A DNA stretch of 64,000 nt, from the NCBI GenBank assembly GCA_026545225.1, contig CM048846.1, forward strand, positions 36,901,501-36,965,500. The letters are read 5' to 3'. Of this stretch, positions 1-64,000 are shown in pieces (the stretch's first letter is position 1; every line of letters starts with the position of its first letter). The notes beneath the pieces are model-generated. The model did not search any database, was not told the origin of the DNA, and worked only from the letters and a program-made list of their open reading frames with translations. This DNA comes from Cornus controversa. Its lineage: Eukaryota; Streptophyta; Magnoliopsida; Cornales; Cornaceae. The position numbers and the translations under genes were made by a program.

Positions 1-495
1 CATCTGAGGATCACATTTGTTAAGAATTGTGTCTCAAATTCTTAGTCTAATTAGGTTTCTATTTTAGAATTGTATGTTGTTAGAAATTTCCTATTAAACA
101 AGTCTTAGGCTCCAAGGAATTGTATTCCTTGTTCAATAAGGAATAAGGTTTAGGACAATATAAATAGTTACCTAAGTTATGAGTTAAGACTTATGAGATT
201 GAGATATATATAATTTCATGAGGGAGTTGATGGGTAGAAATAGTTTATGTGTTGGTAGAGTAGGAAAAATATTGGTGACACTAGTGGTGAGGGGATAGAC
301 TCGTGGAATTGTACATGGTGAAAATACATGTAAATGGTAGTGGTATTCTACCATTGTAATATCTCTACGTATTATATGACATCCGTGGTTGCAAGCTGGT
401 TTTGGCCAAACCATGTTAAATCTTATGTTTGTGTATGATTGGTTTATTGGCTTTCATTGGATATTGATGTTTGTGCAGTTCAGCTACCCCCAACA
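1..495 (+). mobile_element. LTR remnant (3' part of a 5' LTR)
   Basis: The segment ends in CCAACA and is followed two bases later by a primer-binding-site-like sequence, as expected for the end of a 5' LTR. A diverged copy of its first ~110 bases recurs at about 24610-24712, beyond the CACTA element, so the two are read as the LTRs of one retrotransposon split by the later CACTA insertion. The left end lies outside the window. Short ORFs here look spurious. Confidence 0.6.
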
Positions 496-497
496 AA

Positions 498-511
498 TTG
501 GTATTTGAGCC
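498..511 (+). other. Primer binding site, initiator-Met tRNA type (degenerate)
   Basis: TTGGTATTTGAGCC closely resembles the plant iMet-tRNA primer site (TTGGTATCAGAGC) and sits just after the LTR end CAACA. The differences fit an old copy. Confidence 0.55.
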
Positions 512-661
512 GAAGGTGAAAGAGATTCAGAAAACTCAAGGATTATTAATTGATGATGTAAAGCCTGTAATGAGTTTTAGTTGTAGGTGGAATCATCGAA
601 TCAACTTGATTGTTCATTATAGGTTGAGACTACTGTGATGGGTTACATTTCATGGAGCTCA

Positions 662-671
662 CACTACAAGA
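662..671 (+). repeat. CACTA left terminal inverted repeat
   Basis: CACTACAAGA, preceded by target duplication TCA. TTTTACGACGGGCC follows at 682-695 and recurs inverted just inside the right end. Confidence 0.9.
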
Positions 672-679
672 AAATTAGT

Positions 680-1330
680 CTTTTACGACGGGCCAAAACT
701 GCCATCAATGACTTTTTAAGGCGGCCACCCGCCCGCCCTCTATTAAGGTGTTATAATTACGAAGTTTTTTAAAGGCATGCGGAAACTTTTTAAAGGCGTT
801 CGAGAACTGCCTTTAATAATTCTACACACGCCTTTAAAATAATTTTTCAAGGCGGTTATTTAGTGTCTTAGAAATTGAATTATTAAAGGCGGCCCATACA
901 TGTCATCGAACTGTCATTATTTACGGCGCTCCGATCCCGCCCTAGAAGTTTAATTATTCAAGGCGGCCTCTAAATGTCATAGAACTTTTATTATTTACGG
1001 CGCTCAGACACCGCCGTAGAAGCAAAATTATTCCAGGCGGACCATGCATGTCATAGAAATGTCATTATTTACGACGGTCAGTTATTGCCTTAGAATCTTT
1101 ATTTACGACGTGCAATGCATGCCTTCAAATCTAATAGTCAGGGCCGAGTCTAGCCGCCTTAAAAGCTAAGCCAAATTTTTTTAAGGGCAGTGTTAGCCCG
1201 CCTTAGAATCTAGATATTAACGGCGTTTCTGGTCCGCCTTAGAAGCTACACTCATGATATTATTAAGGGTGGGCTTTGCCCGCCTTAAAAAACGCTATTA
1301 AGGGCAGCCATCGTCCGCCTTATAAAATTT
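680..1330. repeat. CACTA left subterminal repeat array
   Basis: Dense, imperfect copies of motifs such as ACGACGGGC, AAGGCGGNC and CGCCTTAAAA occur in both orientations, ending in a poly-T run near 1327-1345. In En/Spm elements such arrays are the binding sites of the TNPA-type protein. No coding potential is seen. Confidence 0.8.
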
Positions 1331-1884
1331 TTTTTTTTTTTTTTTGAAAATTCCTTTTTCTAATACCTCTCATTCCAAAAACCTGTGAAACCCAATCTAA
1401 AAGCCTGTGATACCATACATACAATACCAACATCAATTTGTATCGGAAGCTAAAAAACATTCAAATGAAAGTCGAGCCAAAAACACAGTTTGAATAACTT
1501 TCATCCCAACCCAAAAGTATGTGCATATCTAATTTGCAGATTCAAAGCTAGCACATTCAGCATGCTTAAAAATTACAACCATTAACAAATATAAAGTGAA
1601 CATTTAAAAGACGAATATTCTAGCTACAAATGAACTTAAGCAAAACACTGAACTTGAAGACGTAGTTGAGAGGCAATCGAAGCAAAATGGAGCAAGTACA
1701 ACAGGAGAGAAGGCTACTGCTACTGCTGCTCTGATTCATTATCCTGGGATTTAAAGAGAGAGGGTCAATGGAGCAAGTACAACAGAGAAAGGACAAAAAT
1801 ATCAATATATAATGAAATGAAACAATGAATATATATATAAAGAGGTATACTTGATATATATTCCTTTTCACTTTCCTTTATAAG

Positions 1885-2047
1885 TCTGCAAAAACTATTC
1901 TATGTACTGACATAGATTGTTTGCTCGAGGAACTCAAGTTGCCAAAATGGGAAGAGACAGTCGTTGGTGCAAGGACCAGATATGAGCAAATTATTAAGGC
2001 CCTTGCAGATAAATTTCCTTCAAAAAACTTGATGCTTGTCACACACG
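1885..2047 (+). pseudogene. Captured exon of a histidine-phosphatase / phosphoglycerate-mutase family gene
   Basis: One open exon of about 54 codons sits between a plausible acceptor (TATAAG at 1884) and a canonical donor (G|GTAACA after 2047). It encodes LLEELKLPKWEE, then RYEQIIKALADKFP, and ends in LMLVTHG. These match the C-terminal half of the plant phosphoglycerate-mutase-like (histidine phosphatase) proteins, where LLLVTHGE surrounds the second catalytic histidine. Neither the rest of the gene nor the N-terminal RHG motif is present, so this is a fragment. It lies just inside the CACTA subterminal array, in the same orientation as the other captured fragments and opposite to the transposases. 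The exact family member cannot be fixed from one exon. Confidence 0.7.
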
Positions 2048-2690
2048 GTAACAACTTTATGGATTTCCATCCATTCATAGTTTTTGAATAGATTTATGAT
2101 TAGAATACCATACGTATTTATTTTGGTGCCTCAAATCATATATAATATATAGGTACATAAACATATCCATGTCATACTTTTGATCTAGCGTGTCAGTGCA
2201 ACTTTTTGGATGCGTCTTGGGTTTGGTTCGGTCTGGTTCTGATGTAAAACAGAACCAAACCGGTCCCAGCAGTTCAAGATATATTAGAATCAAACTGAAT
2301 TGTTAGAATCAGTGGAACCGAACCGTAGATGATTGGTTCAATGGTTTTGGACTTTCTTATATATATATGCATATATAGATATACATATTAATCAAATGAA
2401 AAACCAAATCTGAAATATATATACACATAAGATGATATATATACACATAAGATTATGGCAAGTTATATTCTCTACCAATAACATGTATATTATATGATGT
2501 ACATATATTTATATTATCACTAATTAATGGTTTGGTTCAGTCCTTCTCGACCTCAAACCGGAATCGTACCAAACCGTACGATTTGGTTTGGTCCGGTTCT
2601 AACATTTTTTGTTAGGGCCTAAGAATTTCCATCTGTTTTTTATAATTAACTTGTTTGTTCTACTCATTGTTGAGAACCTTCTATTTCTAG

Positions 2691-4014
2691 GGGGTTGTGG
2701 ATATGTTTTGACTGGAGAAGATCCAGGTAAATTACCTTTTAGTGCTGCTCAAGTGTTGGGTGGTAAGCTGCTTCCAAATAGAGTTACTTCTATTGGGGAA
2801 ACAACTAAAATTGTACCTGCCCTAGAGCTTAAGGCTGGACAACTACATCCTTCTCTAAAGATTAAGCTGCAGCTTTTCCCAATAGATGAATGCACTCTTT
2901 TAGGATTGGAGAAGTGAGATTATGAACTGAAATTATTTAGCAAAACAGAATTCTTAAATGATTAGGTCTGTAATTATCAGTTTACAAAAATAATATTTTT
3001 CCTTTCTTATAGGATGGTCATAATCCATTTTTGGAACTCATAATTTAAAAAGGCTTTTGACTTTTGAGCGCTTAAACTTTTAGAAGCACTATATTTATGG
3101 TGCACATTACTTCTATTGTAGATCTAGATTCAGAATCTAATAGGTTCAAGTAAAGATACTGAACGATGAAGTACTAGAATGGAGTGGATAATACTTGACT
3201 GCTTTTGTTTTTTATCCATTTCATTTATACTGTGAAAAGTTTTAGAAAAGTTCTTCAATGAAGTTTTTAGTTTAGGTATCAACTTTCAAGAATTCGGCAA
3301 TTGTTGTCAGCTTTGCTTGCTCAATCTTTTGAGCTTGTGTATGTTCAGTTATTGCGCTGGAGAACCAATGGAAAGGCTTAGTTGCATTATATTTCCAATA
3401 CATGTTTTAGTTTTTCTTGAATGAGTTAATTTTGTTCTTACTAGGATGATGAAGTGAAGATTGAGGATAGCCTCGCACAATCAACAGTTCCATGGGATGA
3501 CAGTCTGACTAACTTGAGCATTGGTGGCCTGTTGTCTGAAGCATCTTTGCAGGGGAAAATCAATAATTGCGATCCGGAGTCAAATGGGAGCAAATCAGAT
3601 TTGCATCCAACTACGGATAAGGGCCCTATACAATCACTACTGCCATGGGATGATAGTCTAACTACCTTAAGCATTGGAGGTCTGCTATCTGAAGCATCAT
3701 TGCAGGGCAAGATCAATACTTGTGAACCAAAATTAGATGGGAGCAGATCGGGGTTGCAGCTAACTCTATTGATCTCTGATTCTTTTGATGCATTTATTGC
3801 GGGCCAAATGAATTCATATCCTCAAGTTTTAAAGCCAACATCACATGAATTACACTCATCTATATTGGACGCCGAAGAGACATGTCATGCATTTCCCTTT
3901 CGGAACTTCTCTTCGTCAGCCAAAGATGTTGTGGCTGTTAGTGGAAGTGTTAATTCAAGGGGCGGCAGTCGTGATACTAGTTCAAAGCCATTCAAATTTC
4001 CTAATTTTGCCGAG
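2691..4014 (+). pseudogene. Captured TKI1-like (TSL-kinase interacting protein 1) gene fragment, three exons
   Basis: Three exon-like blocks are visible. The first (2691-2915) encodes LTGEDPGKLPFSAAQVLGG and later LKIKLQLFPIDE. The second, at about 3013-3045, encodes DGHNPFLEL. The third (3445-4014) encodes DDEVKIEDSLAQSTVPWDDS and LSIGGLLSEASLQGKI, and ends at a GAG|GTTTGC donor. Order and motifs match plant TKI1, a nuclear partner of the TOUSLED kinase, from memory of the family. The first donor seems to have lost a base (GAGAAG|TGAG), so the first two exons no longer join cleanly. The N-terminal Myb/SANT part is absent. Within exon 3 the block WDDSLTxLSIGGLLSEASLQ occurs twice (about 3490-3555 and 3646-3711). 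It is a transposon-borne copy, probably non-functional alone. Confidence 0.72.
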
Positions 4015-4964
4015 GTTTGCTCCATATTTCTTTTTTGTACTCAGGTCTTGTTACTGCTATTTGCAAACAAACTCAAGCTTAATTTAGCTAGGCTGGTGAA
4101 TATAAATGTTCCATGTGTTATCATTGTAATTGTAGGTTGATATATTTACATGTCAAATGTGCTACATAGATTAGGGGAGAGAAAGAACATAGATTGAAGC
4201 TGTAAGAAAAGATAGGGTTGCCTTTGGCCCTATGTATAAAACATGAAAAAAGATGTGCTCACATAGCTGATATGGTTTGCAGGAAAGAAGCTTCATTAAG
4301 TTGAGTTATATAGAAAAAAAAATTTCATTAAGTTGAGTTATATAGAAAAAATTTACTTTCCAATCATTACCAGAACTGACAGTTCCAAATATACAAATAA
4401 TATATGTCAAAGGAAATGGAAGAGGAAAAAAAAAAAGGAATTTAAATATTTTGGAATATAAAAAATACCAAACAGCAAAAGAACAGTAATACAAACCTGA
4501 ACTTTGGCCAATAAACTGGGTAGCTTTAACAAACTCTCCAATTTTTGCCAACGCGTCCATGATGTCCCTGAAGCGAGTGTCATTATGCCAAGGTGGATAA
4601 AGTTTTGAATTAAAAAATAAAATAAGAAAGACACACCATTGACAATTCAAAATGGTTGTCTGAAGTCAGCATGAAAAAAAAATATAAGTTTGAATATACC
4701 AATGTATCATCATCACCTGACACTTCCCCTAAAGTTTGAGAAAATGATAACCCTCAAGTTTTGTCAATCTTTTGTTTCTGCAATAGAACATTCAGTATTA
4801 AAATCTCCAGAAACAACAAATGTTCTTTCTTTCAGTCACAGATAAGAAAACCAAATTAGCATTGAAAATACACCCATCTAATTTTCAGTCATTTTTATTC
4901 TACAAATAAACACAAAGAGACATTAATTAAATCTAATGCTCAATAGTATTAAGCACAAACTCAA

Positions 4965-5261
4965 CTGTCACGCCCCGGAACCCGGACCGCCGGGACTCCC
5001 CCGGACCGACCCGAACCCCGGTCGCGAACCCGTTTACTCAACCTCACGCTACAACCACCACCTGATCATACAATCTCAATTTCCCATTATTTTTACAAAA
5101 ATCGGGCATGACCCATTCTAAATAATCAACTCCTGGCATGTTAAACCTGCTTTCAATTCAAATGGACACTTCTGGGCACGTGTTCCCCCAACATTTATAT
5201 CTAACAGTCAAAATGGACACTTCTGGGCTCGTGTCCCCCCAGCATTTATATCTAACATGCA
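4965..5261 (+). repeat. LTR-like GC-rich start plus two tandem units
   Basis: TGTCACGCCCCGGAACCCGG at 4966 resembles the start of many plant Ty3/Gypsy LTRs. Behind it a unit of about 51 bp beginning ATGGACACTTCTGGGC is repeated twice (about 5163-5212 and 5213-5261). No matching 3' end was found, so this is at most a truncated LTR nested in the CACTA element. Confidence 0.35.
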
Positions 5262-6125
5262 TAATATAATCAAAAATATATGTCTCAGTCCTTCAATGTT
5301 CGTATTAAATACATACATCACATGAACAAAATACAACTGAATCAACATAATCGCTTCATACATTTAATCCAAATGTAATGCGTCTATCTAAATGACTGAA
5401 CATAAGTCAGATTCTAAGAAGACCAATCACTACCTCAGTAACTGGTGTTTTTGGCCTCTTTTCATTTTGACATGACTAACAGAAATTCAATCCAGTTTTG
5501 TGAACCCTCAGATGCAATTCTTAATTCAGTCACAAAATCCCACCCATCTATGTTTAGAGCTACCAGGAAGTCAAGATAAACAATCAGGGATGATTACTAA
5601 ACTGAAAGTGAAGTGTAAAGGTTTATGTGAACCAACTAAAAATATAAGCTTTAGTGATCAAGAAAAGAGAACTGAAAATAAAACCAGTGAAGTTGGGTAA
5701 AGAATTGACTGCCCATATTCTTGTCATAGAATTTTATACAAACAAACAAGTCAGCAATCAGTCCACAAAAATATCAGTATGAACTATGAAATAGAGACAG
5801 AAAGTAAAAACCATGTTATTGCAAATCTAAAACAGCATTAAATGACAGAATAGTAAGATGACGTGCCACATACTGAAATGATCAATCAGTACTTCTAACA
5901 TTTTTGACAATTTCGGACTAGGAGCACCATGAGACAAGCTATGCTGCATTTTTGACAAGTCAGCAACATGCATATTTCAGAAAATAGTTTCAGCAATTCA
6001 GCATTTTAAATGGCAGCTATGTAGAGCATTTTAGAACAGCCAAACTCAATTTCCAGCAACTTTAGATTTATGGCAGCAAGTTGAACAATTCAGCAAAGTA
6101 GATTTTCTGGCAGCATTAAAATTCC

Positions 6126-6290
6126 GGTAAAACAGATTTCAAACAGCAAGTATACCATCTAGAACACAATTTTAAGCAAGTGAAATAGGTAAAACAGATT
6201 TTCCAGCAAGTATACTATCTAGAACACAAATTTTCAGCAAGTCAAATAGCTATAACAGATTTTCCAACAAGTTTATCATCCAACCCAGAA
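6126..6290. repeat. Tandem repeat, ~60-bp unit
   Basis: About 2.7 imperfect copies of a unit containing AACAGATTTTCCAGCAAGT followed by ATCTAGAACACAA. Confidence 0.6.
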
Positions 6291-6655
6291 TTCTGTCCCT
6301 AAAGCAAAATAACATCAAAACTCATAATAGAATATTAGCAATTCAAACCCGAAGATAACAGAATAGCAAATTAAGTCCTCAATAATAGAATAGCAAATCA
6401 AATCCATAAGAGTGCGCCTGTGAGAGGTGTGTGTCAACAAGTAAGCCCCAACAAGTGCGCCTGTGATGGTGTGCATATATATATATATAGAGAGAGAGAA
6501 ACTAACCTTAGAGTTGTTTTCAAAAGAACCAAACATGCCCTTAACAGATTGCTTTCAAAAAAGTTCTATATATCTCTTGTAGAGATACAACCACAAAAAC
6601 AAGCAAAAAGCCCCAAAATACGATTATCCCTAAGGCTGAGCTGCAAATAAATAAA

Positions 6656-6744
6656 TGTTATATTTTCAGTGTCAATGGAATTAGATATTCAAATATTATA
6701 TATTATATTTTCAGTATCAATGGAATTAGATATTCAAATATTAT
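6656..6744. repeat. Two tandem ~44-bp units overlapping the 3' end of the TNPA-like gene
   Basis: The block TATATTTTCAGTNTCAATGG...ATTCAAATATTATA occurs twice back to back. The second copy reaches the stop codon of the Transposase_24 gene, so the duplication lies in its 3' untranslated region. Confidence 0.7.
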
Positions 6745-8773
6745 ACTTTGGAATACTTACTGATCTTGATAAACTTGCTAGGCCATGCAATTGAATTTCC
6801 ATGAGCTTGCCCAAGCAAATAACGGCCGGAGGAATCTGCCCTATACAAGGGAGCTTCGGATTCAAAGACAAAATCGACCCACACTTTCCAACAATCAGAA
6901 CCGAGTGGTGCATCACCTATGAGCGTAGAAGGATCTGAGGAGACAACTTCACCAGTAGCAACAAGTAATCCTGTCCCATTGTAATGGAATAACTCGCAAT
7001 CTTTTCTTTCAACATTTTCAGTAGATGGGACACGTGGTGCATTTTCAGTAGATGGGACACGTGGTGAAGCATTTGGACAAGATTGGTTATTAGCATTCTG
7101 TGTCTGGCATGAAAAAAAAGAAAAATAATTATGACAAAGCATTTTTAATATAAATGATGACAACGCATTCTTATTTTCACTTACCAACAATGATCTAAAC
7201 TCTTGCATTTGTTCCCTCATCTCTTCCCTCATTTGGTCCCTCATCTCTTCCCTCATTTCCTCCCTCATCTCTTCCCTCATTTTCTCCCTTTCAAGTCGCA
7301 TTGCTTCCAACATTTGCTCCCTTTGGTCCCGCATCATTGCTTCAAATTTCTTTTCATATCTTTGGGAATTTTCTTGTTGTTGTGCTTGGGTTTTCAATTT
7401 TGTAAGTGTTACCCCAAACCCAAGCCCTCTCACTCTTCCTCGATGTTCTGAACCAAATACATGATTGATGGCATCGTCATGAATTCCTGAACTTTGAGTC
7501 GTTTGGGAATATGTCTTAATTATTTCCTAAAATTTCATATTTTAAACACACGCATTAGTAACTTAATATAATAAATATAAATGATTAACTTAAATTATAA
7601 AACCTAAACATGTTACCACAGTCTCCTTGACTTGTTCATTTATGGGCTGACCATCCTTTCTCAAATGCGCTTTAATCCACACATCCACCCTTGAAATGTT
7701 ATCGGGCGTGTCAGACTCTTTTCGCTACATACCCAAACATGCACGTTTCAATTATTTGTGCTACTAAATCACAAGAACTATGGTTAGCATTAAATAAGTG
7801 AAGAAAATAAACATTCATTATTACCATTGAATCTTCTAATCGAGCATAGCCTAATCGGCTTGTTGTGTGTGGGGTAGTTATTTTGCTCCTCAATTCTTGT
7901 TTTTGTTTTCTTTCTTTCTGTAAATACAAAAAAGTTGCTAATTTATATAGGTCATGAAAATATATATCTATATATATATATATAATTAAAAAGTGCATAT
8001 AAATACTCACAGCATGCTCCTCCGATAATCGATTGGCAACAAATTCTTGCCACTCATCCACTGAATTTATATTATCGGGCTTCATTAAGGCAATGGCTCG
8101 TCGATTATTTCTCATGGACAACACATTATTTGTTGTATTTGATTTGTGATTGCGCCACGCCTTTCCCATCAATCCAAATGATACGCTTGCATGACAGTCG
8201 GCAACATCGAATCTTAGCTGCAAATATATATCAAATTATCAAATAAATATCCAAATATCATAGGGAGAACATGTTTTTATTCTTCTAATAGAGAATCAGA
8301 CACATCCTTCTACTAGCAAATTAGTAAAAATAAAATACCTTTATAATATCCCATAATTCTTGTAATAGAGACTCAGGCACATCCTTCCAGATCTTAATTG
8401 TTATGGGAACCCTCTCACGTGCTAGTACCCCAAGGCAAGAACTATACTTCTTACTATTATCACCAACTGGCTGCCCCCTTTCATTAAAATCCACAACTAG
8501 GCGCTCATTTGGTGTGGATGCTATCTTGTACAGTTGAGACTTTCCCCTACCCTTTCTTTTCTTTGTATTTGATGTAGCCTCAATGGAAGGTCCTTGAGAA
8601 GTAACTGGATCGGGTGAAACCCCACCAACTCTAAATTGATCGCCTGAAGGTGTCCTTGGAGAATTTGAACCCCCGCCAGAAATGCGTACAACTGATGGTG
8701 TACGTATCATTGCAGCCATAGCTGCTCGACGATTTCGTTCTGCACGTGTCTCACACTGTCTAGATGACTTCAT
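6741..8773 (-). CDS. TNPA-like CACTA protein (Transposase_24 / Ptta-En/Spm family)
   Basis: My model joins six minus-strand exons: 8773-8339, 8217-8011, 7917-7825, 7724-7617, 7526-7185 and 7103-6741. Every junction has GT and AG and falls in phase 0, giving 515 open codons. A basic Ser/Pro-rich N-terminus is followed by the Transposase_24 region (about residues 90-260, including RLVVDFNERGQPVG, then SFGLMGKAWRNH and EEWQEF-like sequence). A highly charged coiled coil with MREEMREEM repeats follows (about 330-385), then a C-terminal extension of about 120 residues. In En/Spm elements this protein is taken to bind the subterminal repeats and assist TNP2. An alternative first exon (8906-8889, MSEHPE) could splice at 8764 and replace the first codons. 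It lies downstream of TNP2 on the same strand, as in related elements. Confidence 0.85.
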
Positions 8774-9154
8774 TCCAGTACATGCATTAAAAGAAGAAGA
8801 ACATTAAAAATAAACATGTTTAAAGTTGATACTTAAATCAAAACAATCAATTTAAGATAAAACAACATTAAGTAAGATTGCTACTTACTTCAGGATGTTC
8901 AGACATAGTACAAATCGTTAGATGACCTGTAATCTTATCAAAGGAGTAATAATTCAGTTTATATTGGAGGCGCCACTATTGATTTAGAAAAAGAGCACCA
9001 GAAATAACATATTACCAGTTTAAGAAGGAATTTAATGCAAATTTAGATAGGTACATAATCACAACCATTCAGTTTCATCAAAAAATATGCTACAAGTAAC
9101 CAATTACAAACCAAAAAATATAACCAAGTAACCAAATACCCCTTTGAAAATATT

Positions 9155-12100
9155 CTACAATGTTATGCCCTCACAATCAACTCGTACATGATGTTCGCCA
9201 TCATCAAGAATTTCACATTCAAGTCTTGATATATCTAATGGAGCATAAGGCATATAAGCATTCTCTTCAAAAGTGTCCAAGTCAATTTTGCCTCTTGGTG
9301 GTACTTTAAGTACCACATACCAACTTGACGTTTCAGTATCCCTAGAATAAAACACTTGCTTAGCCTGTGACGCAAGGATAAATGGATCACTTTCAAATTG
9401 ACTTTGACCTTCATGAAGGTTCACCAATGTAAATCCATCTTCAACTTTGATGTCGTTTCTAATATTTGCCCAGTCACAATGAAACAACGGTACTTGAAAT
9501 GAGTAGTAGTCTAACAAAATTATATCTTTCAGAACACCATAGTAAGATATTTTTTCAACAACTTGATTTGTGTCTCTTGCACTAGATCGACATATAGTTT
9601 CAGCTTCAATGGAAACACCACTATTTTGTGTGCTTCTCTCGACATCCTTAGTGTGAAATCGATGGCCATTCACAATATAACCAGAATAAGAAATTACATC
9701 GTTCCTAGGCCCATTTGAAAGCCCCTGTAGCATCGTTGACACATTACTACTTGCATTAATCATGGTTTTGAACCATGAACTGAAGGTCTCCATGTGTTTC
9801 TTTTGTAGAGTGCTTTCATTCCTTGCAAGACAACTGTCCAAACCCTTGAGTTCCTCCACATGCTTTCTAATAAGAAAATAACATGGTTAAGTATTTTGTT
9901 TTTCAATAATAGTTATAAATTAAAAAAATTTCATACCATCTTACTTTAAATATGGTTCCACCTCCTCATTGTTGAATAATACATAACGGTGAGCAATGGC
10001 TAACATGTCACTAGACATGGTTTTTGAAATTCCCTTAGAAAGTGGGCGTCCTCCTTCTATTGTTTCAGTTTGAATATCTTCATTTTGAGAACGACGAACA
10101 CCAATTTCAGCGACTTGTTTCATGTGCTCACTACAAAATTGAATGCACTCTTCTACCAAGTACTTTTCTGCTATGCACCCCTCAGGTCTTGCTCGATTTT
10201 TAACATATCCTTTATAAACTTTCATCATCCTAAATATAACGATATAATTATATATATGGAAATTAAATAATATTTGTAATTGCATAACATATATAAAAGA
10301 ATGTTATAAATAAATTACCTCTCAAATGGGTACATCCAACGAAATTGTACTGGTCCACATAAACGAGCTTCTCGTGCAATATGAATGGTAACGTGTACCA
10401 TAATGTCGAAGAAAGACGGTGGGAAGAACCTTTCAAACATACATAAAGTTTCGACAATTTCATTTTCAATTTTTTCCAATTGATTCCTATCAATCACCCT
10501 TTGACATATTTCATGAAAATACACACATAGGCGAAATATAGCAATCCTCGGACCTTTTGGCAGTGTCCCGCGTAAAGCTACAGGCAGCAATTGTTGCATA
10601 AGAACATGACAATCATGAGATTTTAGGCCACTAATTTTGCACTCATCCAATGATACACGTTGCCCAATATTTGAACTATAACCATCAGGTAACTTCAGCT
10701 GTTGTAACCTTTTACAAAATGATTGCTTCTCTTTCTTCGATAATGTATATGGTGCTGGTGGCAAGTAATTTTTTTTCCCTAACTCCTTTGGGTGCAAATC
10801 TCCCCTAATGCCCATTTGCTTCAAATCCATACGAGACTTTAGTCCATCCTTTGATTTTCCCTTTATATTCAAAAGTGTGCCAAAAATACTCTCACAAACA
10901 TTTTTTTCAATGTGCATCACATCCAAATTGTGTCGGAGAGGTAACGCCTAACATAACAAGCAAAACGAATTATTAGTAAGGAGTGTGAACTCCTCAAATA
11001 AAAAAAAGACAACAACCACCGAAGATAAAGGTGAATTCAAATTGTGTACCTCCCAATATGGTAACTCAAAAAATATAGACTTTTTCTTCCATGGCCAAAT
11101 GCTAGGTTTCTCTTCCTTCTTGCGCTTTTTACTTTTTTCCTGATTTTTACTTTTTCCCCATGTATTTTGAAAATCCTTAATGCCGCAAAAAATTTCTGAA
11201 CTAGCTAATACTCTAGGTGGCCCCTTCATTTCTTCTTTTCCATCAAACCAAGTTTTCTTCTTTCTGTATGGGTGATTGAATGGAAGAAATCGCCGACTAC
11301 CCCTGAACACAGTCTTTCCACTAGATTTCAACCATTCAGAATATGTGTCTTTAACACACACTGGACAACCAAACTTACCTTTTGTTGCCTGGCCAGACAA
11401 ATTAGAATAGGCCAGAAGATCATTGATTGTCCACATCAAAACCACCCTCAAAGTAAACAAAGATTTAGTGAATGAATCATAAAGCTCAACACCTTTTTCC
11501 CATAATACTTTTAAATCTTCCAGTAGTGGCTCCAAATACACATCAATGTCATTTCCTGGTTGCTTTGGTCCTGAGATTAACAACGTCAACATCATATTCT
11601 CTTTAGACATATAAAGCAACGGGTCAAAATTATATACTACTAAAATCACAGGCCAACAACTATGTTTAGAGCTAAGGTCACCGAATGGATTGAACCCATC
11701 AGTTGCAAGGCCAAGCCTCAAATTTCGAGGATCTGATGCAAAACTCGGCCACTTTTTATCAATCAATTCCCATGCACATGAATCAACTGGATGCCGCATT
11801 TTTTTATCCCGACTTTTATGAGTCGAATGCCATAATACTTGTTCATCCTTTTCATTTGATCGAAATAATCGCCTAAATCTTGGTATTATTGGAAAGTACC
11901 GTAACACCTTAGCCGGAATCCCATTTCGAATTTTTTTACTATGTTCATTCACTTTCCACCGTGAAGCACCACATTTTGGGCATGCAATCAGATTCTCATT
12001 TTCTTTTCTAAAAAGACAACAATCATTGATACACGCATGTATTTTTTCATACCCCAACTCAAATATCTTCAATAACTTCTTTGTTGCATTAATCCCCTCC

Positions 12101-12740
12101 GGAAGGTTATTATCTGTCGGAAGCATATCACGAATAATCTTAAGAAGCTCATCAAATCCAGTATCCGATATATTATGAGTAGCTTTGTGCTTATATAAAG
12201 CAACTGTTGCTGACATAATTGTATACTTCGTGCAATTAGGATATAGAGGAGTTTCAGCCTTTTCCAACGCCTCTCTGAACTCAAACTCTCTACTTCCATA
12301 AGTGGGAGCTGTTGTAGCATTTTCTTCACCATCAAAATACACATCTCTAAACATCTCATACGTTTCAGGCATTTCCACACCATCTTCAGTGCCTTCATTT
12401 TCTACATATGTAATCCGATTCTCTCCATGAAAGGCCCATACAGTATAAGCAGAATCCATTCCATTGATCACTAAGTGCTCGTACACCGTATCAAAATGTT
12501 GATATTGTGAGTTTAAACAATGTTTACAGGGGCATATAATCTTAGCTGGATTCCCTGCATTACGTTGGGCCCAATTGGAAAATCTACGTGCTCCATTTAA
12601 ATACTCCGTTGAAGCTCTACAATTGGAAAGTCAAAATTTTCATTATGACAAGAATGACAGGTATAATGTCTAAATTGTTATGGGTAAGGTTATTTAGGTT
12701 ATAATAACCTGTTATGAAGGTGCATCCAACCTTTATCCAT
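9155..12740 (-). CDS. TNP2 transposase of the CACTA element (Transposase_21)
   Basis: Five exons are read on the minus strand: 12740-12709, 12616-11050, 10947-10319, 10229-9945 and 9866-9155. All have GT-AG borders and compatible phases. Together they make 3,225 bases, that is 1,074 codons plus a stop, with no internal stop. The start ATG gives MDKGWMHLHNR, a typical TNP2 N-terminus. Next come the transposase-associated domain (about residues 12-75, CPCKHC), the Transposase_21 core (about 200-550, with CPKCG, LATDGFNPFGD, INDLLAYSNLSG and DVMHIEKNV), DUF4218 (about 600-735, containing KSHDCHVLMQQLLP and FPPSFFDIMVH) and DUF4216 (about 940-1020, containing SYYGVLKDIILLDYY and PLFHCDW). The protein should cut and join the CACTA termini. 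Domain complement and length match a full-length enzyme, so the copy may be autonomous. Only the splice model is inferred. Confidence 0.93.
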
Positions 12741-13831
12741 GTCTCCTTGCTAATTTATTCAACAATTGGCAACTACTAGTAGAAGTGACCAATAAACCTA
12801 AACAAGGTTCATCGTGAAACAAATCACAAAATGTAGGGCGTAGAAATATTCAACTGAAAATTAGGATATCAATGGTACGATGCTCGATAAAAATATATCG
12901 GTCGTGGCTTGATGAACATGGAGAAAAAATTCTGACAAGAAATAGAAAAAGGAAACCCTTTCTGAAAATCGACAAACTCATATATATGCATGTATGTATG
13001 TTTTACAGAGTATACATATATGTGTGTGTGTGTGAGAGATAGAGAAGAGAGACTTTGGGGTGGCGGCGGCAGCAGTGGTGTCACGATGGTGAAGAGGAAA
13101 GAGAGCATTGGTGGTGGGGGTGGGGGCGTTAGGCGGCAGCGGTCGTGAGAGAGCTCAAAAGGCCAGTGGGGATGGACATGGCTTGGTCAGAACCAAGGAA
13201 GGCAGTTAAGCCATGGTAGGCAGTGGCTTAGCTGTAGAGGATGGAGTCGGAGGTGGAGTTGTGCTCTGTACGAGTCACGGTGGGTGGTGCAGTATAAGGG
13301 TTTCTGTTTGTGCTTCATGTGCACCATGTATATGTAAATTGTTTGGCCGTGAATGGAAGAAATGAGATGAACCATAACCTAATCTCAAACCCATTGTAGA
13401 TAATGAGAAGAGCGACGGAAGTTAGTATGTGTTTGTGCATAAATAAATATATGTGAGTGTGTGGGAGAGAGAGAGATCGAGAGAGAGAGATTGGTTTGTA
13501 TATGTATAGAGGGGTTAATTTGGACTTTCTAGAGTTATAAGTGTAAAAAGGTAATTTTGTATTTTTTATTACATCCGCAGTGAAGTAAGTACTTTTGTAT
13601 ATTTACAATTAAGGGGAAAATGGTACTTTCACAGCTGCCGTTAAAGGTACTAATGGGGTAAGCTCTGTGTCAGAGAGATTTCTCAAAAAGTTTCAGTTGC
13701 GGGTAATAAGGCAAAACCTCAGGGGAGGTTCGGGTAATTTACCCAAAAATATAACTACATATATTTACATTTGTTGATGCACTATTTTTGGAGTCATTTA
13801 CAGATATTTGATTAAAACTCATGAAATTTAG
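12741..13831. other. Upstream region of TNP2 with a candidate repeat terminus
   Basis: There is no gene here. Read on the minus strand, it holds CT-rich and CA-rich stretches (about 13020-13045 and 13460-13490) that would suit a promoter or 5' leader for TNP2. Near 13690-13750 the sequence CCTCAGGGGAGGTTCGGGTA, followed by ATTTACCC, resembles a common plant repeat terminus (GGGTAAATTAC...CCTCCCCTGAGG), so a small transposon may be nested here. I could not find its other end. Confidence 0.4.
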
Positions 13832-14101
13832 GGCAGGGATGAGTCTCTAGAAGTAGCTTTTCCTAGGGGAGAATTGGTGGCTGAGTGGCTGACTACTATA
13901 GAGAGTGGATTGGTGTAGGATATTACATGTTGGAGCTCAGTCCATGATTGGAAGATATGGTGTCAAGAAGCTGCTGAAATTAATGCATTCCTAGATCTTG
14001 ATAGGTTCTGTAAGAAGCATTACAGAGGTCAAAGAACTTCTCCACAAGTGACCTTTTTGAGAACAAATACCCAAATTGAATCTAATGAGAGGAAAAACTG
14101 A
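13832..14101 (+). pseudogene. Unidentified captured coding fragment
   Basis: After a plausible acceptor (AATTTAG|GG at 13831) one frame stays open for about 90 codons, apart from a single TAG near 13916-13918. It reads GRDESLEVAFPRGELVAEWL, then CWSSVHDWKIWCQEAAEINA, then FLDLDRFCKKHYRGQR, and ends at a TGA at 14099-14101. The composition is protein-like and the position matches the other plus-strand captured fragments, so a host exon with a point nonsense mutation is likely. I do not recognise the family. Confidence 0.5.
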
Positions 14102-15330
14102 GGAAGAACATGCATGATGAATTTCAAAAAACAGTAACAACCCAGAAAAATAAATTTGAACTCCTATCTAACAGATAAGCCTAAAATAAGGGGAAAATGA
14201 GGGCAAGAGATGTGCATTAAAAAATTCTTATCGTTAAATGCTTTGTCGCACAGCACCAAAACATTTCAACTTTCTTAATTGGTTAAGGATATCTAAAAAC
14301 AATTTAAATCCCTGATAAGACTAGATTTTAATATTTTCTTGCCAAGAAATGAATTATATAACCAGTCAGACTCTGATTGATTTATTTATACTCTAAATAA
14401 TAAGGTAAATGATGCCAAAAGAGCAGGAGAAGCATGAATTGCGGGGCAATAAGTTGATAACATGATAAAACATCATAGGTGGATCTCAAAAGGAGACAAA
14501 TCAATAATGAGGTCATGAAATTTGAAGAAACAAAATATTAATTAAACAATTTTCATGAAGTTGGATACAATAGGGCAAACCTGCACATAGATGACACGCC
14601 AATCTTGTAAAAATTTTCCAAGTTTACGCCTTTGCCATGCAACATTTGTACAAAGAATTTTAAGCAAACTGACCACTAACTGCATTATTTAAACACAAAT
14701 TATAGATATCAGACAAAACAACTGGTGAAAGAAGCTGAAAGTATACAAAAAAGGACATGAAAATGAGGCTTATTCCATCCCCACTCTCCTTTTTTTTTTT
14801 CTTCCCAGCAAGCCAAAAAAAATACTTGAGAACAAAACACAAACTGTTGCATAGATGCTCAGCTAGACGACAATAACAAAAAACTAATAATAGAGTTCCA
14901 TGTCGCTTCTGATAATATCTGTCAATGCAATGCTGTAATGGAACTCACACAGGTATACTTGTTTTTCTTCCTCTTTGTGTTGCTGAAAATGTCAAAGTAA
15001 GGAGCATAAATAATATTTATTTTGCATGAGCAATGATTCCTAATTTCCTATGTATTCATTTATCTCTAGCATCCATCCGAGCCCTTCAAATCTGAGTGCC
15101 AAATGCGATACGAACTTGGTCTTCTTTTATATTCTACCAGTTATACTTTTTGTTGACATTTGTTGTTTAGTTTACTGGGCATTAATTGAATCTGGTTCCC
15201 TTAATTGATATGTCATTTGTTTATTTCATTTTAGTGGTTTGTCATTTTTTTTAGTGGTTATCCTACTGCTCGTTTTAATTTTCTATTAATTGAGATTTAT
15301 TTATTTATTTTTGATGTGTGAAATTGGCAG
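14102..15330. other. CACTA interior, no gene seen
   Basis: AT-rich sequence without long open frames. The end (about 15000-15330) looks like intron, running T-rich into the acceptor of the ribosomal-protein exon at 15331. Confidence 0.5.
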
Positions 15331-15474
15331 TGGTCCACCTAGATTTGAAGGAGATAGGCCAAGGTTTGGTGATCATGAAGGATATTGGATACTGTGGAGG
15401 TCCTAGAGGACTCCCTGGTGAGTTTGGTGAGAAGCTAGGGAGGAGCTCCAGCTGACTACCAACCTTCATTTAGG
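15331..15474 (+). pseudogene. Captured exon of cytosolic ribosomal protein eS10 (RPS10)
   Basis: The exon lies between a TTGGCAG acceptor and an AGG|GTAATT donor. It encodes GPPRFEGDRPRFGDHEGY, GGPRGLPGEFG and GAPADYQPSFR, the Gly/Arg/Pro-rich C-terminal tail characteristic of plant eS10 in the 40S subunit. Small insertions or deletions (around 15390-15400 and 15440) shift the frame twice, so this copy is dead. Only the tail exon was captured. It sits about 170 bp upstream of the SMXL fragment, and the two genes are unrelated, which supports separate capture events. Confidence 0.8.
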
Positions 15475-15645
15475 GTAATTTTTCTGTTTGGTTATCGTTA
15501 TTAGTGTAATTGCTTGCTGCTTTGTGTATTTTTGGATTCTAAAGCTAGTATATTTGTTCCAAGATTGAATAAGAATTTTTTTTGGGGGCAAGGAAAATAG
15601 GAATATTTCATGTGAAAATATATTATAAATTTGCACTGTTCTTGT

Positions 15646-16717
15646 CAAGCCCTTCTCTCTCTCCAATGCCTTGGTTGCTGCCTTCAAGCGTGCGCAAGCT
15701 CACCAACGGCGTGGCTCCATTGAAAACCAGCAGCAGCCCATTTTGGCTTTGAAAGTAGAGATAGAGCAGCTCATAATCTCAATCTTAGATGAACCAAGTG
15801 GATGTAGAGTCATGAGAGAGGCTGGTTTTTCTAGTCCTCAAGTGAAAACCAATGTAGAACAAGCTGTCTCTTTGGAGATCTGTTCTGAAAGTCCTGTGAA
15901 TAGCCAGTCCAAGAAAATTAGCACCAAATCACCAAGTTTTGGCACCAATTTCTCTCATTTTCCACCAATGACTCAGTTTAGATCATAACTAAGCAAACCA
16001 AGTACCGATAATCAAGTTTTGAGTGATGATGTAAATAGTGTTTTAAACACATTCATGAGCACTAAAAGGAAAAACACTGTCATTGTGGTGAGCAAAGGAA
16101 AAACTACTACTGTCCTGTGGAACTCATGATTATGGAACTTAGTAGAATGTTGAGTGCAATTGGAGAGAGTGGAAGGTTGTGGACAGTGGGGATTGCAATT
16201 CTTCAGACTTACATGAGGTGTAAAACAGGCCAACCTTCTCTAGAGTCTCTTTGGCAACTTCATGCTCTTACAGTTCCTGTTGGCAGCTTGGGACTAAGTC
16301 TCAACCTTGAAAGGTATTTTTATGAACTTAATTATCTATAAGTTTCATATTTGGATTTCTTATATCTCCATTTTCTTTTTGAATGTTTGTCTCTAAAATT
16401 ATTAATTTTTTTATGTGTATTACTAAAAGTAGATATGTAGCTAGGTTAAGAAATTTTATTCCTAATTTTTGAATTTTGGTTTTACATTAATCTTTTTTCT
16501 TTTACTCTTTCCAGTGATGGATCTAGTTGGTCACTTCTTAAAACTGGAGTTGAGCAGCAGCTGACTTGCTTGCTCGGCTAATTTTAGGAGAGAAGCTCTA
16601 ACCATACCAACCACTACTCATAACCATGAATCCACCACCACTTCGACTAGCTCAAGCTTTCCTTCATGGCTTCAACAGTACAAGGAAGAGAAAAGAAGAG
16701 CGAGTATCAATGATCAG
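15646..16717 (+). pseudogene. Captured SMXL (SMAX1-like) gene fragment, two exons
   Basis: Exon 1 (15646-16313) encodes [16 protein letters not shown], then [20 protein letters not shown], then [20 protein letters not shown]. After frame breaks near 15985-16130 it continues with SAIGESGRLWTVGIAILQTY and LHALTVPVGSLGLSLNL. These are signature segments of the N-terminal double-Clp and following region of plant SMXL proteins, the Clp-ATPase-like repressors of karrikin and strigolactone signalling or phloem development. A 200-bp intron (GGTATTTT to TTTCCAG) leads to exon 2 (16515-16717), which ends SFPSWLQQYKEEKRRASIND. The Clp N-domain start and the ATPase half are missing. Parts of the linker are deleted and stops occur, so this is a fragment. 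Confidence 0.83.
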
Positions 16718-19700
16718 GTTTTCATTTTGACACAAGCCTAGTTCTATATATATATAAACCATCAGTATCAATGTTGGTTAACAAGAATTGGAAAACTGTT
16801 ACTTGATCTAAACCTCCTGGTACTGTATAGGCCGCCGCTAACCCCCCAACCTTAAGAGATATGACAATTGACCTGGACTGCTAATAGTAATAGCTCCATG
16901 CTGAAAGATATTTCTATCTATTGATAAATACTTAATTAACCTATAATATTTCCTCCTATTGTGTTAGCAACTTTAGAGCACGCACTTCAATTTCATGCTT
17001 TGAATGAAGACAGGAATTTAACACAATCTTGATAGGGCATTCCATGCTAATAGACCCAATTTCATAGGGCTATGCTGCCCCCCAAGAAAAATCACTCTGT
17101 GATTATAATAACATACATAAAAAGAAAAAAAATTAATTTTTTTTTAATCCCATAAAGGTTACAAACAAAATTACACTAGCATGTTCTAAGCTCCTACTAA
17201 GTGCAGCTCCCATGGACCATTCATAATAGATGCAGACAACCTTCATGACAGTGGGTTCTTTTGTTATGTTCTTCTAGGCGAATTACCACCAGTTTTTCTA
17301 ATAAAAAAGTAAAAATAGGGGATTCAATTAATCCAGTAAAAAAAACCACTTACCCTGAACAAAATAGCCAAGTTATTATTATAATATAAGAAATTTAAAT
17401 TTCCAATGAACAGACACATTTCATGATATGATTGGTGTTTTTTTTTATACTTTTGGTGACAATTCTACCACCAAACATTTCCAATATTATAATTTGTCGT
17501 TTAAGTCTTCTGTGCATGATTGTATCATTTTCAAAGAATCTTTCAAATAATTTAATTACACTAATCTGGAGACCAATAATATAACTCTCAAAGCTACAAC
17601 TAAGAAAACTTTTGTTAATATAATAGAATGACAAAAATGAGAATAACTAGCACTCATATACCTGCCAATGTACAACTTTTTAATGATGTATGCACTAAGC
17701 AATCCAATCTGCAAGCACAACAAGCAAAATATTACACAACATACATTGAAGTTTATGGAGGATGAGATGACATCTTTAAGTGCACAGTCACCTATGATAG
17801 CACAGGGTACTGAAATGCCCTAAAGAAAGAAGCCCAATGCACAATTTTTTCTCAAAACCCAACCAGTTTTATACAAAAGAAGCCATGTGACATTTTACTG
17901 TACATGGCCATGGTTTGAGTTATGTGAATTGCCTTAAAGCTTTCTTCCACTTTGAGGGTGAGAATACCTGAATCATAGTTTTCTTTGCATGTTTTACTTG
18001 AGTTGTGTTATTCCGCCATTTATTTGACCTGAGAATCTTTTTGCATACATGTATATTTATTGGTGTGCCCATCATAATTGTATTCAACATTCATATTAGG
18101 TATGTATAAATACTTTTTATCAACAGTGATGGTAGTTTGCTTTAGAAAGTTGAGTGTCTACTGCCAAATACAATATATGTATGGAGCTTTGTAAGCTTGT
18201 GTGACTAACTCTCCCTTCACAGCTACACCATAATATTTCCTTTAGACAATGGATGACATTAAGGTGACGACCAGTACACCAAGGATTCGTACTCTTACTT
18301 GTTAACCCTAGTAGATCCTAATTCTCACTCCTTAAAAGTCTTGACTCTAGAGCGGCTCATAGAACCCAAATGTTATGCATTCTCGACATTTAAACGGAAC
18401 CAAATACTTTTTCCTTCCTACTAAGTATAAATCACTCTTTTGTCCCAAAACAAAAGAAAACTCACATATTTTGCTCATAACCTGTTCTGGAACTTGCTGC
18501 CCCTTCTCCTCAAAACCCTCCAACTCCTCTTTACCACTCACCTTTCCTAAGGGATTGATTACAAGTGGAGTGCAGTGTATAGGTGAGTCACCAATAGAAA
18601 TTTCCCTTTTAGGCGTGGATTGTTCCTGATTTTGAGAACTTAAGGCATGGTTACATCAACATCCTTGCATAATTGATTCAATGCAAAATATACATAAAAC
18701 TTGTTAATAGTTTGTTAAGTGAACTTCGTGTTAGTCTATTTATTTAAGGATTCCGTCTCTCTCTATCTCTCAACGTACCACATAGATACACTTGCACCAA
18801 CCCATGTTTTTCTCGATGGTTCTAGCATTCATTTAATGTTGTGCAAGTGTTTGAATTCGTTCCCTCGTGTAATATTATTATTTGTTCCTTTTTTCCCTAT
18901 GGTTCTAGTAATTGTGTTAATGGCACGACTCTCTACGCACATCCTCCATGACCCATCTTTCTTTGGTGTTAGCAATGCTGGAAGGCATTATTGAAATGCT
19001 AAATAACACGAATTGACTAAATTTATGGGGAAACTCTTAAAAACAACAGAAACACAAAAATAAATGTAAAAACTATACTATGCACATAATTCAGGAATTA
19101 ACATTTGCAACTTAAGAGGCTTGAATGTGCAATATTCGGCATTTATCACATATTATACAATTATTATACATAAAGAATTTTCCCCAAAATAAATACAATC
19201 AAAACAAAATTACATAGCTTAGGGTTACATCAAGCCACTAGGAGTGAAGTTAGCTTCCTATAGGAGTGGTTGAAACCTCCCTTCCCTCCTTAGCTTCTCT
19301 CCTTCTGAATACATTTTTGTGCCGGAGCTACTGAATTCCAGTAGCTCCCTCTATCTCTCAATATGCATCTAGATGTCTCTATGAATCCTCTTGTGCCTCT
19401 GTTTGAATTCTTTTATAGCCAAATGCTATTAAATCATTGAAATGGCTTTTGCATATAAAAATGCATAGCAATGGTATCAATGTCAGCAACCTCATTTGCA
19501 TTTAATCTCTTCAATGTGTTAGCTGACCAAACCCATATTCTTCGTCTCTTCCTTCACACTCCCACCATTTCTTTTTCTTTTCTTATTCTCTACCCACTCA
19601 TTCTCATCTTCTCTTATTTCTTTCTTTTCTCTCTTTATTTTTCTTTTATTCTCTCTCTGCTAATCTTCTCATTCTTTAACTGACCACTCTCTATTTTCTC

Positions 19701-20914
19701 CACCAATTCTATTATTTTATTCCCCACCTTTTTCCTTTTCTCATTCAGCATCAATATATATATGAATAGATATATGTATATTATTTTTCCCTTCTTTTTC
19801 TCTTCCCCATTTTCTCTCTTTTACCTCTCTTCTTTATCTTCTTCTACTGATTCACTCTCCTCCTAATCGGATGCCCAATCTCTCTCTTTCTTTTTCTTTT
19901 CTTTTTTCACTTTCTTGGTTGACACAGCACACACATAATACATATATCAAACAAAATCATGTCTCAACCATATTTTTCAAACACAGAATGATTGTGTATA
20001 ATAGAATCATATGGATGAAATCAGAGAGGAAGATTTGAAGTGATATGGATGATATCAGAAACTGAAAATAGTAAAATAGAATTATATGCTCAAGAAATCA
20101 ATATTTGCAAGAGCAAGGTAAGGTAAGTTTTACCAATTTATGGTGAAGTAAAACTAATTTAAGAGCCCTAAATAGTTGTAATTAGTCAACAAGTATGATA
20201 AAAGATCACACTTCTAGGGGATGGATATTGAGGTTACTTAATTTGACTTTATGCTTAAGAAATATACCCAACAACAACCAACACCATTGCAGGCAAATTG
20301 ATCACCCAATTCTAAATCTTTCCACATGCCACAAGAAAGTTGGAATAAGCATTAGTAATTTAGCACAATCTAGCGGCTTAATTGAATCTTCTTCCAATAA
20401 AAGCGCAAAATATCAATTTAGGAATATATATATATATATATGCAGCTCCAAGCATTCATTCCAGAGGCACTATTATGTAATTAAGAACTAAAGTAGCAAT
20501 GACTAGGATATGAATTTTCTTTCCTTTCCTTTCATTTAACTTTTTACAGGGAAAAATTAACTTTATTAGAATAAAGTACCAGATCAACAAGAACTGGTTG
20601 AACAATTGCAAATACAAATCTAGCACAAAATATGTTATCAAGAAATCATTTAAGTGCCACAATTACTTGTACTTGGCAGCCTAAGTATATGTAAACCATT
20701 AACCATTTTTTCGTCCCAAACATGTTGGAAGCCTATGACTAGAGTAGAGAATTTGATCCAATCAAGAAGAGGAAATTGGAAAATCACAATCCGAAAGTGA
20801 CAAAATTCTCAACATAATGGGCTTGCTAATGCACAGGATCTACCAAATTAAACTTTCATTGAACACATAGCATTGAATGACAATTCCATGAAAAGACATC
20901 AACCTAATTAAGCA

Positions 20915-20945
<31 letters not shown>

Positions 20946-21525
20946 GTTTTATTCTTTTGAAGATTTGAATTTTCTTTTAAGCATATATATTATATCCTCC
21001 ACCATAGACCACTTTTTTTTATGAAAACACAGCATCTCCATGGCGGCTAAGTACTTTTCATCTACACTTCTCAACATTTCTATAAGGCATCTCCTCTTAA
21101 CATTGCACATGAAAGGAAACTGAGAACTCATCAGTATAGAGTTCCATATGATGCTAGCATGCTTACATACAGATGAAGGGAAAAAAATTCATTGGTTAAA
21201 AAGTATTACCTGCCCTTTCCTAGCCAACTAACACCCAAGTTCACCAGGGTGGTTGCTGACAAACAACCTGCAGAAGTCAACCAGATTGATTATTTTACCA
21301 ATTGACAAAGCTTCTAAAGTGCAACAAGAATATCAAAAGTTCCCCATTACCAAAATAATAGAATTATATTAGCACAATACCAAACTTTATATGTAAAAAG
21401 ATCATTTATCTTCTAAAAAGTAAAATTTAACAACAAAAAGAACAACATGGAAACTATTTACTGCAACTATCAAATTATAATTAGGTAAAAATGATTAACT
21501 ATGATGAGATACACACACACACACG

Positions 21526-21584
<59 letters not shown>

Positions 21585-24020
21585 GGACAGACAAAATTTG
21601 TCCATTGACAGGGCCGTTAGAAGAGAATCACCCATTTTAAAATACCAAACTTTGGTCTTGGGAAAAGTATGGCTGATTGGTCCAGAATTTTGATCACAAA
21701 AGATTTTCAATAGAATAACCATCTTATAAACCCCATCATCATATCAATTCCCGGGCTGCTATATTACCCCATCCCCATCAATAACCTAGACTTATCAATC
21801 ACAAAATCATTTGCTCACAACACACCATAATAAAATCAGCCATAAACTAAGACATCAGATATTGAGAAAGAAGATGGGAATCATATTCAAGAAAATGGAA
21901 CTAGATTCATAAAATGGAAATTATATTCAGAAGCCCCAACTTATTTGGGGGGAAAAGGGAATTTTTTTTTTTTCGTCAGAGTATTTTAGATATCAAAAAG
22001 AAGAAGCAAACATGTTTTAAAAATAACAAAACAAAACAAAAATATAGAACTATTAGATCTTTGTGTATAGAGAGAGATAAAGAGATAGACAACAACTAAA
22101 TGAAGACAATATCTAACCTTAACCCAATAATCTCTTTATATCCTCTAAATGAACGTGGAAAACAATGAATCTAATTTTATGGTACCAATGCAGAACTGCA
22201 AACAAGCCACGGATTAATTCAGGAACTCAATTGAAAAAATAATAAAAATAATTGCAGAATGAGAACCAAAGGTATAACAAGTTGAATGCACTGAAGGCTA
22301 CAAATTTTGATTGAAATTTTGAGTAGTCATTTCAATTAAGATATAAACAACTCTATCTAAATGACTCGAAATAAAACAAAAAGTACAAACTTTGGCTTTT
22401 GTTACAAAATTTGCCAACCTACGACATTAAGTCCTAACAAAGGTCAATTCGTTGATGGAAGTTGAGGCATTATTATTAATTGCTTTACCAAATGAAGAGT
22501 TATTACGTTCTCTTCAGCTATCTAGTTTCAAAGCAGGGCTCTTAAATAAATTTTTTGGTCATCTTTTATGAATTTATTTTGATGCAGGTTTTATCATTGT
22601 TTTTATCCAAGGGAAAGTGGTGGCCCCAAAGTCTACTAACACCCTAAATTCAACCCCAATATAAAGGTTATATTTTGCTTACCTGCATTATTAAAAAGAA
22701 AAACACATGTAGTGGCCTGATGAAGTTAGAAGAACTTTTTTTTTCCTCCTTGCAGTAAGTAGTTAGAACAGAAGAACTTCAAGATGATAATTATACATTA
22801 CTAATACTAATGAACACAATCAACTCAATAGTTCTAACCTCTATTTCCTGCTTGTTCCTTTTCAATTTCTTTTTAGTTTCCAAAGATTTTAAGCATCTAT
22901 CTGCAGATCATTCTTAGAATTTGTATTTATTCTACTATTATATTAAACCGTTCCAGATCACTTCTTTGTACAAATAGGGTTTGTTTATACTCATCCAAGA
23001 ATAAATGGAAATTCTTTATGATGCAAATAGTCCTCGTATATATTTAACAAATGCATGTTCTCTAAACTGAGACTGGAAATTTCATTTTGCCAGTCCAGCC
23101 AAGCAACCATAACTATTTTATTTGATAATTAAACGTAATGTCTTGATGCAGTTAAAAGCAAAATACTACATGGATAAACTTAGGTGCATAGTGACAAGTA
23201 TCATACTCAACAATTGTAGTGTTGTTTTCTTGCTTATTCTTTATTTATTTATTTATTTTTTCTGTTGTTGAAGATTTCAAACCATCTATCAGTGGATCTC
23301 TCCTAGAACATACTGCTAACCTAGTTTCACTAATTAAAACTACATCATCAATGAACAAGATTCATCCGAAGACGTGAATGCATAAAAACAACTACTATGG
23401 GAGCATAAAGAAGTCTGAACTGTATCAAATCTAAATTATAACATGGAAGGGAATTTATTGAACTAAAAGCTTCAATTTGTAACCAATGAATAAATACTTT
23501 TCAATGACAACAAAAAAGGCCCATCAAATCCATGTAGTGAGTTTAATTTTTATTACAGACCAAAAAAGAGAAACACAGAAAATCTATATTTAAATTACCA
23601 ATCTATGTACCAAAGACCTAAAAAGAGTACCAAATCAAAGAGTTCCAAATCAGAAACACAAAAAATCTATATTTAAATTACCAATCAATGTACCCAAGAC
23701 GTAAAAGGAGTACCAAATCAAAGAGTACCAAATCAGAGGGGATTTTAAAGGAGTACCTTTTAGGATAAGCTTCGATCATAGAGGAGTTCTTTATTACAGA
23801 CTTTGCCTCAATCAAGCTTGTTTAAGCTGAAGAACGACGTTGATTAGAGGTTAGGGTTTGATTGAGCTTTGATCTAGAGAGGGTTAGAGATTTTGGGGTC
23901 TTCAGTTATGTGCGGGAGTCAGAAATTAGAGAACGGTGCTGATCATAGGTTAGTTTGAGCTTTCATCTACAGAGGGTTAACGTTAGACATGATGAGGATT
24001 TGGGTTATGCGCGGGAGATC
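16718..24020. other. Long non-coding CACTA interior
   Basis: About 7.3 kb of AT-rich DNA with no convincing coding region on either strand; the open frames are short and lack recognisable motifs. It contains pyrimidine-rich stretches (19550-19900), a CA microsatellite and several short AT runs. Around 23520-23720 a block containing AATCTATATTTAAATTACCA is repeated twice. I cannot say what most of it derives from. Confidence 0.5.
21511..21584. repeat. (AC)n(AT)n microsatellite
   Basis: About 30 AC units with two ACGC interruptions, followed by about seven AT units. Confidence 0.95.
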
Positions 24021-24039
24021 AAAAATTGCACCGCCCAAA

Positions 24040-24295
24040 GTGAAGAAAAAATTAGAGCTTTCTATCACGGGCCAAGCGTGTGATAGATATTAAACTTTCC
24101 AACGCGGGCATGGCCCGTCATAGAAAGGTTATTTTCTAAGGCGGGCACACATAGCCCGTCGTAGAAAGTATTTTCTATGACAGGCTATGGATGACCGCCT
24201 TAAAAAATAACCTTTCTATGACGGGCTACACGGGCCCGTCGTAAAATGTACTTTTTACGATAGGCTATGCGGGCCCGTCGTAAAAGCCCTGTCAT
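24040..24295. repeat. CACTA right subterminal repeat array
   Basis: Repeated GGGCCCGTCGTAAAA and TTTCTATGACGGGC-type motifs alternate in orientation, mirroring the left array. Confidence 0.85.
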
Positions 24296-24308
24296 TAAAA
24301 CCCAAAAA

Positions 24309-24318
24309 TCTTGTAGTG
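24309..24318 (-). repeat. CACTA right terminal inverted repeat
   Basis: TCTTGTAGTG is the inverse of the left end and is followed by the target duplication TCA. Confidence 0.9.
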
Positions 24319-24712
24319 TCAAGTAGTTAAGATGGAGCCTTGGAGGTTTGATTGATCGAGCAAGGTACAGCGGGGGCAATCAAAGTTTTGTAGGAGGATC
24401 ATGACATCTTGGCATATAGAGTAAGGAAGAATTGGCTCCTTGAGTGAAAAGTCCCTAAATCAAACTCGGTTATTAGAACGATCCTTGAGTGGAAGTCCCT
24501 AAAGAGTGATTTGGTTTGTATGCAAGATTGAAGCTGCATTAAGTTGTCTTAATCAATGTGTTGGGAAGCGATGATTGGCTTGATAGAATTTGAGCCAAGG
24601 TCTATATTGCTATGAATTACGTCGTAAATATCTACTCTAATTAGGTTTCCATTATAGAGTTGCATTTTGTTAGGAATTCATATTAGACGAGTATGGGCTT
24701 CAAGGAATTATA
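24319..24712 (+). mobile_element. Right half of the CACTA-split LTR retrotransposon, with 3' LTR fragment
   Basis: 24319-24609 is internal sequence with no coding potential. From about 24610 the sequence matches the LTR at the window start (shared TCTAATTAGGTTTC and CAAGGAATT blocks) and stops at about 24712. Leaving out the CACTA element, the two LTR remnants are separated by only about 450 bp, so the host retrotransposon was small or heavily deleted. Confidence 0.55.
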
Positions 24713-25300
24713 ATTGGAAAATTTTTCTACAAGTCATACTTTTCAATTGTAAGAACCAATAAGTCTTAAAATAATTTTGTTAAGACAACTAAGTCCTACT
24801 TTTAGGCAATATTTTCAATTAAGTTCATAATCCCACTTACATTGATTTTCTTCTAATAGTGCCATTTTTTACAGAAATATCATTAATGTCATTCTTATAT
24901 AAAATTATTCAAAAAAAAGATTTATATTATCATGATAACATTATATATACATACGCCAATTTAATTTCAGTCGTTGAATTCCATTCAATGACCGAAATTA
25001 AAAATAACCAATAAAGTTATTTTTTGAGTTTTATAATGTCCAAAACCACTTCAAATATTAGAGGTGTTCTAAATAAAAATAACTCCTTAAAAATAGGATG
25101 CATTAGGGGGGAAAAATCCAATAACCGTTTGAAGGGAGAAAAAACCTTCCTTTCAAGAGGACAAAAATAAAAAAATAAATAAAAATTCTGACGGCACCTC
25201 AATGTTATTGGAGGGACAACTTTGTTTTTTCTTCTTTTCTTTCTCTATTCTGTTCTGGCCCTTCTTAATTGGTAGTCTATTCAAGGATTAATACATTAAT
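24713..25300. other. Intergenic, no gene seen
   Basis: AT-rich sequence with no recognisable motif. Confidence 0.4.
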
Positions 25301-26197
25301 ATAGTAAAATATAGGAAATTCTTATGCTTAAAAATATTGCATCCTTGAAGCTGTCCTCAACACAAAAACTAAAACTAGAAGAATGTAAAAGCAAAACAAC
25401 TAGTGGAATGACTTAATGAAAAAATGACAATTAATACATTAATATAGGAAAATTTTAAATCAACTAGATTGGGCTTCTTTTTAAGGCATTATCCAGCCTT
25501 TTATTTCCATTTTTCTCATTCTTTCCACTAAGGGTAAAAAAAAAAAATCTTTCCACTAACATGTTATGTTATATTAGAGCGTAAGAAGACAACATTCTTA
25601 GAACATGCTCAATACAAAATCTAAAAAAACATGCATGTAAAAGCGGAAAGACCAATGGCATTTACACTAAGATATGACAAAATCAACTTTGTTGAACACT
25701 CTAAATAACAAAAAATAGAAATATAAAAACCAAATACAAGAATTCAGGTAAGCATAAAATTCTTGTTTCCTCCTAGAAAACAAAAGGTTAGAAAGATGAT
25801 AACATTTTTTTTTTTAATTTGAAGAAAATAAAAGGGAGAGAAATTACATACCTACTATCTACATCCACAATTTCCCTTCCCTGTTTGGAAAGGTAATGGC
25901 TAGCGATCTTCTTCTGTAGTTCTCTTTCTTTTCCATTTGTATGTCAACAATTTATTTGTTTGGAATGGCAATGGCTAGCGATTTTTTGTATGTCAACAAT
26001 TTATTAGTGGCTTAATAGGATGAGATTAATATGTAATCACCAGTGCCGGTTGTTGAAAAAGTAATTTAATATGAAATATAGAAGGTTTTTCTTTAAGAAG
26101 AATTTGAATGTGAAAGTAACTCTCCCTAATAAAAAGGGTAAAATATTAATTTGAAAAGAAAAGAGGTGTTTGTGATTAAGAAGGTAACTCTTTAGCT

Positions 26198-26242
<45 letters not shown>

Positions 26243-26356
26243 TTTTTATTATAGGTTCAAAGGATATGAAGGTAATTAAAAGTGTATATATAATATTTAT
26301 TTTTAAAGTAACACTAACAGAAGGAAAATCAGTGAGTTTTTGATATATTTATTTAT
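25301..26356. repeat. Duplicate of the TNL 3'-flanking region at 43700-44440
   Basis: Long stretches align with 43700-44440, for example AGCTGTCCTCAACACAAAAA, GGAGAGAAATTACATACCTA and GGCTAGCGATCTTCTT. Copies of the first block at about 25310 and again at about 25590 show a further internal duplication. An AT microsatellite lies at 26201-26240. Together with the C-JID fragment next to it, this shows that the 3' end of the TNL gene was duplicated. Confidence 0.75.
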
Positions 26357-26935
26357 TTATCTTACCTGACAACTGGTCGTATAAACTTGTGTGGCCGGGG
26401 GCGGGTCCATTACTAGATGAATACCCCACTTTTTCACCTTCAATGGCACAATTTTGGCGGATTGAAAAATACTGGCCTGAATGTAACAAGCATTAGAATT
26501 ACCCATTAACCAACATTTTTTACTGGGTACATTTGGACGTAACCCACGAGTTCTATGAGACAATATGATGTGATCTGAGCTGCTTTTGACGAATTTATTT
26601 AGATAGAAAACGAGTTCATTATAACCATTGATCTTGAGTGAAATGTAGCCCAAATAATCACATCCGATATCTCAGATAACAGCGCAAACAACAATTCCTT
26701 TGAGGTTAGCGCAAGAATTTGGATCCACCATTAAACACAATGGGTCTTCACCACTCTCACATATGTGGTTGAACCAGCATGGAATCTCACCTCTTGGGAG
26801 AAGGATACATGTATCACCAATGTCCTGTTTCATCATATAAAAACCATATATATATATCAATGATTTACTTAATTCTGTGAGAAAGAGGATATATATAAAG
26901 AGAAATAAGAAGATACGGGTATTATTGGCCAGGAG
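26357..26935 (-). pseudogene. C-JID (TNL 3' end) pseudogene fragment, copy 1
   Basis: Two minus-strand pieces (26860-26672 and 26653-26357) encode a degraded C-terminal jelly-roll/Ig-like domain of TIR-NBS-LRR proteins. Visible motifs are GEIPCWFNHICESGEDPLCL and NLKGIVVCAVI, then SSDHIILSHRTRGLRP and CWLMGNSNACYIQA, ending VKKWGIHLVMDPPP. It parallels the copy at 44440-44922 residue by residue but lost about 10 residues and the frame between the two pieces. No LRR or NB-ARC sequence accompanies it; the CACTA-type element starts at 26959. It is a fragment of a duplicated resistance gene and not functional. Confidence 0.8.
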
Positions 26936-26958
26936 TCTTGAAAGACTGCATAGAGTAT

Positions 26959-27660
26959 CACTACAACAAATTAGGTCGTTTGCAACAAAATAGTTTGTCG
27001 CTAAAAGTGCTTATTTTGTCGCAAAAAAGTTATTGCGACAAAAATAACTTTGTCGCAAGGTCGTCGCTATAAGCCCGTCACTAGATTTTTTGCCATAAAA
27101 AAATATTTGTCGCTAAAGGTGTGATAGATTGCGACAAAGTAATTTCGTCACAAAAAGTCAACCAAATCACGACAAAAAGTTTGTCACGAAACACTTACTG
27201 ATTTCTCGCCTTATACAACCCAACCTTAATGTCATTTGTTGCTAGTCCTCAATATTTAGCAACAAGTATTATTTTGTCGCAAGATACATATCATTTTGCG
27301 ACCACCACTTTGTCACTATATATGATTTTATTGTGGCAAAATATTTTGTCGTGATATATTAACATTTTGCAACAAATTTGTTGTCATTATATGTTATTTT
27401 ATTGCGACAATATAACTTTTGTCGCTTTATAGATAGTATTTTGCGACAAACACTTTGTCACTATATGTTAATTTGTTGTGACAAGATCTCTTGTCTCTAA
27501 ACATCAACATATGTGACAATTAAACTTGTCACTAATATGCAATTTCGTCCCTAAATATACACCTTATGCGACAAAATGTTTTTGCATAATATCATGATTC
27601 TAGTTTTTTTTTACAAAGAAAATTCGTCGCTAAATATCTATATTTTTACCCTAATGTTTT
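26959..27660. repeat. Left subterminal array of the second CACTA element
   Basis: More than a dozen variants of TTTGTCGC and TGCGACAAA occur, spaced by about 30-60 bp. Confidence 0.8.
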
Positions 27661-28229
27661 TTGTAATATAATATTTTTTTTCAGCGTTATGAAACCTAGA
27701 ATTTAGATCCCGAGACCTAAATGAGAAAAATAAAACTAAGATCTAAGGATCTCACTCAAAATCAACATATGTAATAATCAAACTTAAAAGATAAAAACAT
27801 ATATGTCATTAAGAATTCAAATATTAAATTATGCAAACATTCAGACACAATCACATCAAAATCACAAAATGTTAATCCCATAAGCATACTAAATTGTTCA
27901 AATATTTAGACATAACTACATCAAAATCGATCACAAAAGAAATCTAGGATCTGAATCCAGAAAAGAAGCGAAATTGCAAATCAATGTCAAACCTGCAAAA
28001 AAGAAAAAGAAAAAAATAACATTAATTAAAGAAGAGAAGTTGAAGCCAAATAATACTATTTTTTTATTATTATTTTGAAAAGGTAACCGATTTTATATAT
28101 CAAGCAATTAAACATGTAGAAAAACAAAGGAGGTATACATTTCTTGTTAGCACACGATAATTTCAATAGAAAATGTACAATTAAATTGATTTATAAAGAA
28201 AAGAGTCATTTAGCTAAACTTAAATGTAA

Positions 28230-28830
28230 CTTACTAAGTGGGACGAGTAGCACCCATAGAAGAGTTTTGTGCTCCCAAAAGCTGCTGCACCGCTGAAGAT
28301 AGATTGGCAATATGAGACTGCAAAGAAGTAATCAAACCACGTTGATCTCCATCTCTACTTGGTGGTTGTGAGACTGCTCTCGTAATTGCTCCTCTAGCTT
28401 TGTAGACCTCTGTCTAGCCTCGATAATATCTGCCTAGCTACAACGTGACGACGTGGGGGGCATCTCACCATGACCAAGCCCATTAAAGTATCCTGACCTA
28501 CAACCAACTATATCATGGAAAACTTGATTCCGAATTGAATGTGTAGATCCCGATGGGGATGCCTCATCAGAAGGTTGACTCTCAAGTAGCTGAATCATAT
28601 CCCTTTGCAAGTATAAAGTGTTGGAAGAATTATATATAAACAAAAACTGTGCAAGTAAAACCTATTAATTATTCCATAACATACATGGAGCTTTTCACAT
28701 TGTGGTGCGACCCATGTTCCATTCTTTCTGCAATGTGTATGCTCATAAAAGGTCACCATGTCAGGCTTCTCCTGAGTTTCTGGGTCTCGCTATTACATTT
28801 CACAAAAAATAAAAGATATAAGCAACGATG
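28230..28830 (-). pseudogene. TNPA-like (Transposase_24) remnant
   Basis: Minus-strand blocks encode EKPDMVTFYEHTHCRKNGTW (around 28770-28700), then LQRDMIQLLESQPSDEASPS and FHDIVGCRSGYFNGLGHGEM (28620-28440). A broken, Glu/Gln-rich tail follows (28430-28240). These match the C-terminal half of Transposase_24 proteins (the THxRKxGxW and GxRSGYxxGLG segments). Stops and frame breaks occur, and the first half is missing. Confidence 0.7.
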
Positions 28831-28837
28831 AAATAAC

Positions 28838-28869
<32 letters not shown>

Positions 28870-30216
28870 ACAAGCCTAAGATCTTAAAGTAATGCTTTTT
28901 TCATGCTAACAAGGTTTCTATGATGCTTTTTCCAGTGGTTATTTAGGGTGTTTGGCAAGAGAGAAATATCGCACTTCATGGTGGTGTCATGAGATCTGCT
29001 GATATGCTACTAATCTTCAGAGTAGCAATTTGAGAACATATTGACAGAGACTTGTATCAAGAATTGCTACCACAAACCCAGAACACATAAAAGTAAAAAA
29101 TATATAATTCTTACAACCAATTTCATAATTCTACTAATTTCATAAAAGCAATTGCATCATTCTGTTCAAAATTAGTAGATAATGATAATAAGAGCATTCC
29201 AAATAAAATAGGTATCTAAACAGAAGTTTGAATTACTACATAAGCAATCATTAATTCAGAAGTTTGAATTACTACATACTGTAACCCTTTTTAGAACAAA
29301 ATAGCACCTATCAGGATTTATATTGTCACCTAGCCCTTTAGAAATCCAATAGATTTTGACTGTAGCCACCGGTGAAGGACAAGGTTTTGATGGGAGAGGT
29401 TTGTTCACTTAATTCGTGGATATGATTTAAAAGGAAAATGCTGGAATTTTCAATGTTTCATTTCGGAGTAACACTTGAGTAATAACTGTTATGGCCTACT
29501 CATGCTTGATATTTTGTCACCAGTAGATGGGCAACTGTCTACCCTTACACTAAAGGCTGGTTCACTTTTGAAGTTACATTTTATTATATAATGTGATCCA
29601 TCCACTAAAGAAGTGGATGGATGAGAAGAAAAGGCCAAGGTGATTGATGAAGTAACACACAATCAGACTATAATTGCAAGTATTCAATCAATTAGACTAT
29701 AATTGCAATTATTCAAGCGTAATGTGATTGGGTATCATTTTCTATTTATTTTTCTTTAAGGTCTACTTTAAAATTTTGAGGGTTTTAGATTGGGAACAAA
29801 TTTAGTTTAAATATATTTATTAATGTCACACTCTATACCTTAGATCCAAAATCACAATCTAAGCCCAAATTTCAAATGTTCATTTCAATGTTCAGAATGT
29901 GAATAAGATATCAACTTTAGAACTACATGTGTACTCGTTTTGAGTGCTTTGTTGTCTAAACCATGTAAGTAGAAAGCTAAAAAATGCCAACCAAGTATTT
30001 GTACAATTTAACTCTATATGTTATTTAGGATAGTATTTTCCCTTGAAGTGTTTGTTACTTGTGGATACAATGAGACCTATAGATGCTTTATAACAATTTG
30101 TTTGGTCTTACAATTTACCAACATATATGCATGGTGCTATAACCCACAATCTATATAAGATTGGCCTAGATCTAGTGTGAATCAGGTTGATTTACAATAG
30201 ATTTCCACATTATATA

Positions 30217-30253
<37 letters not shown>

Positions 30254-31574
30254 TAGGTTTACATATACTGAGAGAAAAGGTCCTCATAAGTTCTCAAGAT
30301 TTGTTATTGATTCCATTGTCATGGATAAATCGTTAAATCGTGCTTGGCTATCTATTCGTTATCCTGATCATTATGCTATTCGTTATATATATATATATAT
30401 ATAATTAATTAATTATACATGTATATGCATTGGTGCATGTGACTCATATCTGATAAAGCCATAAAGGGATTGTATGAAAAGGGAAAATACCTTTGAAACA
30501 TATAACTTTAATGAATTTGATTCACAACAATTTTCTATATTACTGGTATATATATTAGATTGTTTAAGAATAGAACTATTGGTTATTTTATGATTAACAC
30601 ATTAATGTGTTCTGTTTTGCATTTTTTATGTATCGATCAATGCCTCTTTAGCATCTTCAAAGAGAGAAGCTGGACCCAAAGTGCTGAGCGGAGACCCGTC
30701 AAAGAAATCGTGCTTGGCTATCTATTCGTTATCCTGATCATTATGCTAAGTCTCAACTGCTACCATCAAATTTGTTTTTCTATTGTTTTGGTAATTGTAC
30801 TAACATTAAACTAATGAAAGACGCCTAAAGAGAGAGTTAATTACACCATATTGATCATTTTGATCCAAAATCAATATACACCAGTCTCATGAAAATAAGA
30901 GTACCATATTGATCCAAAATAAAAAACAGTGAACACAATTAGCCATTATACACAATCAATGAGAGAAGACAATATGCATGCCTCCACAAAAACCCTAGAT
31001 TTTTTCATCAAACGAAATCATATAATATATATGGAACAAATTAAAGATGCCTAGAGAGAGAGTTAATTAGCTAGAAAGAAAAATGGAAAAAAAAAAAATG
31101 AACCTTCGCAAAAGAGAAACGATGGAGATTGTGGACGATCCAACCTTCGCAAAATCCTCAGCCAAAGTGGAGATCGCAGAGCAAAAAACGTTTGATCTTC
31201 AGGGTATCCCTCTTCGAATTAGAGAGAGTAGAGAAAAAAGAGTTGTACGGAATTAAAAGATGGAGTGTGCATTCAGATCATGATGAAGGGGTTTGGGATT
31301 GAGAGTTAGGGTTTATACTTGAATGAGAAGTGATAGAGATTGAGGGGTTTCGGAGCGATTGAAGATCTGATTCAGAATGAAATTTTTTGCACCAATTTGA
31401 GATAACAAATATGGAGCGAATTTTATGGATAATGGATGTTCCCGCCAAACCTAATACGCAGGTCTAGATTTTGGGTTGCAAAATCCCCTTCCGCGTAATG
31501 TCCCGCCAAATTTTGGGTTATTTGTGACAATAAGTTGCTTACCGTCACAAATTAGTCAACTTTTGAATAAATAT
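28831..31574. other. Interior of the second CACTA element, no gene
   Basis: AT-rich sequence with an ATA trinucleotide run at about 28841-28869 and AT runs at 30211-30251 and about 30388-30402. No long open frame has recognisable motifs. Confidence 0.5.
30335..30748 (+). repeat. Exact 44-bp direct repeat, 370 bp apart
   Basis: Positions 30335-30378 and 30705-30748 are identical; the unit starts AAATCGTGCTTGGC and ends CATTATGCTA. The sequence around each copy differs. Confidence 0.85.
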
Positions 31575-32740
31575 ATTTTGTAATTAAATGAAATTGTTAT
31601 GTGTACAATACATATACTTATAGATCAAACAACAAAATTATATTTTAACTTTTAATTCTAACATCAAATAATTCTCACTTGAAGTAACTCTTACTAAAAT
31701 CAATTAATATTAATTCAAGTATGTTGATAAATAATTTAAATCAGTAGTAGGGATGTCAATTTAATAACCTGCTATGCCCTGTCCCACTTCCATTGGGACG
31801 GGTTTGGGATCATCCTAATAGGGTCAGGGGCGAATTTAGGAATAGAGTTTAAAACCTACCGGGCCCTGAACCTGACCAAATTAATAATAAATATATAAAT
31901 AAACATTACTTTATTAGCTATATAAATTTTCTTTTTTTCCTTTATATCTTATGACAATTTTAAATTTTAACAACATTTTTGTTATTATGATTGTTAAATA
32001 CTTGACCATACTAAAAAATTACAATGTTTATATTAATTTTTTTTAAAGTTTGAATTGTTTTTTCGTTAAAACTATGTATATCACGGCGCCCTAAACCCCG
32101 ATATACATAAATAAATAGATTTCCTTAATTTAATGAAATTCTTATCTGTATAAAACATATACTTATAGCTCAAACAACAAAACGTACTATATTTTAACTT
32201 CTAATTAACTTAAAATGTTCTCACTTGAAGTAAATCCTATTAAAATTAACTCATATTAATTAATTGGAGTACTAAGTTGATAATTAAGTAGCTTAAATCA
32301 GGAGTAGGGATGTCAATTTAAGCCGCCTCTAATGAGGACAGCTTTGGGATCATCGATTATATATAATAGAACTAAGGGGCGGGTTTGGGAATAGATCGAG
32401 TTTAATAATAAATATGTAATTAAATAAATATTAATTTTTTATCTATAATTGTTTTTCCTATATTTCTTATGATAATGTTAAATTCTTTGAACATTTTTGT
32501 TCTTATGATTGTTAAATTCATGACTATACTAAAAAAATTTACAAAAATTATCTTAAAATTTTTAAGTTTTAATTGTATGTTTTTCTTTAAATTATGTATA
32601 TCAGGGTGCCTTGAACCTATCCCAACTCTGATGTGAAAAGGGACAGGGCGGGTTTCAAAAAATATTTTTATGCATGGGACGGGTTTGGGATAGGGGTGCC
32701 CTGTCTCGAACCCATCCCATTGATATCCCTAATAAGTAGA
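31575..32740. repeat. Diverged tandem duplication containing a candidate MITE
   Basis: A block of about 550 bp (about 31575-32120) recurs at about 32128-32740, sharing CATATACTTATAG, TTCTCACTTGAAGTAA and AGTAGGGATGTCAATTTAA. The second copy carries AGGGATGTCAAT near 32306 and its near-inverse ATTGATATCCCT near 32720, suggesting a small inverted-repeat element. Its GGGACGGGTTTGGGAT-type segments appear in both copies. Confidence 0.6.
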
Positions 32741-33379
32741 TATATGGATATATTCTAAAACAAAATCACTATATTTATTAACAATGGTTGAATTGGTTTA
32801 ATACCAAACCACAAATACCCTATTGCCATAGATGTACATATAAGTATTTTGACAATACTTCTTATCAATTAATAATTTTTTATTTTTTATTTTTTTAAAA
32901 TTTCAAAGTAATTCACGCACACTCACAATTTCAACGTCCCTAGAAGGGCTTGAACATTGAGCCTCCCCTTTGGGGAGGAGAGCTCATACCTTTTGAGGTA
33001 ATGCTCGTTGATATTTTTTATTTTTACCTTACAATAAACTTGCACCTACTCCTATTTATGGAGACTTGAACCCTCAACATTCTACATACTTTGGAAACCT
33101 TGGTCTTAATAATAATGATTAACCAGAGAGAAGGGGGTCTATAGGAGCCACCAATGGAGTGGTCCCCACAACCCTTTGTCCCTGGTTCAACCTTCGATTA
33201 GAGATGCATATTTTTATTATTAAATATGGTTGTGGGATCAAATTTTAATTAACTTTGTACGCAATTCTTTGAGAAATTAATAATTAAGATGAAAATTGTG
33301 TATTATGTACTAAAAGCTACTAATTAATATATTTTCTATCCCAAGTGTATGTGCATGTCAATTACTATTTCATCTCTAT
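32741..33379. other. Non-coding stretch in the second CACTA element
   Basis: AT-rich sequence with some short GC-richer low-copy-looking pieces (32930-33010 and 33120-33200). No gene seen. Confidence 0.4.
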
Positions 33380-34061
33380 ATAAGTAATTACACAAATTAG
33401 TTGTCACTAAAATCCGTCAATGGCGACATAGGGGTTTTGTTGCTAGAACTAGCATTTTGCTACAAAATTTTGTTTGTCGCTAAATGGTAGCAACTAGCGA
33501 CATCTTATTTGTCACTACAATCAATCAATGGTGACAAAGACATTTTGTCGCTTCAATCAAGTATTCTGTGACAAAAATACACTTGTCACTAAACGCTAGT
33601 AACTAGTGACAAATATTATTCGTCGCTAGAATTCATTAAATGGCAATAAAGACTTTTTGCTGCTGGAATCAAGTATTTCGAGACCAAACAATATTTGTCT
33701 CTAAAAGCTAGTATATAGCGACAAATTATTTGTCGCTAAATGACATCAAACGGTGACAAAAGCGTATTTGTCACTAAAATTGAATTTAAAGTGACAAGAA
33801 CGTATTTGTCGCTAAAATAGAATTACTAGTGACAAATATTTTTGTCAGTATTTATATTTTGTCGCTATATCCTTTTCCCACCATATGACGGGAAGGGGAA
33901 AATGGTGGGATGGGTTTTTGCGACAAGTTTTTGTGACAAAATTAGTTTTCGTCGCTTATAATATGAATAGGCGACAAGTTTTATTTTTTTTGCAAAAAAT
34001 AATTTTGTTGTGACAAATTTCTTTTGTCGCTAAAAAGTTTGTCTCAAAAAACCTAATTTGT
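33380..34061. repeat. Right subterminal array of the second CACTA element
   Basis: Many TTGTCGCTA and AGCGACAAA variants mirror the left array. It ends CCTAATTTGT, seven bases short of a full terminus. Confidence 0.8.
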
Positions 34062-35060
34062 GCTAAAAGCTGCAATGCTTGTCAAAGGCATGGGCCAATC
34101 TAAATGGTCCCTGCCCAGGAGATAAAACTGATTGTTAAACCATAGTTGTTCAGAGGATGGGCCATGGATCTCATTGGCAAAATCAACCCACCATCGGTAG
34201 GGGGACACCATTGGATATTTGTAACTACAGATTACTTCACAAAATGGGTAGAGGCCATAGCTTATCGATCTATGGACTAGTGGGTGGTGATCAATTTTAT
34301 CAAAAACCATATCTTCCATCGTTTTGGCCTTCCAGAATCCATTGTGGCCGATAACGAAACCGTATTCAGAGCAATGGAGGTGTTGGCTTATGGGGAAGAA
34401 ATTAAGGTCAATATGGTGACATCGACACCTTATTATGCCCAAGGTAACAGTCAGGCTGAGGCTTCAAACAAAATGCTCATTTGGATTATTGAAAGAATGA
34501 TCGAGGAAAAGTCAAAGTTGTGGCATGAGTCGTTATCAAAGGCTCTTTGGGCTTATAGGAATTCCAAGAGTACAAGTACAGGTGTTACTCCCTATTTGTT
34601 AGCTTATGGTCATGACGTCATTCTTCCTATGGAGTTAAATGTCTGATCGACCCGAGTTGCACTATAGCAGAACTTATAACTGGTCGATTACAACCTCACC
34701 ATGCTAATTGAGTTGGAAGATTTGGACGTATACACTTAGATGCTCTGGATCATATCAGAGCTCATAAACAGAAAGTGATGAAGGCCTACAAAAAAATAGT
34801 AAGGTCGATGTCATTTGCTGAAGGTGACATTGTATGGAAAGTGATCTTACTAGTTAGGAAACATGATCGAGCTTATGGTAAGTGGTCTCCAAATTGGGAC
34901 GGCCCTTACTTGGTACACCAAATTTTGAATAAATGGGCGTACATGTTAAAAGACTTGGATGGGAAGTTTATCCCAGGCCGATCAATGGCATTTATCTAAA
35001 GGAATATCGGCCACCTATATTTGAGCGACTGGCAGAGGAGTCTGGTTTGGCCATTCGATC
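34062..35060 (+). pseudogene. Ty3/Gypsy (Tat-like) integrase remnant
   Basis: Starting exactly at the truncated CACTA end, the plus strand encodes the end of a zinc-binding motif (CNACQRHG). An integrase core follows: GWAMDLIGKI with the first Asp, FVTTDYFTKWVEAIAY, ESIVADNETVF with the second Asp, and PYYAQGNSQAEASNKML with the Glu. A C-terminal region follows, with RAYGKWSPNWDGPYLVHQIL and YMLKDLDGK. The wording is typical of the Tat/Ogre side of Ty3/Gypsy. Stops at about 34098, 34131, 34280 and 34645 and at least one frame break show it is dead. Reverse transcriptase and everything upstream are missing. Confidence 0.85.
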
Positions 35061-35376
35061 TATCTAAGAGTAACAGGTAGCGGAATCTTAAGTGTAGTGT
35101 AGGTTTGCAAGTTATTTTTTCTTCTATTTTAATTCTTTTGTTTTCTTTTGTTCAAGTTAGAATTTTTTTTGGCAATATTTTGAGTAATAAGGAATGCATT
35201 TTATAAATAACCCAAAGGAAGCCTTGTCTAGAATTCATCAGTTACATAATTCATAAGAGTACCAAAAGTTTTAAAAAGGAAAAACGGTTCTATTACAAGG
35301 TTTTAAATTTGGACTTCATGCTCTCCCAGATAAGGTTGTTCTGTTGCAAGGTAAGCTCAGCCAAGACCTTGTTCTT
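35061..35376. other. Spacer between integrase and antisense ORF
   Basis: Non-coding, T-rich at 35110-35175. It separates two convergent coding regions of the Gypsy element. Confidence 0.5.
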
Positions 35377-36853
35377 CTACAACTCTGGCAGCTCAGCCTT
35401 CAGGATAATGTGCTGAGGAGCTAGATGATCGGTCCTCTCCAACAAGGTATTAGCCCTTGAAGTGACATCAGCCCTGGCAGATTTAACCCGAACAAGCTCT
35501 GCCTGAAGCCTCTGTTCTTCCTTTCCAAGTTCTTCATTCAGTTGGTTGAGCTTACCAAATTCAATTGCGATCTCTAGAATTCTGGCACCCAATGTCTTTT
35601 CGGCCTCAAATTTTTCTTCAAACATAGAAAGGGAATGAGTGGCCTTAGAGATAGAATCAACCATTGTAGGCAATTGTAGATACAAAGATGTTACTGCAGC
35701 TTGCATAACTAAAGAGAGATTCACATACAAATTGATGGTGGCTAATAAAGCAGAAATCTCAAGGGCCATGGAAAGAAGGTCCGAAAGGTCCCGTTCAAAG
35801 ATTTTCTGAAGGGCATCTTTTGCCTCTGCAAAAGTATCAGCAAAAGGAGTTAGCATAATGGGAGGGTTAGCGCTGGTCGAGGAGTTGTCCATTGAGACTA
35901 AGGCAACTAAGGACTGAAGGTAATTCTTCATAGCAGAGAAAGAACTGCCAGCAGGCTGGGAAGAGAAGGATTGGACTTGTTTCTAAGAAGACAAAAGTGT
36001 CAGTAAGAGAATTGAAGAGTAATGAGAGGCATAAAAAAAATTGGGAAAGATGTACATACTTCTTTAACAATAGTGGGGGACTCAGCCACGTTGCCTGAGG
36101 CCGAGGTTGTTGGTTGTGCCAGTAAAGATGCTAAGGAAGGATTGGCATCCTTAACCAATTTGCCACTCCTTTCCAAAGCTTTAGAAAGGAGATCGACCCC
36201 TTCTGTGTTAGGGAGGGGCTAATGCTGAAGTTCGACACTAGGATCGACCTACAGAAGAAATAATAAGAAGAATAGTTCAAGCAAAGTTAATAAACTGGAT
36301 AGAGAGAGAAAGTAGGAGGCACCTGTGGAAGGGAACTCAACGCTTTCTTACTTTTCTTGATAAGGAGCTCATCATCTGAACCTGATTCTAGGTCTAGAGT
36401 GGGATTTGGGATAAGCTTGGTGCCTTTTAAGGAGCCCTTGGGTGTAGTCTTATTTCTTTTGGGCTGAGACGAAAGAGAATGTAATGGCAGTCACAGGAGA
36501 GAGAAACAAATAAATAAAGCTTGAAGGTTGCCTTAGGAGGAAAAGGTTGTGGAGCCTCAACTACTGGCTGAGGTTGAATTTGAATTTCTTTAGTTTGTGG
36601 GTCTGCATTGATGGTAAAATCGATCGACTGATCACTGATTGTGTGGGTGGAGGATTGGGCTACAAAAGAAGATAGTTAGATCGAGTAAAACATTCCAGAG
36701 TTAAGAGTCAAAATGAAGAACCAATTTTAAAGTTACCTTGCTTGAACTTCGACCTAGTTCTGGTAGCTGTTGGGGCCCCAATGGTAAGAGGCATGGTGGC
36801 GCTCTTCGCGGAATTTTTTCCCTCTTTTTTAGGAGAAACAACCGGGGAAGAAT

Positions 36854-37402
36854 TGTAGTAACCCTTATGGACAGGTGTGAGTGGGCGAGTGCGAAGACAG
36901 AAACTGGGCTGAGCTACCACACTGACATGGTACAAGGTGCTCAATCCCACATCGCTTGGGTGCGGAAAAGGGGATGTGCTTATATGTAGTATGTTCTCTT
37001 CAAATGGTATGAGGCCTTTTGGGGTAAAACCCAAGAGCAAAACCGTGCGAGCTTAGGCCAAAAGCGGAAAAAATTATACCATGTGTTGGAGCGAGATATT
37101 ACAGTTGTCATCAGAGCCTGAACCCAGCCGAAAGTGTGCCGATGAGGATGTCGGGCCTCATAGGGGGGTGGATTGTAGTAACCCTTGTGGATGGGTGTAA
37201 GTGGGCGGGTGCGAAGACAGACACTGGGCTGAGCTACCACACATCCCACATCGCCTGGGTGTGGAAAAGGAGATGTGCTTATATGTAGTATGTTCTCTTC
37301 AAATGGTATGAGGTCATTTAGGGTAAAACCCAAGAGCAAAACCGTGCGGGCTTAGGCCCAAAGTGGATAATATCAAACCATGTGTTGGAGCGGGGTGTTA
37401 CG
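36854..37402 (+). mobile_element. TRIM (terminal-repeat retrotransposon in miniature), complete
   Basis: Two direct repeats beginning TGTAGTAACCCTTRTGGA lie at 36854-37103 (250 bp) and 37174-37402 (229 bp). They are separated by only 70 bp. A primer site resembling the iMet-tRNA complement (TTGTCATCAGAGCC) starts two bases after the first repeat, and a purine tract (AGGGGGGTGGA) lies just before the second. The element is flanked by the 5-bp duplication AGAAT (36849-36853 and 37403-37407). The second LTR ends ACG rather than ACA and lacks about 20 bp. It encodes no protein and must borrow retrotransposition functions. Confidence 0.92.
37104..37119 (+). other. TRIM primer binding site
   Basis: GTTGTCATCAGAGCC follows the left LTR end ATTACA and resembles the initiator-Met tRNA complement. 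Confidence 0.75.
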
Positions 37403-38337
37403 AGAATCGTCCCCTTAAGAGCTAACGACTGAAACCTTGAAGGAATTACTAAGGCACTGGAAGAAGGTGGACTTATCGACGTCTAAAATACCCCCCAGAA
37501 AATTTCACACATGAGGTGGCCAGTCTCATACACAAAACCTGAGGAATATTAACCACTGATAGCAACAAGCATAGATGCAAAAGAAAGAAATAGAATAATT
37601 GCTAAAAGCTGAACAGAAATCCCATTGAACTGAAATAATTGATAAATAAATACATATATTCTCGTAATACAATTTGGAAGTCCCGTAACCCAAGGACCCC
37701 TTAACCAGAAAGAACAAAAGTTTTTAAATTCTAAAATTAATACCAACAACCAAAGTCTCAAAAGTTCATAGTATGACTCTTGAAGAAGACAAGTTCCTAC
37801 CCTGTAACTGATGAGATGAGACGTCTGCTACAACCAAACCCTAAAACTCTATCCTCGAGGTGGAACCTGTTTGAAACCTGAAATATCAACACAGTGGGTT
37901 AAACCCATGAGCAAGTTCTATCTACTACATCCCAATCAGAGAACCAATATACATACCCTCAGTATAAGTGACATAAAATAAGTCTATAGATTTAACCTAC
38001 AAGTTATTCTTTTACCCAGTTTCGTGTTTCCAAAACAACAGTCAATATTTATAATATTCCACCCAAACCCTTATTATGCAAACGTGAACACGTTCCTTAC
38101 GTTCAGCAGAAATAAACATAATATAAAATAATATCAAGTTTAAGCAATCCTAACATGCCATCATTTAAATCTTTTGATACCTTAATAGGTATAGATATAT
38201 ACATACTAGTCATTTCCTATTTAGCTCATGTTTTCAGAAGTAGAATCATCTTATACATTGTTCCAACACACCCTTATCATCCAACAATGAACACATTCTT
38301 TAAGTTCAAAATAAAGAAAACATGTGCATACACATAT

Positions 38338-38640
38338 AGATACCTTATTAGATATGGGCGATCCTGACACGCCAAATAAAATGTATAGATACCTTATTAG
38401 GTATGGACGATCCTAACACGCCAAATAAAATGTATAGATACCTTATTAGGTATGGGCGATCCTGACACGCCGGGCAATCCTGACATGCCAAATAAAATGC
38501 ATAGATACCTTATTAGGTATGGGCGATCCTGACACGCCGGGCAATCCTTACATGCCAAATAAAATACATAGATACCTTATTAGGTATAGGCGATCCTGAC
38601 ACGCCGGGCAATCCTTACATGCCAAAATAAAATGCATAGA
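38338..38640. repeat. Tandem repeat array within the solo LTR
   Basis: About five copies of a 50-68-bp unit contain ATACCTTATTAGGTATGGGC and GATCCTGACACGCC. Later copies gain a GGGCAATCCTNACATGCC segment. The TACCTTATTAGGTA core is nearly palindromic. Confidence 0.85.
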
Positions 38641-38989
38641 TACATTCCAATATGCAATATAAAATAACAAGGTGCATTATGATTTAAATTTGCACAAACG
38701 TTATTTCAAATCATCCAACATGAAATTATCATCATAAGAAAAATCGTTCACAAGTAGACTATAATCAAGTATCCCATGTGCATTTATATATATAATAAAC
38801 ACAATCGATTAAATCAAAATAATTTAACATCCATTAGAGGAAACAATTCCCCAAACCAACCTCCAATGCCCTCAAATCTCCGAGGGGATCTAAACTTACT
38901 CTTATCTAGGTTTCTGGGCCTATTTCACTTCTAAGAACACTAAGAAAATATTATGGAATTTTCTGTAATTTAAAAACATTTTTAATAAA

Positions 38990-39540
38990 CCAAAGAAGGT
39001 GAAAATCCAACTTTTAGGCACTTTAAAAATTAATTGAACACCAAGTGAAGCTCAATTTGAGATGAAAATTTAAACCCAAGGTCATTTAATCTCTAAACAG
39101 TTACAGAAAACTTTTGGGAATTTTTGGAATTTCAGAAGTATTTTCTAAAATTACAGAAAGTGAAAAATCCAACTTTTAGACACTTTAAAAATCAATTGAG
39201 CAGCAAGGAAAGATTATTTTGAGTTGAAAATTTAAACCCAAGTGTATTTATCCTCCATAGAATTACAGTAAAAATTTGGGAATTTTTGGAATTATAAAAG
39301 TATTTTCTAAAATTACAGAAAGTGAAAAATCCAACTTTTAGACACTTTAAAAATCAATTGAACAGCAAGGAAAGATTATTTTGAGTTGAAACTTTAAACC
39401 CAAGTGTATTTAGCCTCTATAGAGCTACAGTAAAAATTTCGGAAATTTTGGAAATTTATAACTATTTTCTAAAATTAAAGAGGCTGAAAAATCCAGTTTT
39501 TAGACACTTTAAAAATCAATTTAAAGACAATGGTAAAACA
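38990..39540. repeat. Tandem repeat array, ~165-bp unit, in the solo LTR
   Basis: Three to four diverged copies share AAAATCCAACTTTTAGACAC, TTTAAACCCAAG and GGGAATTTTTGGAAT. Confidence 0.75.
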
Positions 39541-39718
39541 TTTTGCTATGCAATTTAAACTCCAAGCCCCTTAAGCTCCCAGGAAGTTGACATAAAATTT
39601 TTGGAATTTTTAGAATTACAAAAGTATTTTTAAAAAATGAATTTTCCAGATTTTCAAGTTTTCCCAAAAGTTTCAAAAATACAAAATAAATATCAAAACA
39701 ATTCGGAATGAGCCCATA

Positions 39719-39925
39719 TTGGACCCAGAGGTAGGGCCCCGCGAGTGGGGCCCGAAAATAATTTTCCGGCCACCGGCCGGCGCCGGCGCCGGCCGAACGC
39801 GCCCCCACTTGCCGGCGGCGCGCGTGGGGGTCACGCGCCAGCTGGGTTGTCTTCCCCAGCGCGCAGGCAGCGCGCTGGGGGATTTTCCGGAGCTGATTCC
39901 GGCTTCGTCCGACCTCCGATCAGCC
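39719..39925. promoter_or_regulatory. GC-rich island in the solo LTR
   Basis: The island is far richer in GC and CpG than its AT-rich surroundings, with runs of CCGGCGCCGGCG type and CAGCGCGC repeats. Its place near one end of a long LTR suits the promoter/5' leader part, but no TATA box or start is demonstrated. The overlapping short ORFs are a by-product of the GC content. Confidence 0.4.
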
Positions 39926-42339
39926 TGATTTTTGTACCGTTCTTCTCCTCTTGATCCCCTCTACCCATTGGTACAAAAAGCCCCATCAAAAATTGTCCGA
40001 ATCAAAAACCCCTAATTCACAAGTTCTAGGGTTCTTCGCAAAATTTAAAATTTTAAAACCCAATAATTCACGATCTGTTTTCCTAAGGATTCAGAATTGT
40101 TTACAATATAATCCCAACACAGTAGGTTCACAACTAAACAATTATTTCTTACAAATTGCATACATGAATTATTTCTTTCTTAACACAATATACATATACA
40201 TGAACACATATGCATATAACCTTACATGAACAAAATCAATTAAATCTACATACAATCATCACAGTTAATCTCACGAAATTTATCAATAGCAAAAAAATAT
40301 AAACATGCAATTAACTACAAATTTTTAATATAAATAAATTCTCAAACCTAGACTATGCATACGGATTCAAGGGGGAAGAGAAGAATTAAACTTGCCTTTT
40401 CCTGACGAATCAACTTGTTCACCTGATCGTCATTCCCTTCTCTCTTTCGTTTACTCTCTTTTAGTTCTGTGCGTAAAACAACGGCAAACCCTCATTTCTT
40501 CTTCTTTTCTTTTCCTTTTTGTTTTAATTATTCTTTTATTGTTTTTCCTACAACTAATAAAAATCAAATTAATAATAATAAATATAGAAATAATAATATT
40601 ATTATAACCCTAGGCCCATCATTTTAAACATAACCTTAGCCCACTCATACTAGCCCAAATTCCTCCCTAGCCCAACCCAAAACATTTAAATAAAATAACA
40701 CACAATTAATACCAATTCACATAAAATGATAAAATGCATGTATAAAAGACAAACAACTCACCTACAATGATAATTTATATAAAAAAAAAACATTTCACAT
40801 GAATTAATAAAATAAAGTAATAATGTAAAGAGATTAAATTGACACCTAAATTTTCTGGGGTATTACAACGTCTAAGGTAGATACAACAAGAGATGCCCAC
40901 TAGGTATTGAAGGAATGATCGACCTGGGGTTGAGAGCGAAATGGTTGGAACTGAAAATGATCCACAGCATTTTTGTTCTTTGCCGATACACCAAGAACTT
41001 ATCTACCGCTTGAAACCTGACCCTTTCATCTAAGGTCGAGTTATAGGAAAGACAAAGAGGCAGATAAATCAGCTGCACAAGACCAAATTTCCTAGCAAGT
41101 TGAGTTGAGTTGTAAAATTCCACCCCCACCCGACTGTTGGGAGAACACAAAGGGGCAGTGCTATAGTGAAGATCACAGCCTAGCAAGAAGTTAGCCCAAG
41201 AGGCGCTGTAATCATCCAACTTCTATTTTATAGAAGAACTGGTGGGTGGTTGAAGCCATATAGGAGTCTGGGGCAGGTCTTCAAAAGGAAGAAACTGCGA
41301 GGCCGATCGCTGACAGCAATGAAGGGAAAAATCGACGCAGTCATTAAAAAATTGGGCCTTGGGCAAGGCCGAGGCATAAGAGAAAGAGACTAAGGAGTCA
41401 CTGACCGATGGAGAAATCTCTGCACTTAGCTCAGGGAAATAGGCCTTCAGCCAGATCTAGAATAACCAGAAAGGGCCTCCTGAATAAACATAGTGGTTCT
41501 CCAAGAGATCATGGAGACCTCTGTAGAGATAGCAAAGAACGAAAGAGGCCAAGGAAAGGGTTTTTCCTTCGGCTAGAGCTAACACAATCTCGACTACATC
41601 CTTGGTAACCTGGAGGGCTGGCACACAAATGAGACATTTTTTCAGCCAATACAGAAGGAATGCAATGTGCTCATCATCCTTAACAGACCCGAAAGTCTTC
41701 CAGGTGGCTTTCATGAAGGGGTTGTAGGACGAAACAATGGCCTTACTGCCAGTGGTCTTGGTTGGATAGTTAAATGACATTGTTAATTCGGGAAGAAGGG
41801 AATTGACCTCGATTCCTATCGTCCTGAGGTGAGTCAGCATACAAATGTCTCTAATGGTTGGGGAAAGCATCCCACATGGCAAGTGAAGCGATTTGGTCGT
41901 ACTCGACCAAAATAGAGAAGCAGAGCAGATGAGGAATTCGTCCTGAATCATGGGCATAGTGTTAAGCTTGATGGTGTCATAGATGTCACAAGCTTTCCAT
42001 AGCCTCCCTTTTGTGACAAAAATGCGATCAACCATGCGTTCCGGTCAGAATTGATCGAGTGCCAATTTTGGAGATGAAAGTTAGTGACAGAAGGTTCATT
42101 TATGGTCATCAGGCTCTGGAACATAAGGTGTTTCTTGTCTAATGGGTAGAAAGGAGAAATTGCATAAGGCATTTCCTCTACGAAGGCAGGACCGAGACAT
42201 TTGGTGCCATTGGGAAGATCGATGAGGACATCCAAGTAGAGTTGGTTGAGAGCAGTGGCGTTGATTGTCGCCTCGCCTATTTGCCATTAGATAAGGGATC
42301 ATTGGAGGGGAGCGCTAGGTCGGTATATTTAGGAGCCAT

Positions 42340-42631
42340 GGAGTCAGAAAAAGTAGAAAGAAGTATGGTTGTTTTGCTTGAGGATGATTGCAAAGAGAAA
42401 AAGTTGAAGATTTGTGAATTGAAGGGAAAGTGGCTGAGCTTTTATAATGGGTAATAAGGGTTCATGAATGGCTGAGCCACTTGTAGTCTTTAATGACAAG
42501 TGTGTAGCTGATGGAGATCACCAAGATTCCTTGAATTAATGTGGGTAAAGCACTATTCAAAATTCAAAATCCCTTATAATTAGCGTAGTTAAGGGAAAGG
42601 CTCATCCCAGGTATTTGAATTCGGGGGTAGT
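42340..42631. other. Region between antisense ORF start and 3' LTR, with polypurine tract
   Basis: This stretch would carry the promoter of the antisense ORF. It ends in the purine-rich TTCGGGGGTAGT (42620-42631) just before the LTR. Confidence 0.5.
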
Positions 42632-43400
42632 TGTTGGCACCTAAACTTGGTGCCACTTGGTTGAATAAGGACTCCTACGAGTTTCGGCTACATTGGAAGA
42701 CTCGGTTGAACATGGACTCTATGCAAATAAAGACTTCATAGAATGATTTTAGTTGAATACAGACTCTTGCATGGAGAAGCTGGTGGGCTGTCGATAATGT
42801 ATTTTATTTTATTATTTTATTTTCTGCATTATCTTGTAATTTAAGATTAAGCACAGTTATGTAAACTTTTTTTATAAATAAAAGCAAATAACTCTATATT
42901 AAGGGTTCCCAACAACCACAATTAAACAATTGCATCATGTGCAATCTGTATTTCTCTCTCAATATTTTCCAGAATATTACTCTATCTCTCGCTCGATCTA
43001 CATCTCCCTTCACTTTCTTGCTCTCGTCCTCCTCTAATCTGTTTATCAGTCTATTTGTCCCTTAATTTCTACCTCTCTCCTTACTATCTCCCTCCTTGCT
43101 ACGATTCAGTCTCGCAATTCTTTGTGCACGGATAAAAGTCTTCTTAGTTGAGGCAAGGAAAGAACTCAATAGGGAGTTTCGTATTCTCTCTCCCTAGCCA
43201 ATCGCCTGATCCAACACGACCTCCAAAGGAGATACTTGTGTTCGACCAACTGTTTATATCAAGTTGACACCACGGCTCTGGCACGCCCGCAAGCAATCGG
43301 CCTACTTAGCTGATCAATTTATAACCGAACAGATACAAAGCAATTGGTCATCAAGCCATACATCTAAAAATTGAGGTGGATTTCTCTCTACGTTCGAACA
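42632..43400 (+). mobile_element. 3' LTR of the Tat-like Gypsy element
   Basis: It begins TGTTGGCACCTAAACTTGGT directly after a polypurine tract, and a TG...CA end is plausible at TTCGAACA (43400). A possible poly-A/TATA-like segment (TTTTTTATAAATAAAAGC) lies near 42866. Beyond 43400 the sequence belongs to the TNL 3' region. The 5' LTR is lost, so neither the target duplication nor the exact end can be confirmed. Confidence 0.6.
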
Positions 43401-44439
43401 ATATTGTCATTACTTCAATCCACTGCAATGATCAACCTTCTGGCATTTTTAATGAAATCCCTGCAAATACAGAAGGAAAATAATTAATAGGATAAATTTC
43501 TCACACAAAAATACTCCAATTACTCACTCATCACTTGTTTAAGGAAATATTTGCAGGTTAACATAGCGATGCGATCAAATACTCCAATTACTCACCTGAA
43601 TGGTTCATCACCCATCACTTTTCCAATACCTGTGGCATCCCAGTAGAACACGCGGTTTAATATCACAAAGCTATAATTGGCTTTTGACACTCGAAACACT
43701 TCAACTGAGAAAATATAGGAAATTCATATTCTTAAAAATAACACATTCTTAAGCTGTCCTCAACACAAAAACTAAGAAGAACGTAAAAGCAAAACAACTA
43801 GTGGAATGACTTAAAGAAGAAAAAAACCCAATGGAATTTACACTAATAAATGATAAATTGACAATTAATCAGAAAACAGAAATATAAAAATCAAATACAA
43901 GAATTCAGGTAACCATAAAATTCTTCTTTCCTCATAGAAAACAAAAGGTTAGATAGATGACAACATATTTTTTTTTCTAATTTGAAAAAAATCATAGGGA
44001 GAGAAATTACATACCTACTATCTACATCCACAACTTCCCTTCCCTGTTTGGAATGGCAATGACTAGCGATCTTCTTTTGTAGTCGGTTTGTATGTCAATA
44101 ATTTATTAGTGGCTGAATAGGATGATATTAATAAGTAACCATCAGTGCCGGTGGTTGAAAAAGTAATGAAATATAAAAGGTTTTTCTTTAAGAAGAATTT
44201 GAATCTGAAAGTAACTCTCTCTAATAAATAGGGTAAAATATTAATTTGAAAAGAAAAGAGGTGTTTGTGATTAAGAAGGTAACTCTTCAGCTACAATATT
44301 AATATAAATATATTTTTTATTATAGGTTGAAAAGATGTGAAGGTAATTAAAAGTGTATATATAATATTTATTTGTAAAGTAACACTAACAGAAGGAGAAT
44401 CAGCGAGCCAGTTTTTAATATATTTATTTATTTATCTTA
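43401..44439 (-). other. 3' flank of the TNL pseudogene
   Basis: No long open frame. It probably holds the last introns and 3' untranslated region, because it is duplicated beside the second C-JID copy (25301-26356). A donor (TTAG|GTAAGATAAA) lies at the C-JID end near 44440. Confidence 0.5.
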
Positions 44440-44922
44440 CCTAACAAGTGGTCTGTATAAACTTGTGTGGGCGGGGGCGGGTCCATTACTAGATGAATAC
44501 CCCACTTTTTCACCTTCAATGGTTCTAGATCATTATTGGCCTGAATGTAAACAAGCATCAGAATTACCCATTAACCAACATTCTTTATCGGGTACATGGT
44601 TCATCCATGGTTGTGGACGTAACACGTGAGTTCTATGAGACAACACGATGTGATCTGAGCTTCTTCTGAAACCATTATTTGGATGTAAACCGACTTCATC
44701 ATAACCGTTGATACAGAGCGTAAACCAGTCCCAAAAACCATATGGTTCATAATCACATCCGATAACAGCGCAAACAGCAATTCCTTTGAGGTTAGTGCAA
44801 GAATTTAGATCCACCATTAAACATAATGGGTCTTCACCACTGTCACATATGTGGTTGAACCAACTTGGAATGTCACCTCCTGGGAGAACCATACATGTAT
44901 CACCAATGTCCTGTTTCATCAT
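44440..44922 (-). pseudogene. TNL pseudogene: C-JID exon (copy 2)
   Basis: It encodes the C-terminal jelly-roll/Ig-like domain that follows the LRRs in TNL resistance proteins. Motifs are GDTCMVLPGGDIPSWFNHIC, DSGEDPLCLMVDLN, NLKGIAVCAVIGCDYEPYGF and SSDHIVLSHRTHVLRP, ending VKKWGIHLVMDPPPPTQVYT. One extra base near 44550 shifts the frame before the final block, so the reading stops early. It is on the same strand as, and downstream of, the LRR pieces at 45074-45474 and 52887-55374. It is better preserved than copy 1 at 26357. Confidence 0.85.
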
Positions 44923-44928
44923 ATAAAA

Positions 44929-44931
<3 letters not shown>

Positions 44932-44963
<32 letters not shown>
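44932..44963. repeat. (AT)n microsatellite in a TNL intron
   Basis: About 15 AT units immediately upstream of the C-JID exon. Confidence 0.9.
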
Positions 44964-44965
<2 letters not shown>

Positions 44966-45073
44966 CAATGATTTACTTAATTCTGTGAGAAAGAGGATAT
45001 ATATAAGAGAAATACATGCAGCAGGGAATTTAATTTTGAAGGGATACGCACTCGCACACTTTAACATATAGTA

Positions 45074-45474
45074 TACCTGAAGTAGACTTTCTGAATATAT
45101 ATTTGGCTTGTTCTTCCCATGATTCTCTTCCAATTTGTGGCTCCCTGTGAAAATCTAATTTTACCTGACTTTAGTTGTTGGAATGGAATGTCGTTCTAAT
45201 GATACACAACCTTGTGCAGAAACTTCTTTTATAGATGATGGAAGTGACTCCAATGTTTGGAGGCTTAAGCAACCATCCAACCAAAGATATTCAAGCTTTG
45301 TAAGTTGCGTGAAGCTTGTTGGTAAGCTAGCAAAGTTGTTTCTGCTTAGAAATAAATTTCTCAGTGAGTGAGGAAGATTTAGAACGGATTCTTCTTCTAA
45401 ATTGCAGTTATTCCAGTTTAATTGTATAAGATGAGTTACCTGTGCAATTGATGATGGCAATTTTCTTATTGACC
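45074..45474 (-). pseudogene. TNL pseudogene: LRR segment downstream of the element A insertion
   Basis: This segment encodes leucine-rich repeats: KLPSSIAQVTHLIQLNWNNC, LPHSLRNLFLSRNNFASLPT, FTQLTKLEYLWLDGCLSLQT and LESLPSSIKEVSAQGCVSLE. A small following exon is at about 45133-45074. If element A and one copy of its target duplication are disregarded, the frame runs on directly from the LRR block at 52887-53100. The insertion therefore split one exon. Confidence 0.85.
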
Positions 45475-46667
45475 TGTGAGTTGCACGGTGCGAAAGCGGT
45501 TGCGAAAAGTATTTTAAAACCTAGAGGGGGTGAATAGGATCACTTGCTCGTTTGCTTAATTTATAATTAATTCAATTTTAAGTCCAATTAACCTAACAAT
45601 TAAAGCAAGTAAATAAATAAAGTGCAAGTAAAGAAAAGAATGCACCAGATATACGTGGAAATTCAAGGCGGTAAAAACCACGGAGGGAGGCTGCAAGCCT
45701 CAGGAAACCAATCCACTACGATGAAACAAAGTACAACAGACTCTATCTCAGTCTCACACCCCTCTTCACTCTGTCAAGAATCTGATGCGGAACACCTCAG
45801 GCTTATGATTGCGACAACACATCCAACTGCTACAAACTTCCGGCTAACGTCACGATCCTTACAGAAAAGTTGCTGAAAGAACACAAATACTCAGCAAGCA
45901 TTTTGTTCCCTTCGTAGTGCGATATGATCACCTTTCTTCCTCAACAAGCAAGCAAGTGAAGAACCATCAATCCAATGTTCTGATCAGCAAATAGATTTGA
46001 TGTAGTCTCTGAACAGCTAATTAGAAGTAGAACACCATCCTAAATATCACTCGTAAAGTATGGATGTGTGTTCTTAAAAATATATAGCCCTAAGTATATT
46101 GTATATACTTTCTCTCTCTAAAAATATTAATAGTCCAGGCTTATTCTTCACCCCTTGTAGAGAAAATATGGATACATATATATAAGCAAGGAAGTTCTAA
46201 TTCTACTTGGAAAAGAAGTTGAATACCAAAATAGAACTCTCCTAGAAGTTTCAAACCCAATAGGAATCAGAATTTGCGTCAAAATTTGTTCCCTATTTGG
46301 AACAGGCTAAGTGGGACCGGTGCCAAAATAATAGGACCGATGGGACTTTGTAAAAACCTGCAGAAACTAAACTTCCGAGAAAATTTGGACCGGTCCTAAA
46401 AATTGGGGACTGGTCTTATTTTGAAAAACCTTAATTTTTACATTTAAACCCTAGTTTTTCAAAATAGGCTCGGAAATAAAAAGTGCAGAGTGTCCTCACC
46501 ATAGTTACCTATACTATATGGTGTTCTTACTGATTTATCTGCATCCATGCACTTGAGTATCAGCTCGAAGTTGTCGACGATCGATACAAAGAATAAATCA
46601 AAAATTACAACTCGATCAATCAGGTTTTGATCACCGAAATATGCCAATTACAAATTTATATCTCACA
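45475..46667 (-). repeat. 3' LTR of element A
   Basis: 1.19 kb, homologous over its length to 51695-52886, 56567-57752 (inverted) and 63118-63947 (inverted). It holds the ACCGGT-type motifs near 46316-46412 and a TATATATA segment near 46175. Confidence 0.92.
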
Positions 46668-47035
46668 ATCTCCCCCTTTGGCAATTTCGTGACAAAACCA
46701 CCTAGACAATTATAACCTAACCCATTGAAAAAATTATATAACAATGTTGCCCAAAAATACATAGAAATAAAGAACTGATGATCAGAAGCTTCACATGTGT
46801 GTTCAATATGGTTAGAATAAAACTTGTTGTACCTACACATCCCTTAAACAACACAACTTGTGAAAAGCTTAATAAAGAAATATAATCATGAATATCAATA
46901 TTATCTCCCCCTTAATCTCCATGAATATTCTCCCCCTTAATAAAAAATATCTGATAAATATATTATCTTCTCCTTTGGCAAAGAATCTCATATCATATCA
47001 TATACATATAACAATATCATCTCCCCCTTTTTGGA
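46668..47035 (-). other. Element A polypurine region with repeated GGGGGAGAT
   Basis: On the minus strand AGGGGGAGA or a close variant occurs next to the LTR (46668-46682) and again at about 46903, 46930, 46970 and 47020. Confidence 0.7.
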
Positions 47036-47238
47036 ACAAATTGACAAAGTAAGAACCAGATAATAAGCATATAGAAATAATAAGATAATAAGAAAGCACA
47101 AATCATCATCACTGAACAAATAAATATCCAAAATATATCAGTTGATGGAATAAACAAAAAAATCAATAATCTAGACATCAAAGATCAAGAAGTCAACAAC
47201 TGTCTAGAACAAAAGATAATAAGACCTAAAGTCTAAGT

Positions 47239-48001
47239 CTAGTCAGCCTCATCAGCAGACTCATCAGAAACAACAGGGTCAAGCATCAAACCTAGACAAA
47301 ATAAAGTTAACTACTCAAAGTCTAGCAAAACATAACTAAGTCTATCATCAAGACCTAATCCTCATCATCATCATGAGCTCCAAAAATTAGATATCAACAT
47401 TTATCAAAAAGATATCGTTGAACATGTAACTCCATTCATTGAAATTTGCATCAAAGTCTACAAAAGTATGATCGAAGCACAAGTATGGTATTCATAGAAT
47501 AGACATTCAACCTAATCAAAGACGCAATGTGTATCCAAAAATAAACAAGTGTAAGTCATAAACCTAACAAACAGATAAACTAGTCTGAATCATCAAACAA
47601 TCAAAACCTAAAAACTAGTTATCATCAGTGATTTGGAGAATGAATGATGTCCATTAGCAAAGATGCATTAGGTTCTCATAAGGCTCGAATCATTATCCTC
47701 TATAGGTGTTCTATCAAGATTTGTCCTCAAATATTACAAAATGATACCATATGTTAAGATCAAGAATACCAATTAGTTGAGTCATAACAGTTGTATTCAC
47801 CTCAATGATAATGCCAAATACTTTGGTTGTTAAAGATAAACATCCAAATAGAAATATGTCATCCAAATCACATAAGGACTCCCAACCAAAGTCTTTCAAA
47901 GCAACATTTCTTTTCACTTTTAGAAGCACTCCTCTATCTCTTTTAGACCTAATCATGAAAGTCACAATGAATGGAAGTATAAACAATGTCACAAGTTCCA
48001 T
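47239..48001 (-). pseudogene. ORF2 remnant of element A ('putative plant transposon protein'-like)
   Basis: It starts MELVTLFILPFIVTFM, matching the start of ORF2 in element B (MELLTIFLLPFIVGLM). It continues FGWESLCDLDDIF and VFGIIIEVNTTVMTQLIGIL, and its last codons (DPVVSDESADEAD) match B's acidic tail. A deletion has removed the part between about residues 20 and 65, and much of the second half is missing. Nothing of a pol gene is present around it. Confidence 0.75.
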
Positions 48002-49628
48002 TGAATAATTCTGTTAAACACTTGGAGAGTAAGGTTTAAAAATATTGAGCACAACTTGTTTGATCAATTACTTCAAAATCAACTCAAATCCTCCAAAGAT
48101 AATCCCTTCCACCAATTTCAAAGATATTTGTTTGCACAATCTCACCAAAATCAACAAACAATAAACCAACAATCACCACAATCCTCCAAAAATTTAATCC
48201 CAACCTCTAATAATCACAAATCAAGAAATGTAGAAGAAGAAGAGTGTGTGAGTTGGAGTGTTTTAGAGTGCTTGAAGGTGAGAGTTTAATAGATATAAGT
48301 GTGTGTGTGCAAGGAGTGCCACTTAAAACATCAACGCACGCACGCGGTTTCAATCAAAACTGGGCATCTGCTAAGTGCGACCTGTCCTAATTTTTGGGGA
48401 CCGGTCCAACTTCTCTCGGTTCCTCAGAACCTGCAGAAGTGCGACCGGTGTTCAATAATTGGGACCGGTCCAACTTTGTGAATTATAAAAAATTACACTT
48501 TGGACCTCTAATTCACCAAATACACCTCATCTCAACTTCATTTAGCAATTAAGCACACAAAGTATGAAAAATAAACACAAAATCAATATAAAACATATTT
48601 TTGAATTTTTAAAAAATTTTCAAGAAAAATAAAAAACATGAATAATCTCATGAGAATAATCAAAACATATTTTTCAAAGAATAATATGAGTCCTAAAATT
48701 TCTGAAAAATTTCAAACATTTATAAATGCAGAATTTTAAAACCCATAATTTATCCATAAAACTCATTCTCAAATTCATGATCATGACACAACTTCCAACA
48801 CACAAATATTTATAAAAATTTAGAAACTCGTCTAATAAATCCATGTGTGTGTGTGCAATCCAACTTCATCAAAAATTAATCAATTCTTTTGATCTATCTT
48901 CTAAAACATATTGGATAATAAGAAAATATAACTACACATGATCAAACATTTTTTTCATTGAGTTTCATCATCAAATTTTATTTATTTATTTATTTTTTTA
49001 TTTCTAAGACGGTGGCTTTCACGCTTACGAGCAGCCATCGATTTTTCTCAAAACAACTCTTTAATTTTTAAAGATATCTCATTGGAGATTTACTTTGTAG
49101 TGGAAGCTACGAACACATCCCGAAGGTAGCCTTTTCTTTTTTGTCTTAGATATTCAGCAATTTTTTTTTTCTTTTCATGCTGAATAAAAACATAATTTTT
49201 TCATCATTGTTTTTCATTGATCATTTAAGCTTTCAATGCTACTCATACAATATACTCTAGTCAACTTCACATTAGTTTTCAATCAATTATCTCAGAGTTG
49301 GACAAGTGCACAATTAAATTGTATGAACTCAGAAGATTTACCTCTAAAAAGAAATATATACAGCACATTAGTCATCAATGTTTAGATCATAAAATTAAGT
49401 ACTTCATTCATTGACAAATTAAGTGTCTCAATTATGCATTCACAAATCAAAGTGAAATTAAAAAAATATAGAGAATTCGCATTATTTCTCAGAAAAATAT
49501 GATTCTCATAATCTCATATGATTATCAATAAAAATAAACAAAACCTAATCTAAACTAAAAGATATGGTCCAATGAAAAACAAATAATGAACAAAAGCTCA
49601 GTCCATGACCATAAAAGTCCTAAATGAC
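48002..49628 (-). other. Long spacer between Gag and ORF2 in element A, with internal ACCGGT array
   Basis: Non-coding. At about 48380-48473 it holds GGACCGGTCC-type motifs like those of the LTR, followed downstream (minus sense) by the ORF2 leader. The rest is AT-rich and aligns with 59897-61460 of element B. Confidence 0.7.
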
Positions 49629-51603
49629 TCAGTTAGGAGCTTTTGCATCCAAAGACCTATTAGGAATAAATCCCATAGTATCAACAGGCACAAACTTCTC
49701 CAAATTTCCTTTTTCATCCAGATTATTTTAACATGTAATTTAACAGGAAAGTATTGTGGAGAAACAAAAACATTCTTTTTCTTGTTTGAATTTCTTTTAG
49801 CTTGAGAATTTTTTAGTTTGTTCCAATAATGTGGCTTTTCATTTGCTCTTATGCAAATGAAAATTAGAATTAGAATTTCTTCTCTTTTTATAGCAATAGT
49901 GTTGACTATGTCCATTTTTACCACAAAAAGAGCAATAAAGCACATTGGACACAACTTTAGCATGCAAAGACTCAACTTGAGGTTTAGGTTTGGGTTCAGA
50001 CACATTCAAGTTCTTGGGTTTAACAAAAACAGTTTTTTCCTTAGATGATGACCCAACAAAACCTAATCTAGTTTTATATCCTACAAGCTTACCAACACTA
50101 ATCGTGTTATCAAGCTTAATCTGTCCAGAAGTAAAAGCATTTAATTTCTCATGTGATTTTCTCAATTCAGGTTCAAGAAAATTAATTCTAGCAATAAGAA
50201 CATCTCTAGCAGAAATAGCTTGACTTACCTCGCTTTCAAGAAACTTGACTTTGCCTTGAATATTCAGAATTTCTGTTTTACTTTCTTCAATCAACTTCAC
50301 TTGATCTTCATTCCTTTTCTTCAAAGTCTCTTTCTCAGATTTTTCTTGCTTCAACTTCTCAGATTTTTTATTATAAGCTTCCAGCAATTTCTCAAAGAGT
50401 TCTGGCAGCTTACTTTCACATGGTTCTACATCAGACCCTACTTGACTGAGAGTAGTGTATACCTCTATTTCACCTACATCAGAAGATGAATCATTAGCAG
50501 TATCATCTTTCAATAAAGCAACAAAAGCAAGAGAATTATTCTCAACAGAAGAATCACTATCAGAGTTAGAAGATTCAGACTCAAAAATAATAGATTTCAT
50601 AACTTTCTTTTTAGTTTTTGAACTTTTCTGTGCACTAAAGTTATTCTTCTTAGGACTTGGACATTGAATAGATGTATAACCTTTACCACCACATGTCCAA
50701 CAAGTAACCTCAGTCTCCTTAGAGTCATCTTCTTTTTCTTTCCTTTCCTTACCTTTGGATTATGAGCTTTGATTCCGAAATTTAGAAGGATTTCCTTTTC
50801 TCAAATTTCTAACCTTTTCATATTCAAGAATCGTTCTAAATTTTCTAGCAAGGAGTGCAACATAATTATCTGAATCATATTCAAAATTTTTAATTTTTTC
50901 AACTTCAGATTTTGAAGAATTTGAAATACTTGACAGACTTGAAGACTCGGAAGTCTTCGAGGTTTTTAAAGCCAAATTTTTTGTTTTCTGAAGCTTTGGA
51001 TATTTTATCTCAAAAGTTTGAATTGATCTAACTAACTCAGCCACCTCCATAAAATCTACATCTCTGCTCTCATCTAAAGCTTCCAACTTAGCTTGGAACC
51101 TATCAGGCAATGATCTCATGATTTTTTTAATAATCCGAACAGAATGAATTTTCTCACCAAGGTTAGCACTACTTTAAACAATATCATTAAGCCTAAAATA
51201 AAAATCAGAAAATATCTCATCTTCATCCATTCTAATTGTTTCAAATTTAGTAACAAGCATTTGTAACTTAGATCTCCTTACCTTGGTGCTACTCTCATAA
51301 GTTACCTGTAAAATATGAAGGAACAACAGAATTAAATATAGCATATAAACCCTTGTTGTTATTATTAGCATTTTCAAGCTCAGCATTAGACCATGTTGCT
51401 TTATCCTTTTCTATAGTAACAATAGCATCACCATCACCAGTGGTAGTGGTAGGAATTTTATAGCCATTCTCTACAGCCATCCAAAATCTCTCTCCTTGAA
51501 ATTTTAAAAAGGCTTTCATGCGAAACTTTCAAAAAGTATAATTTGAACCATCAAAGAAAGGAGTTCGCTGAATCGATCTACCCTCTTTCATACTAGATTC
51601 CAT
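49629..51603 (-). pseudogene. Gag remnant of element A
   Basis: It starts with an ATG at 51603 and parallels the Gag of element B throughout. It has a UBN2-type N-terminal half (ENGYKIPTTTTGDGDAIV, KVRRSKLQMLVTKFETIRMD and MRSLPDRFQAKLEAL), a Ser/Lys/Glu-rich linker, a first zinc knuckle (CWTCGGKGYTSIQC, at about 50665-50707), a coiled coil (50450-50200) and a second knuckle (CSFCGKNGHSQHYC, about 49915). It ends in a TGA at 49629. Several stops and shifts (for example near 51175, 50760 and 50600) inactivate it. Gag would package element RNA in the cytoplasm. Confidence 0.85.
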
Positions 51604-51678
51604 GATAATTTTTGAAAACAAAAATAAATTTTGATTTTAAAAATACTTTGCAAGGAACTACTCACAAATTAGAGAACA

Positions 51679-51694
51679 CTACTCTGATACCAAT
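51679..51694 (-). other. Primer binding site of element A
   Basis: On the minus strand it reads ATTGGTATCAGAG immediately after the 5' LTR, close to the initiator-Met tRNA complement. Confidence 0.85.
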
Positions 51695-52886
51695 TATGAG
51701 TTGCACGGTGAGGAAGCGATTGCAAAAAGTATTTTAAACCTAGAGGGGGTGAATAGGATCACTTGCTCGTTTGCTTAATTTTTAATTAATTCAATTTTAA
51801 GTCCAATTAACCCAACAATTAAAGCAGGTAAATAAATAAAGTGCAAGTAAAGAAAAGAATGCACCAGATATACGTGAAAACTCAGGGCGAAAAAAACCAC
51901 GGAGGGAGGTGGCAAGCCTCAGGAAACCAATCCACTATGATGAAGCAAAGTACAACAGACTCTGTCTTAGTCTCACACCCCTCTTCACTATGTCAAGAAT
52001 CTGATGCCTAATATCCCAGACTTATGATTGCGATAACACGTCCAACTGTTGCAGACTTCTGGCTAACGTCACGATCCTTAGAGAAATGTTACTGGAAGAA
52101 CACAAATGCTCAACAAGTATTTTGTTCCCTTCGTAGTGCGATATGATAACCTTTCTTTCTCAACAAGCAAGCAAGCGAAGAACCATCAATCCAATATTCT
52201 GATCAGCAGATAGATTTGATGCAGTCTCTGAGCAGCTAATTAGAAGTAGAACACCATCCTAAATATCACTCGTGAAGTATGGATGTGTATTCTTAAAAAT
52301 ATATAGCCCTAAGTATATTGTATATACTTTCTCTCTCTAAAAAAATTAATGGTCCAGGCTTATTCTTCACCCCTTGTAGAGAAAATATAGATACATATAT
52401 ATAGGCAAGGAAGTTCTAATTCTACTTGGAAAAGAAGTTGAATACCAAAATAGAACTCTCCTAGAAGTTTCAAACCCAATAGGAATCAGAATTTGCGTCA
52501 AAATTTGTTCCCTATTTGGAACAGGCTAAGTGGGACAGGTGCCAAAATAATAGGACTGGTGGGACTTTGTAAAAACCTGCAGAAACTAAACTGCCGAGAA
52601 AAGTTGGACCGGTCCTAAAAATTGGGGACCGGTCCTATTTTGAAAAACCTTAATTTTTGCATTTAAACCCTAGTTTTTCAAAATAGGCTCGAAAATAAAA
52701 AGTGCAGAGTGTCCTCACCATACTTACGTGTACTATATGGTGTTCTTACTGATTTATCTGCATCCATGCACTTGAATATCAGCTTGAAGTTGTCGACGAT
52801 CGATACAAAGAATAAATCAAAAATTAGAACTCGATCAATCAGGTTTTGATCACTGAAATATGGCAATTACAAATTTATATCTCACA
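51695..52886 (-). repeat. 5' LTR of element A
   Basis: 1.19 kb; TGTGAGATATAAATTTG start on the minus strand, ending CAACTCATA (one mutation from CACA). It carries the four ACCGGT-type motifs at about 52553-52640. Confidence 0.92.
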
Positions 52887-55374
52887 TGAACTTCCTGCCA
52901 ATGTGAGAGACTTCAATCTTTCCATTCCACCAATATTGCTCGGCAAACTTTCAAGCATCTTACCGTCAACAAGATCCAAGTACAAAAGCCTTTTGAGATG
53001 TTCGGCCGATGGAGCTAAATCTTTTATTGGAGTTCTATTCAAGTCAAGTTTCTTTAAACTCTTCATTTCACCAATATTGCTTGGCAAACTTTCAAGCATT
53101 TTGTAATTTATCAGCGATAAATCCTCAAGCCCTTTGAGATGTTTAACGGATGAAGGTAATTCTTTTATTGCAGTCTGATTAAATCAAGGTAACATAAACA
53201 TTCCATATCTCCTTGGATCTTCGGAAATTTCTCAAGTTTAGAGCAATATTTGAGTTGAAGTCTTCTAAGAGATTTCAAATTAATTCTTGTTGCAAAACTC
53301 TTCAGATTATAACAATTTGTGAAATCCAACTCAACAAGCCTCTTGTGAAATTCAATGGATGGATCAACCTCAACTAGACTGTAACACCATTCAAGATCCA
53401 ATTTCTCCAAACATGGTAATTGGGACAAATTAAGTGATTTCTTCAAATTATCACAATATTTAAGATTAATGCATCATAAATTCTGTTATATCAAAAAAAT
53501 AAAGATAGAAATAGATTAGCTTCAATCAACTCTACATAAATATTCATGTAGAGGTAACACTACCATCAATTTCTAATCTCATGAGAGACAACATGAGAGA
53601 GATTCCTGCATGTTTCCTTCTATTTTTTCCTTTTCCTTTATATCCCTCACAATTCACAAATGAAACATACTTAAAATTCTTTTAAAAAAAACAAGAAAAA
53701 AGAGAAACATTCTCAAAGTAAACAATAACAGAGATCAATTGGTATATTTCAATTTGCATTCACCAGATTTATCCAACTGAAGGTAGGCCAACACTTTCCA
53801 TATACGTGTTCATGGACCCATCAAGAGGAGTTCATTTACCACTTGACCCATCAAGAGGATTCCGAAATGAGTAATGATAGAGCCCAGACAAAATAACACT
53901 AACTATAGTTTTCTTTGATATATATAATAAGTAGAATTCATATGATGTCATATTTTTTCACTTTTTGTTAGTGTCAAAAAATGCTATATATAATAAGCCT
54001 GTTGAAAGTTTGTTTTTGTGGTGGGATCACTACTTTTGTAAAAGACTCAACTTATGAGGGCTGGACTAAAAAATCATTTTCTTTAATAAAATAAGAACAA
54101 ATGTTATTGGGGCCGAGGGGTCTAGTAGGAGAGGCTAGCCGTTGGCCTCCTTGAGATTGATTTGATGCTTAGAGAAAACTACATTTTTGTTATTGTAATT
54201 ATTTTCTTACTACTCTTCTAATTATTTCCTTAATTATTCATATTGTAATTATTTCCTTAGTATAGTTCACAAAGCTGTGATGGTAGTAAAATATAATCTA
54301 ATAATAAGTGATGTTGTATACTCCTTCTCTATTAAGAGGTTCAAGTCATCATCCAAGATCACGAGATATGACGTCGCGTTCATGCCCTTCCAAATAGAAA
54401 ATTATTAGATGAACGACAATGTGGCACTTCAATCCAATGGTGACTAATTATTTTCTATTAACGTAGAGGATAAATGGTGAGTGTTTATTTGATGTGCGCA
54501 CTATATTGTCGGTACTATCCAATAATTTTCCCTTCGGAAACCAATTAGCAGTTTTCCCTACTTTTACGCAATCTTTGAGATCAATAAATTTTAACTAATC
54601 AACAAAATTTTATAACAAATAACTAATAAAACAAAATATAATCAGATAACATGAAAAATTAAATCACGACAACTAAGATTTTGAACTTAAAATAACAACC
54701 ATTACCTTCATCATGCCGTGAAATTCAACCTCAACAACACTTTTACAGCATTTAAGATTCAATTCTTCCAGACATGGCAACTCATAAAAATTAAGAGTTT
54801 CAGTCAAATATTTGCAAGAACTGAGATCAATGACTTTCAAATTCCTGTGAACCTATTAAAATGAATAAGTAATTAATGAAATATAAGCTTCATCAACCTG
54901 ACAAAATTATTCCTACAAAAGATGGTATATCAGTAAATACAATAATAGACTTACTGTTTTGTACCACCAGACCACTAGCCTCGATGGTATGATTTCTCCT
55001 TCCCAAATGGAAGGTTGAGAATTTGATTACTATAGGGGTATCTTGTGAGTGTGTGTGTATTTGCTTTAACTTCCCAAAAAAAAAAAAAAAAAAACCTTAC
55101 ATTTTTGCACCACGAAATTTGTTTGATGTGACTATACGGTAATTCAAGTCGAACAAGACTTTTTGAAAGTTGAGGCATACATTCTCCAGGGTAATCGTTC
55201 CACTGAAGAAACTTTAATTAATTGATTTGAAAGAAACTTAGGACAGCCAAGAAGCTCTCAACCACTGATCATGAGTATTCTTAGTTTCTTCATCTTCGAG
55301 AAAGTATCAACGTTTATGGTCAATCTTTCCTCGTTGAGTTTTTGTAGCACAATGCCTTCAATATTTGTTGGTAC
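52887..55374 (-). pseudogene. TNL pseudogene: LRR exons upstream of element A
   Basis: Three exon blocks are readable. 55374-55130 has NIEGIVLQKLNEERLTINVD and FSKMKKLRILMISG, then an in-frame TGA; this is the classic start of TNL LRR regions. 54861-54720 has NLKVIDLSSCKYLTETLNFY and LPCLEELNLKCCKSVVEVEF. 53470-52887 has QLPCLEKLDLEWCYSLVEVD, LKSLRRLQLKYCSKLEKFPK, a frame break near 53170, MKSLKKLDLNRTPIKDLAPS and MLESLPSNIGGMERLKSLTL. The exon is cut at 52887 by element A and resumes at 45474. The introns between are AT-rich. Confidence 0.85.
53475..54719 (-). other. Large LRR-region intron of the TNL pseudogene
   Basis: 1.2 kb of AT-rich sequence without coding character. It may contain small repeats but no terminal structure is clear. 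Confidence 0.45.
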
Positions 55375-55504
55375 CTAAAAACCAATAACATGGTATAAGT
55401 CTATTACACAAAATCAAAACCTAATTGAAATGATACAAAACCTTAACTAGATAATATAAAACTTCATTTTAAACACAATTTTCACTTGTAAAGAAAGTAA
55501 TATA

Positions 55505-56566
55505 TATGTGTTTATCACGTACCGCAAAACCATCGAATACGTTATTCATGTCCTCATATGACCACACCCTGCTCGGTTCTCCAAGATTTTTAGATTCTTG
55601 ACGAACAATTTCTTGACCCATTTCTTGTATCAAATCATGCATCGAACTTGTTATCTATTGATATAGTGATGAGAGACCTCTCAATAAGAACTTCTATTTC
55701 AATGATGGGTTGAAATTCACCACTCTCAAAAAACTCTATTGGAGAGTTTTTATCATATCCTTTGAAGAAACACGCGATGTCAAGGAATATAGCCTTTTGA
55801 TTTTCATTGAGATTATCATATCTTATCTTGAGAACATCTTGAATTTGCCCAGAGGATTTTTCTTCAATTTATCCAATTGATTGACCCAGTATTGCATGTT
55901 TCTTTCAGATAAAAGAGATCCCAGAACTTGAAGAGCTAATGGAAGGCCTTGGGCATAATTTTTTACATGGTCTGAGAGTTGTAGAAATTCTATTTTAGGA
56001 TTGTTTTGCTTGAATTCATGCCAACTGAAAAGTTCAAGTGCTTCATCGTCATCTAATAACTCAGCTTTCCATATTTTGACATCATTCTTTTCTAATAACC
56101 ATTTATTTCTAGTTGTTATGATGATCCTACTCCCCCAACCAAACCAATTATGTCCTATTCCAGCTAAATACAATAATTGCTTCTCATTATCGACGTCGTC
56201 AAGAACTATAAGAATCTTTTTGTTCTGAAGTCTCTCCTCTATCACTTTGATTCCTATATCAATATTTGATATCCTTATATCATTGTCCTTTAGGGTCTGT
56301 CTAAGAAGTTCTTCCTGCAATTTATCTGGGCCATGCTTTGTTGATTCTTCCCTCACATTATTAAGGAAACAACTTCTTTCAAATTTATTTAATATTCCAC
56401 TGAAAACTGCTTTGGCAACCGTTGTCTTACCTATTCCTCCATTCCACAAATTCCGACAAAAAGTTTATCCTTTGAACTATCATTAAGCAACATGCTTAGT
56501 TCGCTCGGGCGACAATCAATACCCACTTCATACTCAGCAACCGTCAATGTTCTAGGCGGCAAAATT
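55505..56566 (-). pseudogene. TNL pseudogene: NB-ARC and ARC2 region
   Basis: The nucleotide-binding domain of a TIR-NBS-LRR immune receptor. Motifs in order: the linker TLTVAEYEVGIDCRPSELS (56545-56490), P-loop GGIGKTTVAKAVF, kinase-2 KILIVLDDVDN, RNBS-B GSRIIITTRNKWLL, GLPL GLPLALQVLGSLL, then FLDIACFFKGYDK and MHDLIQEMGQEIVRQES. Single-base lesions shift the frame just before the P-loop (about 56440), after NPLG (about 55851) and before MHDL (about 55644), so no protein can be made. The TIR exon would lie upstream on the minus strand, beyond element B, and is not in the window. Confidence 0.9.
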
Positions 56567-57752
56567 TGTGAGATATAAATTTGTAATTGGCATATTTTGG
56601 TGATCAAAACTTGATTGATCGAGTTGTAATTTTTGATTTATTCTTTGTATCGATCATCAACAACTTCGAGCTGATATTCAAGTGCATGGAAGCTGCTAAG
56701 TCAGTTAGAACACCATATAGTACAGGTAAGTATGGTGAGGACACTCTGCACTTTTTATTCCCGAGCCTATTTTGAAAAACCAGGGTTTAAATGAAAATTT
56801 TAGGGTTTTTCAAAGTAGGACCGGTCCCCAATATTTAGGACCGGTCCAACTTTTCTCGGCAGTTTAGTTTCTGTAGGTTTTCAAAAAGTCCCACCGGTCC
56901 TATTTATTTGGCACCGGTCCAACTTAGCCTAATCCAAATAGGAAACAAATTTTGACAAAAATCCTGATTCCTATTGGGTTTGAAACTTCTAGGAGAGTTC
57001 TATTTTGGTATTCAACTTCTTTTCCAAGTAAAATTAGAACTTCCTTGCCTATATATATGTATTCATATTTTCTCTCCAAGGGTGCCCTGGAAAATTAATA
57101 TTTTTAGAGAGAGAAAGTATATACGGTATAATTAGGGCTTTATATTTGTAAGAACACACATCCATACTTCACGAGTGATATTTAGGATGGTGTTCTACTT
57201 CTGATTAGCTGCTCAGAGACTACATCAAATCTATTTGCTGATCAGAACATTGGATTAAAGGTTCTTCGCTTGCTTACATGCTGAGGAAGAAAGGTGACCA
57301 GATTGCACTACGAAGGGAACAAAATACTTGCTTAGTATTTTTGTTCTTCTAGCAACCTTTCTGTAAGGGTGGTGACGTTAGCCGGAAGTCTGCAGCAGTT
57401 GGACGTGTTGTCGTAATTATAAGCCTGAGGTGTTCCTCATCAGATCCTCGACAGAGTGAAGAGGGGTGTGAGACTGAGATAGAGTCTGTTGTACTTCGCT
57501 TCATTATAGTGAATTGGTTCCCTGAGACGTGTCGCCTCCCTCCGTGGTTTTTCCCGCCTTGGGTTTCCACGTATATCTGGTGCATTCTTTTCTTTACTTG
57601 CACTTTATTTATTTGCTTGCTTTAATTGTTTGGTTAATTGGACTTAAAATTGAATTAATTAAAAATTAAGCAAACGAGCAAGTGATCCTATTCACCCCCC
57701 CTCTAGGTTCTAAAATACTTTTCGCAACCGCTTCCGCACCGCGCAACTCACA
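56567..57752 (+). repeat. 5' LTR of element B
   Basis: 1,186 bp, beginning TGTGAGATATAAATTTG and ending CAACTCACA. It carries four ACCGGT motifs at 56818-56920, two of them perfect GGACCGGTCC palindromes, and a TATATATA segment near 57050. A 62-codon ATG-less open frame shared by all four LTR copies is not considered a gene. Confidence 0.93.
56818..56920. promoter_or_regulatory. ACCGGT palindrome array in the LTR
   Basis: GGACCGGTCC at 56818-56827 and 56838-56847, then ACCGGTCC at 56893-56900 and 56913-56920. The same array occurs in the three other LTR copies and, in part, before ORF2. Regular recurrence of a self-complementary decamer suggests binding sites for a dimeric protein; this is inferred. 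Confidence 0.45.
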
Positions 57753-57753
57753 A

Positions 57754-57771
57754 TTGGTATCAAAGCAGTGT
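57754..57771 (+). other. Primer binding site of element B
   Basis: TTGGTATCAAAGCAGTG lies one base after the LTR end, close to the initiator-Met tRNA complement. Confidence 0.8.
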
Positions 57772-57843
57772 TCTCTAATTTGTGAGTAGTTCCTTCCGAA
57801 GTATTTTTAAAATCAAAATTTATTTTTGTTTTCAAAAATTATC

Positions 57844-59896
57844 ATGGAATCTAGTATGAAAGAGGGTGGATCGATTCAGCGAACTCCTTTGTTTGATGGT
57901 TCAAATTATACTTTCTGAAAGTCTCGCATGAAAGCCTTTTTAAAATCTCAAGGAGAGAGAGTTTGAATGGTTGTAGAGAATGGCTATAAAATTCCTACCA
58001 CTACCACTGGTGATGGTGATGCTATTGTGACTACAGAGAAAGATAAAGCAACATGGTCTAATGCTGAACATGAAGATGCTAATAATAACAATAAGGGTAT
58101 ATATGCTACATTTAATTCTGTTGTTCCTTCTGAATTTGCTAGAATTTCTGCATGTTCCACTTCGAAAGAAGCATGGGATATTTTACAAGTAACTCATGAG
58201 GGTACCACCAAGGTAAGGAGATCTAAGTTACAAATGCTTGCTACTAAATTTGAAACAATTAGAATGGATGAAGATGAGATGTTTTTTTTATTTTTATTCT
58301 AGGCTTAATGATATTGTTCAAAGTAATGCTAACCTTGGTAAGAAAATTCCTTCTTTTTAGATTATTAGAAAAATCATGAGATCATTGCCTGATAGGTTCC
58401 AAGCTAAGTTGGAAGCCTTAGATGAGAGCAGAGATGTAGATTCTATGGAAGTGGCTGAGTTAGTTGGATCAATTCAAACTTTTGAGATGAAATATCCAAA
58501 GCTTCAGAAATGAAAAAATTTGGCTTTAAAAACCTCAAAGACTTCCAAGTCTTCAAGTTTGTCAAATTCTTCAAAATCTGAAGTTAAAAAAATTGAAAGT
58601 TTTGAATATGATTCAGATAATGATGTTTCACTTCTTGCTAGGAAATTTAGAAAGATTCTTGAATATGAAAAAGGTAAAAATTTGAGAAATGGAAATCCTT
58701 CTAAATTCCGGAACCAAAGCTCATCATCCAAAGGTAAGGAAAGGAAAGAGAAAGAAGATGACTCTAAGGAAAATGAAGTTACTTGTTGGACATGTGGTGG
58801 TAAAGGTCATACATCTAATCAATGTCCAAGTCCTAAGAAAAATAGCTTTAGTGTAAAGAAAATTTCAAACAAGAAAGTTATGAAAGCTATTATTTCTGAG
58901 TCTGAATCTTCTAACTCTAATAGTGATTCATCTGTTGAGAATGATTCTCTTGCTTTTGTTGCTTTATTGAATGGTGATACTGCTTATGATTCTTCTTCTG
59001 ATGTAGGTGAAACAGAGATATACACTACTCTCAGTCAAGTAGGGTTTAATGATTCAGAAGTTGAGCAGTCTGATGTAGAACCATGTGAAAGCAAGCTACT
59101 AGAACTATTTGAGAAATTGCTGGAAGCTTATAATAAAAAATCTGAGAAGATTAAGCAAGAAAAATCTGAGAAAGAAACTTTAAAGAAAAAGAATGAAGAT
59201 CAAGTGAAATTAATTGAAGAAAGTAAACCTGAAATTCTGAATCTTCAAGGCAAAGTCAAGTTTCTCGAAAGCGAGGTAAGTCAAGCTATTTCTGCTAAAG
59301 ATGTTCTTATTGCTATAATTAACTTTCTTGAGCCTGAATTGAGAAAATCACAAGAGAAATTAATTGCTTTTACTTCTGGGCAGATTAAGCTTGATAGCAT
59401 GATTAGTGTTGGTAAGCCCGTAGGAGATAAGACTGGATTAGGTTTTGTTGGGTCATCATCTAAGGGAAAAACTGTTTTTGTTAAACCCAAGAATTTCAGT
59501 GTGTCTGAACCCAAACCTAAGTCTCAAGTTGAGTCTGTGCATGCTAATGTTGTGTCCAATATGCTTTATTGTACTTTTTGTGGTAAGAATGGACATAGTC
59601 AACACTATTGCTATAAAAAGAGAAGGCATTCTAATTCTGATTTTCATGTGCATAATTCTTTTGCTAAGAATAGGGTTCATACTAAAAAGCCACATTATTG
59701 GAACAAGCCCAAAAATTCTCAAGGTAAAAAGAATTCAAATAAAAAGAAGAATGTTTTTGTTTCTCCACAATTCTTTCCTGATAAACTGTATGTTAAAACT
59801 ATCTGGATGAAAAAGGAAGATTTGGAGAAGTTTGTGCCTGTTGATACTATGGGATTTATTCCTAATAGGTCTTTGGGTGCAAAACCCCCTAATTAG
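57844..59896 (+). pseudogene. Gag of element B (UBN2 type, two zinc knuckles), with a few lesions
   Basis: From the ATG at 57844 (MESSMKEGGSIQRTPLFDGS) it encodes a UBN2/DUF4219-type Gag of Copia elements. Premature stops occur near 57919, 57964, 58360 and 58512, and there is a frameshift near 58285. The 3' part (58520-59896, 458 codons) is fully open. It holds a CCHC knuckle (CWTCGGKGHTSNQC, about 58783), an acidic linker, a coiled coil (about 59090-59280) and a second knuckle (CTFCGKNGHSQHYC, about 59571). A Lys/Asn-rich tail ends at TAG 59896. No protease or integrase follows, although Copia elements usually continue in one polyprotein. Confidence 0.85.
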
Positions 59897-61460
59897 GTCA
59901 TTAGGACTTTGATGGTCATGGACTGAGCTTATGTTCATTTATTTGTTTTCCATTGGACCATATTTTTTAGGTTAGGTTTTGTTTATTTTTAGTAATAATC
60001 ATATGAGATTATGAGAATTATATTTTTCTGAGAAATAATGTGAATTCTTTATATTTCTTTTAAATTTCACTTTGATTTGTGAATGCATAATTGGGACACT
60101 TAGTTTGTCAATGAATGAAGTACTTGATTTTATGATCAAAGCATTGATAACCAATATGCTGTATTTATTTCTTTTTAGAGATAAATCTTTTGAGTCCATA
60201 CAATTTGTGCACTAGTCCAACTCTGAGAGAATTGATTGAAAACTAATGTGAAGTTGACTAGAATATATTGTATGAGTAGCATTGACAGCTTAAATGATCA
60301 ATAAAAAAAATGATGAAAGAAAAAAAATATATGTTTTTATTCAGCATAAAAAGAAAAAGAAAAGAAAAATTTGCTGAATATCTAAGACAAAAGGGAAAGG
60401 CTACCTTCGGGATGTGTTCGTAGCTTCTACTACAATGTAAATCTCCAATGAGATATCTTTAAAAATTAAAGAGTTGTTTTGAGGAAAATAGCTGGCTGCC
60501 CGTAAGAGTGAAAGCCACCGTCTTAGAAATAAATAAATAAAAATGTGATGAAATTCAATGAAAAAGAATGATTGATGATGTGTAGTTATATTTGCTTCTT
60601 ATCCAATATGCTTTATAAAATGAATCAAAGGAATTTGATTAATTTTTGATGAAGTTGGATTGCACACACACACATGGATTTATTAGATGAATTTCTAAAT
60701 TTTTATAAATATTTGTGTGTTGAAAATTGTGTCATGATCATGGATTTGAGAATGAATTTTATGGATAAATTATGGGTTTTAAAATTCTGCATTTATAAAT
60801 GTTTGAAATTTTTCAGAAATTTTAGAACTCATGTTATTCTCTGAAAAATGTGTTTTGATCATTCTCATGAGATTATTCATGTTTTATTTATTTTTCTCTT
60901 GAAAAAGTTTCAAAACTCCAAAAATATGTTTATTTTGATTTTGTGGTTATTTTTCAGATTCTGAGTCCTTAATTGCTAAATCAAGTTGAGATGAGGTGTA
61001 TTTGGTGAATTATAGGTCCAAAGTGTTATTTTTCAAAATTCACAAAGTTGGACTGGTCCCCATTATTGAGCACCGGTCGCACTTCTGCAGGTTCTGAGGA
61101 ACCGAGAGAAGTTGGACCGGTCCCGAAATATGAGGACCGGTCGCACTTAGCGAATGCCCAAAATATTGATTCTGCGCGCGCGCGTTTTGGCTTAACCCCC
61201 CTCACTCATTCTCACTCGCACACACTCATATCTCTCACACTCTCAATATCTCTAACTCTCAAACTCTCTTAAAAACACTCCAACTCACACACATTTCTCT
61301 TCATCTAAATTTCTTTGTGATTGATTGGTATTGGAGGTTGGGATTGAACTTTTGGAGTTTGGGTTGATTGATTGTTGATTTGGGAGAAATTGTGCAAATA
61401 AATTGTTTTGAAAATTGAGGTTTAAAGACTTGCACACAAAGTGTTCTACAAAAAGTCTCA
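59897..61460 (+). other. Spacer between Gag and ORF2 with internal promoter-like segment
   Basis: The 1.56 kb is non-coding and aligned with the same spacer in element A. At 61050-61143 the LTR-type ACCGGT motifs recur. They are followed by a CpG run (GCGCGCGCGCG near 61176) and a CT/CA-rich leader (61195-61300), typical of plant 5' untranslated regions, ahead of the ORF2 start. Confidence 0.65.
61050..61143. promoter_or_regulatory. Internal ACCGGT array upstream of ORF2
   Basis: GGACTGGTCC (61050), ACCGGTCG (61072), GGACCGGTCC (61114) and GGACCGGTCG (61134) are arranged in two pairs, as in the LTR. The element A spacer has the matching array at 48380-48473. Confidence 0.5.
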
Positions 61461-62558
61461 ATGGAACTCTTGACTATATTTTTACTCCCATTCATTGTGG
61501 GGTTGATGGCACGCAAACGGGGACGTAATGATGCGTCCACAAGTGCAGATAATCGAATTGTGTTTACTAGAAACATGTTTGAAGATGATTTTAACTACAA
61601 CACTTTCATAAACATCATTGGATGTCGGGCTATGAGGATAGAAAGGAAAGTGAATCTTGTGGCAATCAAACAAGAATGGGAACTGGATTTTGTGCAATAT
61701 TTTGAGGATAATGGTTGGGAGTCTCTATGTGATCTTCGGGAGATTGTCAAGCCGGACATGGTTCGATATTTCTATGGTAATATCATTACATCGAGCTTGG
61801 ATGACCTAACTTTTGTGACCAAATGTTATGGTGTTCGGGTTGAGGTTACCAAGGATATAATTGCCAATATATTGGGAGTCCCAAAGATTGAAAATGGCTT
61901 AGTTTTGCCATATCAAATTGAGGATCCAAACCAACCAACCATGGATGACATGATTAGGGAGTTATGCATACCCAATGCCCCTAGACTTGTTGATAGGTTA
62001 CCTTCACTCTATATCACACACAATGTGTCGGCATTGAATTTGGTAGTCTCCTACAACCTTGATCCTCATGATCATAAAGGTAATTTGATCAAGAGTCGAG
62101 CTGAGCTACTATACCATATTGTTCGAGAGGATCCCATCAATCTTCCCACAACAATCATGCGTACCATGATTCTAGCTACTCGACACTCTAGGTCATCATC
62201 AGCCTTACCCTTCCCACAGATTATCATGGCTATTCTGAGAGGTGCAAGGGTTTCTATTCCTGATGGAGCAGATGTTGAAAGACCGAAAGGGATAATTTAT
62301 GCTACCTCAATTACTCGTTCAGTCAATAAGAAAAAGAAGTATAGAAAAGCCTATGAGCTCAGTCAAGGAGCTGGATAGGCTATGTCTAGGGGTCGTGGAG
62401 TTTTTCAACTTCCTGCGACTGACACACCAGTGACAGCAAATCAAATGAACCAAGTTCTCAGGTTCATTCAGCAAGGGTTTGATCGTTTACATGCTAGGAT
62501 AGACAAGCTGGACCCTGCTGTATCTGATGAGGCTGCTGATGATGCAGATGATGATTAG
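61461..62558 (+). CDS. ORF2 of element B: 'putative plant transposon protein'-like, one premature stop
   Basis: From ATG 61461 it is open for 305 codons to a TAG at 62376-62378. In the same frame coding continues (MSRGRGVFQLPATDTPVTAN to an acidic end DEAADDADDD) to a second TAG at 62556-62558, so the original protein was about 365 residues. The body has NTFINIIGCRAMRIERKVNL, WESLCDLREIVKPDMVRYFY, TKCYGVRVEVTKDIIANILG and RAELLYHIVREDPINLPTTI. This is the pattern of the plant 'putative plant transposon protein' domain (W..L...VR.FY, then GV.V....I..ILG.P). The tail (FIQQGFDRLHARIDKL) looks like a short coiled coil. Function is unknown; it has no pol motifs. A homologous remnant occupies the same place in element A. 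Confidence 0.75.
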
Positions 62559-63117
62559 ACTTTAGGTCTTGCTATATTTTTGTTCTAGACTGTTGTTGCT
62601 TTCCTTATCCTTGATGTCTAGACATTTATTTTTGTTATGTTTATTCCATCAACTGATATGTTTTGGATATTCATTTGATTTGTGATGATGATTATTTTTG
62701 CTTTCTTATTGTCTTATTCTCTTTATGTGCTTCATGATTTATCTGTTTATCTAAATCTCTTGGGTATTACTTTGTCAATTTGTTCCAAAAAGGGGGAGAT
62801 GATATTGTTATATGCATATGATATGATATGAGTTTCTTTGACAAAGGGGGAGATATATTTTATATCAGATATTTTTGATTGAGAGATTAAGGGGGAGATT
62901 ATTTTTTTTATTAAGCTTTTCACAGGTTGTGTTGTTTAAGAGATGTGCAGGTACAACATGTTTTTATTCTAACCATCTTGAACACACAAGTGAAGCTTCT
63001 AATGATCAGTTCTTTATTTCTATGTATTTTTGGGTAACATTGTAATCTAATTTTTTCAATGGGTTAGGTTTTTTATTGTCTAAGTGGTTTTGTCACGAAA
63101 TTGCCAAAGGGGGAGAT
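62559..63117 (+). other. 3' untranslated region of element B with repeated polypurine tracts
   Basis: AAGGGGGAGAT-type tracts occur at 62790-62800, 62843-62854, 62889-62898 and, next to the LTR, 63106-63117. Only the last is positioned to prime plus-strand synthesis of the LTR. The rest is T-rich non-coding sequence. Confidence 0.75.
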
Positions 63118-63947
63118 TGTGAGATATAAATTTGTAATTGGCATATTTCGGTGATCAAAACTTGATTGATCGAGTTGTAATTTTTGATTTATTCTTTGTA
63201 TCGATCATCGACAACTTCGAGCTGATATTCAAGTGCATGGAAGCTGCTAAGTCAGTTAGAACACCATATAGTACAGGTAAGTATGGTGAGGACACTCTAC
63301 ACTTTTTATTCCCGAGCCTATTTTGAAAAACCAGGGTTTAAATGAAAATTTTAGGGTTTTTCAAAGTAGGACCGGTCCCCAATATTTAGGACCGGTCCAA
63401 CTTTTCTCGGCAGTTTAGTTTCTGCAGGTTTTCAAAAAGTCCCACCGGTCCTATTTATTTGGCACCGGTCCAACTTAGCCTGATCCAAATAGGAAACAAA
63501 TCTTGACGGAATTGCTGATTCCTATTGGATTTGAAACTTCTAGGAGAGTTCTATTTTGGTATCCAACTTCTTTTCCAAGTAGAATTAGAACTTCCTTGCA
63601 TATATATATGTATTCATATTTTCTCTACAAGGGTGCCCTGGAAAATTAATATTTTTAGAGAGAGAAAGTATATACAGTATAATTAGGGCTTTATATTTTT
63701 AAGAACACACATCCATACTTCACGAGTGATATTTAGGATGGTGTTCTACTTCTGATTAGCTGCTCAGAGACTACATTAAATCTATTTGCTGATCAAAACA
63801 TTGGATTGAAGGTTCTTTGCTTGCTTGCTTGCTGAGGAAGAAAGGTGACCAGATTGCACTACGAAGGGAACAAAATACTTGCTGAGTATTTTTGTTCTTC
63901 CAGCAACCTTTCTATAGGGGTGGTGACGTTAGCCTGAAGTCTGCAGC
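63118..63947 (+). repeat. 3' LTR of element B (first 830 bp)
   Basis: It matches 56567-57397 closely, including the ACCGGT array at 63369-63471. It is interrupted at 63948, within the stretch corresponding to GTCTGCAGCAGTTGGACG of the 5' LTR; the remainder lies outside the window. Confidence 0.92.
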
Positions 63948-64000
63948 TATAATACCCCGCTCCAACAGATGGTATGATATTGTCCGCTTTGGGCCTAAGC
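63948..64000 (-). mobile_element. Start of a second TRIM copy, cut by the window end
   Basis: TATAATACCCCGCTCCAACA is the reverse complement of the TRIM LTR end at about 37380-37402 and 37080-37103. The match continues through GGTATGATATTGTCCGC and GGGCCTAAGC to the last base. It sits inside the 3' LTR of element B, so it is a later insertion of the same TRIM family, in the opposite orientation. Confidence 0.82.

Follow-up and report, generated by a model that had tools for sequence, protein, structure and literature searches.

The closest described counterpart of the element considered here is Cactavine-5 of grapevine, a CACTA transposon of 21-25 kb for which 14 copies with transposase are reported, two of them with potentially functional ORFs (PMC2528002). 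Two copies hold a piece of a PPR gene downstream of the transposase and in opposite orientation, and antisense RNA was already proposed by the authors (PMC2528002). Like the present element it is a large CACTA with transposase and an oppositely oriented gene piece, but the account describes one such piece, without serial captures or a donor chronology (PMC2528002). In soybean, the 5.7-kb Tgm-Express1 contains five unrelated gene pieces with introns, and another CACTA, Tgmt* (20.5 kb), is putatively autonomous; gene-rich and putative autonomous are separate elements there, whereas open transposases and captures are found here in one (PMC1947982, PMC2613891). The Tpn1 family of morning glory also captures host genes and includes the putative autonomous TpnA1, although its gene-carrying members are described as non-autonomous (PMC5105172). 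Complete Jozin-like CACTA elements of Chenopodium contain captured fragments of genes on the upstream side of the transposase, but single short fragments are described (PMC8978399). Pack-CACTA or Pack-TYPE elements resemble the present one in having CACTA ends around gene pieces, but are defined as lacking a functional transposase (PMC8903248). CACTA elements of wheat chromosome 3B account for 140 capture events, with 19 captured genes that are expressed and have dN/dS below 0.4. Captured genes under constraint are therefore already on record; constraint was measured there against the Brachypodium homolog, whereas the comparison made here is between transposon copies (PMC4290129).

CACTA gene capture is already known, and the present case is new by its unusual readability. 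Plant transposons that carry genes mostly offer a single snapshot. In the present genome, near-identical copies are found together with intermediates with and without each piece and with the donor loci, so that one can read in which order, and through which joints, a transposase-bearing element made its captures. The initial annotation had called such a multi-capture, transposase-bearing element unusual; the accounts above do not match it fully, yet Cactavine-5 offers a partial precedent (PMC2528002). What had been observed (element, ends, open frames and captures) is confirmed as a whole. Of the interpretation, the CACTA assignment, open frames and unrelated captures stand, while autonomy, a single class of cargo and lack of precedent are not supported as stated.

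The element spans 23.7 kb (662..24318), with boundaries where they had been described; coordinates are positions within the window, the whole 64,000-nt stretch of DNA analysed. Its ends are organised as follows:

659..661, unstranded: left target-site duplication, TCA
662..671, + strand: left terminal inverted repeat CACTACAAGA, 10 bp; terminus common to 13 other copies, one of them base-changed
842..1329, unstranded: left subterminal repeat array, 37/74-bp and about 36-bp units
24124..24281, unstranded: right subterminal repeat array, about 39-bp units
24309..24318, - strand: right terminal inverted repeat TCTTGTAGTG, 10 bp
24319..24321, unstranded: right target-site duplication, TCA

The ends and TCA duplication first noticed were recovered to the base (TCA at 659-661, element from 662 to 24318, TCA at 24319-24321), as were both subterminal arrays. 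The 37/74-bp units on the left were detected by Tandem Repeats Finder at 869-1081 (score 272) and as repeat family D1 at 842-1103. Elsewhere in the genome, all 13 other places that carry the whole 13832-16717 cargo have both termini and 3-bp duplications, which rules out chance likeness of the ends; the left terminus of one (cp11) has a single-base change. Inverted repeats, 3-bp duplication, subterminal repeats, a TNP2/TnpD-type transposase and a second protein are all present, as in CACTA (En/Spm, DTC) elements.

Two genes on the minus strand encode the putative transposition proteins:

6630..8906, - strand: second transposase gene (Transposase_24 / Transposase_23), 8 exons, 516 aa
9155..12740, - strand: TNP2 transposase gene, 5 exons, 1074 aa

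Under a hand-made splice model neither product contains an internal stop, and all introns are GT-AG (11/11), which bears out the claim of two uninterrupted frames. TNP2 matches Transposase_21 (4.7e-85) as well as Transpos_assoc, DUF4218 and DUF4216 in Pfam, and the second protein matches Transposase_24 (2.6e-18) and Transposase_23 (3.1e-5). Both frames are open in two of the seven copies read, the window copy and cp4. TNP2 of the window has six private residues where the majority of close copies and three older copies share another, and its tnp2 domain scores 284.6 bits against 293.9 bits in cp4. The window copy may be autonomous, as had been suggested on the basis of its open frames, which hold; the private residues and lower domain score make this less than certain. 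Full TNP2 occurs in at least 40 places at 97-100% identity (40 of 389 candidates scored), and a stop interrupts it in 3/3 old copies read.

The whole 13832-16717 cargo is found at 14 places in the host genome, window included. Each is flanked by a perfect 3-bp duplication (14/14), TCA, TAT and ACA among them, and the sites number 13, the window copy and one neighbouring copy having a common insertion site; this pair, at C2:36.14 and 36.90 Mb, is a segmental or assembly duplicate. Of the 14, cp9 and cp12 have no transposase part; full-length TNP2 is present in the other 12. Host gene fragments lie between the ends as in Pack-TYPE or Pack-CACTA elements, which are non-autonomous; 12/14 cargo copies have full-length TNP2, at least two copies with open frames and possibly active, and cp9 and cp12, lacking the transposase part, would fit the definition. 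The seven copies read differ pairwise by 0.32-0.55%, with little structure, which indicates a recent burst. The cargo does not block movement, since the lineage took it along to at least 13 sites.

To the right of the transposase genes, four captured pieces and a nested repeat were delimited, and another nested repeat lies to their left:

4965..5446, unstranded: nested repeat of high copy number, lacking in older family copies
12980..14910, + strand: captured piece from C7:43.585-43.587 Mb, 1.9 kb; adjoins an NAA35 TPR exon at the donor
14911..15648, + strand: piece captured from C9:55.655 Mb; includes a scrap of the last eS10 exon
15650..16756, + strand: captured SMXL gene piece from C8:35.845-35.847 Mb, with a premature stop and a 253-bp deletion that shows 5-bp microhomology
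17902..19959, unstranded: nested 2.06-kb repeat, TGT at both flanks; in 12/14 copies, absent from cp9 and cp10
22175..23514, + strand: captured piece from C3:50.836-50.837 Mb, 1.3 kb; in 11/14 copies, absent from cp5, cp9 and cp10

The initial annotation lacks the pieces at 12980-14910 and 22175-23514, both nested repeats and the loss of 562 bp at 3040. With the majority base at each site of the copies read as reference, divergence from the donor is 0.73% for C7, 1.89% for C9, 1.86 and 2.52% for C8 and 1.35% for C3. The donor search thus succeeded for eS10 (C9) and SMXL (C8), but yielded no donor for the left-hand gene described below. Homology to each of the four donors stops at an internal joint, hence within the element and short of its ends. 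The window copy has a deletion in the C7 piece at 12980, because cp5 and cp6 carry about 0.64 kb more of it. The SMXL label holds (SMAX1 match 8.8e-27), and the first exon of the donor gene is open over 399 codons. Of eS10, queried from the donor locus, only an 18-aa scrap of the last exon is present; a whole captured gene is ruled out, and even at the C9 locus the frame reads as broken. Captures run opposite to the transposases and retain introns, as had been claimed. The captured SMXL piece differs from its donor by 3 synonymous changes at 140 sites and 9 nonsynonymous at 514 (omega 0.82), plus a nonsense change and the 253-bp deletion; by its sequence it is broken and drifting neutrally. 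The right-hand pieces look like passengers, seemingly decaying.

Relatives of the element point to the order of capture. In four of four read (L031-L034), the C9 piece is 8 bp longer and the C7 piece is absent, and two of two older relatives (L035, L036) extend to 16770 without SMXL, eS10 or C7. L035 has a clear large internal deletion, and secondary loss could be an alternative to a piece never having been captured. Donor divergence alone gives no order, because C3, which presence and absence place last, lies farther from its donor than C7 does. The pieces are butt-joined, with about 1 bp of overlap or one extra base at the joints.

The cargo to the left of the transposases has a different structure:

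1915..2047, + strand: exon a, weakly histidine-phosphatase-like; matches in 75 places, with a stop in 4/75
2691..2914, + strand: exon b, TKI1-like, found in about 33 places; its donor site lies 1 nt from that of the older subfamily
3040..3041, unstranded: point at which the window copy and cp2 have lost 562 bp with TKI1-like exons c1 and c2
3445..4014, + strand: exon d, TKI1-like; 153 bp are duplicated within it

The 562-bp stretch with exons c1 and c2 is retained in cp3, cp4, cp6 and cp7, and in the majority sequence of the old copies exons a-b-c1-c2-d join in a single frame through canonical sites. The histidine phosphatase gene first proposed here is only weakly recognisable, scoring 15.1 bits where the Pfam cut-off is 21.7. 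The proposed TKI1-like gene does have a homologue, a host gene at C8:52.79 Mb, but Pfam and PDB searches returned no label for the protein, and TKI1 is a presumed name for exons b-d, taken up from the initial annotation, not a database match. A literature search for TKI1 with CACTA gave no linking title among the matches listed, which does not imply absence from print. The single match to the left piece that stands apart is just 61% identical, so the piece is old; in exon c1, host and transposon share 52/79 aa (dS about 1.8, dN 0.28). The "at least four captured genes" of the initial annotation are thus several unrelated captures, but of two classes differing in age and evolution.

Was the left gene under constraint? 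The majority of five young copies was compared with that of ten old copies over exons a, c1, c2 and d, with exon b omitted. There are 6 synonymous changes at 257 sites and 6 nonsynonymous changes at 913 (omega 0.28), 12 changes between majorities in all, beside 47/1740 noncoding changes, or 27/1399 without a fast intron stretch. One-sided Fisher tests gave p 0.0045 for nonsynonymous against synonymous plus slow noncoding sites and p 0.030 against synonymous sites alone. In the control, TNP2, 13 synonymous changes at 658 sites and 8 nonsynonymous at 2567 give omega 0.16, so that transposase, left gene and SMXL passenger stand at 0.16, 0.28 and 0.82. Nonsynonymous depletion between transposon copies is thus found by majorities, whereas single old copies compared with cp7 give dN/dS of 0.32-0.85 (o4 0.32, o10 0.62, o6 0.83, o8 0.85). 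Only 2/10 old copies (o4 and o6) have every one of exons a, c1, c2 and d open over its whole length, o6 having a stop within exon b, and both reading frames are broken in the young copies. From these sequences, the left piece appears to have been maintained as a functional frame up to recent times. One element thereby sets a passenger piece (SMXL) beside a piece seemingly kept by selection, a contrast that would make the reason why transposons keep host genes directly testable.

We consider it probable overall that an old left gene was followed by stepwise captures on the right and amplification of the cargo-bearing lineage. This would be a cut-and-paste CACTA (En/Spm-type) family of a flowering plant in which, to judge by the superfamily, the 10-bp ends and subterminal arrays are what TNP2 and the Transposase_24/23 protein act on. 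Its older form would have consisted of the transposases and an exon-shuffled, host-derived gene (phosphatase-like exon a with TKI1-like exons b-d), whose protein remained constrained as the two subfamilies separated. Host DNA would then have been added stepwise in one lineage, to the right of the transposases, with C9 (eS10) and C8 (SMXL) first, the C7 piece next placed beside them and, later and in most copies, the nested repeat and C3 piece. The joints suggest capture by gap repair within the element, with unrelated templates copied. The lineage, its left gene already frame-broken, would have amplified to at least 13 sites, cargo included.

How the right-hand pieces were acquired could be explained otherwise. 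Two neighbouring CACTA copies may move jointly and take along the host DNA between them, a model by Catoni et al. that is reported for Pack-CACTA of Arabidopsis and has support from rice and maize (PMC8903248, PMC13317346). This is unlikely to account for three donor pieces from three chromosomes joined directly to one another; the model would also leave terminal or subterminal sequence at the joints, at least initially, and the joints read contain none. It is far less credible that the pieces are independent nested transposons. Nested-repeat behaviour is indeed seen at 4965-5446 and 17902-19959, but the C7, C9, C8 and C3 pieces each match one donor locus in a genic setting, such as the 399 open codons of SMXL or the NAA35 exon adjoining C7, and the joints read of these pieces show no bounding repeats or duplications.

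What the cargo does is a separate matter. That all of it is neutral, with the left-gene constraint arising from small numbers or from a paralog's life in the host before capture, comes close to an even prospect: frames are broken in young copies, single old copies show decay, and the host/transposon divergence in exon c1 could predate capture. The old/young contrast, however, lies purely between transposon copies, with 6/913 nonsynonymous changes against 2-2.7% at neutral-type sites; the SMXL passenger, unlike the left gene, has 1.75% nonsynonymous change, and exon a is stopped in just 4/75 matches. Tentatively, the left piece could instead be a third CACTA gene, chimeric and TKI1-derived, that was selected, possibly for a role in chromatin or silencing, and lost just before or during the young burst. 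An RNA effect of the right-hand pieces on their donor genes, as the initial annotation proposed, is a possibility. The transposases and the cargo have opposite orientations, likeness to the donors is still 96-99% for the SMXL and C7 pieces, and host transcripts include spliced Tgm-Express1 exons (PMC1947982), but that the element silences or disturbs donor genes through antisense or chimeric RNA appears improbable.

A further stretch lies between exons a and b of the left gene:

2070..2181, + strand: 94% identity with upstream sequence of the SMXL donor; cp7 has 100 bp more

A second, older SMXL capture was considered as its origin.

Whole cargo-bearing CACTA elements have moved, as their target-site duplications show. 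A DNA search of the 771.7-Mb, 61-contig assembly containing the window with the cargo at 13832-16717 gave 44 matches, and 14 places span the entire query at 99-100%. Both ends were read in all of these, and a perfect 3-bp duplication was found at each (14/14): TCA (window), TCA (second copy, cp2), TAT, ACA, CTT, AAC, ATC, GGT, ATG, TGT, GTA, TAT, AAT and ATA. The left terminus of one copy (cp11) has a single base changed. The flanks of the window element and cp2 are alike over 661 bp (99.85%) and 1605 bp (99.75%); these two are therefore one insertion, duplicated in the genome or in the assembly, and the 14 places represent 13 sites. The smallest element, that of the window, is 23.66 kb long and the largest about 27.3 kb, and pairwise substitution differences among the window and six further copies are 0.32-0.55% with little structure. 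One copy (cp7, C10:8.285 Mb; sequence L026, 1902-4861) carries a 2.96-kb internal insertion with no match in the window.

The element gained host DNA stepwise. Its right-hand cargo consists of pieces from four chromosomes:
12980-14910: matches a single C7 locus (97.3%)
14911-15648: matches C9 (97.3%)
15650-16756: matches an SMXL gene on C8 (98.1 and 96.2%)
22175-23514: matches C3 (97.2%)

The protein of an exon adjoining the C7 donor locus matches NAA35 TPR (6.6e-8). Two copies (cp5 and cp6) extend ~0.64 kb further into this locus, so the window copy was later deleted at 12980. A captured eS10 gene had been proposed; eS10 homology is present, but is confined to a portion of the final exon (18 aa matching eS10 chains of plants and other organisms, best 2.4e-6), and as we read it the eS10 exon is in a broken frame at the C9 donor locus itself. 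The proposed SMXL capture is borne out by the match to the C8 gene, whose first exon, the one read for openness, is open for 399 codons. The captured piece decays neutrally: it carries a 253-bp deletion with 5-bp microhomology and a nonsense change, together with three synonymous and nine nonsynonymous changes. The C7/C9 joint shares 1 bp and the C9/C8 joint has one unmatched base. Capture would have proceeded as gaps in the element were repaired by copying from unrelated templates.

Presence and absence of these pieces suggest an order of capture in which C9 and C8 came before C7, followed by a nested repeat and C3. All four relatives read at C2:95.2, C5:21.8, C1:14.8 and C4:29.7 Mb have the C9 piece, 8 bp longer than in the window, and lack the C7 piece; the 13832-16717 search finds the SMXL part of the cargo in them as well. 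Two older relatives (C7:27.6 and C5:17.2 Mb; 2/2 read) run to 16770 without the C9, C8 or C7 pieces, although this may reflect secondary loss. The nested 2.06-kb repeat is present in 12/14 copies and the C3 piece in 11/14. Divergence of the donors from the majority of copies (C7 0.73%, C9 1.89%, C8 1.86/2.52%, C3 1.35%) is consistent with recent captures, but does not strictly follow this order because C3 is more diverged than C7.

The left-hand cargo is different in kind. Exon a matches 75 places (77 candidates, all scored; counted as exon matches), with a stop in four, and TKI1-like exon b matches about 33 (112 candidates, all scored; exon matches counted by hand). One exon-b match stands apart at 61% (C8:52.796 Mb), and its sequence looks like a host gene whose exons are arranged in the same order; against it, exon c1 has a dS of about 1.8 and a dN of 0.28, and the exon-b genome search found no closer donor among its 112 candidates. 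In the majority sequence of 10 copies from an older subfamily, exons a-b-c1-c2-d form a single joined frame with canonical sites. In young copies a single base is missing from the exon-b donor site and c2 has two extra bases, and the window and cp2 additionally lack 562 bp of the gene. When the young majority is compared with the old one, exons a, c1, c2 and d (exon b, missed by the exon finder, is left out) differ at 6/257 synonymous and 6/913 nonsynonymous sites, and noncoding sequence at 47/1740 (27/1399 without a fast intron stretch). Nonsynonymous changes are depleted by one-sided Fisher tests against synonymous sites alone (p 0.030), synonymous plus slow noncoding (p 0.0045) and all noncoding sites (p 0.0001). 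As controls, TNP2 and SMXL give omega values of 0.16 and 0.82 at the same distance. Single old copies weaken the signal (omega 0.32-0.85), and a, c1, c2 and d are all full-length and open in just 2/10 of them, one with an exon-b stop. At least six older left-gene places each have one of the listed TNP2 matches within about 11 kb:
C3:26.2, C3:21.8, C10:3.9, C4:34.9, C9:10.0 and C2:88.7 Mb: older left-gene places with a nearby TNP2 match

This proximity suggests that the older form likewise combined the gene with the transposase, and the gene may have been constrained because it served the element.

The element ends, TCA duplication and mirrored subterminal arrays of the initial annotation are all present, with terminal inverted repeats of 10 bp, and its claim of uninterrupted transposase frames holds after splicing (11/11 introns GT-AG):
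12740-9155, minus strand: TNP2, 5 exons, 1074 aa, spliced frame open
8906-6630, minus strand: second protein, 8 exons, 516 aa, spliced frame open

Both match the expected Pfam families. The further suggestion that this copy may be autonomous has the open frames in its favor, but these do not in themselves prove autonomy. A splice model built by hand and applied to the window and cp2-cp7 leaves both frames open in only two of seven copies (window and cp4); cp2 has a single altered splice dinucleotide, a stop interrupts TNP2 in cp3 and the second protein in cp5 and cp7, and cp6 has stops in both. Window TNP2 also deviates at six positions from the residue common to the majority of young copies and the majority of three old copies, its tnp2 domain scores lower than that of cp4 (284.6 versus 293.9 bits), and all three old TNP2 copies read contain a stop. 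Protein could come from many members of the family: the full TNP2 stretch is present in 12/14 whole-cargo copies among the matches listed, and at least 40 places carry TNP2 at 97-100% (best 40 scored of 389 candidates). For cp9 and cp12 no TNP2 match is listed, and their spacing shows that they lack the transposase part.

Published work already describes gene capture and multi-gene capture by CACTA elements, putative autonomous elements of large size and captures in opposite orientation, according to the portions of the reports available (PMC2528002, PMC1947982, PMC2613891, PMC5105172, PMC4290129, PMC8903248, PMC8978399, PMC13317346). The portions of the CACTA literature searched contained neither a transposase-bearing element with successive captures, donors and joints resolved, nor a TKI1-like gene inside a CACTA family.

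The SMXL piece (window 15668-15870) has a 95-96% match at a distance of 1-5 kb from exon a in several places: C6:25.9-26.3 Mb (some clustered on C6), C1:21.91 Mb and C2:9.08 Mb of the assembly (G000). Together with a stretch at 2070-2181 that resembles SMXL upstream sequence, this hints at a separate and older capture of SMXL beside exon a. The insertion flanks in the window (1-661 and 24319-24712) resemble each other (17-124 versus 24607-24712, 77%), and near 510 the left flank has what we take to be a primer-binding-like motif; the CACTA element may thus sit in a decayed LTR retrotransposon. Elsewhere, pieces at 25652-26907, 43828-45014, 45161-45520, 52875-53473 and 55823-56464, judged by motifs, presumably represent TIR-NBS-LRR resistance genes and the C-terminal domain of such genes, and are partly duplicated (78.5%). 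Large repeated blocks occupy 45477-63947 (48116-52886 versus 56567-61413 in opposite orientation, 87%); these blocks, with open frames that we assume to be like retrotransposon gag (CCHC motif), are probably two LTR elements. Tandem or inverted arrays of TTGTCGC-type units at 27270-27495 and 33381-33847 are possibly the subterminal arrays of other transposons.
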